From: Saprospiraceae bacterium
GTDB lineage: Bacteria > Bacteroidota > Bacteroidia > Chitinophagales > Saprospiraceae
Assembly (NCBI GenBank): GCA_020629965.1
Contig: JAHDCG010000037.1
Location: forward strand, 4,900 to 46,778
Length of the DNA: 41,879 nucleotides
Direction: 5' to 3'
Below, piece by piece: positions 1 to 41,879 of the stretch. A program made the position numbers and the translations under genes. Each line of letters begins with the position of its first letter. Position 1 is the first letter of the stretch. Below the pieces are notes generated by a model that saw only the letters and a list, made by a program, of their open reading frames with translations, did not search any database and was not told where the DNA came from.

Positions 1-141
1 GAGTCTCTGATGTTAAAAGTTTGCTGTGCCTGTAATAATTGTAAACTTACAATCAAAAAAAGGCATAAAATTATCGCTTGTAATATGAAAGGTATAGCTG
101 CCGATTTTTTCATAAGCACAAGATACATGCTTTTTAAATAA
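1..141 (+). CDS. possible 3' end of an unrecognised plus-strand gene (partial)
   Basis: Frame 1 is open from the left edge to a TAA at 139-141, giving 46 residues with a Cys-rich stretch (VCCACNNC). No family is recognised. The stretch is AT-rich and could be open by chance. It would converge on the nqr terminator at 167-203. No function is proposed. Confidence 0.2.
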   Translation, partial: ESLMLKVCCACNNCKLTIKKRHKIIACNMKGIAADFFISTRYMLFK

Positions 142-166
142 TCTTCAAATACGATATTAAAAATCA

Positions 167-203
167 AAAAAGCCGCACAGAATTTCTCCTGTACGGCTTT
201 TAA
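167..203 (-). terminator. rho-independent terminator of the nqr operon
   Basis: On the minus strand a 10-bp stem (AGCCGTACAG / CTGTGCGGCT, one G-U pair) is followed by a T tract. It lies just downstream of the nqrF stop codon and fits the end of the nqrABCDEF transcript. Confidence 0.8.
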
Positions 204-217
204 TTTTTTGAAGTGTC

Positions 218-1492
218 TTAACCTCCGAAATCATCGAAAGCAACATTCTCGTCCGGCACTCCCATTTCATCCAGCATTTTCATAACTGCCGCATTCATGA
301 GCGGGGGACCGCAGAGGTAGTACTCGCATTCTTCCGGCTCGGGGTGGTCTTTCAGGTAGTTTTCGTACAAAGCATTGTGAATAAAACCGGTCATACCGTC
401 CCAGTTATCAGACTCCAACGGCTCGGAGAGCGCGATGTGATAAGAGAAATTATCAAAGTCCTTTTCGATGTCGGTAAAATCTTCGGTGTAAAACAACTCG
501 CGCTTAGAGCGACCGCCGTACCAATAGCTGACCTTGCGGTCTTTGGTTTTCAGCGTGTGGAAAAGGTGGAAAATGTGCGAACGCAAAGGCGCCATTCCCG
601 CACCGCCGCCGATGTAAATCATTTCCTTTTTGGTCGGCTTGATGAAGAACTCACCGTAAGGACCGGAAATGGTTACTTTGTCACCGATTTCACGCGTAAA
701 AACGTAGGAAGAACAAACACCCGGATTGACGTCCATCCATTTGTTATTTTTTCTGTCCCACGGCGGCGTAGCGATACGGATGTTGAGCATCACGATGTTA
801 CCTTCCGCAGGGTGGTTGGCCATGGAGTACGCACGGAATTGCTCCTCATCGTTTTTCATGGTCAAATCCCACATGCCGAATTTGTCCCAGTCGGGCTGAA
901 ATTCGTCGGGCTTCTTACCCATACGCGGGTGAGAGGTGATGTCGATTTTTGAAAAATCGCACTCGATAACCGGAACGTCGATTTGTACATAACCGCCGGA
1001 CTCGAAATCCAAGGTCTCGCCTTCGGGCAAACGCACGACAAACTCTTTGATAAAGGTCGCCACGTTGTAGTTGGAAATAACCTCGCATTCCCATTTCTTG
1101 ATACCGAAAATTTCTTCCGGGATGGTGATTTCCATGTCTTCACGGACTTTCACCTGACAAGCCAAACGTTTGTGTTCGGCTGCCTCACGACGGGTTAAGT
1201 GGTTCATTTCGGTCGGCAATACTTCACCGCCGCCTTTCAATACGTGACACTCGCACATTGCACAAGTACCGCCCCCACCGCAAGCGGAAGGCAAAAAGAC
1301 GTTCTTCTCGGATAAAACCGTCAGCAAAGTAGAACCCGGAGAGACCATCATCGGGTTTTCCGTGTCGCCGTTGACGATGATTTTGACTTCACCCTGCGGT
1401 ATCAGTCTCTTACGCGCCGCGATGAGCATATAAGAAAGTGCGATGATGACCACCGTAAAAACCAAAATGGCTAATATTATTGTTCCAATCAT
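218..1492 (-). CDS. nqrF: Na+-translocating NADH:quinone reductase subunit F
   Basis: NqrF is the NADH-oxidising subunit: it takes electrons from NADH onto FAD and passes them through a 2Fe-2S centre into the membrane complex. The 424-residue protein has one N-terminal membrane helix (about 2-25). A ferredoxin domain follows with cysteines C71, C77, C80 and C112 in the typical SACGGGGTCAMC setting. The C-terminal half is a ferredoxin-reductase module with the FAD motif RAYSMAN and the NAD-site glycines YIGGGAGMAPLRS. Length is close to the usual ~410. It is the last gene of the operon, 215 bp after nqrE; that gap holds a dispersed palindrome. The ATG start places the membrane helix correctly. 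Confidence 0.97.
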   Translation of the reverse strand: MIGTIILAILVFTVVIIALSYMLIAARKRLIPQGEVKIIVNGDTENPMMVSPGSTLLTVLSEKNVFLPSACGGGGTCAMCECHVLKGGGEVLPTEMNHLTRREAAEHKRLACQVKVREDMEITIPEEIFGIKKWECEVISNYNVATFIKEFVVRLPEGETLDFESGGYVQIDVPVIECDFSKIDITSHPRMGKKPDEFQPDWDKFGMWDLTMKNDEEQFRAYSMANHPAEGNIVMLNIRIATPPWDRKNNKWMDVNPGVCSSYVFTREIGDKVTISGPYGEFFIKPTKKEMIYIGGGAGMAPLRSHIFHLFHTLKTKDRKVSYWYGGRSKRELFYTEDFTDIEKDFDNFSYHIALSEPLESDNWDGMTGFIHNALYENYLKDHPEPEECEYYLCGPPLMNAAVMKMLDEMGVPDENVAFDDFGG

Positions 1493-1642
1493 ATCGTATA
1501 ATTTTGTCTCTTGAAAAGAGAATACTTTTGTCTGAAATTATGCCTGCATCCATACGACAACAAAAACAGATTTTTGTTTATCGTATCGAAAAATATGACA
1601 TTCCGCTTAATATTTGGGTTAAACCGATTGCTATATACTCGC

Positions 1643-1679
1643 TTACTCAAAAGGTGACTTTGAGTCACCCTGTGAGTAA
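1643..1679. repeat. dispersed palindrome, copy 1 (between nqrE and nqrF)
   Basis: Outer arms TTACTCA/TGAGTAA (1643-1649, 1673-1679) and inner arms GGTGACT/AGTCACC (1653-1659, 1663-1669) form a stem-loop. The core is identical to copy 2 at 21325-21361. Related copies lie at 24108-24162 and 35915-35963. It lies inside the nqr operon. Confidence 0.85.
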
Positions 1680-1707
1680 ACAAAGAGATTAGACTTGTCA
1701 GCCACAC

Positions 1708-2307
1708 TTAATAAGAACCCGGGTCGATACCCATGAGACTCATAAAGGCAATCCCCATCAAGCCGGTCAAAATAAACGCCATACCCAAGCCGCGCAGTGC
1801 GGGCGGTACGTCCGAGTAACGGATTTTTTCGCGGATAGCGGCAATGGCAATAATTGCCAAAAACCAACCGAAACCGCCGCCGAGACCGAAAGAAACCGAC
1901 TCGCCGAAAGTATATTCACGGCTGACCATGAAGAGAGACCCCCCCAAAATCGCGCAGTTTACCGTAATCAGCGGCAAGAAAATACCGAGTGCATTGTACA
2001 ATGCAGGTGATACTTTCTCGACCACCATCTCTACCAACTGTACCATCGAAGCGATAACGGCGATAAAGAGAATGAAGCGCAAAAAGGTTAAATCCGTACC
2101 GAAAATACCGGTGTCTTTCAACAAAAATTCGTTGATGAGCCAGTTAATCGGCATCGTGATACCGAGTACGAAAATGACCGCCATACCCAAACCGAATGCG
2201 GTTTTGACGGACTTAGAGACCGCGAGGTAGGAACACATTCCTAAGAAATAACTCAAAACCAAGTTATCAATGAATGCGGATTTGATGAATATATTGAATA
2301 ATTCCAC
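1708..2307 (-). CDS. nqrE: Na+-translocating NADH:quinone reductase subunit E
   Basis: NqrE is a membrane subunit of Na+-NQR. Together with NqrD it holds an iron centre inside the membrane that carries electrons between NqrF and the flavin of NqrC. The 199-residue protein is almost wholly hydrophobic, with about six helices. The two membrane cysteines known to matter in this family are visible as C25 (FLGMCSYL) and C118 (TVNCAILGG). Length matches the family (~200). It lies between nqrD and nqrF on the same strand with spacers of about 185 and 215 bp, wider than in most nqr operons. Confidence 0.97.
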
Positions 2308-2492
2308 GGTTGTGAATTTTGCTGTTGATTGTTTAGACAGGATTTGAGGATTTTTTGGATTTTCCTTTTGTCTCTGCCTGTGTTTGGTAATTTAAAACCG
2401 GAATGAAAACCAATTTCAAATTTTGTCAACTCAAGTTTGAGTTATCAGCGCATCCTAAACAGACAAACGCATTAACAATTAAACAAACTTTT

Positions 2493-3212
2493 TTAACTGA
2501 CATCCACCAATTTTTGGTTGTAGCTGCGTTGTACCCAAATCAAAATTCCGATGATAAACATGGCTGCAGCAGGCAGTACCGCGATGTTGTTATTGGAGTA
2601 CCAAGACAACCATTCGGCGTTGGTATTTAACCAGTAATCAACTGCGGGTGAGTCAGGGCCGATAATGTTCATCGCAATCGGCGTACCGGCAAACAAAGTA
2701 CCTTTACCGAACAACTCGCGGAAGAAAGCAACGATAATCAAAATTGCGCCGTAGCCCAAACCGTTACCGATGCCGTCGATGAAAGAACGCCATGGCTTGT
2801 TTGCCATTGCGAAGGCTTCCAAACGCCCCATCACGATACAGTTGGTGATAATCAAACCGATATAAACCGAAAGATTTTTGTAAACCGGGTAGCTAAAGGC
2901 TTTGAGTACCAACTCGACCACCGTTACCAAGGTCGCAATGACGACGAGTTGCACAATCAAACGTACCGATTTCGGGATATTGTTGCGCAATAAAGAGGTG
3001 ATGACGTTTGCAAACGCACACACAAATACCACGGCAATCGAGATAACGATAGACGGGTACAGCAAGGAAGTCACCGCGAGTGCCGAACAAATACCGAGTA
3101 CCTGTACGGTAATCGGGTTGTTGTCATTCAACGGGTCAACGATTAACTTGCGCTCTTTCTTACCGAATAACGGTTCCGCCGCTGTTTTTTTTGTTTCTAA
3201 TGTCTCTGCCAT
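2493..3212 (-). CDS. nqrD: Na+-translocating NADH:quinone reductase subunit D
   Basis: NqrD is the membrane partner of NqrE. The two subunits are pseudo-symmetric and each gives two cysteines to a shared iron centre. C42 (LGICSALAV) and C125 (ITNCIVMGR) are the matching residues here. The protein has 239 residues against about 210 in proteobacteria. The excess is a hydrophilic N-terminal segment of about 30 residues (LETKKTAAEPLFGKKERK) that probably lies in the cytoplasm. The motif ITSLLRNNIPKSVRLIVQL is typical. It is followed by nqrE after 185 bp and preceded by nqrC. Confidence 0.97.
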   Translation of the reverse strand: MAETLETKKTAAEPLFGKKERKLIVDPLNDNNPITVQVLGICSALAVTSLLYPSIVISIAVVFVCAFANVITSLLRNNIPKSVRLIVQLVVIATLVTVVELVLKAFSYPVYKNLSVYIGLIITNCIVMGRLEAFAMANKPWRSFIDGIGNGLGYGAILIIVAFFRELFGKGTLFAGTPIAMNIIGPDSPAVDYWLNTNAEWLSWYSNNNIAVLPAAAMFIIGILIWVQRSYNQKLVDVS

Positions 3213-3309
3213 TATTATTCTGATTACAAATCGAAAAATTCGATTCTATCTTAAATGAAAACGATTAGTTCTTTTTAAATTGATGCAAAGAGAAAGTAAA
3301 GACGGGAAG

Positions 3310-3344
3310 TCTAAAATCTAACGTCTAACATCTAAAGTCTTACT
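3310..3344. repeat. heptamer repeat, TCTAAVR type
   Basis: Five phased 7-bp units (TCTAAAA, TCTAACG, TCTAACA, TCTAAAG, TCTTACT) end two bases before the nqrC stop codon. The same family lies upstream of the genes starting at 16217 and 32989. Confidence 0.8.
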
Positions 3345-3346
3345 GA

Positions 3347-4087
3347 CTACTTCATCCCGAGTTTCCCGTCCGCCTTCAGTTTCTGCAACGTCGGCTCGTA
3401 GTAGCTCATGTACTGCTGAATCATATCGGTTACGCCGTCGGCGGTCACGGTCGCGCCGCTGAGTCCGTCCACTTCGTATTTTTTGTCTTTGGCACCGCCT
3501 TTACGCACGATGACCCCGGTGTATTTTCCGTTGTAATCGCTGAGTACAGATCTGCCCGAAAATTGATTGACCCAGTTTTTATTGTCTTTAATTTCCGCAC
3601 CGAGACCCGGAGTCTCACCCGCGTGGTCAAAAGATACACCGGCTACGGTCGCCACGTCTGACTCCAAGGCCATATTTCCCCAAATCTCATCCCACAGACC
3701 GTTACCGCGCATGGAAATGATGTAAAATTTTTCTCCGCTGTTTTCGTAAACGAACAGAGGAAATTTACGCTCACTCAAATCTTTTTTGCGCTCTTCGTCC
3801 AAGCGAATTTCCAAAGGATTGATGTCACCGATGACTTCGCCCTCGACATCGACGGCTACACTGGATTTCATTTGCTCCTGAAAAATATTCTGTACCTCTT
3901 CATCCGACAAAGCATCGACGGGCGTCGGCAAGTTGTCACCGAGTGCCAAAAGAATAGCACGTTGGTTGAAGATTTTTTCGTTTTCTATCGCCGTTTCGTA
4001 AGTCACACCGCGCAGTCCCGCCAGCAAAGCAGCTACTACCACACACATTATCGCCACAAAAATCAGCGTTTTCGTATTTTCGTTCAT
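3347..4087 (-). CDS. nqrC: Na+-translocating NADH:quinone reductase subunit C
   Basis: NqrC carries a covalently bound FMN on the outer face of the membrane and passes electrons on to NqrB. The start MNENTKTLIFV at 4087 is chosen because it sits just before the single N-terminal membrane helix (about 7-24). The longer frame to 4156 adds a basic stretch unlike the family. The protein is then 246 residues, near the usual ~255. The FMN-threonine motif SGATVTADGV is near residue 212 (the acceptor is the Thr of SGAT). The FMN-binding domain fills the C-terminal half. Flavin attachment needs an ApbE transferase, which is not encoded in this window. Confidence 0.96.
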   Translation of the reverse strand: MNENTKTLIFVAIMCVVVAALLAGLRGVTYETAIENEKIFNQRAILLALGDNLPTPVDALSDEEVQNIFQEQMKSSVAVDVEGEVIGDINPLEIRLDEERKKDLSERKFPLFVYENSGEKFYIISMRGNGLWDEIWGNMALESDVATVAGVSFDHAGETPGLGAEIKDNKNWVNQFSGRSVLSDYNGKYTGVIVRKGGAKDKKYEVDGLSGATVTADGVTDMIQQYMSYYEPTLQKLKADGKLGMK

Positions 4088-4210
4088 TTCTGTATTTTTA
4101 AATGCCCGAAAGCATTTGTTGAGAAATCGAATATTTTGAATTCGAAAAGCATTCAAGGACTTTCCGAGTTATTTTCATTTTTTCCAAGCCACGCACAAAA
4201 GACGCAAGCC

Positions 4211-4245
4211 TGACAACGGTCAACCGACAACCGACAACTAACTAC
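4211..4245. repeat. heptamer repeat, CGACAAC type, at the nqrB stop
   Basis: Units TGACAAC, GGTCAAC, CGACAAC, CGACAAC and TAACTAC run into the nqrB stop codon. The reverse complement of the same family is at 11045-11079. Confidence 0.7.
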
Positions 4246-5516
4246 GCTTTAACCGTCGCCCGCGCACGTTTCATACGACGGCTGATATTTGCATCCAACA
4301 CGTAGTAATCAATCAGCGGCGCAAAGACATTCATGAAAAGGATAGACAGCATCCATCCTTCCGGGTAGGCAGGGTTCAGTACACGGATAATCAAACCGAT
4401 GGCACCGATACCGAAACCGTAAATCCATTTACCCGTCGCAGTCGAAGCCGCAGATACCGGGTCGGTCGCCATAAAGGTAATTGCAAAAAGGAAAGAACCC
4501 ATAATCAGGTGGTTTGCCCAGTGTACTTCCATAAAAGGATTGGCACCCCAAACGTTCAGTAACATCCCCATTATGATACAACCGATAATACCGCTGAAAA
4601 TGATACGGTAATCCGCTACTTTCGTGACAATCAGGAAAATCATACCGAAAATAATGAACGGCTTGGAAGACTCACCGATAGAACCGGGAATAGCACCCCA
4701 AAACATTTGACTCTGCGTGTAAACATTTGTCACGGCGTCCCAACCGCCTTTGGCAGCCAGACCGAGCGGCGTCGCGCCCGTCCATCCGTCGGCAATCATC
4801 GCCCCTTCCCTAAAGGTATTCCAACCGAAGGAACCGAACATCGGATTTATTACATCCGTGATAAACCAACCGTAGTCGGCTGTCGCACCGGCTGTCGCTG
4901 CATTGTCAAAACCGGCTACCCATACCTCGTCACCCGAAATAGTCGTCGGATAAGCAAAAAAGATGAAAACCCGCGCCAAAAGTGCGATATTCAAGACGTT
5001 CATACCCGTACCGCCAAAGGCTTCTTTACCGATAACGACGGCAAAAATGATGGACAAAGCCAAAATCCACAACGGCAAATCGGGCGGCATAATCAACGGA
5101 ATCAATGCTCCCGTCACCAAATACCCTTCCTCTACCGCGTGTCCTTTCTTCCAAGCATAATAAAACTCTACCCCGAGACCAACGACGTGCGCGACAATCC
5201 AAATCGGCAACAATTTTACCAATCCGTAAATCAATTTCACGTCAAAACCTTCCATAAAACCGGTGTGCTGACCCAACGCCACAAAGTGCTGGTGACCGAT
5301 ATTATAAGTGCCGAAAAGGTAGCACAACTGCAATGCAATCACCACATGTACCATCAAACGCTTCAAATCCATACCGTCACGAATCTGTACGCCGCTCGGT
5401 TTGGTTGTTTCGTTAGGTACAAAAGCAAAAGTAAAAAAGGCATCGAACGCCGTGTGCGCCAAAGTGCCGTGTTTCGGCTCAATCTTTTTCAGTGCTTCCG
5501 CTAACTTATTTGCCAT
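4242..5516 (-). CDS. nqrB: Na+-translocating NADH:quinone reductase subunit B
   Basis: NqrB is the largest membrane subunit. It holds a covalent FMN and riboflavin, is involved in Na+ translocation, and belongs to the RnfD/NqrB family. The 424-residue protein has a hydrophilic N-terminal arm (about 1-55) followed by many hydrophobic helices. The FMN attachment motif appears as DGWTGATPLG near residue 245, with the Thr of GAT as acceptor. The conserved FGGTGMNVLNIALLARVF and FATDPVSAASTATGKW segments of the family are both present. It follows nqrA after 94 bp and precedes nqrC. Confidence 0.97.
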   Translation of the reverse strand: MANKLAEALKKIEPKHGTLAHTAFDAFFTFAFVPNETTKPSGVQIRDGMDLKRLMVHVVIALQLCYLFGTYNIGHQHFVALGQHTGFMEGFDVKLIYGLVKLLPIWIVAHVVGLGVEFYYAWKKGHAVEEGYLVTGALIPLIMPPDLPLWILALSIIFAVVIGKEAFGGTGMNVLNIALLARVFIFFAYPTTISGDEVWVAGFDNAATAGATADYGWFITDVINPMFGSFGWNTFREGAMIADGWTGATPLGLAAKGGWDAVTNVYTQSQMFWGAIPGSIGESSKPFIIFGMIFLIVTKVADYRIIFSGIIGCIIMGMLLNVWGANPFMEVHWANHLIMGSFLFAITFMATDPVSAASTATGKWIYGFGIGAIGLIIRVLNPAYPEGWMLSILFMNVFAPLIDYYVLDANISRRMKRARATVKA

Positions 5517-5610
5517 TTCTTTATTTTTAAAAGTCTCTTATAATCTTAAAAGACGATTTGAAATTTGTAACTGTATATAAGGTGTAAACCCGCTAAAGTT
5601 AATCTTTCGT

Positions 5611-7251
5611 TTATCCTTGCTCCCGCATCACTTCCAGTCCTTCACGCAGAATCTGCTGCAAAGGCTGCTTAGAGGTACAGGTAAATTCGCACAGAGCGAC
5701 ATCTTCTTCCACCAATTCGTAGGCACCCAAACCTTCCATGCGCTCGAAGTCATTGACCAAAATCGCTTTGAAAAGTGCCTGCGGATAAATATCCATCGGC
5801 AGTACTTCCTCGTATTCGCCCGTCACCACAAAAGCACGTTTTTCACCGTGGGTATTGGTGGTCGGCTCGAATTTGTAATCGGGATACAAGAAATTCGGGA
5901 AAGTGTTAGAGGTCGTCGGACGCGGCGCAATCGGCAATATCCAACCGAACATTTCGTAGTCGTCGCCTTCTTCCAATACCGTTAACTGGTCGTCGAAGTA
6001 GTTCAAATAACCTTCTTGCGTAGTCGCGTGACCCGACAAAACATCACCGCTGACGAGGCGAATACCTTCGTCGGTAGTCAGGTTGCCTTTGGTCAATTCT
6101 CCGATATTCGCACCGAGTTTGGTGCGCACGTATTTCGGTGCGGCAAATTGCTCGCCCGTTAAAGCCACCATGCGTGTTTGGTCGAATTGACCGGTGAGGA
6201 ATAAATTACCCAAAGTAATCACCTCCTGCACACCCAAAGTCCACACTTTATCGGCGGGTGCCATCGGGCGAATGTGGTGAATTTGTACACCGACGTTGCC
6301 CGCCGGGTGTTTGCCGTAGAAGTAGTGCTTTTCGACGCCGACCGCATCGGTAAAGGCGCGTGCGGGTGCTTCCGCCGCTTTGGCATTCAGACCGAGATAG
6401 ATTTTACCCGGAGTCAGTTTTGCCAGAGCATCCAGACCGCGCTGAAATGCCTGCTCGTTGCCGCGCACGACGTAGTTGTTGTCCGGTGCATTCGGCGCAG
6501 AGTCAAAAGTAGAAATAAAAATATCGCGCGGTACGTCTTCGTGACTCGGTGTCACATTAAAAGGACGCTGACGAATCAATGTCCACGCGCCGCTTTCCAG
6601 CAAAAATTGCACAACGTCTTCGCGGCTTGCCGTCAGCAGGTCGGGCGTGTCGAAGTTACGGTACTTTTGTTCTTTATCCGCCAAAATGACGATGCTCGCA
6701 ATCGAGCGTTTTTCGCCGCGATTGATTTCAATGACCTCGCCGCTGACGGGAGAAGTGTGCTTAATTTCGGGACGTTTTTTATCGAAGAAGAGTTCGTCGC
6801 CCGCCGCTACGGTGTCACCGACTTCGACGATGACTTTAGGAATGGGAGACATGCCGAGAAAATTCTGCGGCTGTACGGCAAAGCGGGAAACACCGCCTTC
6901 CTGCGTGGTTTCTTCCGCGCCGCCGACCAACAAAATATCGTGACCGGCTTTGAGGTGATGTACTTTTTGCCCTTTGGCGTAAGCGGCCGTTTTCGGCTTT
7001 CTGATTTCGTTCCAATTCGGAAAAATAGAAGTATTCGCGCCCGTTTGGTCGGCACCGGTTTCTTTGGCTTCGACCGAAAGCAGGCTGTCACCTACCGACA
7101 AAACCAAGCCCAAAATAATCAGCACGACGACCCCGATAACGGTGTACATCAAGATATTGCTGCCGCTTTGCCCGGCACCCTGCGCAAATGCTCCCTGTGC
7201 GAAAGTCATTAAACTCAGTAAAATCGTAAACTTGTAAACTCCGTTTTTCAT
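5611..7251 (-). CDS. nqrA: Na+-translocating NADH:quinone reductase subunit A with N-terminal membrane anchor
   Basis: NqrA is normally a soluble cytoplasmic-side subunit of about 445 residues with a role near the quinone site. Here it is 546 residues. The normal start aligns near residue 97 (KVHHLKAGHDILLVGGAEE). The extra N-terminus reads as a signal peptide (about 1-24, ending AFAQ), a short linker, one membrane helix (about 34-56, ILMYTVIGVVVLIILGLVL) and a hydrophilic spacer. The NqrA core is intact, with VSRFAVQPQNFLGMSPIPKV, a biotinyl-like segment TSPVSGEVIEINRGEKRS and a full C-terminus. It is the first gene of the operon. A TACCTTTG box at 7408-7415 is the best promoter candidate. 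Confidence 0.95.
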   Translation of the reverse strand: MKNGVYKFTILLSLMTFAQGAFAQGAGQSGSNILMYTVIGVVVLIILGLVLSVGDSLLSVEAKETGADQTGANTSIFPNWNEIRKPKTAAYAKGQKVHHLKAGHDILLVGGAEETTQEGGVSRFAVQPQNFLGMSPIPKVIVEVGDTVAAGDELFFDKKRPEIKHTSPVSGEVIEINRGEKRSIASIVILADKEQKYRNFDTPDLLTASREDVVQFLLESGAWTLIRQRPFNVTPSHEDVPRDIFISTFDSAPNAPDNNYVVRGNEQAFQRGLDALAKLTPGKIYLGLNAKAAEAPARAFTDAVGVEKHYFYGKHPAGNVGVQIHHIRPMAPADKVWTLGVQEVITLGNLFLTGQFDQTRMVALTGEQFAAPKYVRTKLGANIGELTKGNLTTDEGIRLVSGDVLSGHATTQEGYLNYFDDQLTVLEEGDDYEMFGWILPIAPRPTTSNTFPNFLYPDYKFEPTTNTHGEKRAFVVTGEYEEVLPMDIYPQALFKAILVNDFERMEGLGAYELVEEDVALCEFTCTSKQPLQQILREGLEVMREQG

Positions 7252-7407
7252 TTATGCAAATTGTATGTGAAGGAGCAAATTAAAACAAGATTTCGGAATG
7301 AAAGTTTGCCCGTTTTGCGTTCCCTAAACAACTGATTGTCAATCTTTAACCAAAGCATTTATTTCAACATTGAAGGCTTTTTCAGAGACAGACACCAAAA
7401 ATTTGCG

Positions 7408-7415
7408 CAAAGGTA
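7408..7415 (-). promoter_or_regulatory. candidate Bacteroidota -7 box for the nqr operon
   Basis: On the minus strand TACCTTTG matches the Bacteroidota consensus TAnnTTTG, about 155 bp before nqrA. No clear TTTG -33 element is seen at the right distance, so this is tentative. Confidence 0.35.
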
Positions 7416-7678
7416 TGAAAAGACTAACATTTTTCTCCTTTCTCACACCTATAATCGCATTCAAAGAGACATTTTTTTTCCGTGTTGCTCGACTTTTTCT
7501 AAAAAAATCAAGCGATAAGTAAAAGAAAATCAGACCGTTAGAGTTCACCGAATATTATTCTTTCATCTTATTTAGATTCAATTTAGATAAGGTGAAAATA
7601 TGAAAAATTCGCGCCTATCCGGTTCCTGTGTCATTTTTTGCGTGACCGCGAATTTTCGCAAATCTAAACTTTCGTTTT

Positions 7679-7895
7679 TTTGTTTAACTTTAGGGCTTCA
7701 AAAACAGATACTCTACGCATTTGACAGGATTTTTTTCCGTTTAAGAAACATAAAAAATAGTTCCGTAGCTACACGAAGCGTGGGGTTCAGGGGACCCACG
7801 GTGAAGTCAGCAACGATTTTTTAAATTCCTTAAACGAAAAATCCTTTCTGTCAAGCCACGCAGATTATCCGTTCCTGAAGCCCTACACAAACAAA
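7679..7895 (-). repeat. long imperfect inverted repeat (MITE-like or structured RNA), element 1
   Basis: The arms 7692-7745 and 7829-7884 are about 55 bp each. They share AGGGCTTCA, TTGACAG, GGATTTTT and CGTTTAAG in order, with outer TTTGTTT/AAACAAA extensions. The 83-bp centre holds a second hairpin, CGTGGG/CCCACG (7779-7784, 7795-7800), and on the minus strand a GTAGCTACGG motif also found in element 2 at 36.1 kb. Most arm differences are A/G or C/T changes that become G-U pairs in a minus-strand RNA. No protein-coding ORF is credible in it. Confidence 0.75.
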
Positions 7896-7913
7896 TTTAA
7901 AAAAAATCAATCC

Positions 7914-7935
7914 GAAAGCTGTAAAAAAGGCTTTC
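7914..7935 (+). other. small leader hairpin before the prohibitin gene
   Basis: GAAAGC and GCTTTC pair around a 10-nt A-rich loop, 19 bp upstream of the ATG at 7954. It could affect translation or be incidental. Confidence 0.3.
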
Positions 7936-7953
7936 ACATAAACATACTCAAGC

Positions 7954-8772
7954 ATGAATCAAAGTAAGTTAATCTCGACCGGTGTGGTCATTTTTATCGG
8001 TCTCATCATTCTTTTGACCGTCAGCAATTCCACCTTTTTAACCATCGACGCCGGCGAGCGCGGGGTTCTTTTCAAGCGTTTCAGCGGCGGTTTGGATAAG
8101 GAAAATATTTACGCCCCCGGCTTTCACGTCGTGGCACCGTGGAACAGCATGTATGTGTACGATGTGCGCGAAAAGCAAATCGAAGAGGAAATGAAAGTGC
8201 TGTCTTCCAACGGTCTGAATATCTCGGTCGATGTGACGGTACGGGTGGCTCCGGCTCCCGAAAAAATCGGTTATTTGCACGAGCAATTCGGTAAAAACTA
8301 CGTGAGCAGTCTCGTCACGCCCGAGGTGCGCTCAGCGGTGCGCGAAGTCGTCGGTCGCTACGAGCCGGAAGAACTGTACTCGACCAAGCGCGGCGAGGTG
8401 CAGGTCGGCATTCAGGAAAATTTGGCGGCGGCATTGTCCAAAAATTATATTCAACTCCGTGCCTCGCTCATCCGTGACATCGAGCTGCCGGATGCCGTGG
8501 CAAATGCGATTGAAGAGAAGTTGGAAGCACAGCAAGCCTCGTTAAAATACGAATACATTCTGAACCAAGAGCGTCAGGAAGCCCAACGTAAAATTATCGA
8601 AGCGGAAGCCAAAGCGGAGTCAAACCGCATCCTCAGCGCATCGCTTTCCGATAATATTTTGCGCGATAAAGGTATCGAAGCGACTTTGGAATTGTCAAAA
8701 TCGCCAAACTCTAAGGTGATTGTAGTCGGCGGCGGTGACGAAGGTTTGCCGTTAATTCTCGGCGGACAGTAA
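7954..8772 (+). CDS. prohibitin-like SPFH domain membrane protein
   Basis: This is a prohibitin/HflC-type SPFH protein, a class that forms membrane-anchored ring assemblies, often around proteases such as FtsH. The 272-residue protein has one N-terminal membrane helix (about 9-27, VVIFIGLIILLTVSNS). The SPFH/PHB domain follows (about 30-210, with DAGERGVLFKRFSGG and VRSAVREVVGRYEPEELYS). The C-terminal region (about 180-235) is charged and helical, with QAQRKIIEAEAKAES-type heptads fitting the coiled coil of the family. No protease gene is adjacent, so its partner cannot be read from context. It stands alone between two repeat-rich spacers. Confidence 0.92.
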   Translation: MNQSKLISTGVVIFIGLIILLTVSNSTFLTIDAGERGVLFKRFSGGLDKENIYAPGFHVVAPWNSMYVYDVREKQIEEEMKVLSSNGLNISVDVTVRVAPAPEKIGYLHEQFGKNYVSSLVTPEVRSAVREVVGRYEPEELYSTKRGEVQVGIQENLAAALSKNYIQLRASLIRDIELPDAVANAIEEKLEAQQASLKYEYILNQERQEAQRKIIEAEAKAESNRILSASLSDNILRDKGIEATLELSKSPNSKVIVVGGGDEGLPLILGGQ

Positions 8773-8776
8773 GGCT

Positions 8777-8811
8777 GGTTGGTGGGTGATGGTTGGTAGT
8801 TGGTGGACGGT
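8777..8811. repeat. heptamer repeat, GGTTGGT type
   Basis: Five 7-bp units (GGTTGGT, GGGTGAT, GGTTGGT, AGTTGGT, GGACGGT) begin 4 bp after the prohibitin stop codon. Confidence 0.7.
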
Positions 8812-8914
8812 TTTCGCAGATTTTCAAGTTTCCCTTATTGATATAACTTTCTTGGTTTTCTTTTGAAATTTTGTGCATCGATTTATCTTAACTGCCGCGA
8901 TTTTTCGAGCCGTG

Positions 8915-8996
8915 AATGTCGGACACTTTTGTTATGCATAAGGATTTGAAATTAATTTTTAATCCGCAGATTTGCACACAGCGAGTGTCCGACATT
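8915..8996. repeat. inverted repeat with TGTCGGACA core upstream of the glycosyltransferase
   Basis: Perfect 13-bp arms AATGTCGGACACT (8915-8927) and AGTGTCCGACATT (8984-8996) enclose an inner GGATT/AATCC pair. The same GTGTC-n-GACAC core recurs at 10176-10188 and 10243-10255, after the glycosyltransferase. Confidence 0.75.
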
Positions 8997-9034
8997 TTTA
9001 TTTTGACAATTCAAATTTTCTATTATCCGCTTGC

Positions 9035-9080
9035 GAGGATTTGTAATCCTCCGCGTTGCCCGCGCAAATTTGTAATTTGC
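9035..9080. repeat. two tandem hairpins sharing a TGT loop
   Basis: GAGGATT-TGT-AATCCTC (9035-9051) is followed 12 bp later by GCAAATT-TGT-AATTTGC (9064-9080). The two stems differ in sequence but keep the same 7-bp arm length and the ATTTGTAAT core, as in REP-like elements. They lie 23 bp before the chosen start at 9104. Confidence 0.7.
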
Positions 9081-9103
9081 TTATCTTTCACAAACCCAAT
9101 CTC

Positions 9104-10108
9104 ATGCCCGCCCGCATCAGCATCTTAATGCCGGTTTTTAATGCCGCCCCTTTCCTGCGGGAATGTTTGGATTCCATCCTCGCCCAAACCGAAACGAATT
9201 GGCAACTCTGCGCCGTCGATGACTTTTCGACCGATGCGAGCTATGATATTTTGCGTGAATATGCGAAAAAAGATGCGCGGATTGTTCCTTTAAAAAATAC
9301 CGAAAAAGGCATCATTCCCGCCTTGCGCACCGCCTTTCAAAATGCCGACGGCGACCTGTTGACACGCATGGACGCCGACGATAAAATGCCGCCGGAAAAA
9401 TTGGAATTGCTGAAAAATGCGCTGCTCACCGCCGGCGAAAATCACGTGGCGACGGGCTGTGTCCGCTATTTTTCCGACACCGAACTCGGCGCGGGCTATC
9501 AACGTTACGAGGCTTGGCTGAACGATTTGACCGCCCGCGATGCGCACTATTCCGAAATTTACAAAGAGTGCGTCATCCCCTCCCCCGCTTGGTTGGTACG
9601 GCGTGAAGATTTTGAAAAATGCGGGGCTTTCGACTCCGATTTATATCCGGAAGACTACGATTTGTGTTTTCGCTTTTACAAAAATAAAATGAAAATCGCG
9701 CCGGTGCGGGAGGTCGTACATCTGTGGCGTGACCACGGCGAGCGCACTTCGCGCAACGATGAGACCTACGCGAATAATGCTTATTTTGCGTTGAAACTAC
9801 CGTATTTTCTGCGTTTGGACTATGATAAAAATCGCCCGTTGGTGCTGTGGGGCGCGGGCAAAAAAGGGAAGGCTGTCGCGCGTTTTTTGGAAGCGGAAAA
9901 AGTACCTTTTATTTGGATTTGTAATAATGAGAGGAAGTGGGGTTTGACAATTTTTTCAACTAAAATTTTCGCGCCGGAATATTTACGTCGTTTGCAAAAT
10001 CCGCAAATCATCATCGCAGTGGCTGCGCCGGAGGGGCGGGAGGAGATTTTAGAGGTGATGCGGGAAAGCGGTTTAAAGCAGGGGGAGAATTATCGTTTTT
10101 TTTGTTAA
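9104..10108 (+). CDS. family 2 glycosyltransferase with C-terminal Rossmann-like domain
   Basis: The GT-A domain (about 1-235) begins with the typical RISILMPVFNAAPFLRECLDSIL and has the metal/nucleotide motif DADD at 90-93. This family transfers a sugar from a nucleotide sugar, usually to surface polysaccharide or glycolipid; donor and acceptor cannot be read here. The start MPARIS at 9104 is chosen because the frame upstream (from 9056) crosses a hairpin repeat. The C-terminal ~90 residues look like a separate nucleotide-binding fold with LVLWGAGKKGKAVARFLE (GxGxxG near 249-254). The stop codon lies inside a 13-bp sequence repeated at 10267-10279. No other polysaccharide genes are nearby. 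Confidence 0.88.
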   Translation: MPARISILMPVFNAAPFLRECLDSILAQTETNWQLCAVDDFSTDASYDILREYAKKDARIVPLKNTEKGIIPALRTAFQNADGDLLTRMDADDKMPPEKLELLKNALLTAGENHVATGCVRYFSDTELGAGYQRYEAWLNDLTARDAHYSEIYKECVIPSPAWLVRREDFEKCGAFDSDLYPEDYDLCFRFYKNKMKIAPVREVVHLWRDHGERTSRNDETYANNAYFALKLPYFLRLDYDKNRPLVLWGAGKKGKAVARFLEAEKVPFIWICNNERKWGLTIFSTKIFAPEYLRRLQNPQIIIAVAAPEGREEILEVMRESGLKQGENYRFFC

Positions 10109-10279
10109 ACCGTAAATGTTTAGGTGTCCCGACCGGGGTACGGGACAGTTTGCCCCCGATGTCGCGATTAGCGTCAGTGTCAGACACTCTTTGCCCGCAA
10201 GACCTCGGCAAAACATAACTTTTTCGTTATTTGCTTGGGTCAAGTGTCAGACACCTAAGCAATTACGTTAAACCGTAAA
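10104..10279. mobile_element. MITE-like segment bounded by 13-bp direct repeats
   Basis: GTTAAACCGTAAA occurs at 10104-10116 and again at 10267-10279. Just inside the left repeat is TGTTTAGGTGTC (10117-10128). Near the right one is GACACCTAAGCA (10250-10261), its reverse complement with one mismatch. Two AGTGTCAGACAC palindromes lie within (10176-10188, 10243-10255). The arrangement resembles a non-autonomous insertion with terminal inverted repeats and a target duplication, but 5 bp (ATTAC) separate the right inverted repeat from the direct repeat. It encodes nothing recognisable. Confidence 0.45.
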
Positions 10280-10281
10280 AT

Positions 10282-10479
10282 ATGCAGCAAGGCATCATTC
10301 AATTTTATTTAAAAAGACGCGGTTTCGGTTACGTCAGAGTGCCGGAGACGGGCGAAGAATTTCATTTTGCTAAAAAAAATCTGCGGGAAGAAATCGAGGA
10401 TAAAGACAAAGTTTCGTTTGTGCTGAAAAAGACTAAACACGGATTTTATGCGGATGAGATTTTTAGGGTGAGATATTAG
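10282..10479 (+). CDS. small cold-shock-domain-like protein
   Basis: The 65-residue protein resembles a single OB-fold cold-shock/S1-type domain. GIIQFYLKRRGFGYVRVPE corresponds to the first strands and RNP1 region (RGFGYV against the usual KGFGFI), and EFHFAKKNL to the RNP2 region (usual VFVHxxxL). Such proteins bind single-stranded RNA or DNA. It is basic, and the match is by motif only, so it may belong to a divergent group. The ATG lies 3 bp after the right-hand direct repeat of the MITE-like segment. A strong terminator follows at 10503-10540. Confidence 0.7.
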   Translation: MQQGIIQFYLKRRGFGYVRVPETGEEFHFAKKNLREEIEDKDKVSFVLKKTKHGFYADEIFRVRY

Positions 10480-10502
10480 ACTTTAGATTGTCTTCGTGAC
10501 TC

Positions 10503-10540
10503 AAAAAGCGTCATCCGATTTTCATCGAATGACGCTTTTT
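10503..10540. terminator. bidirectional terminator between convergent genes
   Basis: AAAAAGCGTCAT (10503-10514) pairs with ATGACGCTTTTT (10529-10540), with inner CGAT/ATCG pairs. A/T tracts on both sides suit both the small cold-shock-like gene (+) and the DUF5606 gene (-). Confidence 0.85.
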
Positions 10541-10564
10541 CACTAAAGATAAAACGCGAAAAAA

Positions 10565-10599
10565 ATCCGCACAAATCCGCCTTATCCGCTAAATCAGCG
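10565..10599. repeat. ATCCGC periodic repeat at the DUF5606 stop
   Basis: ATCCGC recurs at 10565, 10575 and 10584, with a variant ATCAGC at 10593 (9-10 bp period), ending next to the stop codon at 10603. The same family abuts the TonB-receptor stop at 25265. Confidence 0.65.
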
Positions 10600-10602
10600 A
10601 TT

Positions 10603-11037
10603 CTACTCTTCTTCCTCGTCGGATTTTTCAGCAGCTGCCACCTCCGGCTCCTCCAAAGTCACCAAGTTCCGCTCATCCAAAAAAGTAAACCACTTAATCA
10701 CCTTTTTCATGTCGCTCAAATGCACTTGGTCTTTGTCGTAAGTCGGCACGATGTCCTCGAAGTAATCTTTGATAGACTCCGCGCTGCCGGTCGGCGAAAC
10801 GGGCGGATTATCTTCCTTTTGTTGCAACATATTACGGAACACTTTTGCCAACTCGATAGAGTCTTCATTCGTGTAAATCGCAATGCTTTCCAAAGGCGTA
10901 AACTGGTATCTGCGCATCGACGCAAACTTCATTTTACCCGTATCGAGGTCTTCCAAAATGACCCCGTTTCCTCTGTTGCCCGAAATGCGGTGAATACCCG
11001 GAAGTCCCGAAACCGCTACTAATTTTTCTAAATTCAT
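10603..11037 (-). CDS. DUF5606-like protein
   Basis: The 144-residue protein begins MNLEKLVAVSGLPGIHRISGNRGNGVILEDL. This matches my memory of the Bacteroidota-specific DUF5606 family, whose function is unknown. The N-terminal ~70 residues form a compact beta-rich region (GVILEDLDTGKMKFASMRRYQFTPLESIAIYT). The rest is helical, and the C-terminus is acidic (EKSDEEEE). The start at 11037 is chosen over 11097 because the extra residues of the longer frame come from the heptamer repeat at 11045-11079. It follows the E1 dehydrogenase gene on the same strand, with its own candidate promoter at 11167-11174. Confidence 0.8.
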   Translation of the reverse strand: MNLEKLVAVSGLPGIHRISGNRGNGVILEDLDTGKMKFASMRRYQFTPLESIAIYTNEDSIELAKVFRNMLQQKEDNPPVSPTGSAESIKDYFEDIVPTYDKDQVHLSDMKKVIKWFTFLDERNLVTLEEPEVAAAEKSDEEEE

Positions 11038-11044
11038 TTTTTTT

Positions 11045-11079
11045 GTTGTCAGTTGTCGGTTGCCGGTTGTCCGTTGTCC
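11045..11079. repeat. heptamer repeat, GTTGTCS type, before the DUF5606 start
   Basis: Five units (GTTGTCA, GTTGTCG, GTTGCCG, GTTGTCC, GTTGTCC) lie 7 bp upstream of the ATG at 11037. The reverse complement family is at the nqrB stop. Confidence 0.8.
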
Positions 11080-11166
11080 GGCGGCGTTTTTCGACAAGTA
11101 TAGTATTGATGATTTTTTGTTGCATTTAGCCGCAAAAAACCTTTTTCTTTAATCCTAAAAGCTGCG

Positions 11167-11174
11167 CAAAAGTA
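11167..11174 (-). promoter_or_regulatory. candidate -7 box for the DUF5606 gene
   Basis: The minus strand reads TACTTTTG (TAnnTTTG), in the spacer between the E1 stop and the DUF5606 start, with a leader of about 120 nt. Confidence 0.35.
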
Positions 11175-11206
11175 GGTTTTTTTAGTTAAATCCGATGCTG
11201 CCGCCG

Positions 11207-11241
11207 TCTGCCGTCAAGCAAAGCGACCGTCCACCGTCCGT
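11207..11241. repeat. CCGTC-rich heptamer-like repeat at the E1 stop
   Basis: CCGCCGT, CTGCCGT, then CCACCGT and CCGTCTA units separated by a degenerate unit run up to the E1 stop codon at 11242. The same family precedes the ATG at 29739. Confidence 0.55.
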
Positions 11242-13251
11242 CTAATATTCAACAATCTTCCGCAACTGCTCTCTAAAACGTTCTTTCGGCAAAAACTGCT
11301 GCTCCAAGTCCGCCGCAAAAGGAATCGGCGTATCCAAACTCGCCGCCCGCAGCACCGGCGCGTCCAAATGCTCGAATAAATGCTCCGAAATCCACGCCGA
11401 CAACTCACCGCCGATACCGCCGAACATCGTGTCTTCGTGAAAAATCAAGGCGCGATTCGTCTTTTCGACCGTCGCTCTGACGGCGTCGTAATCCAAAGGA
11501 GCCAAAGAACGCAGGTCGATAATTTCCGCGTCGATACCTTCTTCTTCCGCAATTTGCGTCGCCCAGTGTACCGCCGCGCCGTAGGTCAAAACAGACACTG
11601 CCGTACCCGCTTTTGCCGTCCGCGCCTTACCGATTTCGGTGGTGTAATAGCCCTCCGGCACCTCACCGGTCAGACTGCGGTACAGTCCTTTGTGTTCAAA
11701 AAATAAAACGGGGTTCGGGTCTTCAAAAGCCGCAAGCAGCATACCCTTTGCGTCTTCCGGAGTAGAAGGATAGAGGACTTTCAGACCCGGCGTGTGCGTA
11801 AACCAAGCCTCGTTACTCTGCGAGTGAAAAGGCCCCGCCGCCACGCCGCCGCCCGTCGGCATCCGGATGACGACGTCCGCGTTTTCGCCCCAGCGGTAGT
11901 GCAATTTCGCCAAATAATTAACGATTTGATTAAAACCGCAGGTCACAAAATCAGCGAACTGCATTTCGACCATCGCCTTTTGGTTTTTCAAACTCAAACC
12001 CAAACCGATACCGATAATCGAGCTTTCGCAAATCGGCGTATTGCGCACGCGCTCCTTCCCGAATTCCTCCGTAAAGCCGTCCGTAATTTTGAAAACGCCG
12101 CCGTAGTCCGCCACGTCTTGCCCCATAATGACGAGATTGTCGTAGGTCTGCATCGCCGTTTTTAACCCTTCGTGAATGGCATCGACGAAGCGTTTTTCCG
12201 TCGCTTGACCGGTCGGTGCGGTAACTTGCTGCGTGTAGGGCGCGTAGAGGTCGCCGAGTTCGCGGTCGAGGTTAACGCTGATTTTCGGTTCGTTCTCGGC
12301 GTATTTTAAAGCCTGTTCGATTTCGGTTTTAATGCCTTTTTTCCAAGCGGTAATTTCCTTTTCGCTGATGACTTTTTGGTCGAGCAGCCAGGCTTCGTAA
12401 TTTTTGATCGGGTCTTTTGCCGCCCACTCCGCCATCAAGTCTTTGGGGACGTATTTTGTACCCGAAGCCTCCTCGTGACCGCGCATCCGGAAGGTTTTAC
12501 ATTCCGCCAAAACGGGGTGCGGGTTCTCTCTGATTTCCGAAGCAATTTTCGCCAATTCGGTGTAAACTTCGAGAATATTATTGCCGTCCAAAATGACCGA
12601 ACGCATGCCGTAGCCGATACCTCTGTCCGCCAAATCCTTGCAGCGATACTGCTCGGAGGTCGGTGTGCTGAGACCGTAGCCGTTATTTTCAATCAAAAAT
12701 ATCGTCGGCAAATCCCATACGGCAGCCACGTTGAGGGCTTCGTGAAATTCACCTTCGCTTGTGCCGCCCTCACCCGTAAAAGCAAGCGAAACGCGCGGTT
12801 CGTTCTGTATTTTGTGCGCCAAACCGACCCCGCCGGCGAGCGACAACTGCGGTCCCAAATGCGAAATCATCCCTACCAAGTTGTACTCCAAAGTACCGAA
12901 GTGAAAGGAACGGTCACGCCCTTTAGTAAAGCCTTTTTCCTTGCCCTGCCACTGACAAAACAGCCGCTCCAAAGGCACCTCGCGCGTGGTAAAAACGCCC
13001 AAATTGCGGTGCATCGGAAATATCGTTTCATCGGACAACATCGCCGAGGTCGCCCCCACGGAAATCGCCTCCTGCCCGATACCCGAAAACCATTTACTGA
13101 TTTTGCCCTGTCGCAGCAGTTTGAGCATTTTTTCCTCAATCATGCGCGGTTTGAGCATTTTTAGATACAGCTCACGGAGGGTGTCGTTGCTGAGATTTTG
13201 GCGGTCGTATTTTATGCCCCCGAAGGTCTGCGGGGTGGTTTTATTTGACAT
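11242..13251 (-). CDS. 2-oxo acid dehydrogenase E1, fused alpha and beta chains
   Basis: This is the thiamine-diphosphate E1 component of a 2-oxo acid dehydrogenase complex, decarboxylating the oxo acid and passing the acyl group to lipoyl-E2. The alpha half (about 1-345) holds the ThDP motif G160-E161-G162 to N189-N190 and the RDRSFHFG segment. The beta half (about 355-669) starts RFVDAIHEGLKTAM and includes MGQDVADYGGVFK, MPTGGGVAAGPFHSQS and a C-terminal transketolase domain. At 669 residues it equals the sum of separate chains (~340 + ~325). Fused E1 chains are common in Bacteroidota, where they are usually called branched-chain/2-oxoisovalerate type. The substrate is not decided by sequence alone. 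No E2 or E3 is nearby. Confidence 0.92.
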   Translation of the reverse strand: MSNKTTPQTFGGIKYDRQNLSNDTLRELYLKMLKPRMIEEKMLKLLRQGKISKWFSGIGQEAISVGATSAMLSDETIFPMHRNLGVFTTREVPLERLFCQWQGKEKGFTKGRDRSFHFGTLEYNLVGMISHLGPQLSLAGGVGLAHKIQNEPRVSLAFTGEGGTSEGEFHEALNVAAVWDLPTIFLIENNGYGLSTPTSEQYRCKDLADRGIGYGMRSVILDGNNILEVYTELAKIASEIRENPHPVLAECKTFRMRGHEEASGTKYVPKDLMAEWAAKDPIKNYEAWLLDQKVISEKEITAWKKGIKTEIEQALKYAENEPKISVNLDRELGDLYAPYTQQVTAPTGQATEKRFVDAIHEGLKTAMQTYDNLVIMGQDVADYGGVFKITDGFTEEFGKERVRNTPICESSIIGIGLGLSLKNQKAMVEMQFADFVTCGFNQIVNYLAKLHYRWGENADVVIRMPTGGGVAAGPFHSQSNEAWFTHTPGLKVLYPSTPEDAKGMLLAAFEDPNPVLFFEHKGLYRSLTGEVPEGYYTTEIGKARTAKAGTAVSVLTYGAAVHWATQIAEEEGIDAEIIDLRSLAPLDYDAVRATVEKTNRALIFHEDTMFGGIGGELSAWISEHLFEHLDAPVLRAASLDTPIPFAADLEQQFLPKERFREQLRKIVEY

Positions 13252-13286
13252 GAATAAATATTTTTTCTATTCTTGAAAATCGGGCG

Positions 13287-13294
13287 CAAAGGTA
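13287..13294 (-). promoter_or_regulatory. candidate -7 box for the E1 dehydrogenase gene
   Basis: TACCTTTG on the minus strand, about 36 bp before the ATG at 13251, with a TTTTC stretch roughly 23 bp further upstream in the -33 position. Confidence 0.4.
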
Positions 13295-13491
13295 AGGGTT
13301 TTACCGATGCAGCGTCCGAAAAGTTGCGTTCGGAAACGTCGGCGACGAAATGAATTTTTATTTCAATAATTTTTTTCTACCTTTCGACTTTTAAAAATGA
13401 GCAGCGAAATGTCGCTGTGCTTTGCAACTCATTACGTTCAATTTTATTTTGTCAGGAGAAATTTTGGAGTTTGGTGTGCCGTGTGGGGGTG

Positions 13492-13604
13492 AGACGCGTT
13501 TTCCCGCGTCTGTACGTGCTTGAGGTTTTCGGGAGTCGGAAATTTGATTTTCTTTTTTGAAGTTTGTTGTCCGTTTTCGCTTTAGACGTGGCAGTGCCGC
13601 GTCT
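13492..13604. repeat. pair of AGACGCG hairpins
   Basis: AGACGCG-TTTTCC-CGCGTCT (13492-13511) and AGACGTGGCA-G-TGCCGCGTCT (13584-13604) are two stem-loops with the same AGACGYG ends, 72 bp apart. The 462-bp spacer 13252-13713 also holds the E1 promoter candidate and the 9-mer repeat at 13630-13674. I see no gene in it. Confidence 0.65.
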
Positions 13605-13629
13605 CTACAAACTTGAAACCGGGAGCAGG

Positions 13630-13678
13630 ACATAACGACTCAAACAATTCTAACAAGTCAAACCACTCCAACAATCCT
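13630..13678. repeat. 9-bp degenerate repeat upstream of the MFS gene
   Basis: Five units of the form ACnAYTCnA (ACGACTCAA, ACAATTCTA, ACAAGTCAA, ACCACTCCA, ACAATCCTA) stand about 35 bp before the ATG at 13714. Confidence 0.6.
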
Positions 13679-13713
13679 AACCCTTTCCTCGACAAAATAC
13701 ATAAACAAAAAAT

Positions 13714-15012
13714 ATGGATACTACCGTAAACCGGTCGCGGCTGTTTCTGGCTGCCTGTATTTCGCTCGTCGTCACGGCGATGACTTTCGCCATTCGGGCG
13801 GGTATTTTGACGGAACTTTCCGAGTCTTTCACGCTCACCGAAACCGAGTTGGGTTGGGTGAACAGTATGGCGTTTTTGGGTTTCCCGATTGCGATGATTA
13901 TCGGCGGCTTGCTGTACAATCAGGTCGGCCCGAAGCTGATGATGTACGCGGCGTTTATTTGTCACGTATTAGGTTTGGTGCTGACGATAACGGCGGGCGG
14001 CTTTTACGGTTTACTGATTTCGACTTTCTTTATCGGTTTTGCCAACGGCTGTGTCGAGGCGGCTTGTAACCCTTTGGTCGCGGATATGTACCACGACAAT
14101 CAGACGACGATGTTGAATAAATTTCACGTGTGGTTTCCGGGCGGTATCGTGATTGGTTCGTTGGTGGCTTTTGCGATGGAAGGCATGAATTGGCAGTACC
14201 AAATCGGGGTGATGCTGATACCGACGGCGATTTACGGCTACATGGTTTTTACTTCTAAATTTCCGAAAATCGAACACATCGAAAGCAACACGGCGGAGAA
14301 TATCAAGGGTTTGGCAAATCCGCTGTTTATTTTCATCGCGGTGTGTATGACACTGACGGCGACTTCCGAGTTTGGTACGACGCAGTGGGTGGACAGAATT
14401 TTGGGTAAAGCGGGCGCAAATCCGATGCTGATTTTGGCACTCGTGACGGGTGTCATGGCGGCGGGCAGATATTTTGCCGGCGGCTTGGTACACCGTTTAA
14501 ATCCCTCGGGTGTGCTGTGGACTTCGGCGATTGTGACGACTATCGGAATATATATGTTGAGTATTTCGACCGGCGGAATGGTTTATGTCGCGGCGTTTTT
14601 ATTCGCCATCGGCATCTGCTATTTTTGGCCGACCATGATTGGTTTTACGGCGGAAAATGTACCGAAAACGGGGGCATTGGGTATGTCACTTATCGGCGGC
14701 GCGGGCATGTTTGCGATGTCGATTTGGAACCCGATTATCGGGCAATGGTTAGACCAAAATCGGATGGATGAATTGGGGCTGACGGGCGACACGGCATTAG
14801 CGGACTTGGAAAAATTTCGGGAAGCTCTTGCCGCAGGCGATGTACAATCGAATGCGGTGGAATTGGCTGCCGGACAAGCGACGTTGGGAGATTTAGCGAT
14901 TTTCCCGGCGATTTTGATTGTGCTTTTCGGTGGTTTGTATTTTTATATGAAGTGGCTGAAGAAAAAGGAAAAGGAAGAAAAAATACTCAAAGGAAGAATG
15001 ACAAAAGCTTAG
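13714..15012 (+). CDS. major facilitator superfamily transporter
   Basis: The 432-residue protein is hydrophobic with about 12 helices and a charged middle loop (FTSKFPKIEHIESNTAENIKG, about 183-205) between two six-helix halves, as in MFS carriers. The segment GFANGCVEAACNPLVADMY with LNKFHVWFPGG resembles the sugar:H+ symporter (FucP/FHS-like) subfamily, but the substrate is not determined. Loop 2-3 has GGLLYNQVGPKLMMY, a form of the MFS signature. It ends in a basic tail (KWLKKKEKEEKILKGRM). A 3'-end repeat and then a strong terminator (15165-15199) follow. Confidence 0.9.
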   Translation: MDTTVNRSRLFLAACISLVVTAMTFAIRAGILTELSESFTLTETELGWVNSMAFLGFPIAMIIGGLLYNQVGPKLMMYAAFICHVLGLVLTITAGGFYGLLISTFFIGFANGCVEAACNPLVADMYHDNQTTMLNKFHVWFPGGIVIGSLVAFAMEGMNWQYQIGVMLIPTAIYGYMVFTSKFPKIEHIESNTAENIKGLANPLFIFIAVCMTLTATSEFGTTQWVDRILGKAGANPMLILALVTGVMAAGRYFAGGLVHRLNPSGVLWTSAIVTTIGIYMLSISTGGMVYVAAFLFAIGICYFWPTMIGFTAENVPKTGALGMSLIGGAGMFAMSIWNPIIGQWLDQNRMDELGLTGDTALADLEKFREALAAGDVQSNAVELAAGQATLGDLAIFPAILIVLFGGLYFYMKWLKKKEKEEKILKGRMTKA

Positions 15013-15040
15013 TGCTAATATTTGTTAATTGCTGATACTT

Positions 15041-15106
15041 TTTTTTTGAACCTGATTTTTATGATTCTTATGATTTGTTATGATTTGGATTTTACTTCGT
15101 AAAATC
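15041..15106 (+). repeat. 3'-end T-rich repeat with hairpin, copy A
   Basis: TTTTTGAACCTG is followed by TGATT-based 9-10 bp units and the hairpin GATTTTAC-TTC-GTAAAATC (15088-15106), 29 bp after the MFS stop. Matching copies follow the genes ending at 15831 and 17314, and a diverged one follows mqnC. Confidence 0.8.
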
Positions 15107-15164
15107 TGCGCGACCGAAAATTGGGATAACTATCAAAAATTAATAAACCACAGCGTTAGAAAAA

Positions 15165-15199
15165 AGGCGTGATTGCAAATAACAATCACGCCTTTTTTT
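15165..15199 (+). terminator. strong rho-independent terminator
   Basis: Perfect 11-bp stem AGGCGTGATTG/CAATCACGCCT (15165-15175, 15183-15193), a 7-nt loop and a T7 tail. An A run on the other side could let it act in both directions. It separates the MFS unit from the next gene and rules out the long upstream frame of that gene. Confidence 0.88.
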
Positions 15200-15285
15200 C
15201 GTCTTCGTACATGAACGCACAACCCAAAAAAATCGTATTAATCCGTCAATACTCGTTCCGTCAGCGTTCTTATCAAAATTACAGC

Positions 15286-15831
15286 ATGAAATTATTACAA
15301 ACCATATTTTTCACCCTCCTCCCCTTTCTTCTGCTTTCGCAGAACATTCTCACCGGTATTTCTGCGAGATACGACGACAGCTTCACAGAATGGATTGTCT
15401 ATACCGACGACGAAGACGAAACAGGCGAAATCAAAATGCGGTGGATGCAGCGCAATGATTTTACGAAGTGGGACTACGACATCGGCGGCCGGTACGGGCG
15501 CATCGAGACGAGTCGCGGCAATGACCTGACCGAATGGCGCATCAGCGGCGACGAAGACATCATTACGATGCGACCGCGATTTCCGCGCGACATCAGCGAG
15601 TGGCGCATTACCGATAACGATAAGACAATTATTTTCAAAACCCGCTACTCCAACAACGGCGACGAATGGCTGATTGAAACGGAAAAGTACGGTTGGTTTA
15701 CCATTTACACCGAGTACGCCCGCGACCCGCGCGATTGGATTATCATCGACGAAATGAATGAAGACGTGAGCATGACGATGAAAGTGGCGATGGTTTTTGC
15801 GGCGGTTTTTAATGCGTCGCCGAGGCAGTAG
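15286..15831 (+). CDS. secreted protein of six ~22-residue Trp repeats, family not recognised
   Basis: The 181-residue protein has a signal peptide (MKLLQTIFFTLLPFLLLSQ, cleavage near 20-25). After it come six repeats of 22-27 residues with the pattern D-x-x-[ED/K]-W followed by charged beta-strand-like stretches: DSFTEW, DFTKW, DLTEW, DISEW, NGDEW, DPRDW. Four of them are 22 or 23 residues apart. This suggests a small beta-repeat fold outside the cytoplasm. No catalytic motif is seen. The start at 15286 is chosen because it begins the signal peptide and lies after the terminator; the open frame from 15169 runs through that terminator. It is followed by 3'-end repeat copy B. Confidence 0.75.
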   Translation: MKLLQTIFFTLLPFLLLSQNILTGISARYDDSFTEWIVYTDDEDETGEIKMRWMQRNDFTKWDYDIGGRYGRIETSRGNDLTEWRISGDEDIITMRPRFPRDISEWRITDNDKTIIFKTRYSNNGDEWLIETEKYGWFTIYTEYARDPRDWIIIDEMNEDVSMTMKVAMVFAAVFNASPRQ

Positions 15832-15860
15832 TGCAATGATTTATTAAACTTTGATAGTTT

Positions 15861-15927
15861 TCTTTTTGAACCTGATTTTTTATGACTCTTATGATTGGTT
15901 ATGATTTGAATTTTACTTCGTAAAATC
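15861..15927 (+). repeat. 3'-end T-rich repeat with hairpin, copy B
   Basis: TTTTTGAACCTG, TGATT/TGACT units and ATTTTAC-TTC-GTAAAAT begin 30 bp after the stop of the Trp-repeat gene. The rest of the 385-bp spacer (15832-16216) holds only the heptamer array before 16217. Confidence 0.8.
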
Positions 15928-16160
15928 TTCGCAATTCGCCATCAACTTAACTGTCAGAAACTAACAAATCATTGCAGTAGTCAATTTTTTTGTAGTGTTG
16001 GATTTGAAAGGAGAAAAATTAAAGATTTGTCGAGTATTTTTAATGTAGTTTAGAAAAAAATCCCGATGTTGTGATGTACTTTTGAAAAGGCTGTCGATTG
16101 TTCTAAATTCAAAATCGACGATAATACGGATTTAAAAAGGCGAACAAGTCAAAACAGAAG

Positions 16161-16216
16161 TCTAACATCTAAAGTCTAAAATCTAAAGTCTAACATTTCA
16201 CATCTAACATCTAATC
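16161..16216. repeat. eight phased TCTAAVR heptamers ending at a start codon
   Basis: TCTAACA, TCTAAAG, TCTAAAA, TCTAAAG, TCTAACA, TTTCACA, TCTAACA and TCTAATC run without gap into the ATG at 16217. It is the longest heptamer array in the window. No Shine-Dalgarno is visible. Confidence 0.85.
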
Positions 16217-17314
16217 ATGCAAAATATCTACGTCGCCGCTACCTCTCAACACGTTGGTAAAACCACCTGCACCCTCGGCTTGGTCAAATGCCTGCAAAAG
16301 GAAGGCATTAACGTCGGTTATTGTAAGCCGGTCGGACAGGAATTTGTGGATTTGGGCGACTTGCGTGTGGACAAAGACGCGCTGCTGTTTGCGCAGGTCA
16401 TCGGCTTCGACCTGAAAGCCAATCTGCACAGTCCCGTCATTTTGGGGCGCGGCGCGACGACGGCTTATCTGCAAAATCCACAGGACTTTCAATACAAGCA
16501 GGAAATTCAGGATGCCTCCGACACGCTCTTGCAGCAGCACGATATGGTGGTCTATGAAGGCACGGGGCACCCCGGCGTGGGCAGCGTAGTCGGGCTGAGT
16601 AATGCCGCCGTCGCTAAGCAACTCAACGCCAAAGTGATGATGGTCGTCGAGGGCGGCATCGGCAATACCATCGACCGGTTGCACATGAGTACGGCTCTTT
16701 TTCGGGAACAAAACGTGAAAATAGCGGGCGTGGTGGTGAATAAAACCTTACCCGATAAAATCGACAAGGTCAAACGCTACGTGGGCGGATGGCTGAAAAA
16801 TCACGGACTGCCGCTCATCGGCGTATTGCCTTACGACCGCACTTTGCTGTTTCCGATTATGGGTACGGTGCGGCGCGTCGTTGCCGGGCGGGTGTTGTTT
16901 AATGAAGAAAAATTGGACAACAGTGTGGAGGATATTATCGCCGGCTCTTTGGTCAGCGTTCACGATTTTTCTAAGGAGAAAAACGTGCTGTTGGTGGTAA
17001 GTCAGCAGCGTTTTCCGAGTGCGATAGCGCAGGTAATGCACCAGATGGATAATTTGGGTCTGGAAGAATGTCCGCTCGCCGGCGTAATTATCACGGGCGA
17101 CGGGAAGCACGCAAGCGGTAATTTCGAGGTTTTCCCGCAGGAAAAATTTATTCTCGACCACAAGGTGCCGGTCATCACGACGCCTTTAGATACTTTCGGT
17201 TCGGTGGTCAAAATCAGTAATATCGAAGTAAAAATCAACACGCGCACACCGTGGAAGGCTTACCGGGCGATTTCGCTGTTTAAGGAGCATACGGATTTGG
17301 GGCTGTTGCGATGA
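16217..17314 (+). CDS. P-loop (BioD/CobB-like) and DRTGG domain protein
   Basis: The 365-residue protein starts with a BioD/cobyrinate synthase-like P-loop domain: NIYVAATSQHVGKTTCTLGLVKCL has the GKT at about 14-16. GQEFVDLGDLRVDKDA, VVYEGTGHPGVGS and MMVVEGGIGNTIDR look like the later nucleotide-site segments. The middle and C-terminus (about 210-320) resemble the DRTGG domain found with the N-terminal part of long phosphotransacetylases. There is no phosphotransacetylase catalytic domain, so a regulatory or nucleotide-sensing role is more likely than acetyl transfer; this is inference. The gene stands alone, preceded by eight heptamer repeats and followed by 3'-end repeat copy C. Confidence 0.8.
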   Translation: MQNIYVAATSQHVGKTTCTLGLVKCLQKEGINVGYCKPVGQEFVDLGDLRVDKDALLFAQVIGFDLKANLHSPVILGRGATTAYLQNPQDFQYKQEIQDASDTLLQQHDMVVYEGTGHPGVGSVVGLSNAAVAKQLNAKVMMVVEGGIGNTIDRLHMSTALFREQNVKIAGVVVNKTLPDKIDKVKRYVGGWLKNHGLPLIGVLPYDRTLLFPIMGTVRRVVAGRVLFNEEKLDNSVEDIIAGSLVSVHDFSKEKNVLLVVSQQRFPSAIAQVMHQMDNLGLEECPLAGVIITGDGKHASGNFEVFPQEKFILDHKVPVITTPLDTFGSVVKISNIEVKINTRTPWKAYRAISLFKEHTDLGLLR

Positions 17315-17316
17315 TA

Positions 17317-17383
17317 TTTTTTTGACCCTGATTTTTTAAGATTTTTAAGATAGGTTATGATTTTGATTTTACTTCGTAAAATC
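17317..17383 (+). repeat. 3'-end T-rich repeat with hairpin, copy C
   Basis: TTTTTTTGACCCTG, then T-rich units and the hairpin GATTTTAC-TTC-GTAAAATC (17365-17383), starting 2 bp after the stop codon at 17314. Confidence 0.8.
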
Positions 17384-17418
17384 CGTCAGGCGGTGCAAAA
17401 GACAAGAAATCTCTCTTC

Positions 17419-17955
17419 TCAAAAAGAATTTTTCCACATCATACTTTCCACCGGCTTGATGGTGCGCTCGTTGTATTTGGCGTTCTTTTTCTTGTTGTAA
17501 TAATTTTCAATCTCGCCCTCGACCATAAAGTAGATTAACTGCCCAATCGGCATGCCCGGATAGACGCGGACGGGGTGCGTGCAACTGATTTCCAGAGTCC
17601 AGGTATTACAAAAACCCACATCGCCCTTACCCGCCGTGGCGTGAATGTCGATGCCGAGGCGACCGACACTCGATTTTCCTTCCAAAAACGGCACGGAATT
17701 GTGCGTCTCCGTGTATTCCTCCGTCACGCCGAGGTATAAAGTGTTCGGGTGCAAAACGAAGCCCTCCTCTCCGATTTCAAAATGCTCGATTTCATTGTGC
17801 TTTCTCGCGTCCAAAATGTGGTCTTTGTACACCGCAAAATTTTTACCCAAATGCACGTCATAAGAGTTCGTCCCCAGACACTCGGGGCGAAAAGGCTGAA
17901 TGATAATTTCGCCCTTGGCAATACCTTCTTTTATTTTTTTATCGGAGAGAATCAT
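17419..17955 (-). CDS. dcd: dCTP deaminase
   Basis: Dcd deaminates dCTP to dUTP in the pathway to dTTP. The 178-residue protein has the family landmarks: MILSDKKIKEGIAKGEI at the start, the SSVGRLGIDIHATAGKGDVGF nucleotide-binding stretch, the catalytic Glu in WTLEIS, and the C-terminal YNERTIKPVESMMWK tail. Length is slightly under the E. coli enzyme (193). It converges on the DRTGG gene with 104 bp between stop codons. The spacer upstream carries a CAGAGACG-type repeat. Confidence 0.95.
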   Translation of the reverse strand: MILSDKKIKEGIAKGEIIIQPFRPECLGTNSYDVHLGKNFAVYKDHILDARKHNEIEHFEIGEEGFVLHPNTLYLGVTEEYTETHNSVPFLEGKSSVGRLGIDIHATAGKGDVGFCNTWTLEISCTHPVRVYPGMPIGQLIYFMVEGEIENYYNKKKNAKYNERTIKPVESMMWKNSF

Positions 17956-17966
17956 GTGTCAGAGGT

Positions 17967-18006
17967 TGCAAGAGGACGGAACGCAGAGTCACAGAGACGC
18001 AAAGCA
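17967..18006. repeat. CAGAGACGC-type degenerate repeat upstream of dcd
   Basis: ACGCAGAGTCACAGAGACGC units lie just 5' of dcd. The same phrase (GCAGAGACACAGAGACG) is at 32904-32921 before the YifB gene. Confidence 0.5.
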
Positions 18007-18120
18007 TTTTTGAGCAAAATTTATACTTTCCTCAAATCCTCAATCTGTTTTTAAAATGCAAACTTCGTCATTTTAAAGCAAATACCATCTATCGTCCGAA
18101 AATCTTTCCCCGCAAATACA

Positions 18121-18156
18121 AACGGAGAACACATTATCAAAAATGTATTCTCCGTT
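18121..18156 (-). terminator. hairpin downstream of mqnC
   Basis: AACGGAGAA/TTCTCCGTT plus ACATT/AATGT form a 14-bp stem with one mismatch and a 6-nt loop. It lies about 80 bp past the mqnC stop. The T run after it is weak, so termination is likely but not certain. Confidence 0.55.
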
Positions 18157-18174
18157 AAATTGGTCAAGAAAGAA

Positions 18175-18240
18175 ATTTTACAAAGTAAAAAGAACAGCGC
18201 AAATCCTAAAAAATCATAACAAATCAGCGTAAAAAAACCT
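18175..18240 (-). repeat. 3'-end T-rich repeat, diverged copy D after mqnC
   Basis: Read on the minus strand after the mqnC stop: GCTGATTTG, TTATGATTTTTTAGG units, then TTTTTAC-TTT-GTAAAATT, matching the layout of copies A-C. It has the same orientation relative to its gene as they do. Confidence 0.6.
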
Positions 18241-19381
18241 AATCCACTATCAACTCCTCCTTATCCAACTCCTGATTAACAATATGCTCCGGCAAATCCC
18301 TAAACCCGTACTGCTGATTACGCAACTGCGGCACAAAACCCGCATCCCGTATCGCTTCCTGTATGCCGTCCGCCGTAAAACGGAAACGCGCACCCGCCGC
18401 CGAGACCACATTTTCCTCAATCATAATACTGCCGAAATCATTTGCGCCCGCGTGCAAAGTCACCTGTGCCACCTGCTTACCGACCGTCAACCAAGAAGAC
18501 TGAATATTCACCACATTCGGCAGCATAATCCGACTCATCGCAATCATGCGAATGTACTCGTCGCCCGTCACCGTGTTGCGCGCGCGTTTGATGCGTTTTA
18601 ATATCGTGTCTTCATCCATAAACGGCCACGGAATAAAAGCGAGAAACCCCTTAGCGTGTGCGGGTTTTTCGGACTGTACCTGTCGCAAATCCGCGAAGTG
18701 CTGCATGCGTTCGAGGTTGGTCTCGATGTGTCCGAACATCATCGTCGCCGAGGTCGTAATGTCGAGTTGATGCGCCGCCCGCATCACGTCGAGCCATTCC
18801 CGACCGCCGCATTTTCCCTTCGAAATCAAACGCCGCACTCGGTCGCTGAGTATCTCCGCACCCGCACCCGGTAAGCTGTCCAAACCCGCTTCTTTTAAAG
18901 CCCGCAGCACTTCCGTGTGCGTCGATTTTTCCAATTTCGTGATGTGCGCAATCTCCGGCGGTCCCAAAGCGTGCAGCTTCAAAGTCGGGTACAAAGACTT
19001 CAATTCACTAAACAACTTCACATAAAAATCCAAACCCAAATCGGGATGATGCCCGCCCTGCAACAACAACTGCTCCCCGCCGAGCGCAAAGGTCTCGTCG
19101 ATTTTTGTTTTGTACTCCTCAATCGTCGTTGTGTAAGCCTCTTCGTGCCCGGGACGGCGGTAAAAATTACAAAATTTACAATTCGCAATACAGACATTCG
19201 TCGTATTGCTGTTGCGGTCGATAATCCACGTCACGGTATTGCCCGGCACGTGGTGTTGCCGCATTTTATTTCCGACGTACATCAGTTCCGTCGTCGTTGC
19301 ATTCTCGAATAAGAAAACGCCCTCTTCGGGAGTCAGCCACTCGTAACGCAGTGCTTTTTGCAATAATTCTTCCGTGTTCAT
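18239..19381 (-). CDS. mqnC: dehypoxanthine futalosine cyclase, radical SAM
   Basis: MqnC is a radical SAM enzyme of the futalosine route to menaquinone; it closes dehypoxanthine futalosine into the cyclic intermediate. The 380-residue protein has the 4Fe-4S cluster motif C64-x3-C68-x2-C71 in the setting TWIIDRNSNTTNVCIANCKFCNFYR. QLLLQGGHHPDLGLDFYVKLF and LHALGPPEIAHI are typical of MqnC. The related MqnE shares the fold, but the QGGxHPDL segment and length favour MqnC. No other mqn gene is in the window. The gene is 28 bp downstream of the broken KilA-N-like gene on the same strand. Confidence 0.9.
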   Translation of the reverse strand: MNTEELLQKALRYEWLTPEEGVFLFENATTTELMYVGNKMRQHHVPGNTVTWIIDRNSNTTNVCIANCKFCNFYRRPGHEEAYTTTIEEYKTKIDETFALGGEQLLLQGGHHPDLGLDFYVKLFSELKSLYPTLKLHALGPPEIAHITKLEKSTHTEVLRALKEAGLDSLPGAGAEILSDRVRRLISKGKCGGREWLDVMRAAHQLDITTSATMMFGHIETNLERMQHFADLRQVQSEKPAHAKGFLAFIPWPFMDEDTILKRIKRARNTVTGDEYIRMIAMSRIMLPNVVNIQSSWLTVGKQVAQVTLHAGANDFGSIMIEENVVSAAGARFRFTADGIQEAIRDAGFVPQLRNQQYGFRDLPEHIVNQELDKEELIVD

Positions 19382-19409
19382 ACTGTTGAGATTTTAGATT
19401 TTTTATAGC

Positions 19410-19976
19410 TTATTCTTCTTCTGTATTTCGTTTGTAATGCGGAAGTTGTCCGGGAATATCCTCAAGCATTATTCGTGCATTATCTACATAATCAGTAATT
19501 TTGGACAAATAAAATGACCTACTATTTTCTAAACGCAACGCCTCTTCCTGCTTTAGTCTATCAAATTCATATAAAAAGTAAAGTTGAAATTCAGGATTAA
19601 GCCAATAACAAAATGCCAATGCAATGTAACGATGTGCAAATGTTCCTCCGTAACGACCCTGTCGAGATTTAATACCGATAGCCGACGTATCCTCTATGTA
19701 ATTTTGCGGGGTAGCAGGAAATCCCTTTTTGACAGCAGACAATCGAAATTGTTCGGATTTTTACGAATCAAAATCAGGATTAAATTTTTTCTCCCACGTT
19801 TCAATCAATAAAAGCGTGTCTTGGTTTTGAAACCAATTCCTTATGATAAATCGAGGCTCCTGTTTCGATTTATAACCCGTTTTATCCGCTTGTTTCGCAA
19901 TGTCAGTAATGTTTATGTAATCGTTATCTTCGATAGAAACAATGACTCCGTTGACTTCAATCTTTTTCTTTTTCAT
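19410..19976 (-). pseudogene. KilA-N-domain-like protein interrupted by one in-frame stop
   Basis: Two collinear pieces lie in the same frame: residues 1-71 (ending FNPDFDS) and, after a TAA at 19761-19763, a second part reading KSEQFRLSAVKKGFPATPQNYIED onward to 19410. Joined, they give about 187 residues resembling KilA-N DNA-binding proteins: IEVNGVIVSI, ITDIAKQ, FIIRNWFQNQDTLLLIETWE, and AIGIKSRQGRYGGTFAHRYIALAFCYWLNPEFQLYFLYEFDRL. The family is common in phages and mobile DNA. Only one base need differ to restore an open frame, so this is a recent nonsense mutation, a sequencing error or, less likely, readthrough. The sequence is AT-richer than its neighbours, which fits acquired DNA. 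Confidence 0.75.
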
Positions 19977-20041
19977 CGTTGCTTTTTAAAGGTGCGCGAT
20001 TCCGCACGTTTAGAAAAAAATCGACAGTAATTTGATTTTTA

Positions 20042-20076
20042 CTCGCCTCTCTCCTCTCCCCTGACACCTCTCTCCT
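20042..20076. repeat. heptamer repeat, AGGAGAG type (complement), at the prenyl synthase stop
   Basis: On the plus strand CTCGCCT, CTCTCCT, CTCCCCT, GACACCT, CTCTCCT: five units ending 3 bp before the stop codon of the gene at 20080. The same family is at 29549-29583 and 32583-32617. Confidence 0.75.
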
Positions 20077-20079
20077 TTT

Positions 20080-21057
20080 TTATTTCTTCCGTTCCGTCAC
20101 AAAATTTACCAAGTCCTCCAAAGAATCGCGTACCTCGGAGGGCGGAAAATCGTGCAGAATTTCAAAAGCCGCATCGCGGTAGCGAAACATGGCTTTTTTC
20201 GCGTATTCCATACCGCCGCTTTTGAGGACAAAGTCGATGACTTCCGCCACTTTTTCCTTATTTTCGTTGTGTCGCTTGATGTTGTTAATCATGCGGCGGC
20301 GCGTGCTGCGATCGGTATTTTCCAAGGCATAAATCAGCGGGAGCGTCATTTTTTTCTCCTTGATGTCGATGCCGAGAGGCTTACCGACGTTGTCCGTACC
20401 GAAATCGAACAGATCGTCGCGGATTTGAAAAGCGATGCCGATTCTTTCGCCGAAAAGACGCATTTTTTCAATCGTTTCCTCGTCGTTCGTCACCGCCGCC
20501 GCGCCCGATGAGCAGGCCGCCGCAAAGAGCGAAGCCGTTTTGCCGCGAATGACATCGTAATAAATTTCTTCTTTGATGTCGAGGCGACGCGCTTTTTCCA
20601 TTTGCAGCAATTCGCCCTCCGCCATGACCTGCACGGCGTCGGAAAGAATGTGCAGCAAACGGTATTTTTTGTGTTTCAAAGCCAATGACAAACCCTGCGT
20701 CAGCAAATAATCACCGACCAGCACCGCGATTTTATTTTTCCAAAGCGCATTGATAGAAAAAAAGCCGCGCCGTTCGTAGCTGTCATCGACCACGTCATCG
20801 TGTACGAGAGAGGCGGTGTGCATGATTTCAACCAAAGAGGCGGCGATGAAACTGACCTTATCGGGGTCTTCTCCGCAGAGTTTAGCGCAGAGAAAAACAA
20901 ACATCGGGCGCACCTGCTTCCCTTTTCGCTTGACGATATAATAAGTGATGCGGTCTAACAGCGGCACTTTACTGCGCATCAGGTCACGAAAGTGCTTCTC
21001 AAAGCCCTCCAACTCTTGCGCAATCGGTTGTTTTATGCTGTCAAGCGATTTGACCAT
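20080..21057 (-). CDS. polyprenyl (long-chain) diphosphate synthase
   Basis: This enzyme of the trans-prenyltransferase family condenses isopentenyl diphosphate onto an allylic diphosphate to make a long prenyl chain, here plausibly the menaquinone side chain. The first Asp-rich motif is D87-D88-V-V-D91 in SLVHDDVVDDS. The second is DDLFD in IAFQIRDDLFDFGTD. GKQVRPMFVFLCAKL is the conserved substrate-binding lead-in. The start MVKSLDS at 21057 gives 325 residues, the usual size. An ATG at 21099 would add 14 residues and cannot be excluded. Product length cannot be set from sequence. It is divergent from the ogt-like gene across a repeat-bearing spacer. Confidence 0.92.
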   Translation of the reverse strand: MVKSLDSIKQPIAQELEGFEKHFRDLMRSKVPLLDRITYYIVKRKGKQVRPMFVFLCAKLCGEDPDKVSFIAASLVEIMHTASLVHDDVVDDSYERRGFFSINALWKNKIAVLVGDYLLTQGLSLALKHKKYRLLHILSDAVQVMAEGELLQMEKARRLDIKEEIYYDVIRGKTASLFAAACSSGAAAVTNDEETIEKMRLFGERIGIAFQIRDDLFDFGTDNVGKPLGIDIKEKKMTLPLIYALENTDRSTRRRMINNIKRHNENKEKVAEVIDFVLKSGGMEYAKKAMFRYRDAAFEILHDFPPSEVRDSLEDLVNFVTERKK

Positions 21058-21281
21058 TCTTGTCGTCTGTTTGTTTACGGGAAGCTGTTGCACCACCATG
21101 CGTATCGGGTTTTTATACGCGAATTTTTCATTTATTGCGCGCTACATAACTACCCTTTAAAACGCTTTTTGTTGTACAAACTTTCAATTATTTTTGAAAG
21201 TTGTATAAATCGCGTGCAAGATAAGGGGTTTTTGAATATTGTTAAATATTTCCCGAGCCGGCGTCTTTCTTCGATTTTGTG

Positions 21282-21289
21282 TATTTTTG
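21282..21289 (+). promoter_or_regulatory. candidate -7 box for the alkyltransferase gene
   Basis: TATTTTTG matches TAnnTTTG. Transcription from here would carry the palindrome at 21315-21371 in a leader of about 105 nt. No clear -33 element. Confidence 0.35.
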
Positions 21290-21314
21290 GGGAATAAGGC
21301 GGCGGTATGAAGGT

Positions 21315-21371
21315 TTTCGCAATTTTACTCAAAAGGTGACTTTGAGTCACCCTGTGAGTAAAATTGCGAAA
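21315..21371. repeat. dispersed palindrome, copy 2, with 17-bp perfect outer arms
   Basis: The core (21325-21361) is identical to copy 1. The pairing extends outward to give perfect 17-bp arms, TTTCGCAATTTTACTCA (21315-21331) and its complement (21355-21371), plus the inner GGTGACT/AGTCACC stem. It lies in the divergent spacer between the prenyl synthase and the alkyltransferase. Confidence 0.88.
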
Positions 21372-21401
21372 TTCAAACATATCTTACCTGCGCAAAAAAT
21401 T

Positions 21402-21914
21402 ATGCTCTCTATGGAAAACGAACCGACCATCGAAACCACTCATTACACCTCCCCCTACGGCGTTTTCGTCATCACGGGCAGCGAAAACGGCATCAAAAGT
21501 GTGCAACTGCAACCCGACGCTACAGACCCCGGTGTGCCCGCCCCGCCCGTACTCGCCGAGTGTGTGCGCCAACTCAACGAATATTTTTGCGGACAAAGGG
21601 AAGAATTTAACCTCAAACTCGACCTGAGCGCGGGCAGTGATTTTTTTCAAAAAGTGTGGCGCGAACTTTTGCAGGTCAAATACGGACACACGATTTCTTA
21701 CCTTAAAATCGCGGAAAGACTCGGTGACAAAAACGCCGTGCGCGCCGTCGGTATGGCAAATAAGCGCAACCCGATTGCGATTATCATTCCGTGTCACCGC
21801 TGCATTGCCAAAAGCGGAAATTTGCAGGGTTATTTTTACGGTTTGGATATGAAACGAAAACTGCTGCAAGCCGAAAATCCTTTGAGTTTTGCGGAGCAGG
21901 GCAGTTTGTTTTAG
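21402..21914 (+). CDS. methylated-DNA--protein-cysteine methyltransferase
   Basis: A suicide repair protein that moves a methyl or alkyl group from O6-alkylguanine in DNA to its own cysteine. The acceptor is C131 in IPCHRCI (the usual motif is PCHRVI). The RAVGMANKRNPIAIIIPCHR helix-turn-helix/active-site block and GFYGLDMKRKLLQAE-like C-terminus (here GYFYGLDMKRKLLQ) are typical. The start at 21402 (170 residues) or at the next ATG, 21411, is chosen because the frame upstream runs through palindrome copy 2. The family length is ~165. The exonuclease gene follows 51 bp later on the same strand, so the two repair genes may be co-transcribed. Confidence 0.92.
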   Translation: MLSMENEPTIETTHYTSPYGVFVITGSENGIKSVQLQPDATDPGVPAPPVLAECVRQLNEYFCGQREEFNLKLDLSAGSDFFQKVWRELLQVKYGHTISYLKIAERLGDKNAVRAVGMANKRNPIAIIIPCHRCIAKSGNLQGYFYGLDMKRKLLQAENPLSFAEQGSLF

Positions 21915-21965
21915 TCCCGATTTTTTAACCGTTGAACAGCCGCCCCTTCCCGCTGTTATACCGAC

Positions 21966-22991
21966 ATGGCATTATTAGAATTTAAAACCGAAGGAATTTA
22001 CTGCCCGCAGGCCGACGTTTACATCGACCCGTGGAAACCCGTTGACCGCGCTCTCATTACGCACGGTCACGCCGACCATTCGCGCTACGGCAACAAGCAC
22101 TATTTGTGTACCGAAAATGCCGCGCCCGTCATCCGTTTTCGCTTGGGAGACATTGACTTGCAAACCGTCAAATACGGCGAAGTGACGACCATCAACGGCG
22201 TAAAATTCTCTTTTCATCCGGCGGGTCACATCATTGGTTCGGCGCAAATTCGCGTAGAATACAAAGGCGAAGTTTGGGTAGCCTCGGGCGATTATAAACT
22301 TCAAGACGACGGAATCAGCGAGCCTTTCGAACCCGTCAAATGCCACGCCTTTATCACGGAAAGCACCTTCGGTTTGCCGGTCTATAAATGGAAACCGCAG
22401 AAAGAAATTTTCGACGACATCAACGCTTGGTGGCGGCAAAATGCGGTGGAAGGCAAAACGACCCTGCTGTCGGGTTACTCGCTCGGCAAAGCACAGCGAA
22501 TTTTGGTGAATTTAGACCACAGCATCGGCAAAATCTTCACGCACGGAGCCGTGGAAAATACCAATGAAGTGCTGCGCAAACAAGGCATAAAACTGCCCGA
22601 AACGACGCGGGTGACGAAAGAATTGAATAAAAAAATCTATCCGGGCGGTATCGTGATTGCACCGCCGGCGGCCATCGGTTCAGCTTGGGCAAAGAAATTT
22701 TCACCGTCGAGCACGGGTATTGCCTCGGGCTGGATGACCATGCGCGGCCCGCGTCGCAGAAAATCGGTGGACAGAGGCTTTGTGCTGAGCGACCACGCCG
22801 ACTGGGCGGAACTCAATCGCGCCGTCAAAGAAACGGGCGCGGAAAAGGTTTTTGTGACGCACGGTTATACCCGCGTTTTTGCCAAATGGCTGAACGAACA
22901 AGGCTACGAAGCGGCGGAGGTGACAACGGAATACGAAGGCGAGTTGGCGGAAATGAATGAGAAGGCGGATGCGGAGAGTGAGGCGGCTTAG
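21966..22991 (+). CDS. ligase-associated DNA exonuclease (metallo-beta-lactamase fold)
   Basis: The 341-residue protein belongs to the beta-CASP/metallo-beta-lactamase group named for its usual linkage to an ATP-dependent DNA ligase and an Lhr-type helicase. The metal motif is H33-G-H35-A-D37-H38 in LITHGHADHSRYG, with further ligands in FHPAGHIIGSAQI, ASGDYKLQDDG and LSDHADWAEL. The start MALLEFKTEGIYCPQADVYIDPW matches the family N-terminus. A nuclease role in DNA end repair is the family assignment. Here neither the ligase nor the helicase is adjacent; the left neighbour is an alkyl-DNA repair gene and the right one is convergent. Confidence 0.88.
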   Translation: MALLEFKTEGIYCPQADVYIDPWKPVDRALITHGHADHSRYGNKHYLCTENAAPVIRFRLGDIDLQTVKYGEVTTINGVKFSFHPAGHIIGSAQIRVEYKGEVWVASGDYKLQDDGISEPFEPVKCHAFITESTFGLPVYKWKPQKEIFDDINAWWRQNAVEGKTTLLSGYSLGKAQRILVNLDHSIGKIFTHGAVENTNEVLRKQGIKLPETTRVTKELNKKIYPGGIVIAPPAAIGSAWAKKFSPSSTGIASGWMTMRGPRRRKSVDRGFVLSDHADWAELNRAVKETGAEKVFVTHGYTRVFAKWLNEQGYEAAEVTTEYEGELAEMNEKADAESEAA

Positions 22992-23016
22992 GTTTCTAAG
23001 CGGAGAGCGAAATGCA

Positions 23017-23050
23017 GGGTTACTAACCTTTTGAAGGTTAGTAACCCTTT
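23017..23050. terminator. bidirectional terminator between exonuclease and FKBP genes
   Basis: Perfect 14-bp stem GGGTTACTAACCTT/AAGGTTAGTAACCC (23017-23030, 23034-23047) with a TTG loop and a short T tail, between convergent stop codons. Confidence 0.85.
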
Positions 23051-23072
23051 GTTTATCAAAAGATTATCGTTC

Positions 23073-23984
23073 CTACAACCGACTGATTTTATCCACTTTT
23101 ATATCAAAAATCAAGACCGAATTCGACGGCACGTTATTTTCCCCTTCGGTAATCGACCGCTGCCCGTAGGCATATTTGGAAGGTACTAAAATGATGCCCT
23201 CCGCACCTTCGTTGAAAAAAGGAACGGCTTGCTCCAAACCTTCGATGACCATGCCGCGACCGAGCCAAAATTTGAAATTTTTGCGCCCTTCGCCGTCAAA
23301 AAACTCACCGTTGGGCAGGTAGCCTTCGTAGTTCATTTCGACGAGGGTGTTTTTTCCGGCGGTTGCACCTTTCCCTTTTTTGGTGATGACGTAAGCCACG
23401 CCGCTCGGTAATTCCGTGACTTTCAGCTTTTCTTTTTGCACGTATTCTCGAATAATTTGCTTGTCCTGCACCGCCTGCGCTTTTTCTCTGCGCAAAAAAT
23501 CCGCTTTCTCTTTTTCTTCCAAATCGCGCATGTACTCATCGTAAGCCGCGTAGTCCATGACTTCCAAAACTTCGATGTCATAAATCAAATCGGCATCGGC
23601 GGGAATGCCGAGTGCATTTTCGAGCTTGCCGTAAGCCAACTTTGCGGGAATGTACAAAGTGCCTTTCGAACCGGCGGGAAAAAGCTGAATGCCTCGATCC
23701 AAACCGCGAATCACCTGTCGGTAGCCGACCTCGAAAACAAAAGGTTCGCCGCCGGGATTTTGGTCTTTTTGCGTACCGTCCAAAAGGGTGGCGCGGTAAG
23801 TCATTTTAACAAAATCACCGATTTTCGGCACGGCACCTTTACCTTTTTTCTCAAAAGAATAGTGAATGCCTTCGGGCGTCGCTTTGGTTTTCAAATTTTG
23901 CTCGGCGAGGTAATCGGTCAAGTTTTGGGCGGAAAGAGTAAGGCTGCCGATGACAGCGAGGAAAAGGATAAAAAATTGTTTCAT
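23073..23984 (-). CDS. exported FKBP-type peptidyl-prolyl isomerase with two domains
   Basis: The 303-residue protein has a signal peptide (MKQFFILFLAVIGSLTLSAQ) and two FKBP domains, about 53-145 (VKMTYRATLLDGTQ, VIRGLDRGIQLFPAGSKGTLYIPAKLAYG) and about 205-303 (LVEMNYEGYLPNGEFFDGE, VIEGLEQAVPFFNEGAEGIILVPSKYAYG). A charged helical linker joins them. It would catalyse proline isomerisation during folding of exported proteins. No lipobox cysteine follows the signal, so it is probably periplasmic. It converges on the exonuclease gene, and dispersed palindrome copy 3 lies about 120 bp before its start. Confidence 0.92.
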   Translation of the reverse strand: MKQFFILFLAVIGSLTLSAQNLTDYLAEQNLKTKATPEGIHYSFEKKGKGAVPKIGDFVKMTYRATLLDGTQKDQNPGGEPFVFEVGYRQVIRGLDRGIQLFPAGSKGTLYIPAKLAYGKLENALGIPADADLIYDIEVLEVMDYAAYDEYMRDLEEKEKADFLRREKAQAVQDKQIIREYVQKEKLKVTELPSGVAYVITKKGKGATAGKNTLVEMNYEGYLPNGEFFDGEGRKNFKFWLGRGMVIEGLEQAVPFFNEGAEGIILVPSKYAYGQRSITEGENNVPSNSVLIFDIKVDKISRL

Positions 23985-24107
23985 AGTTACATTTTGGAAA
24001 AAAGACGCGGTGCCGGCGCAAATACATAAAGCGGGCGGCTTAATTTTTTCGTAAAATTTTCGGATAGTAAACGCGAAGAGATTGACGAATATTTTTTGTC
24101 GATTGAA

Positions 24108-24162
24108 TTTTACTCACAGGGTGACTCTCTTGTCCCTTAGGATAGTCACCCTGTGAGTAAAA
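24108..24162. repeat. dispersed palindrome, copy 3, perfect 19-bp arms
   Basis: TTTTACTCACAGGGTGACT (24108-24126) and its exact complement (24144-24162) flank a 17-nt loop. It is the most symmetrical of the four copies and lies between the methyltransferase stop and the FKBP start, 18 bp past the former. Confidence 0.9.
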
Positions 24163-24180
24163 ACCGGAAAATGAGTCGAT

Positions 24181-25005
24181 TTACAACTTCTTAATAATCG
24201 CAATATCCTGAAAACTCTCGCACTTATCGCGCCCTCTGCCCGACCACCAACCGAGGTGTAAATTTTTTAATTTCAAATTATTCGCCGCAATCAATTCCTC
24301 CTGCAAATACTCTTTTTTGAAAGCAATATTTGCCGCCTTCACCTTATCATCCATTAAGCGATAATGCCCGTAATCGTAAGGAAAATCGAAGCCTTTCACT
24401 TCTTTCATGCCGCGTTCCGAGGTTTCGTCTAAAATAAAAAAGGTAGCGAAGCATATACCGCCGGAGCGCATCACGCGCTCGATTTCACTCAAATAATGTT
24501 TTACCTCTTCGGGCATCATGTGCGTAAAAACCGAGGTCAAAATCACAAAGTCAAACTCATCGTCCGCATACGGAAAGCGAAAATTTTCCGCCGCCGCGCC
24601 GTCGTTGCGGTAGAGGTCGTTTTTGAGCGGCGTATAAAGGAAATTAAAATTCGGGAAGCGTTTAGTGATATTTTTTTGACACCAAAGCACGCCGCGTTCC
24701 ATCACGTCAAAACCTTCGTAGCTGCCCTTAGCGTCGAGGTATTCCGTCAGTCCCGCCGCGATGCGACCGATGCCGCTGCCGATGTCCAAGACGCGGTGCC
24801 GGGGCTGCAAACCGCCCAACCTTTTAAACAACTCGGTCATCTCCCTCCCCTGCTTGCGAAAGTCGCCCGAACCGGTAAAAATCATACCTTTCGGCGGGGT
24901 CAGCGCATCCCTTTTTGCAAACAAATCGACGGGCAAATAGTACAATCTGCGCGCAGTATAACGCCACGAAACGGGCAGGGAGTAGAAGATTTTTCTGAGT
25001 GACAA
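24181..25005 (-). CDS. class I SAM-dependent methyltransferase
   Basis: The 274-residue protein has a Rossmann methyltransferase core: motif I RVLDIGSGIGRIAAGLTEYL (about 86-105), an acidic end of strand 2 (GFDVMERG), and motif IV-like FDFVILTSVFTHMMPEEVKHYLSEIERVMRSGG. This matches small-molecule/type 11-type methyltransferases. The substrate is unknown. The N-terminal ~60 residues are basic and aromatic and may contact membrane or substrate. It sits alone between palindrome copy 3 and an ATCCGC-repeat spacer, with a TACTTTTG promoter candidate at 25147-25154. Confidence 0.85.
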   Translation of the reverse strand: MSLRKIFYSLPVSWRYTARRLYYLPVDLFAKRDALTPPKGMIFTGSGDFRKQGREMTELFKRLGGLQPRHRVLDIGSGIGRIAAGLTEYLDAKGSYEGFDVMERGVLWCQKNITKRFPNFNFLYTPLKNDLYRNDGAAAENFRFPYADDEFDFVILTSVFTHMMPEEVKHYLSEIERVMRSGGICFATFFILDETSERGMKEVKGFDFPYDYGHYRLMDDKVKAANIAFKKEYLQEELIAANNLKLKNLHLGWWSGRGRDKCESFQDIAIIKKL

Positions 25006-25146
25006 ATTACAGGAAATTTTAGACCTTGAAAGGCGGACAAGATTACAGGATTTTTAGAAATTCCTTTATTCCTTCTGCTTGGATTTGTAAAATATGAATT
25101 GACTAACCGTATCTTTTTCAAAGCGATACGGTTGCAAAAATCCGGG

Positions 25147-25154
25147 CAAAAGTA
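25147..25154 (-). promoter_or_regulatory. candidate -7 box for the methyltransferase gene
   Basis: The minus strand reads TACTTTTG (TAnnTTTG), about 140 bp before the ATG at 25005. No firm -33 element. Confidence 0.3.
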
Positions 25155-25200
25155 CGGATATTGCACAACGAAATTTGTGCTTTCCATTGCTCACACAAAA

Positions 25201-25246
25201 AATCCGCATAAATCCGCATAAATCCGCCTCATCCGCTGAGTCCGCT
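25201..25246. repeat. ATCCGC periodic repeat at the TonB-receptor stop
   Basis: ATCCGC recurs at 10-, 10- and 9-bp spacing, then GAGTCCGC, ending about 18 bp before the stop codon at 25265. Same family as 10565-10599. Confidence 0.7.
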
Positions 25247-25264
25247 TTTCTACCCCGACCACCC

Positions 25265-27814
25265 TCAAAACTCTACCCGCAAACGTAAATTAATCCGCCG
25301 CGAAGTCAAATAATTACGTACTGCGTACTGCTGATTGAAAATGGTTTTAATCCAGGTATTCGACGCCGCATTTTGCACTTGCAGCAGGTTAAAAACCTCC
25401 AAACTCAACCAGGTCTTTTTGGTAAAGCGCAGCGGATGTCGCGGCTTTTCCGCCAAACGCGACTCCTCCCACAGCAGTGCCGCAAAGCCGATATCTACAC
25501 GGTGATAGGGCTGAAATCGGTAGGTGTTGCGATACACTTCGTTGTTACCGAGCAAGCCGTAGGGCAGTCCCGAACCGACGGTAAACTGTAGGTTCATTTT
25601 CAGGTTTTCGTTGCGCGGAAAATAGTCTTGAAAAAAGACCGCCAACTGCATAAATTGGTCGGTCGGGCGCGGCACGAATTTGACTTCGGTCGCCACACTG
25701 TCCCCGATTTCGCGCTGCAAATGCGTGATGCCGTTGAGCGACTCGCGGGCGCGCAGGAAGGAAAGGTTAAACCAACTTTCCGCTCCGGGCACAAACTCTC
25801 CGTTGAGACGCAAATCTACCCCCGCCACGTAACCCGTCGCGTCGTTTTCCGCAGAATAACGAATGCGCACATTGTCGATTTCGTAGCTGACCACATCCCA
25901 CAGCCGTTTGTAATAGGCTTCCATGATGAAACGAAATTTCTTCGGGCTGAGTTTTCCCATGTAAAAATCCGAAGTAAAACCACCCACAATATGCGCCGAT
26001 TTTTGAGATTGCAAATTACGATTCACCACCCCGTCAAAACCCCGCAACTCCCGATAAAACGCCGGCTGAAAGTACAAACCGGCCGCCAGTTTCCACGAAA
26101 TATCTTTGTCCTTTTTCAAAGGCTTATACAAAACCTGCGCCCGTGGTGTCACAAATGCTTCTTTGTTTAAATCCCAATACTGACCGCGCACACCGTAGCT
26201 CAATTTGACCTCCGCCACGCTGTCCTGCTGCCACGAATAGGTGTCTTGAATCGAAGCGGTAATGCGGTTGGACTCCAGCAGATTATCGGTGTTTAAGTAA
26301 TTGAAAATTTCGACGCTCGTGTCGCTGTACGGCAGGGAGTAGCCCGCCGAGTCGAGGCGTTCCCACTCGTGAATTTCATCGCGGATAAACTCGCGTTGGT
26401 ACTTGACCGCCCACTGCAAAAAGTGGCTTTTTTCTTTACCGGGTTGCGGGTCGTTGTCTTGCAATTCGATGCCGCCTTTGTGTTCGATGTTGGTGACGTT
26501 GGAGTTTAAATAGTTGCGGACAAAGGTGTGTTGCGTGCCCGTGCCGAGTTCGGAAAGCACCTCGCCGAAGTTATCGCTGCCGAGGTTACTGTCGATTTCG
26601 CGCAGACTGTAATCGCTGATAATGTCGATGGTTTCGTCTTCGTTACTGAATTGCGTGGACGCCAAAAATTTCAAAAACAAAGGATTGCGCTCGCGGTCGG
26701 GAAAGTAAGTCAAAGCCGCCCCGCCCATATTCGTCGTAAAGTCACTCACCTCCTGCCCTTCAAAAACGCTGAACAACTCCAGAGCAAAATCGACCAAACC
26801 AAAAGCCGTGCTGCGCGACTCGGGGATGAATTGGTACTCGCTGCGGTTGTAATTTCCCATCAGACCAAGTTGCCAATCGCGGCTCAAATCGAGCGTCACA
26901 TAACCTTGAATATCCGCAAAATTCGGAGTGTACTCACCCGTCACATCAAGTGTGCCGAGCAGGTAGCGGGTCGTCTTATAGCGTGCCCCGACAAGGTAGC
27001 GCAGGCGTTTGTATTTGTCCGCACCGACCATCGTGCTGCCCTCGATATGCGCCGAGCCGCCGAGTGCACTCGCCGTAAAAGACGCGCCGAACTCCTGCGG
27101 CAGTTTGTATTTAATATCCAAAACGGAAGACAACTTATCGCCGTATTTGGCATCGAAACCACCCGACGAAAAGGTAAGACTGTTAATCAAATCGATGTTG
27201 GGAAAACTAAGCCCCTCCTGCTGTCCGGCGCGCACGAGCTGCGGTCGGTAGATTTCAAAATCGTTGACATAGACGAGGTTTTCGTCGTAGTTACCGCCGC
27301 GCACATTATATTGCGAGGTCAACTCACCGCCCGAACCGCTGCTGGTACCGAGGGCGATGCTGGGCAGCACGCTCTCCAAATTACCGCTGACCGTCGGCAG
27401 CAGTTTAAGTGCGGAGACGTCTTCACGCACCATGCCGCCGTCTTCGATGCGGCTTTCACGCACTACGATTTCTACGTCGCTCATGGTCGGTACCAGTTCC
27501 ACGTCGATTTTTCGGCTGCTGCCGACGGGTATTGCTTTGATTTTCGCGGTCGCCTCCTGATAGCCGACGCGCGACACCACGAGCGTAAAATCCTGACCGG
27601 CGGGCACGGATAAAATGTAGGAACCGTTGCGCTTGCTGTCCACCGCATTGTTCGTATTTTTCAAATAAACATTGGCAAAGTCGAGCGGCTCGCGCGTATC
27701 GGCATCCGTCACCGTGCCGTAGAGCGAGGCAGTCGGTGTAGTTTCGTCTTGTGCCTTTATACTGCCCGAAAGTAAGAGCAAAAAAGCAAAGACAACGTAA
27801 AATTTATTTTGCAT
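25265..27814 (-). CDS. TonB-dependent outer-membrane receptor with CarboxypepD_reg-like domain
   Basis: The 849-residue protein has a signal peptide (about 1-21, ending SIKAQ), then a CarboxypepD_reg-like beta domain (about 30-115, SLYGTVTDADTREPLDFANVYLKN and VVSRVGYQEAT). A plug domain follows (about 125-240, with VSGNLESVLPSIALGTSSGSGGELTSQYNVRGGNYDENLVYVNDFEIYRP), and then a beta-barrel ending in an aromatic outer-membrane signal (INLRLRVEF). Such receptors import ligands across the outer membrane with TonB energy. No SusD-like partner lies beside it, so a polysaccharide role is not supported. The ligand is unknown. It is divergent from the phospholipase-like gene. Confidence 0.93.
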   Translation of the reverse strand: MQNKFYVVFAFLLLLSGSIKAQDETTPTASLYGTVTDADTREPLDFANVYLKNTNNAVDSKRNGSYILSVPAGQDFTLVVSRVGYQEATAKIKAIPVGSSRKIDVELVPTMSDVEIVVRESRIEDGGMVREDVSALKLLPTVSGNLESVLPSIALGTSSGSGGELTSQYNVRGGNYDENLVYVNDFEIYRPQLVRAGQQEGLSFPNIDLINSLTFSSGGFDAKYGDKLSSVLDIKYKLPQEFGASFTASALGGSAHIEGSTMVGADKYKRLRYLVGARYKTTRYLLGTLDVTGEYTPNFADIQGYVTLDLSRDWQLGLMGNYNRSEYQFIPESRSTAFGLVDFALELFSVFEGQEVSDFTTNMGGAALTYFPDRERNPLFLKFLASTQFSNEDETIDIISDYSLREIDSNLGSDNFGEVLSELGTGTQHTFVRNYLNSNVTNIEHKGGIELQDNDPQPGKEKSHFLQWAVKYQREFIRDEIHEWERLDSAGYSLPYSDTSVEIFNYLNTDNLLESNRITASIQDTYSWQQDSVAEVKLSYGVRGQYWDLNKEAFVTPRAQVLYKPLKKDKDISWKLAAGLYFQPAFYRELRGFDGVVNRNLQSQKSAHIVGGFTSDFYMGKLSPKKFRFIMEAYYKRLWDVVSYEIDNVRIRYSAENDATGYVAGVDLRLNGEFVPGAESWFNLSFLRARESLNGITHLQREIGDSVATEVKFVPRPTDQFMQLAVFFQDYFPRNENLKMNLQFTVGSGLPYGLLGNNEVYRNTYRFQPYHRVDIGFAALLWEESRLAEKPRHPLRFTKKTWLSLEVFNLLQVQNAASNTWIKTIFNQQYAVRNYLTSRRINLRLRVEF

Positions 27815-28170
27815 GCAAGGGATTTTTTCAATTGAGCGGCAAATATCGGTTTATTAACGAGAGGAAGGAGGCGTTTGTGACGTGCGGACGCGGGAAAAGG
27901 GGGATTTTGTCGGATGGGGCGATTTTTGGGTTTTCGCTTACCGAACTACGGAAATATTTTTTGTGAATCAGTACGAAAAACAGTGCCGTAAAATGCGTAG
28001 AGTATTTCTTACCGTATCACTGAAACTATATTTTCCGGAAAGAAAGTATTCCCCTCATCTTTTCGAATACAGTTAAAATCATTTAATTTTCCTGTCAAAA
28101 AAATCACAAAACCCCGCCAATCCTTCCTCGTTCTCGCCAAGCTGCCTATTTTCGTACCAAAATTCACGGT
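27815..28170. other. 356-bp divergent spacer, nothing definite
   Basis: The spacer separates the TonB receptor (-) from the phospholipase-like gene (+), so promoters for both should lie here. TATTTTCG at 28147-28154 is near the consensus but too close to the ATG for certainty. No repeat of the families seen elsewhere, hairpin or ORF was found. Confidence 0.5.
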
Positions 28171-29430
28171 ATGAAAAAGAAAACAATTTTCCTCGCGCTC
28201 TCCGCCTGTATTTTCTTCGGTTCCGCTTTTATTGCCGCCGACGAAATCTGGGGCTTTTTCGGGCACCGACGCATCAATCGCATGGCGGTTTTTACGCTGC
28301 CGCCGGAGATGATGACCTTTTTCAAACCCAACATCGAGTATATCACCGCGCACGCCGTTGACCCGGACAAACGCCGCTACGCCACCAAGCACGAAGCCGT
28401 GCGCCACTACATCGACATCGACGTGTACGGCGAGCCGCCCTTCGATAATCTGCCGCGCGAATGGTCGGAAGCCCTCATGGTTTGGACGGATATACTGGTC
28501 ATCGACAGTCAAGGCGACACCACCATTCTCTTTACCGAAAAGCCGCAAAAACGCGCCGCCGGTGCCAAAGAAGACGACCTCTGGTATCCGCAAACGTCCC
28601 TCTTTAACAGTGCGCCCGAACCCGTTTTACACGCCGATTTCAAGTCTTTTTATATCGAAAATGTTCTCTCTAATTACTACGAAGACGAGTGGACTTGCGA
28701 CTGCGAAAAAGCGGAAAGCTACTTCGGCAATACGTTCCGCGACTGCAAAAAAATCTTTGTGGAAGATAAATTTTCCAAAGAAGGCATCGTGCCGTATCAT
28801 CTGATGCACATGAAACGCCGCCTCAGCCGCGCCTTCGAAAATCGTGACGCTAAGAATATTTTGCGCAACGCCGCCGAGTTCGGTCACTACCTCGGCGACG
28901 CGCACGTACCGCTGCACACCACGGTCAATTACAACGGGCAACTCACCGACCAAGTCGGCATTCACGCCTTTTGGGAGAGTCGCATTCCCGAACTTTTTGC
29001 CGATGAGACTTACGATTATTTCGTCGGAAAAGCGGAGTATATCGACAATCCGCGTGACTACTTTTGGGACATCGTACTCGAAAGTCACTCTTACCTCGAC
29101 AGCGTGCTGCTGATTGAAAAACGCCTCAGCCAAACCTTTCCGCAAGACCAACAATACTGCTACGACGACCGCCTCGGGCGCACCATTCGCACCGAGTGCC
29201 GCGCCTACGCCGAAGCCTACCAAAGCGCACTCAACGGTCTGCAGGAAAAGCGGATGCAGGATGCCATTGCCGCCGTCGGTAACGTCTGGTACACTTGCTG
29301 GGTAGATGCCGGCTCGCCGAATTTGCGCAGCCTGAACATGTCCGAAAAGGAAATTGCCGCCGAAGAAAAAGAAAAGGAAGAGTTGGAAGAAAGAGTAAAT
29401 TCGGGCGAAATACTCGGGCGACCGCATTGA
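28171..29430 (+). CDS. zinc-dependent phospholipase C / S1-P1 nuclease-like protein
   Basis: The 419-residue protein starts with a signal peptide (MKKKTIFLALSACIFFGSAFIAA) and then DEIWGFFGHRRINRMAVFTLP, the Trp/His start typical of this zinc-binding helical fold. Further likely metal ligands are in YIDIDVYGE, AEFGHYLGDAHVPLHTTVNYNGQ (HxxxD...H) and GIHAFWESRIPELF. Relatives cleave phospholipids or nucleic acids; which applies cannot be told. The charged C-terminal tail (KEIAAEEKEKEELEERVNSG) is outside the core. It is probably periplasmic or outer-membrane associated. It stands alone, divergent from the TonB receptor. Confidence 0.85.
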   Translation: MKKKTIFLALSACIFFGSAFIAADEIWGFFGHRRINRMAVFTLPPEMMTFFKPNIEYITAHAVDPDKRRYATKHEAVRHYIDIDVYGEPPFDNLPREWSEALMVWTDILVIDSQGDTTILFTEKPQKRAAGAKEDDLWYPQTSLFNSAPEPVLHADFKSFYIENVLSNYYEDEWTCDCEKAESYFGNTFRDCKKIFVEDKFSKEGIVPYHLMHMKRRLSRAFENRDAKNILRNAAEFGHYLGDAHVPLHTTVNYNGQLTDQVGIHAFWESRIPELFADETYDYFVGKAEYIDNPRDYFWDIVLESHSYLDSVLLIEKRLSQTFPQDQQYCYDDRLGRTIRTECRAYAEAYQSALNGLQEKRMQDAIAAVGNVWYTCWVDAGSPNLRSLNMSEKEIAAEEKEKEELEERVNSGEILGRPH

Positions 29431-29548
29431 TTTTTGAAATCAGCGTAGAAATGCCTTGAATTTTCCCACCTTTGCTGTTTTGAAAAACGTTTGTGCGCTT
29501 GAAATATGTGGGTTAATAAGAAATATTGCTTCTCGTTCTTTTGATTTG

Positions 29549-29583
29549 AGGAGAGAGGAGTCAGGTGAGAAGAGAGAGTAAAG
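29549..29583. repeat. heptamer repeat, AGGAGAG type
   Basis: AGGAGAG, AGGAGTC, AGGTGAG, AAGAGAG, AGTAAAG: five phased units in the 308-bp spacer 29431-29738 before the GH57 gene. Apart from the second array at 29701-29735, nothing else is seen in that spacer. Confidence 0.75.
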
Positions 29584-29700
29584 CGGGACTAAAAGTAAAT
29601 GTTCTTGTTTTTTTCCTTACGATTATCGAAAGTATGGTAAAATATTAACTCACAGCTTTCACCGCAGAGCAAAAAACTAACAACACCAAGCGACTTACGC

Positions 29701-29735
29701 CCCCGTCCGCCGTAAGCCGTCCAACCGTCCACCGT
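29701..29735. repeat. CCGTC-type heptamers next to the GH57 start codon
   Basis: CCCCGTC, CGCCGTA, AGCCGTC, CAACCGT, CCACCGT end 3 bp before the ATG at 29739. No Shine-Dalgarno is visible between. Confidence 0.7.
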
Positions 29736-29738
29736 CTT

Positions 29739-32144
29739 ATGAAATACATCTGCGTCCACGGTCATTTTTACCAGCCGCCCCGCGAAAATGCGTGGTTGGA
29801 ATTTGTCGAGAAACAAGAGTCTGCCAAACCCTGGCACGACTGGAACGAGCGCATCAATTTTGAATGCTACTCGACCAATGCTGCTGCCCGTATTTTAGGC
29901 GGCGAGGACTACATCACCAAAATCACGAGCAATTATTCGCGCATCAGTTTCAACTTCGGACCGACGCTTTTGTCGTGGTTGGAAGAGAACGACAAAACGA
30001 CTTACGACAAAATTATTGCCTCGGACAAACGCAGCGCGGAACGCTTCGGCGGACACGGATCGGCGGTCGCGCAGGTGCATTCGCACATTATTATGCCGCT
30101 GGCAAATGAGCGCGACAAGCACACCCAAATTATTTGGGGTATCGCCGATTTTGAGAAGCGTTTCGACCGCAAACCCGAAGGTATTTGGCTCGCCGAAACC
30201 GCCGTCGATACGGATACTTTGGAGGCTTTGGTTGACCACGACATCAAATATACCATTCTCGCGCCGCGCCAAATGAAAGCCCTGCGTGCGGAAGGCAAAG
30301 AGGACTGGTACACGGTGCAAAACGAGCAATTCGATACGCGTCGCCCGTACAAATGCAAACTGCCCTCGGGACGCGAAATCGCCCTCTTTTTCTACAACGG
30401 CGAAATCTCCAAAGGCATCGCTTTCGAGGGGCTGCTCAACAACGGTCGCGCCTTTTCCGAACGCCTGCTCAACACCTTCGACAGCAACGATACGCCGCAG
30501 CTCACCCATATCGCCACCGACGGCGAAAGCTACGGACACCACCACCGCTACGGCGAAATGGCACTCGCCGCCTGCCTGAAGAATGTCGAAGAAAGCGGTC
30601 GCGCCAAACTCACCAATTACGGACAATTTCTGGAACTTTTCCCGCCGACTTTCGAGGCGCAAATTTGGGACAATTCCTCTTGGTCGTGCGTGCACGGCGT
30701 AGAGCGGTGGCGGTCGAATTGCGGCTGTCACACCGGCGGCGAGGGGCACTGGAATCAACTGTGGCGCGCCCCGCTGCGCGATGCTTTGGATTGGCTGCGC
30801 GACAAACTCGTGCCGATTTATGAGCGCGAAGGCGGCAAATTATTAGAAAATGTGTGGGAGGCCCGCAACGATTACATCTCCGTACTGCTGGACAGAAACG
30901 AACACAGCGTCGGGCAGTTCATGGAGCGCAACGCGCAATACGACCTCGATGCCGACGAGACGACGCAACTGCTGCGCCTGATGGAAATGCAGCGCAATGC
31001 TATCTTGATGTACACGAGTTGCGGGTGGTTTTTTAACGAAGTTTCGGGTTTGGAGACCAACCAAATTTTGCAGTATGCACTGCGGGCGATTCAGTACGCG
31101 AAGCAGGTGTCGGGCGCGGATTTGAAGAAAGAATTTGAGGACATGCTGCGCCGGACGCCGTCCAATATTTACGAAAATGCTTACGAAAATTGGAAGCAAA
31201 ATGTGCTGCCGACTTCGGTCGGTCTGGAGCGGGCGGGCATGCACTTTGCGGCGGCGGCGTTGTTTGAAAGGGATTTGAAAAAAATCGAGCTTTTCAACTA
31301 CGAGGGTTTGAGTCGGGAGGTAAAAAGAGCCGAGGCGGGTACGCAGCGTATGGCAATCGGGCGCATGACGCTGCGCTCGAAAATCAGCTACTCGGAAAAG
31401 TCGTTTTGCTTTGCTTCGGTCTATCTCGGGCAGCAGAATATCTTCGGTACGATTAGCACGGACATGGAAGACGAGTCGTTTTTTAAAATGCGCGAGGCGT
31501 TGATGACGGCTTTTAAATCCGCAAATTTGGGCGATGTCATCATCAACACGGAGCGGTATTTCGGCAAAAAACGCTTTACGGTGCGCAATCTTTTTCAAGA
31601 CGAAAAGCACAAAATACTGACGCAGGTCATGGAGCAAAATCTCGGTCACGCCGAGCGCGATTTCCGGGATATTTACGAAGATAATTATCAGTTGATGACG
31701 GTGATGCTGCAAAATAATATCTCCGTGCCGCAGATTTATCTGGATGCGACGGAACACGTTTTGAACCGCGATTTGTACAATTATTTTTTCAGCGAAAATA
31801 TGTATTTGCGGGAGTTGTCGCGCTTGGTAACGGAGTTTGAAAAGTGGGATGTGGAAATGAAAAACGTGGCGGCACTCAAACTGGCGGCGGGCGAGCGCAT
31901 TCGCAATGAAATCGAAAATTTAGAGTCTTCCGCGCCGAGTTTGGATGTACTGTTGAAGTTGAATAAAATCATTGCCAACCTGCAAGCGATGTCGGTCAAA
32001 GTCTCTTATGCGAAAAGCCAAAACGCTTATTTTAACCGTGCCAAACGCTTCCGCAAAGGCTTCGATACTTTTTACAATGAAGTGCATAAGGCGGCATTTT
32101 TGGAATTGGGAGAACTGTTGAAAGTGCGGGCGCGGGTGGAATAG
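29739..32144 (+). CDS. glycoside hydrolase family 57 protein with DUF3536
   Basis: The 801-residue protein has a GH57 catalytic domain: VHGHFYQPPREN (residues 6-17, the HQP-like region 1), IWLAETAVDTD near 149-152 (region 3, whose Glu is the nucleophile in the family) and THIATDGESYGHHHRYGEMAL near 260 (region 4, carrying the acid/base Asp). GH57 enzymes act on alpha-glucans as amylases, glucanotransferases or branching enzymes. The DUF3536 C-terminus (about 330-800) is helical and marks a subgroup whose substrate is not known to me. No signal peptide, so it is cytoplasmic and probably works on storage glucan. No glycogen genes are nearby. Confidence 0.88.
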   Translation: MKYICVHGHFYQPPRENAWLEFVEKQESAKPWHDWNERINFECYSTNAAARILGGEDYITKITSNYSRISFNFGPTLLSWLEENDKTTYDKIIASDKRSAERFGGHGSAVAQVHSHIIMPLANERDKHTQIIWGIADFEKRFDRKPEGIWLAETAVDTDTLEALVDHDIKYTILAPRQMKALRAEGKEDWYTVQNEQFDTRRPYKCKLPSGREIALFFYNGEISKGIAFEGLLNNGRAFSERLLNTFDSNDTPQLTHIATDGESYGHHHRYGEMALAACLKNVEESGRAKLTNYGQFLELFPPTFEAQIWDNSSWSCVHGVERWRSNCGCHTGGEGHWNQLWRAPLRDALDWLRDKLVPIYEREGGKLLENVWEARNDYISVLLDRNEHSVGQFMERNAQYDLDADETTQLLRLMEMQRNAILMYTSCGWFFNEVSGLETNQILQYALRAIQYAKQVSGADLKKEFEDMLRRTPSNIYENAYENWKQNVLPTSVGLERAGMHFAAAALFERDLKKIELFNYEGLSREVKRAEAGTQRMAIGRMTLRSKISYSEKSFCFASVYLGQQNIFGTISTDMEDESFFKMREALMTAFKSANLGDVIINTERYFGKKRFTVRNLFQDEKHKILTQVMEQNLGHAERDFRDIYEDNYQLMTVMLQNNISVPQIYLDATEHVLNRDLYNYFFSENMYLRELSRLVTEFEKWDVEMKNVAALKLAAGERIRNEIENLESSAPSLDVLLKLNKIIANLQAMSVKVSYAKSQNAYFNRAKRFRKGFDTFYNEVHKAAFLELGELLKVRARVE

Positions 32145-32153
32145 AACGGAACG

Positions 32154-32185
32154 TTTAGAAGTTTAGGCGTTTAAGGGTTTAATCG
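32154..32185. repeat. 8-bp TTTAGGCG repeat after the GH57 gene
   Basis: TTTAGAAG, TTTAGGCG, TTTAAGGG, TTTAATCG, starting 9 bp after the stop at 32144 and running into the terminator stem. Same family as 39382-39413. Confidence 0.7.
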
Positions 32186-32222
32186 GCTCGAATTTCTGTA
32201 CGGAAATTCGAGCCGATTTTCT
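32181..32222. terminator. bidirectional terminator between GH57 and SUI1 genes
   Basis: Perfect 16-bp stem AATCGGCTCGAATTTC (32181-32196) with its complement (32203-32218), loop TGTACG, then TTTT. It ends 4 bp from the SUI1 stop codon. Confidence 0.88.
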
Positions 32223-32225
32223 TGG

Positions 32226-32561
32226 CTATCCGCCTGATTTTTTCGTTTTCGTGTAGCCTTTATTTTTCAATAATTCGACAATTTTATCGCGGTGATTGCC
32301 TTGTATCAAAACTTCGCCGTCCTTTACCGAGCCGCCGACCCCGCACTTCGATTTCAGAAATTTGCCTAAGTCTTTCAGGTCGTCTTCCGCGCCGACAAAG
32401 CCGGTGATGAGCGTTACTTCCTTGCCGCGTCGTTTTTTGCGGTCAATCATCACGTAGAGTTTTTGCTCCGCCGGGTCGAGCGTTTCCGCCGTTTCTTCTT
32501 CGGGCAAATCGGGTTGCCAATCGGGGTTGGTGCTGTAAAAGTTGATGCGATTTTTTGCCAT
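32226..32561 (-). CDS. SUI1/eIF1-like translation initiation factor
   Basis: The 111-residue protein has a variable N-terminus (about 1-38) and a SUI1 domain (about 40-110): RKKRRGKEVTLITGFVGAEDDLKDLGKFLKSKCGVGGSVKDGEVLIQGNHRDKIVELLKNKGY. This is the bacterial YciH type, thought to bind the small ribosomal subunit and influence start selection. The CGVGGSVKDGEVLIQGNH block is diagnostic. It is a single-gene unit; the AGGAGAG heptamer array lies 22 bp before its start. Confidence 0.93.
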   Translation of the reverse strand: MAKNRINFYSTNPDWQPDLPEEETAETLDPAEQKLYVMIDRKKRRGKEVTLITGFVGAEDDLKDLGKFLKSKCGVGGSVKDGEVLIQGNHRDKIVELLKNKGYTKTKKSGG

Positions 32562-32582
32562 TTTGTTATGGTTGTGAAATTT

Positions 32583-32617
32583 AGGAGAGAGGGGTCAGGT
32601 GAGAGGAGAGAGAAGCC
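32583..32617. repeat. heptamer repeat, AGGAGAG type
   Basis: AGGAGAG, AGGGGTC, AGGTGAG, AGGAGAG, AGAAGCC, nearly the same as the array at 29549-29583. It opens the 427-bp spacer 32562-32988, which otherwise holds only the repeats at 32904-32963. Confidence 0.8.
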
Positions 32618-32903
32618 GGAGGCAAAACTAAAATCTCCTTTTTCTCCTCGGCTTTTCTGATTTCCCGATAAAAGTTTTTGATAAATTACTCGACTCTCGG
32701 TTTCCTCCGTGGTGCTTTTTTTGCAAACAAAGCAAAGTAAAGTCTTGTTCAAAAGCCCGTCATTTCGTGTAAAAATCAACTAAAATCGCCGCCGATAACA
32801 ATTTTTTTTCGACAATAATCTTCATTTCCCGAAAGTTTCCTATTTTGTGAATTATTATAAAAACCAACACTCAAATCAAAGGAGGAGTCGAAATTAGAAA
32901 AGA

Positions 32904-32963
32904 TGCAGAGACACAGAGACGAACAGCGTCTAACGTCTAATATCTAACGTCTAAAGTCTCCTC
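32904..32963. repeat. CAGAGACG phrase followed by TCTAAVR heptamers
   Basis: GCAGAGACACAGAGACG is followed by TCTAACG, TCTAATA, TCTAACG, TCTAAAG, TCTCCTC (32929-32963), 25 bp before the YifB start. Both families occur elsewhere in the window. Confidence 0.75.
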
Positions 32964-32988
32964 CCACACAACAGAGAAAACACACAAC

Positions 32989-34548
32989 ATGCTGGTCAAA
33001 ACTTACTCCTCCGCCGTGCAAGGCGTAGATGCCCGTACCATCACCGTAGAAGTCAACGCAGGCGGTCAGCCGGCGGGTGGTGTTAATAATTTTTATCAAA
33101 TGGTCGGGCTGCCCGACAAAGCCGTCAGCGAGGGTTTTCGCCGCATCGAAGCCGCGATAACCAACGTCAAAAAGAACATGCCGCGGCTGTATCTCATCGT
33201 CAATCTCGCGCCCGCCGATATTCGCAAAGAGGGTTCTTCCTTTGATTTGCCGATCGCGATGGGCATTTTGGCGGCGAGTAATCAAGTCAAATCCGAAGAA
33301 ATCGGCAAGTATCTGATGATTGGCGAACTGTCGCTCGACGGCGGTTTGCGTCCCGTCAAAGGTGCGCTTTCCATTGCCATACAAGCCCGCAAAGAAAAAT
33401 ATAAAGGACTGATAATCAGTCACCAAAATGCCCGCGAAGCCGCCATCGTTAACGACCTCGAAGTCTATGGTGTAGAAAATTTGCGCGAGGTCATCGACTA
33501 TTTCAACGGCGAAAAAGAACTGAAACAAACCATCGTCGAAACCCGCGAAGAGTTTGCCGGAAATCAGGAATATTTCGACGTCGATTTTTCGGATGTGAAA
33601 GGTCAGGAAAACATCAAACGCGCTTTGGAAATCGCCGCAGCGGGCGGTCACAATGCTATTCTTATCGGTCCGCCGGGCGCGGGGAAGACAATGTTGGCGC
33701 GGCGCATGCCGACGGTATTGCCGCAACTATCGCTGATGGAGGCTTTGGAAACGACGAAAATTCATTCCGTCGCGGGTAAGCTGGCCGAAAATTCTTCGCT
33801 CGTCGCGCACCGTCCGTTTCGTGCGCCGCACCATACCATCAGCGACGTAGCTCTGGTCGGCGGCGGCGGAAATCCGATGCCCGGCGAAATTTCTTTGGCG
33901 CACAACGGCGTTTTGTTTTTGGATGAATTGCCGGAGTTTAAACGCAGCGTACTCGAAGTGATGCGCCAACCGATGGAAGAACGCCGCGTCACTATTTCGC
34001 GGGCGCGGCTTTCGGTCGATTATCCCGCCAATTTTATGCTCATCGCCTCCATGAATCCCTGCCCCTGCGGCTATTACAACCACCCGACGAAGGACTGCGT
34101 TTGCGGTCCCGGCGTAGTCAAACGCTACCTCAACAAAATATCGGGGCCGCTGCTGGACAGAATCGACCTGCACGTAGAGGTCACGCCCGTCAGCTACGAC
34201 CAACTGACGGACACGGAAAAAGAGTACGAAAACAGCGAAGTCATTCGCAATCGCGTCTTGCAAGCTCGTCAAATTCAGGCGGAACGCTTCAAAGAATACC
34301 CCGGCGTCTATGCCAATGCGCAAATGCCCGGCCGCATGGTGCGCGAGGTATGCGCCTTAGAAAAACCGGGGCTGCTGCTGCTCAAAACCGCCATGAAAAA
34401 ACTGCAACTTTCGGCACGCGCCTACGACCGCATTCTCAAAGTCGCGCGCACGGCAGCGGATTTGGCGGGCAGTAAGGACATTACCATCGAACACTTGGCA
34501 GAGGCGATACAGTATCGGAGTTTGGACAGAGACAACTGGGCGGGGTAG
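32989..34548 (+). CDS. YifB/ComM-family Mg-chelatase-like AAA+ ATPase
   Basis: The 519-residue protein has the family layout: an N-terminal Lon-like fold (about 1-170, starting MLVKTYSSAVQGVDARTITVEVNAGG), an AAA+ domain with Walker A GPPGAGKT at 227-234 and Walker B VLFLDELPEF, and a C-terminal Mg-chelatase domain. The conserved cysteine block MNPCPCGYYNHPTKDCVCGP is present. ComM relatives act as branch-migration helicases in natural transformation; that role here is by homology only. No other competence gene is adjacent. Confidence 0.93.
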   Translation: MLVKTYSSAVQGVDARTITVEVNAGGQPAGGVNNFYQMVGLPDKAVSEGFRRIEAAITNVKKNMPRLYLIVNLAPADIRKEGSSFDLPIAMGILAASNQVKSEEIGKYLMIGELSLDGGLRPVKGALSIAIQARKEKYKGLIISHQNAREAAIVNDLEVYGVENLREVIDYFNGEKELKQTIVETREEFAGNQEYFDVDFSDVKGQENIKRALEIAAAGGHNAILIGPPGAGKTMLARRMPTVLPQLSLMEALETTKIHSVAGKLAENSSLVAHRPFRAPHHTISDVALVGGGGNPMPGEISLAHNGVLFLDELPEFKRSVLEVMRQPMEERRVTISRARLSVDYPANFMLIASMNPCPCGYYNHPTKDCVCGPGVVKRYLNKISGPLLDRIDLHVEVTPVSYDQLTDTEKEYENSEVIRNRVLQARQIQAERFKEYPGVYANAQMPGRMVREVCALEKPGLLLLKTAMKKLQLSARAYDRILKVARTAADLAGSKDITIEHLAEAIQYRSLDRDNWAG

Positions 34549-34666
34549 TGTTGGCGGGAGGTTTTCATTTTTTTTTGGAGATAGCAAGAGAATGAATGTT
34601 TTCGTTTTTTCTTGATGTCAGATTATCCGGTTTCCTAAAATTGTGTCAATGTCATATCTCGACCTG

Positions 34667-34695
34667 TTTTGCCAACGGGATAATTATTAGCTTTG
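34667..34695 (+). promoter_or_regulatory. candidate promoter of the M28 peptidase gene
   Basis: TTTTG (34667-34671), a 16-bp spacer and TAGCTTTG (34688-34695) match the Bacteroidota -33/-7 pattern. The transcript leader would contain the inverted repeat at 34725-34830. Confidence 0.5.
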
Positions 34696-34724
34696 CAATT
34701 CATTTCACATTGTTTGATATACCG

Positions 34725-34830
34725 GTTCAATGACAAATCACACAATGGTGATACAGAAAAATTTAAAACCTGAGGTGTTATTTTATTTCAGATTTTAAAT
34801 TTTTCTCTATCACGTGATTTGTCACAGAAC
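34725..34830 (+). promoter_or_regulatory. long leader hairpin (inverted repeat) before the M28 peptidase
   Basis: Perfect 11-bp arms TGACAAATCAC/GTGATTTGTCA (34731-34741, 34814-34824) are extended outward by GTTC/GAAC. Inward they continue through GTGAT/ATCAC, AGAAAAATTTAAAA and its complement, and CCTGA/TCAGA. The loop is about 14 nt and AT-rich. The hairpin ends 8 bp before the ATG at 34839. It could be an RNA control element or a small inserted repeat. Confidence 0.7.
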
Positions 34831-34838
34831 AAAAAAAT

Positions 34839-35864
34839 ATGAATTTGATTTCCAAAGTTAAAACCCTCGCCGCTTTACTGCTGCTTTGCTTTCTCGTTGC
34901 CGCCTGCGGTGATGATAAACCTACCGAACCCGCGCCGCCCATGCAGATTGAGAAAAAATATAAGGTCACAAAATTCGACGGGCAGGCAGCTTACGATTTG
35001 GTGGCAAAGCAAGTCGCATTCGGCTACCGGGTGCCGGGCACGGAGGCACACAAACAGACCGCAGAGTGGTTGGTGCAAAAATTTGAGGAGTACGGTGCGC
35101 AGGTTATCGTACAGGATTTTATTGCCGAAACGCATTACGGCGAGAAACTGCCTTCCAAAAATATCATCGCTCAAATCAATCCTTCCGCCAAAGAACGCAT
35201 TCTTTTCGGAGCGCACTGGGACAGTCGCTACGCCGCCGATAAAGACGATGAGCGCGCCGACCAACCCATCGCGGGCGCGGATGACGGAGGCAGCGGCACG
35301 GCGGTTTTGCTGCAACTCGCTAAGCAATTACAAGAAAATCCGATAGAGGCGGAAGACCTCGGCGTGGACTTTATTCTTTTCGACGCCGAAGACCAAGGCA
35401 AAGACGGCGACGGCACCGAAGATACATCTACCACTTGGTGTCTGGGTTCGCAGCACTGGAGCAAAAATGTCGTGCCGCAGGGCTATTCCGCCAAATACGG
35501 TATTTTGTTGGACATGGTCGGCTCGGCCAATCCGCGTTTCGGTTACGAGGGCTACTCGATGCAGATTAATCCACAACTTGTGGATAAGGTGTGGAAAAAG
35601 GCGCAAAATATGGGTTACTCCAATTATTTTGTCCGCGAGCGCACGGGGGCCATTACCGACGACCATTATTACGTTGCCGTCAACGCCGGCATTCCGATGA
35701 TTGACATTATTAATTTGCCGGAAGGCAGCGGGCAGCGTTCGACCTTCGGGCCGTATCATCATACGCACGACGACGACATGGATATTATCAGCAAAAAATC
35801 TTTGCGCATTGTCGGGCAAGTGATGCTGGCGGTCATTTATGCGGAGGCGAATAATAATTTTTAA
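34839..35864 (+). CDS. M28-family metallopeptidase lipoprotein, glutaminyl-cyclase-like
   Basis: The 341-residue protein begins with a lipoprotein signal: hydrophobic to 22, then lipobox VAAC with C23 followed by GDD. The M28/glutaminyl-peptide cyclotransferase fold shows its di-zinc ligands: GAHWDSR (His), GADDGGSGTAVLLQLAKQL (Asp), FDAEDQGKDGD (Glu pair), LDMVGSANPRF (Asp) and PYHHTHDDDMD (His). Relatives are aminopeptidases or enzymes that cyclise N-terminal glutamine; the sequence resembles the cyclotransferase side, but this is not settled. Asp after +1 does not clearly predict inner- or outer-membrane location in this phylum. Confidence 0.9.
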   Translation: MNLISKVKTLAALLLLCFLVAACGDDKPTEPAPPMQIEKKYKVTKFDGQAAYDLVAKQVAFGYRVPGTEAHKQTAEWLVQKFEEYGAQVIVQDFIAETHYGEKLPSKNIIAQINPSAKERILFGAHWDSRYAADKDDERADQPIAGADDGGSGTAVLLQLAKQLQENPIEAEDLGVDFILFDAEDQGKDGDGTEDTSTTWCLGSQHWSKNVVPQGYSAKYGILLDMVGSANPRFGYEGYSMQINPQLVDKVWKKAQNMGYSNYFVRERTGAITDDHYYVAVNAGIPMIDIINLPEGSGQRSTFGPYHHTHDDDMDIISKKSLRIVGQVMLAVIYAEANNNF

Positions 35865-35914
35865 AAAGCATTTGAATTTTATAAGCTGAATTTATAGTGA
35901 ATCAAATCTGTGGC

Positions 35915-35963
35915 TACTCACAGGGTGACTCATTTATCTCTCAAGAAAGTCACCTTTCGAGTA
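35915..35963. repeat. dispersed palindrome, copy 4 (reverse orientation)
   Basis: TACTCACAGGGTGACT (35915-35930) faces AGTCACCTTTCGAGTA (35948-35963), an imperfect complement. The two arm types are those of copies 1 and 2 in swapped order, with a longer loop. It lies 51 bp after the M28 peptidase stop. Confidence 0.8.
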
Positions 35964-36007
35964 AGAGCAAAGTATCGACCGATTCGACTTATGACCTGAA
36001 TTTTTAA

Positions 36008-36171
36008 TACACTGTAAATTAAGTTTGTTAAATTTTTTCGCCCTTTATTTTTGTGTTTGACAAGGCAAAAAAATTAAGCATAGCCGTCGCTACGGTTCAC
36101 TTTTTTTAACGCCGTCAAACGCGAAAAGAAAGACGCGAAAAATTTGATGAAACTTTGTTTACAGTGTATTT
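36008..36171 (+). repeat. long imperfect inverted repeat (MITE-like or structured RNA), element 2
   Basis: The two arms of about 60 bp share AATACACTGTAAA, AAGTTT, AAATTTTT, CGC and GTTTGAC in the same order. The centre carries AGCCGT-CGCT-ACGGTT, related to the GCTACGG centre of element 1. Transition differences between arms are all T/C, giving G-U pairs in a plus-strand RNA. The left arm contains a promoter-like TTTG-N18-TATTTTTG. It fills most of the 385-bp spacer before the TPR regulator. Confidence 0.78.
36024..36053 (+). promoter_or_regulatory. candidate promoter of the TPR regulator, inside element 2
   Basis: TTTG (36024-36027), 18 bp, TATTTTTG (36046-36053): the best match to the Bacteroidota consensus in the window. 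It lies in the left arm of the inverted repeat, about 197 bp before the ATG at 36250. Confidence 0.5.
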
Positions 36172-36249
36172 AATCACCCGTAAAAAATTTCAACCGATTT
36201 GCCGCGACGTGCTGTTGATGCGCGGTATTTTTTTTTCGCCAAAAGAATT

Positions 36250-37854
36250 ATGAAAAAAATCTCTGTCTTGTTGCTCCTTTTATGGAGTCTCGGCGGTCGC
36301 GCGCAGTCGAGCGTAATTCCTGTGTCGTATGTGGACAGTTTGAATGAAATTGCGACTTCCGACAGTCTGTATTATTTTCAAAAAATCAAATTTGCACAGC
36401 GGGCTTTGGATGCGGCGCGAGACATCGACTACGACCGGGGAGAATTTTCCGCGCTGCAAAATCTCGGTATCGCACACCTCAATCTCAATAAATACGACTC
36501 TGCCCTCGAAAATTTCTTTGCCGCTCGCAAACTCGGCGAGGAAACGAATAATCGAGGTTTCGAGGCCTACGCGCTCTATTACATCGGCAATGTTTACAAC
36601 AAATTGAACAACAGCGAAAAGGCACTCGAAAATTTTAATCTCTCCCTCGACATCTATACCGAACTCGAAGACCCCTTTTGGCAGGCCGTCAATTACAACG
36701 GTATCGGCTCGGTGTACGGCACGGCGGGCGAAGGCGAAAAGGCACTCCAAGCCTTCAAAAAATGCGTAGAAATTTTTGAAGAAAACGGTTTTGCGAAGCA
36801 GGCGAGTATTCCCATCGCCAATATCGGCGAGTATTATTTTGAAAATGAAAAATATGAACTTGCGGAACGCTACGCCGACCGAGCTCTAAAATTAGCGAAA
36901 GAATTCGACGATAAAAAGGAAATTATCGGAGCCGTTTTTTTGCAGGCGCAACTCAAAGAAAAATCTAAAGAGTACGAAAATGCCGAGCAACTTTATCTGC
37001 AAGCCCTCGCTCTTGCCGAGGAGCATCAATACAATCGTGACATCGTATTTACCAAAAAAGCTCTGTCCGATTTTTACGAAAAAGCAGGCAATTATAAAAA
37101 GGCAAATATTTTACTTAACGAAGCCGTCACGCTCAACGACAGCATCCTCACGGGAGATTTGACCAACGAAATCGTTAAAATTCAAGCCTCCTATGCAGAC
37201 GAAAAACGCGACCGTGAGTTGGCGGAAAGCCGCGCAAAAATCGCAACATTGGAATTGGAAAGCAGTACCCAAAACTTTCTCATTGCCTTGGCGGTCGGGG
37301 CTTTGTTGCTTTTGGGTATGACCTTTTTGTACTTTTACTCCCGCATCAAAACCCGCCGCGCCCTCACCGAAGAGCGTTTTAAAGCCGAAGCCAAAGAGCG
37401 CGAATTACTGCAACAAGAAGTGGAAAGTAAGCAGCGCGATTTGACAAATTTCGCGCTCGATATTTCCCGCAAAAATGATTTTTCGGAAGAACTGTACGAA
37501 GGTTTGAAAAAAATCGCGCAATCCGCCAAAAGCGAAACCGCTAAAGCCAAAGCTCGCGAACTGCTGCTTTCGACCGCTAATCATCTGAAAATCAACGACG
37601 ATATCAAAGAATTTCAGGAAAACGTGGATGTCGTCAATCAGGATTTTTTCAACCGCCTGACGGAAAGATTTCCCGACCTGACCGCCAACGACCGCCAACT
37701 GTGCGGACTCATTCGCCTGAATTTATCGACCAAAGACATCGCCTCGGTGCGCAATATTTCTCCCAAATCCGTGGAAATGGGGCGTTATCGACTGCGCAAA
37801 AAACTGAATCTGGAGCAGGGCGAAGACATCGCGGTGTTTATGCAGGGCGTGTAG
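36250..37854 (+). CDS. TPR-repeat membrane regulator with C-terminal helix-turn-helix
   Basis: The start MKKISVLLLLLWSLGGRAQS at 36250 gives a signal peptide; the longer frame to 36199 adds a sequence that would mask it. The 534-residue protein then has about six TPR-like helical pairs outside the membrane (about 25-300, for example SALQNLGIAHLNLNKYDSALENFFAARKLGEE). One membrane helix follows (about 342-364), then a coiled-coil linker (KAEAKERELLQQEVESKQRD), and a LuxR-like helix-turn-helix (LTANDRQLCGLIRLNLSTKDIASVRNISPKSVEMGRYRLRKKL). This layout is common in Bacteroidota as a one-component sensor-regulator. Its targets are unknown. Confidence 0.88.
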   Translation: MKKISVLLLLLWSLGGRAQSSVIPVSYVDSLNEIATSDSLYYFQKIKFAQRALDAARDIDYDRGEFSALQNLGIAHLNLNKYDSALENFFAARKLGEETNNRGFEAYALYYIGNVYNKLNNSEKALENFNLSLDIYTELEDPFWQAVNYNGIGSVYGTAGEGEKALQAFKKCVEIFEENGFAKQASIPIANIGEYYFENEKYELAERYADRALKLAKEFDDKKEIIGAVFLQAQLKEKSKEYENAEQLYLQALALAEEHQYNRDIVFTKKALSDFYEKAGNYKKANILLNEAVTLNDSILTGDLTNEIVKIQASYADEKRDRELAESRAKIATLELESSTQNFLIALAVGALLLLGMTFLYFYSRIKTRRALTEERFKAEAKERELLQQEVESKQRDLTNFALDISRKNDFSEELYEGLKKIAQSAKSETAKAKARELLLSTANHLKINDDIKEFQENVDVVNQDFFNRLTERFPDLTANDRQLCGLIRLNLSTKDIASVRNISPKSVEMGRYRLRKKLNLEQGEDIAVFMQGV

Positions 37855-37965
37855 TTATTTTTTTTATCGTTGAAAACCTCACTTCAAAGCACTGTTTCTG
37901 TGTTTATCACTTTGCGTTTATTACTTCGATGACTCATTCCGATTGAGAATGCGAGACAGACCGGT

Positions 37966-38005
37966 TCAATAACTCAATATTTCAACGACTCAATATTTCA
38001 ACAAC
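37966..38005. repeat. 8-bp CAAYnAYT repeat before the SWIM gene
   Basis: CAATAACT, CAATATTT, CAACGACT, CAATATTT, CAACAACC end 3 bp before the ATG at 38009. No Shine-Dalgarno is visible. Confidence 0.7.
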
Positions 38006-38008
38006 CAC

Positions 38009-39373
38009 ATGCTCCTTTCTCCCGCCGACATCTACAATCTCGCCCCCGACAAAGCCGCCTACGGTCGCGCAAAAAAGTCAGCGAATGCCCGCAAATGGCG
38101 TAACCTCGCGAGTACCGGCAAGCTGACTTGGGGCGAATGCAAAAGCAGCGGTGCAGCGTACTACAAAGTCGTCATTGACGCGACGCACCCCGAAAAGCAC
38201 AAATTTTATTGCAACTGTCCTTCCCGCCAAAAGCCCTGTAAACACAGTATCGCATTAGCCATTTTGGTCTCCGAACAATCCGGTGCGTTTCGCATTGCCG
38301 AAGGTATTCCCGTTGAAATTAAAGAACTTTTAGCTAAGAAAAATGCCCCGCCGCCGACTCCCGCCGCCCTTGCGGAAGCCGAAAAACTGCGCGCCGAAGA
38401 ACGCCGAAAAAGCCGCGAAAAACGCCTGACGCAAATGTCCGCCGGGCTTGCCGAACTCGACGTGTGGTTAGCCGACATTCTGCGGCAGGGACTCGCCCGC
38501 GTCGAAGAGCAGGGCGATACTTTTTGGGAAAACCTCGCCGCCCGCATGACCGACGCCAAGCTCGGCGGCATCGGTAAGCGCGTGCTGCGTCTGCAAGACC
38601 TGCGCGGCGCACCCGCGTGGCACGAAAAAATGACGGCGGCACTCGGCGACATTTACTTGCTGTCGCAGGGCTTTCAAAATGCGGACAAACTGCCGCCCGC
38701 ATTGCAAGACGAAATTCTCAACCTTTCGGGTATCAATCAAAAGCGCGAAGAGGTGCTGCAATTAGAATCCGTGCCGGATACTTGGCTGGTCGTCGGACAA
38801 AGCGAACACACCGCCGACGAGAAAATTTACGAGCGGCGCACCTGGCTGTACGGCGAAAATATCGACCGCATCGGTCTGCTTTTGGACTTTGCTTTTCAGA
38901 CCGAATCGTACAAAGAAGAATGGAAAGTCGGGCACATCTTCGAGGCGGAAATGATTTTTTACCCGGCGGCTTACCCCTTGCGCATGTTGGCAAAAACGGC
39001 GCACCGCAAGGACGAAGTTATCCATTGGCAGGGCTATCCGAATTTCGTTGCTTTCGCTGCGGACTACGCCGAAGTACTTGCCGCAAATCCGTGGATGAGT
39101 CGCTTTCCGGCGTTTTTTACACAGGTCATTCCGTTGGTCAGTGACGAAAAAATCGAACTCGTCGATGCGGATAAAAACTTACTGCCGGCGCATATTCCCG
39201 AAAAATTTCTCTACAAACTTCTTGCGCTCGGCGGCGGGCATCCGATTGATATTTTCGGAGAGTGGGACGGAGAGAAGTTGGTCATTTTGAGTGCGATGGC
39301 GGAGGACAGATTTGTGCATTTTACGCTGCCGCCGCTGAAACGGAAGGAGCCGGTGTGGCGAAGTTTTCGGTGA
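38009..39373 (+). CDS. SWIM zinc-finger protein
   Basis: The 454-residue protein has a SWIM zinc finger near its start: C68-x-C70-x6-C77-x-H79 in FYCNCPSRQKPCKHSIAL. SWIM domains bind zinc and are thought to contact DNA or protein. The segment before it (LTWGECKSSGAAYYKVVIDATHPEKHKF) is the typical lead-in. The middle is helical and charged, and the C-terminal half (about 240-454) is not recognised. In some bacteria such genes sit beside MoxR-type ATPase and VWA genes; none is here, so the role is open. An 8-mer repeat flanks it at each end. Confidence 0.82.
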   Translation: MLLSPADIYNLAPDKAAYGRAKKSANARKWRNLASTGKLTWGECKSSGAAYYKVVIDATHPEKHKFYCNCPSRQKPCKHSIALAILVSEQSGAFRIAEGIPVEIKELLAKKNAPPPTPAALAEAEKLRAEERRKSREKRLTQMSAGLAELDVWLADILRQGLARVEEQGDTFWENLAARMTDAKLGGIGKRVLRLQDLRGAPAWHEKMTAALGDIYLLSQGFQNADKLPPALQDEILNLSGINQKREEVLQLESVPDTWLVVGQSEHTADEKIYERRTWLYGENIDRIGLLLDFAFQTESYKEEWKVGHIFEAEMIFYPAAYPLRMLAKTAHRKDEVIHWQGYPNFVAFAADYAEVLAANPWMSRFPAFFTQVIPLVSDEKIELVDADKNLLPAHIPEKFLYKLLALGGGHPIDIFGEWDGEKLVILSAMAEDRFVHFTLPPLKRKEPVWRSFR

Positions 39374-39381
39374 ATGTATTG

Positions 39382-39413
39382 TTTAGGCGTTTAAAGATTT
39401 AGGCGTTTAGATG
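39382..39413. repeat. 8-bp TTTAGGCG repeat after the SWIM gene
   Basis: TTTAGGCG, TTTAAAGA, TTTAGGCG, TTTAGATG, starting 9 bp after the stop at 39373, the same distance as the related array after the GH57 gene. Confidence 0.75.
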
Positions 39414-39473
39414 ACCGTTGAATTTCGGTATCTAATTTCCTTTTCTTATCAGAACCGAAGACAAATCGGCAAA

Positions 39474-41879
39474 TCAAAAACTCCAATCCCGCTTCCAAGT
39501 ATCAATAATATCGAGTGAAATTTTCCAATTGGTATCCGTATTCGAGATATTGGAATTGGCGAGAACGCCGTACACGCCTAAGCGCAGCCGCCGCCGCGCA
39601 CCGAGTTTAAAGACGCGTTCTAAGCCGAGAAAAATCTCTTCGTGGCGAAAATTATTTTCTTTGACATACAAAAAACCGCCGCCGACTACGGTGCGAATGC
39701 GGGTCTTTTTGAGCAGCGGGATGTTGTTCATTATCGCGCCGTTGAAGTGGTGAATGTGGTGCGCTTCCAGGAAAATATTGGTAGTAGCCAGAGCGGTATC
39801 CAAAGACTGAAAAGAGTACAGCGGGTCGGAGTACAGCACAGGATCTGACTCGCGGAAGCGTTTGAGGTCGATAAATTCCAAGGCTTTGGTTTGCAGGAAT
39901 TTACCGGTGGTAATCGTGTATTTCGAGTTGCCGAATACGCCGAAAGTGACGTCTTGACTGATGCCGGCTTCTAAGTAATCAAAGTTAATATCGCTGCCGA
40001 AAATATTTTGCCAGCCCTTTTTATGTTCGAGGCTGAAAGTGGGGTAAGGACTTGCTAAAATGATTTTGCGATTGGGTTCGGTCATGTATTTTTGACCGGG
40101 GGTGTAGCTCAGATTTATCTGCGAAATGAACGCCTGATACGGCTCGAAATCGTAGGCGGGCGGCTGGTCGTCGATGAGGTCGTTGAGGAAGGTTTCGCTG
40201 TCTAAATCGACCACGGACTGCCGGTCGCTGAACGAAGCGGCGGTGTACAAATACAGCCCGTTGACAATTTCGAAACGGTGACGAATTTCGCCCGCGTCGT
40301 GCAAAATGTAATTGAAAACGCTGAGCTGATTGATAAAGGCATCGTAGGGATTTATGGACGCAAACGACCGCTCGACCGTAAAGCTGATGTCCGCCAAACG
40401 CATCGGGTCGTAGCGCAGCCAGGCGTTGAGATTGCCCTGCACGTCTTTGTTTTTCAGCCCGATATTCGGATTGGTGTTGACACGCATCATCTTCCCGTTT
40501 TCCCACCTGCGAAACCACGACACATAAGGTCCGACGCGCCAACCGCCGACGACCTCGAAGTTTAAAAAAGCGGGTAAAGAGCCGAAATACCACTCCCGCT
40601 TTTTGGTGTAATCGCGGAAACCGACGCCGTCCCAAAAGATTTCGACGGGCTTTACTTTGTTGTACAGCGCCTGCATCGAGTCCTTATATTCCGGGCTGTC
40701 GTGAAAAATCTCGATACTGTCGCGCATTTTGACGAGTTTTATTTCCTCGACACTCAACGGCTCGGGGCGGCGTTGATTCCAGTAAATACTGTCTTTGTCG
40801 TAGGCTTCCTGAGTAGTCACGACGACTTCGTTTCCGAAAAATTTATCGGGAAATTCGTAACCGTTTTCGTACTTTTTGTACTTCAGCGTCGTGCTGCCGC
40901 GAAATTCTCTTTTCTTGCCTTCTTTGGTTTCGTACAGCATTTCCTGTCTCATCGGAATCCAAGTGCCGTCCTCTTGCTGCGCGTAATTTTGCTTGAGCCG
41001 AAACGCATCGAAAAACTTCAAACTGCCCTTCGTCATCGTCAAATCCAAGCGGTTGATATTCCAAATACCTTCGTTGATGTAAATGTAGCCTTCGGCGGTC
41101 GAGTTGCCCGATTTGCGCGGCGTGACTTTGATTTTATGGACTAGGATGCCGTCCTCTTCTTCGCTCGCTTCGAGTTTGTATTTGTAAGCCAAAATCGCGG
41201 TGCGACTCAGCGGCGAAATCAGCGGTGTCTCCGCAATGCCCGTCAACTGCACCATATTCCGATAAAAGTTAAAATCCGTCTCTTCAAAACGCGGAATAAA
41301 AAGCCCTTTTTTGTTGCCGTACACCTTGTATGCCGTGCGTTCCTCGCGGTACTTGCCGGGGTATTGGTAGTTGACGGTGACTTCCGCTTCGACAAGATTC
41401 ATACTGCCCAAAAATTTCTGCTCTTCCTCTTTGGCTTTTGCCTCCGCCGCCGCAAAAGGGTCGTGGTCTTCGCCCTCTTCGCTGACTATTGTCACCGATT
41501 TTTTCTTCTTTTTCTTATCTTCACCATCGTCTTCTTCTTTTGCAAAAGTCTCGATGTCCTCTTTTGCTTTCACATAGACCTCCGCCCGATAGCTCGTAAT
41601 CGACGCCAAGTACTTCTTTTTATTCTCGACTGCCTTTTGCATAATGGCGTAAGCGGGGTCGCGTTTCGAGGCTCTGACCACGATTTCGTTCAGTTCCACA
41701 TCCGAATTTTGTAGAATAAAATCCTTGATTACATCCTCTTCCGTCAGCGTCAGATTGTAGGTCAAGTTTTCGTAGCCGACCGCCGAAATTACCAAGTCGT
41801 ACTCACCGCCGGCGGGCAGACCGAGGTAATATTTTCCCGAAAAATCGGCGGAGGTGCCGGACTCGATTTGCTTAGCGAA
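39474..41879 (-). CDS. DUF5686 / carboxypeptidase-like regulatory domain protein (partial)
   Basis: The frame is open through the right edge, so the true N-terminus is missing; an in-window TTG at 41795 is not the real start. The visible ~800 residues begin inside a CarboxypepD_reg-like beta domain (ADFSGKYYLGLPAGGEYDLVISAVGYEN). Next is VELNEIVVRASKRDPAYAIMQKAVENKKKYL, which leads the DUF5686 region of Bacteroidota. The C-terminal ~450 residues look like beta-barrel strands ending KRDWSF, suggesting an outer-membrane protein. A Lys/Glu-rich insert (EDDGEDKKKKKKS, then AEAKAKEEEQK) is low-complexity. The function of the family is unknown to me. Confidence 0.85.
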   Translation of the reverse strand, partial: FAKQIESGTSADFSGKYYLGLPAGGEYDLVISAVGYENLTYNLTLTEEDVIKDFILQNSDVELNEIVVRASKRDPAYAIMQKAVENKKKYLASITSYRAEVYVKAKEDIETFAKEEDDGEDKKKKKKSVTIVSEEGEDHDPFAAAEAKAKEEEQKFLGSMNLVEAEVTVNYQYPGKYREERTAYKVYGNKKGLFIPRFEETDFNFYRNMVQLTGIAETPLISPLSRTAILAYKYKLEASEEEDGILVHKIKVTPRKSGNSTAEGYIYINEGIWNINRLDLTMTKGSLKFFDAFRLKQNYAQQEDGTWIPMRQEMLYETKEGKKREFRGSTTLKYKKYENGYEFPDKFFGNEVVVTTQEAYDKDSIYWNQRRPEPLSVEEIKLVKMRDSIEIFHDSPEYKDSMQALYNKVKPVEIFWDGVGFRDYTKKREWYFGSLPAFLNFEVVGGWRVGPYVSWFRRWENGKMMRVNTNPNIGLKNKDVQGNLNAWLRYDPMRLADISFTVERSFASINPYDAFINQLSVFNYILHDAGEIRHRFEIVNGLYLYTAASFSDRQSVVDLDSETFLNDLIDDQPPAYDFEPYQAFISQINLSYTPGQKYMTEPNRKIILASPYPTFSLEHKKGWQNIFGSDINFDYLEAGISQDVTFGVFGNSKYTITTGKFLQTKALEFIDLKRFRESDPVLYSDPLYSFQSLDTALATTNIFLEAHHIHHFNGAIMNNIPLLKKTRIRTVVGGGFLYVKENNFRHEEIFLGLERVFKLGARRRLRLGVYGVLANSNISNTDTNWKISLDIIDTWKRDWSF

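Follow-up and report, generated by a model that had tools for sequence, protein, structure and literature searches.

Two long hairpins in the window

The window, a stretch of 41,879 nucleotides from a Saprospiraceae bacterium (GenBank assembly GCA_020629965.1, contig JAHDCG010000037.1, positions 4,900 to 46,778), carries two long inverted repeats (Table 1). The sequence GTMGCTACGGWWC is present twice in the window, at 7760-7772 on the minus strand and at 36086-36098 on the plus strand, while shuffled sequences give an expectation of 0.01, and at both sites it lies centrally in a long hairpin. It had been claimed in an earlier note that the two repeats are one family in opposite orientation, and this centre, shared on opposite strands and placed mid-hairpin in each, bears the claim out; the fuller conserved centre is GCATAGCCnTAGCTACGG.

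Element 1 folds with -95.6 kcal/mol (z -10.2) and element 2 with -63.9 kcal/mol (z -8.3). The length of element 1 is due to an enlarged loop, in which 37 nt with a small hairpin of their own stand in place of ATAGCC, while its relatives in the same genome (L002, L007 and L009) have the same ends 160 nt apart; a similar enlarged loop is found in one further copy of this genome (L233:1-200). Large copies are also present in genome G057 (L159, L162 and L163). Element 2 has a near-identical relative in its own genome (L008), and Saprospiraceae copies fall within the same 72% cluster.

Table 1. Coordinates of the two hairpin elements and their parts (positions in the window)
Feature	Position	Strand	Remarks
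Element 1, including TA at each end	7691..7885	-	type B ends TAGGGCTTC...GAAGCCCTA; 195 nt
Element 1, 5' arm (minus-strand reading)	7812..7883	-	
Element 1, enlarged centre	7763..7811	-	GC, TGACTTCA-small hairpin-CTTCGT, GTAGCTACGG; replaces the plain 18-nt loop
Element 1, 3' arm (minus-strand reading)	7693..7762	-	
Element 2	36005..36173	+	type C ends TAATACACTG...CAGTGTATTTAA
Element 2, internal loop, 5' side CAAGGC	36061..36066	+	AGGC starts 15 nt before the loop, a position common to the clusters having AGGC
Element 2, 18-nt loop GCATAGCCGTCGCTACGG	36078..36095	+	
Element 2, internal loop, 3' side AACG	36108..36111	+	12 nt past the loop

Distribution and architecture of the family

A family of this kind should have further copies, as the earlier note had anticipated, and these are numerous: GCATAGCCGTAGCTACGG, when at most one mismatch is allowed, recurs 39 times in the own genome, whereas the reversed pattern has no match. 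The covariance model R1 places at least 46 loop-strand sites in this genome, a lower bound based on the 150 of 4017 first-look candidates that were scored. Beyond it, copies occur in other Bacteroidota, in a Micavibrio and, less certainly, in Gammaproteobacteria. The Micavibrio copy is matched over its full length by a model made from Bacteroidota only (E 3.6e-9). Membership of the gammaproteobacterial copies is uncertain, because the model matches only the loop of three that do have hairpin arms (L045, L050 and L064; E 0.014-0.45) and because two others (L046 and L056) have the common loop without a clear hairpin in the alignment. In viral contigs no match was obtained to the 18-mer with a single M position, and a looser loop pattern gave 12, one of which (L322) resembles a real element and 11 of which lack a convincing hairpin. 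DNA similarity searches of plasmids returned short, weak matches only: one in Nonomuraea at E 0.06 and two cyanobacterial ones at E 6, each of the latter close to an integrase gene and taken for chance; a further search returned nothing.

In all, 140 distinct copies were collected. They fall into 39 sequence clusters, and 34 of these are clear hairpins; the 13 copies and 5 clusters without a clear hairpin were left out of the structural counts, in which arms were limited to 68 nt. A typical element spans about 160 nt between TA dinucleotides and has GCATAGCCnTAGCTACGG as its loop. Across the 27 clusters with complementary ends adjoining TA, to which the length figure is confined, the modal TA-to-TA length has a median of 159 and lies within 153-164 in 23; the shorter values (129-144) apparently reflect inner TA matches, and family A, at 153 in this count, gives 159 when measured separately. 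The termini are symmetric and read TA...TA in most of the copies listed. Terminal duplications had also been suggested as a check; beyond the TA no longer repeat was seen and, TA being palindromic, duplication is unproven.

Arms and ends vary widely between clusters while the 18-base loop is kept, a conservation that is partly built in because the loop was used to collect copies; in the own genome one copy has lost its loop and in two the loop is enlarged. Within the loop, the pair of positions 3 and 16 is A·C in all but 4 of the 34 clusters (30), and those 4 have A-T or G-C. About half of the clusters share, in addition, an internal loop at a fixed distance from the apex: AGGC is present in 16/34 clusters (1.7 in shuffles) and AACG in 19/34 (2.3 in shuffles), with both in 16/34, and the distance is the same, to within one base, for 16 of 17 AGGC and 17 of 21 AACG occurrences.

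Covariation and strand bias of the stem

The arms covary, as looked for on the strength of the earlier note, and their score of 0.572 lies above both controls: slid partners reach no more than 0.263 and shuffles average 0.175. The slide control is biased in favour of the structure, which was worked out on the very alignment tested. The T-run that the note had placed after the centre is present in both window elements, but it is not a general feature, being an A-run in several families, and in alignment A1 the stem at the T-run swaps A-U for U-A pairs.

Mismatches in the arms are unevenly distributed between the strands. On the loop strand, 127 copies together show 788 G·T against 263 A·C, and G·T is the commoner of the two in 30 of the 32 clusters without a tie, with a sign-test p of 2.5e-7 that is optimistic because the clusters have common ancestry. 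The opposite bias is seen in cluster L070:3872 and marginally in L123, and two clusters tie. A looser arm count, in which some arms run too far and a few copies are read in reverse, gives 599 G·T against 243 A·C (71 copies versus 9). Other mismatches are balanced (246 GG and TT, 249 AA and CC), so that there is no general keto bias. A point against is that G is abundant and C scarce on the loop strand, composition alone predicting a G·T:A·C ratio of about 1.5; the observed ratio is 3.0. The earlier proposal that wobble pairs fall on the strand carrying the motif holds for the family and for element 1 (G·T 9, A·C 2; fold -87.9 against -67.4 for the opposite strand), while element 2 by itself is marginal (5 against 4; -63.9 against -56.9). 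The strand bias is firm only at the family level, across clusters.

Mobility and competing explanations

Near-identical copies are dispersed in unrelated places, and it is from this dispersal that the elements are taken to be mobile. The 12 own-genome copies of type D, for instance, are nearly identical, all flanked by TA and located at unrelated sites. Copies that are short, dispersed and near-identical are what characterizes MITEs, and on balance we favour, with modest confidence, the explanation that the two repeats belong to a superfamily of MITE-like, non-autonomous mobile elements, which are moved in trans and have a loop strand that acts in folded form. Because the loop is kept while arms and ends differ, the element would seem to depend on one single strand in its folded state. 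This strand, RNA or single-stranded DNA, would offer its loop and internal loop as binding sites to a protein acting in trans, and the element ends would be the target of a transposase whose gene lies elsewhere. If this explanation is right, the folded strand is rather more probably an RNA transcribed from the element, with single-stranded DNA a somewhat less probable form. Control of neighbouring genes is not needed as a role. A more detailed version, which we regard as doubtful, is that the transposition system reads the apical loop of 18 nt and the internal loop of the folded strand and locates the ends by their distance, about 71 nt down the stem, leaving arms and ends free to drift and the apex able to take up extra hairpin modules, as in element 1 and the large G057 copies.

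A different and unlikely possibility is that these are REPIN-like elements moved as single-stranded DNA by an HUH transposase (Y1, RAYT-type) encoded elsewhere. REPINs have been described as dispersed extragenic hairpins in which length and compensatory changes matter and which are mobilized in trans (PMC3116915), features that speak for this reading. Two Y1-like genes are present in the own genome, and all 8 element-rich genomes tested further have a Y1_Tnp match; however, Y1 matches are found in 19 of 23 genomes with a core match and in 204 of 275 others, without clear association, and Y1 is too common to discriminate as a marker of the mover. Moreover, G098 and G142 carry hairpin copies without a Y1 match (in assemblies 83% and 68% complete), and the seven Y1-bearing loci scanned with R1, including the flanks of the two own Y1 genes and four loci of relatives, gave no match. 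The ends differ among clusters and show by eye no common tag, neither GTAG nor CGTC, and it is the middle that is conserved. To our knowledge TA...TA termini with symmetric ends are atypical of IS200/IS605, which likewise counts against an HUH transposase. Finally, orientation follows no local GC skew (22 of 39, copies with less than 6 kb of flank being dropped), although this is a weak proxy for the replication strand.

That the repeats are ordinary MITEs of several unrelated insertion sequences, with the centre a DNA-level motif (a protein site or cruciform) spread by recombination, is rather improbable. TA ends and long symmetric terminal repeats agree with it, as do two Arenibacter elements of 54 nt (L290 and L291) that share the ends but have no loop, from which it may be that the ends alone are sufficient for movement. 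On the other hand, a wobble asymmetry between strands is unexpected for a double-stranded or cruciform function, and the own genome (99.4% complete) has no match to DDE_3, DDE_Tnp_1 or rve at E 0.001; with no DDE_3 match, the resident IS630 transposase expected for RUP-type elements was not found. Nor was a parental element detected among the 27 own-genome matches to the type-D end (12 paired copies, one with an insert, one truncated and one at a contig end) or in Arenibacter, where 52 matches to one end type were listed and 20 stretches of approximately 4 kb were searched for a partner end. One distant Arenibacter pair (L297; 2.8 kb, 3 mismatches in 14) was the only one and was taken for chance. 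Of 17 loci with DDE_Tnp_1, 5 had a lone end-like match and none had a pair.

Transcription terminators or mRNA-stability elements of neighbouring genes are a very improbable explanation. Both window copies do combine a stable hairpin with a T-run, but several families have A in place of T in this run, and the orientation of 38 copies to rough ORF-based genes is even (11 divergent, 9 and 9 tandem, 5 convergent, 4 incomplete; overlap of 6 copies by ORFs of 245-644 nt was ignored as mechanical), which makes terminator or mRNA control a poor explanation; the arrangement of an intrinsic terminator, a hairpin and T-run downstream of genes and in their direction, was not what was found. Hardly credible, despite the RNA-like covariation, is a hairpin RNA of retroelement type that a reverse transcriptase copies, given that the own genome lacks an RVT_1 match at E 0.001 and only 4 of 9 element-bearing genomes have one.

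Comparison with known systems

None of the known Rfam families fits: the window and 18 loci gave no match at gathering score, and relaxed searches of six loci gave 15 matches, all below gathering, 12 of them to microRNA hairpins (best E 0.00024), and none at E 1 for the large G057 copies. The letters AGCCGUA...UACGGUUC resemble the lower stem of group II intron domain V, a likeness treated as coincidence; in the present family the bases outside the 18-nt loop covary freely. A literature search retrieved papers on REP/REPIN and MITEs, in whose accessible portions neither the core letters nor this loop appear, and the family, which is large, is apparently undescribed. It offers a clear starting point for tests of mobility and for tracing the mover, and many of the long inverted repeats that stand unannotated in Bacteroidota would find an explanation in it.

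In the parts of the literature available, several systems resemble it in some respects. The Cardinium MITE derives from IS982, a named parent, unlike these hairpins (PMC9769881). The TIR repeats of TIRYT genes are likewise palindromic and dispersed and are linked to tyrosine transposases (PMC3733652), but they flank the transposase gene, whereas the Y1-bearing loci scanned here lack the hairpin. Correia/NEMIS, ERIC and RUP elements are of similar size (about 100-200 bp), with long stem-loops, 5'TA3' termini and target duplication (PMC2229807); each is nevertheless listed there as a single family from a single set of related organisms, and the description as excerpted mentions no loop common to dissimilar families, while here 34 dissimilar hairpin clusters share one loop across phyla. 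REPIN/REP sequences with RAYT/TnpAREP are alike in being short, dispersed extragenic hairpins with a folded single strand and no transposase of their own, for which length and compensatory change are important (PMC3116915, PMC8266576, PMC3733652). As described there, however, REPINs keep their ends (the REP, in which a GTAG tag is typical) while the spacer varies, whereas in the present family the middle is kept, the ends vary and TA stands at both. Short bacterial mobile hairpins are usually defined by their ends and this family by its middle, and one length combined with many end sequences across phyla points to a factor that reads the loop of the folded strand.

Copies of the window repeats in the own genome

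The earlier note had proposed that the two long inverted repeats of the window are one family in opposite orientation, and this is borne out by the centre that they share on opposite strands (0.01 expected) and by a long hairpin at each centre, with a stability far above that of shuffled sequences. The search for further copies that it had called for was productive, as in the own genome GTMGCTACGGWWC occurs at 10 places and the loop pattern GCATAGCCGTAGCTACGG, allowing one mismatch, at 39, against none for the reversed pattern. When three mismatches are allowed, GCATAGCCGTAGCTACGG is found at 47 places (25 exact) and its reversed pattern at 28, so that the loose matches are partly due to chance. 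The family covariance model (R1) recovered at least 46 loop-strand places with an E value of 4e-5 or better, a lower bound because scoring covered 150 of the 4017 first-look candidates; the remaining 32 of its 78 rows are the same places on the opposite strand, with scores that are nearly always far lower.

Features of the window (~, approximate)
Feature	Position	Strand
Element 1, hairpin	7691-7885	-
Element 1, shared centre	7760-7772	-
Element 2, hairpin	36005-36173	+
Element 2, shared centre	36086-36098	+
Shorter hairpin family, ACTCACAGGGTGACT and partner arm	21315-21371	
Shorter hairpin family	24108-24162	
Shorter hairpin family	~35916-35964	
Additional inverted repeat, start GTGATACAGAAAAATTTAAAA	34748-34813	

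The window also contains a second, shorter hairpin family and an additional inverted repeat, whose start also occurs in the right flank of L039, next to an element copy.

Anatomy and strand asymmetry

At least nine end types (A-I) can be distinguished among the own-genome copies, both window types included. All 12 copies of type D are flanked by TA on each side with 160 nt in between, while some own copies break the TA...TA rule, for example L018 (CA...TG), L029, L011 and L074; in a descriptive tally of modal lengths from one terminal TA to the other, the median is 159 and 23 of 27 values lie at 153-164. Clustering the 140 distinct copies at 72% identity gave 39 clusters; the 127 copies that form clear hairpins make up 34 of these. 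The loop consensus is G1 C2 A3 T4 A5 G6 C7 C8 n9 T10 A11 G12 C13 T14 A15 C16 G17 G18, in which TAGC is predicted to pair with GCTA and C2 with G17; position 9 is the most variable, and A3·C16 is replaced by A-T in three clusters and by G-C in one, counts that are bounded by the patterns with which the copies were collected. The first position outside the loop covaries (A/T 11, T/A 10, G/C 7, unpaired 6; n=34), and about half of the clusters carry an internal loop, AGGC 15-16 nt 5' and AACG 11-12 nt 3' of the loop, which is closed in own families A, B, D and E. Covariation, another check proposed at the outset, was tested on 23 Bacteroidota elements in a plain sequence alignment, and both controls were passed.

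When 67 elements were folded both ways, the loop strand gave 515 G-U pairs and the opposite strand 133, and in 64 of the elements the loop-strand fold was the better one. With G·T and A·C scored alike in arms of up to 68 nt, mismatches numbered 788 and 263, respectively, a ratio of 3.0 versus approximately 1.5 predicted arithmetically from base composition alone; G·T exceeded A·C on the loop strand in 30 of 32 untied clusters (p 2.5e-7, clusters taken as independent), and no keto bias was present among the remaining mismatches (GG+TT 246, AA+CC 249). Element 1 clearly shows the wobble bias originally noticed in both window elements, with 9 G·T to 2 A·C; in element 2, with 5 to 4, it is marginal. 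Since single-stranded DNA also tolerates G·T, this asymmetry does not separate RNA from DNA. The T-run said to follow the centre is present in many copies, where the stem beside the loop is A-run/T-run, and reversed (T-run/A-run) in some, and is thus no terminator signal.

Variant and composite copies

In element 1 and in L233:1-200 the loop is enlarged, with a small hairpin lying between TGACTTCA and TTCGT. Three G057 copies (L159, L162, L163) retain the basal stem, with arrays of small hairpins surrounding the loop, and the L163 fold reaches -209.8 kcal/mol over 556 nt (z -10.5). Modules recur in these surroundings (L163:800-1200, L159, L162), such as GATGAGGGAGCC with adjoining stems, and an Rfam search with them gave no matches. 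L244 has lost the loop and kept the arms and internal loop, and both the own genome (C289) and Arenibacter (L258, L298, L300) have half-elements that stop at the loop or close to it. Arenibacter also has two loopless 54-nt elements with both ends, and one end sequence common to two arm subfamilies; together, these Arenibacter variants favour end recognition in this genome.

L139 holds an element and, immediately beyond a TA that belongs to both, the beginning of a second copy with the same end. Hairpins of the form TCCCG...CGGGA, approximately 20-30 nt, occur in the 5' arms of unrelated copies from the own genome (L031) and Cerina (L066), and other copies are nested in a terminator-like hairpin (L028, ~1501) or between inverted repeats (L008).

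Distribution, genomic context and candidate movers

When named genome contigs were scanned for exact matches, of which about one is expected by chance (arithmetic), 31 stretches were obtained from 17 organisms, assigned by record title: 11 Bacteroidota (including Arenibacter, Pricia, Maribacter, Cerina, Allomuricauda, Draconibacterium and Saprospiraceae), five Gammaproteobacteria and one Micavibrio. A viral contig (L322) holds one apparent real element with GAGGC and AACG. Among genomes of the same order, 23 of 298 have a match, including G281 and G091, where the hairpin is absent and the matches look like chance; counts are highest in G057 (52), G000 and G150 (39 each), G208 (25) and G065 (14). 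This patchy occurrence among genomes is in keeping with a mobile element.

By rough gene calls, the neighbours of 38 own copies are divergent in 11, tandem in 9 + 9, convergent in 5 and incomplete in 4, and 32 of the 38 are free of rough-ORF overlap; compared with local GC skew and with the coding strand, the copies show no bias (22 of 39 in each comparison). A domain search of the own genome at E 0.001 gave no matches to DDE_3, DDE_Tnp_1, RVT_1 or rve. Two Y1-like genes are present (E 1.6e-6 and 0.028), the second exceeding the curated cut-off once same-frame pieces are summed. Further element-bearing genomes have DDE_Tnp_1 (6/8), rve (6/9) and RVT_1 (4/9).

Relation to known elements

The simplest account is that the folded loop strand is recognised in trans during mobilisation, given that the loop is unchanged, the arms are free, the length is near-fixed and wobble is one-stranded. 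The family resembles MITEs in size, ends and dispersion, although a parental element has not been found. REPINs are closest in mode of working; however, conserved and variable parts are swapped and the GTAG tag is absent, and therefore the hairpin family is not classed among them.
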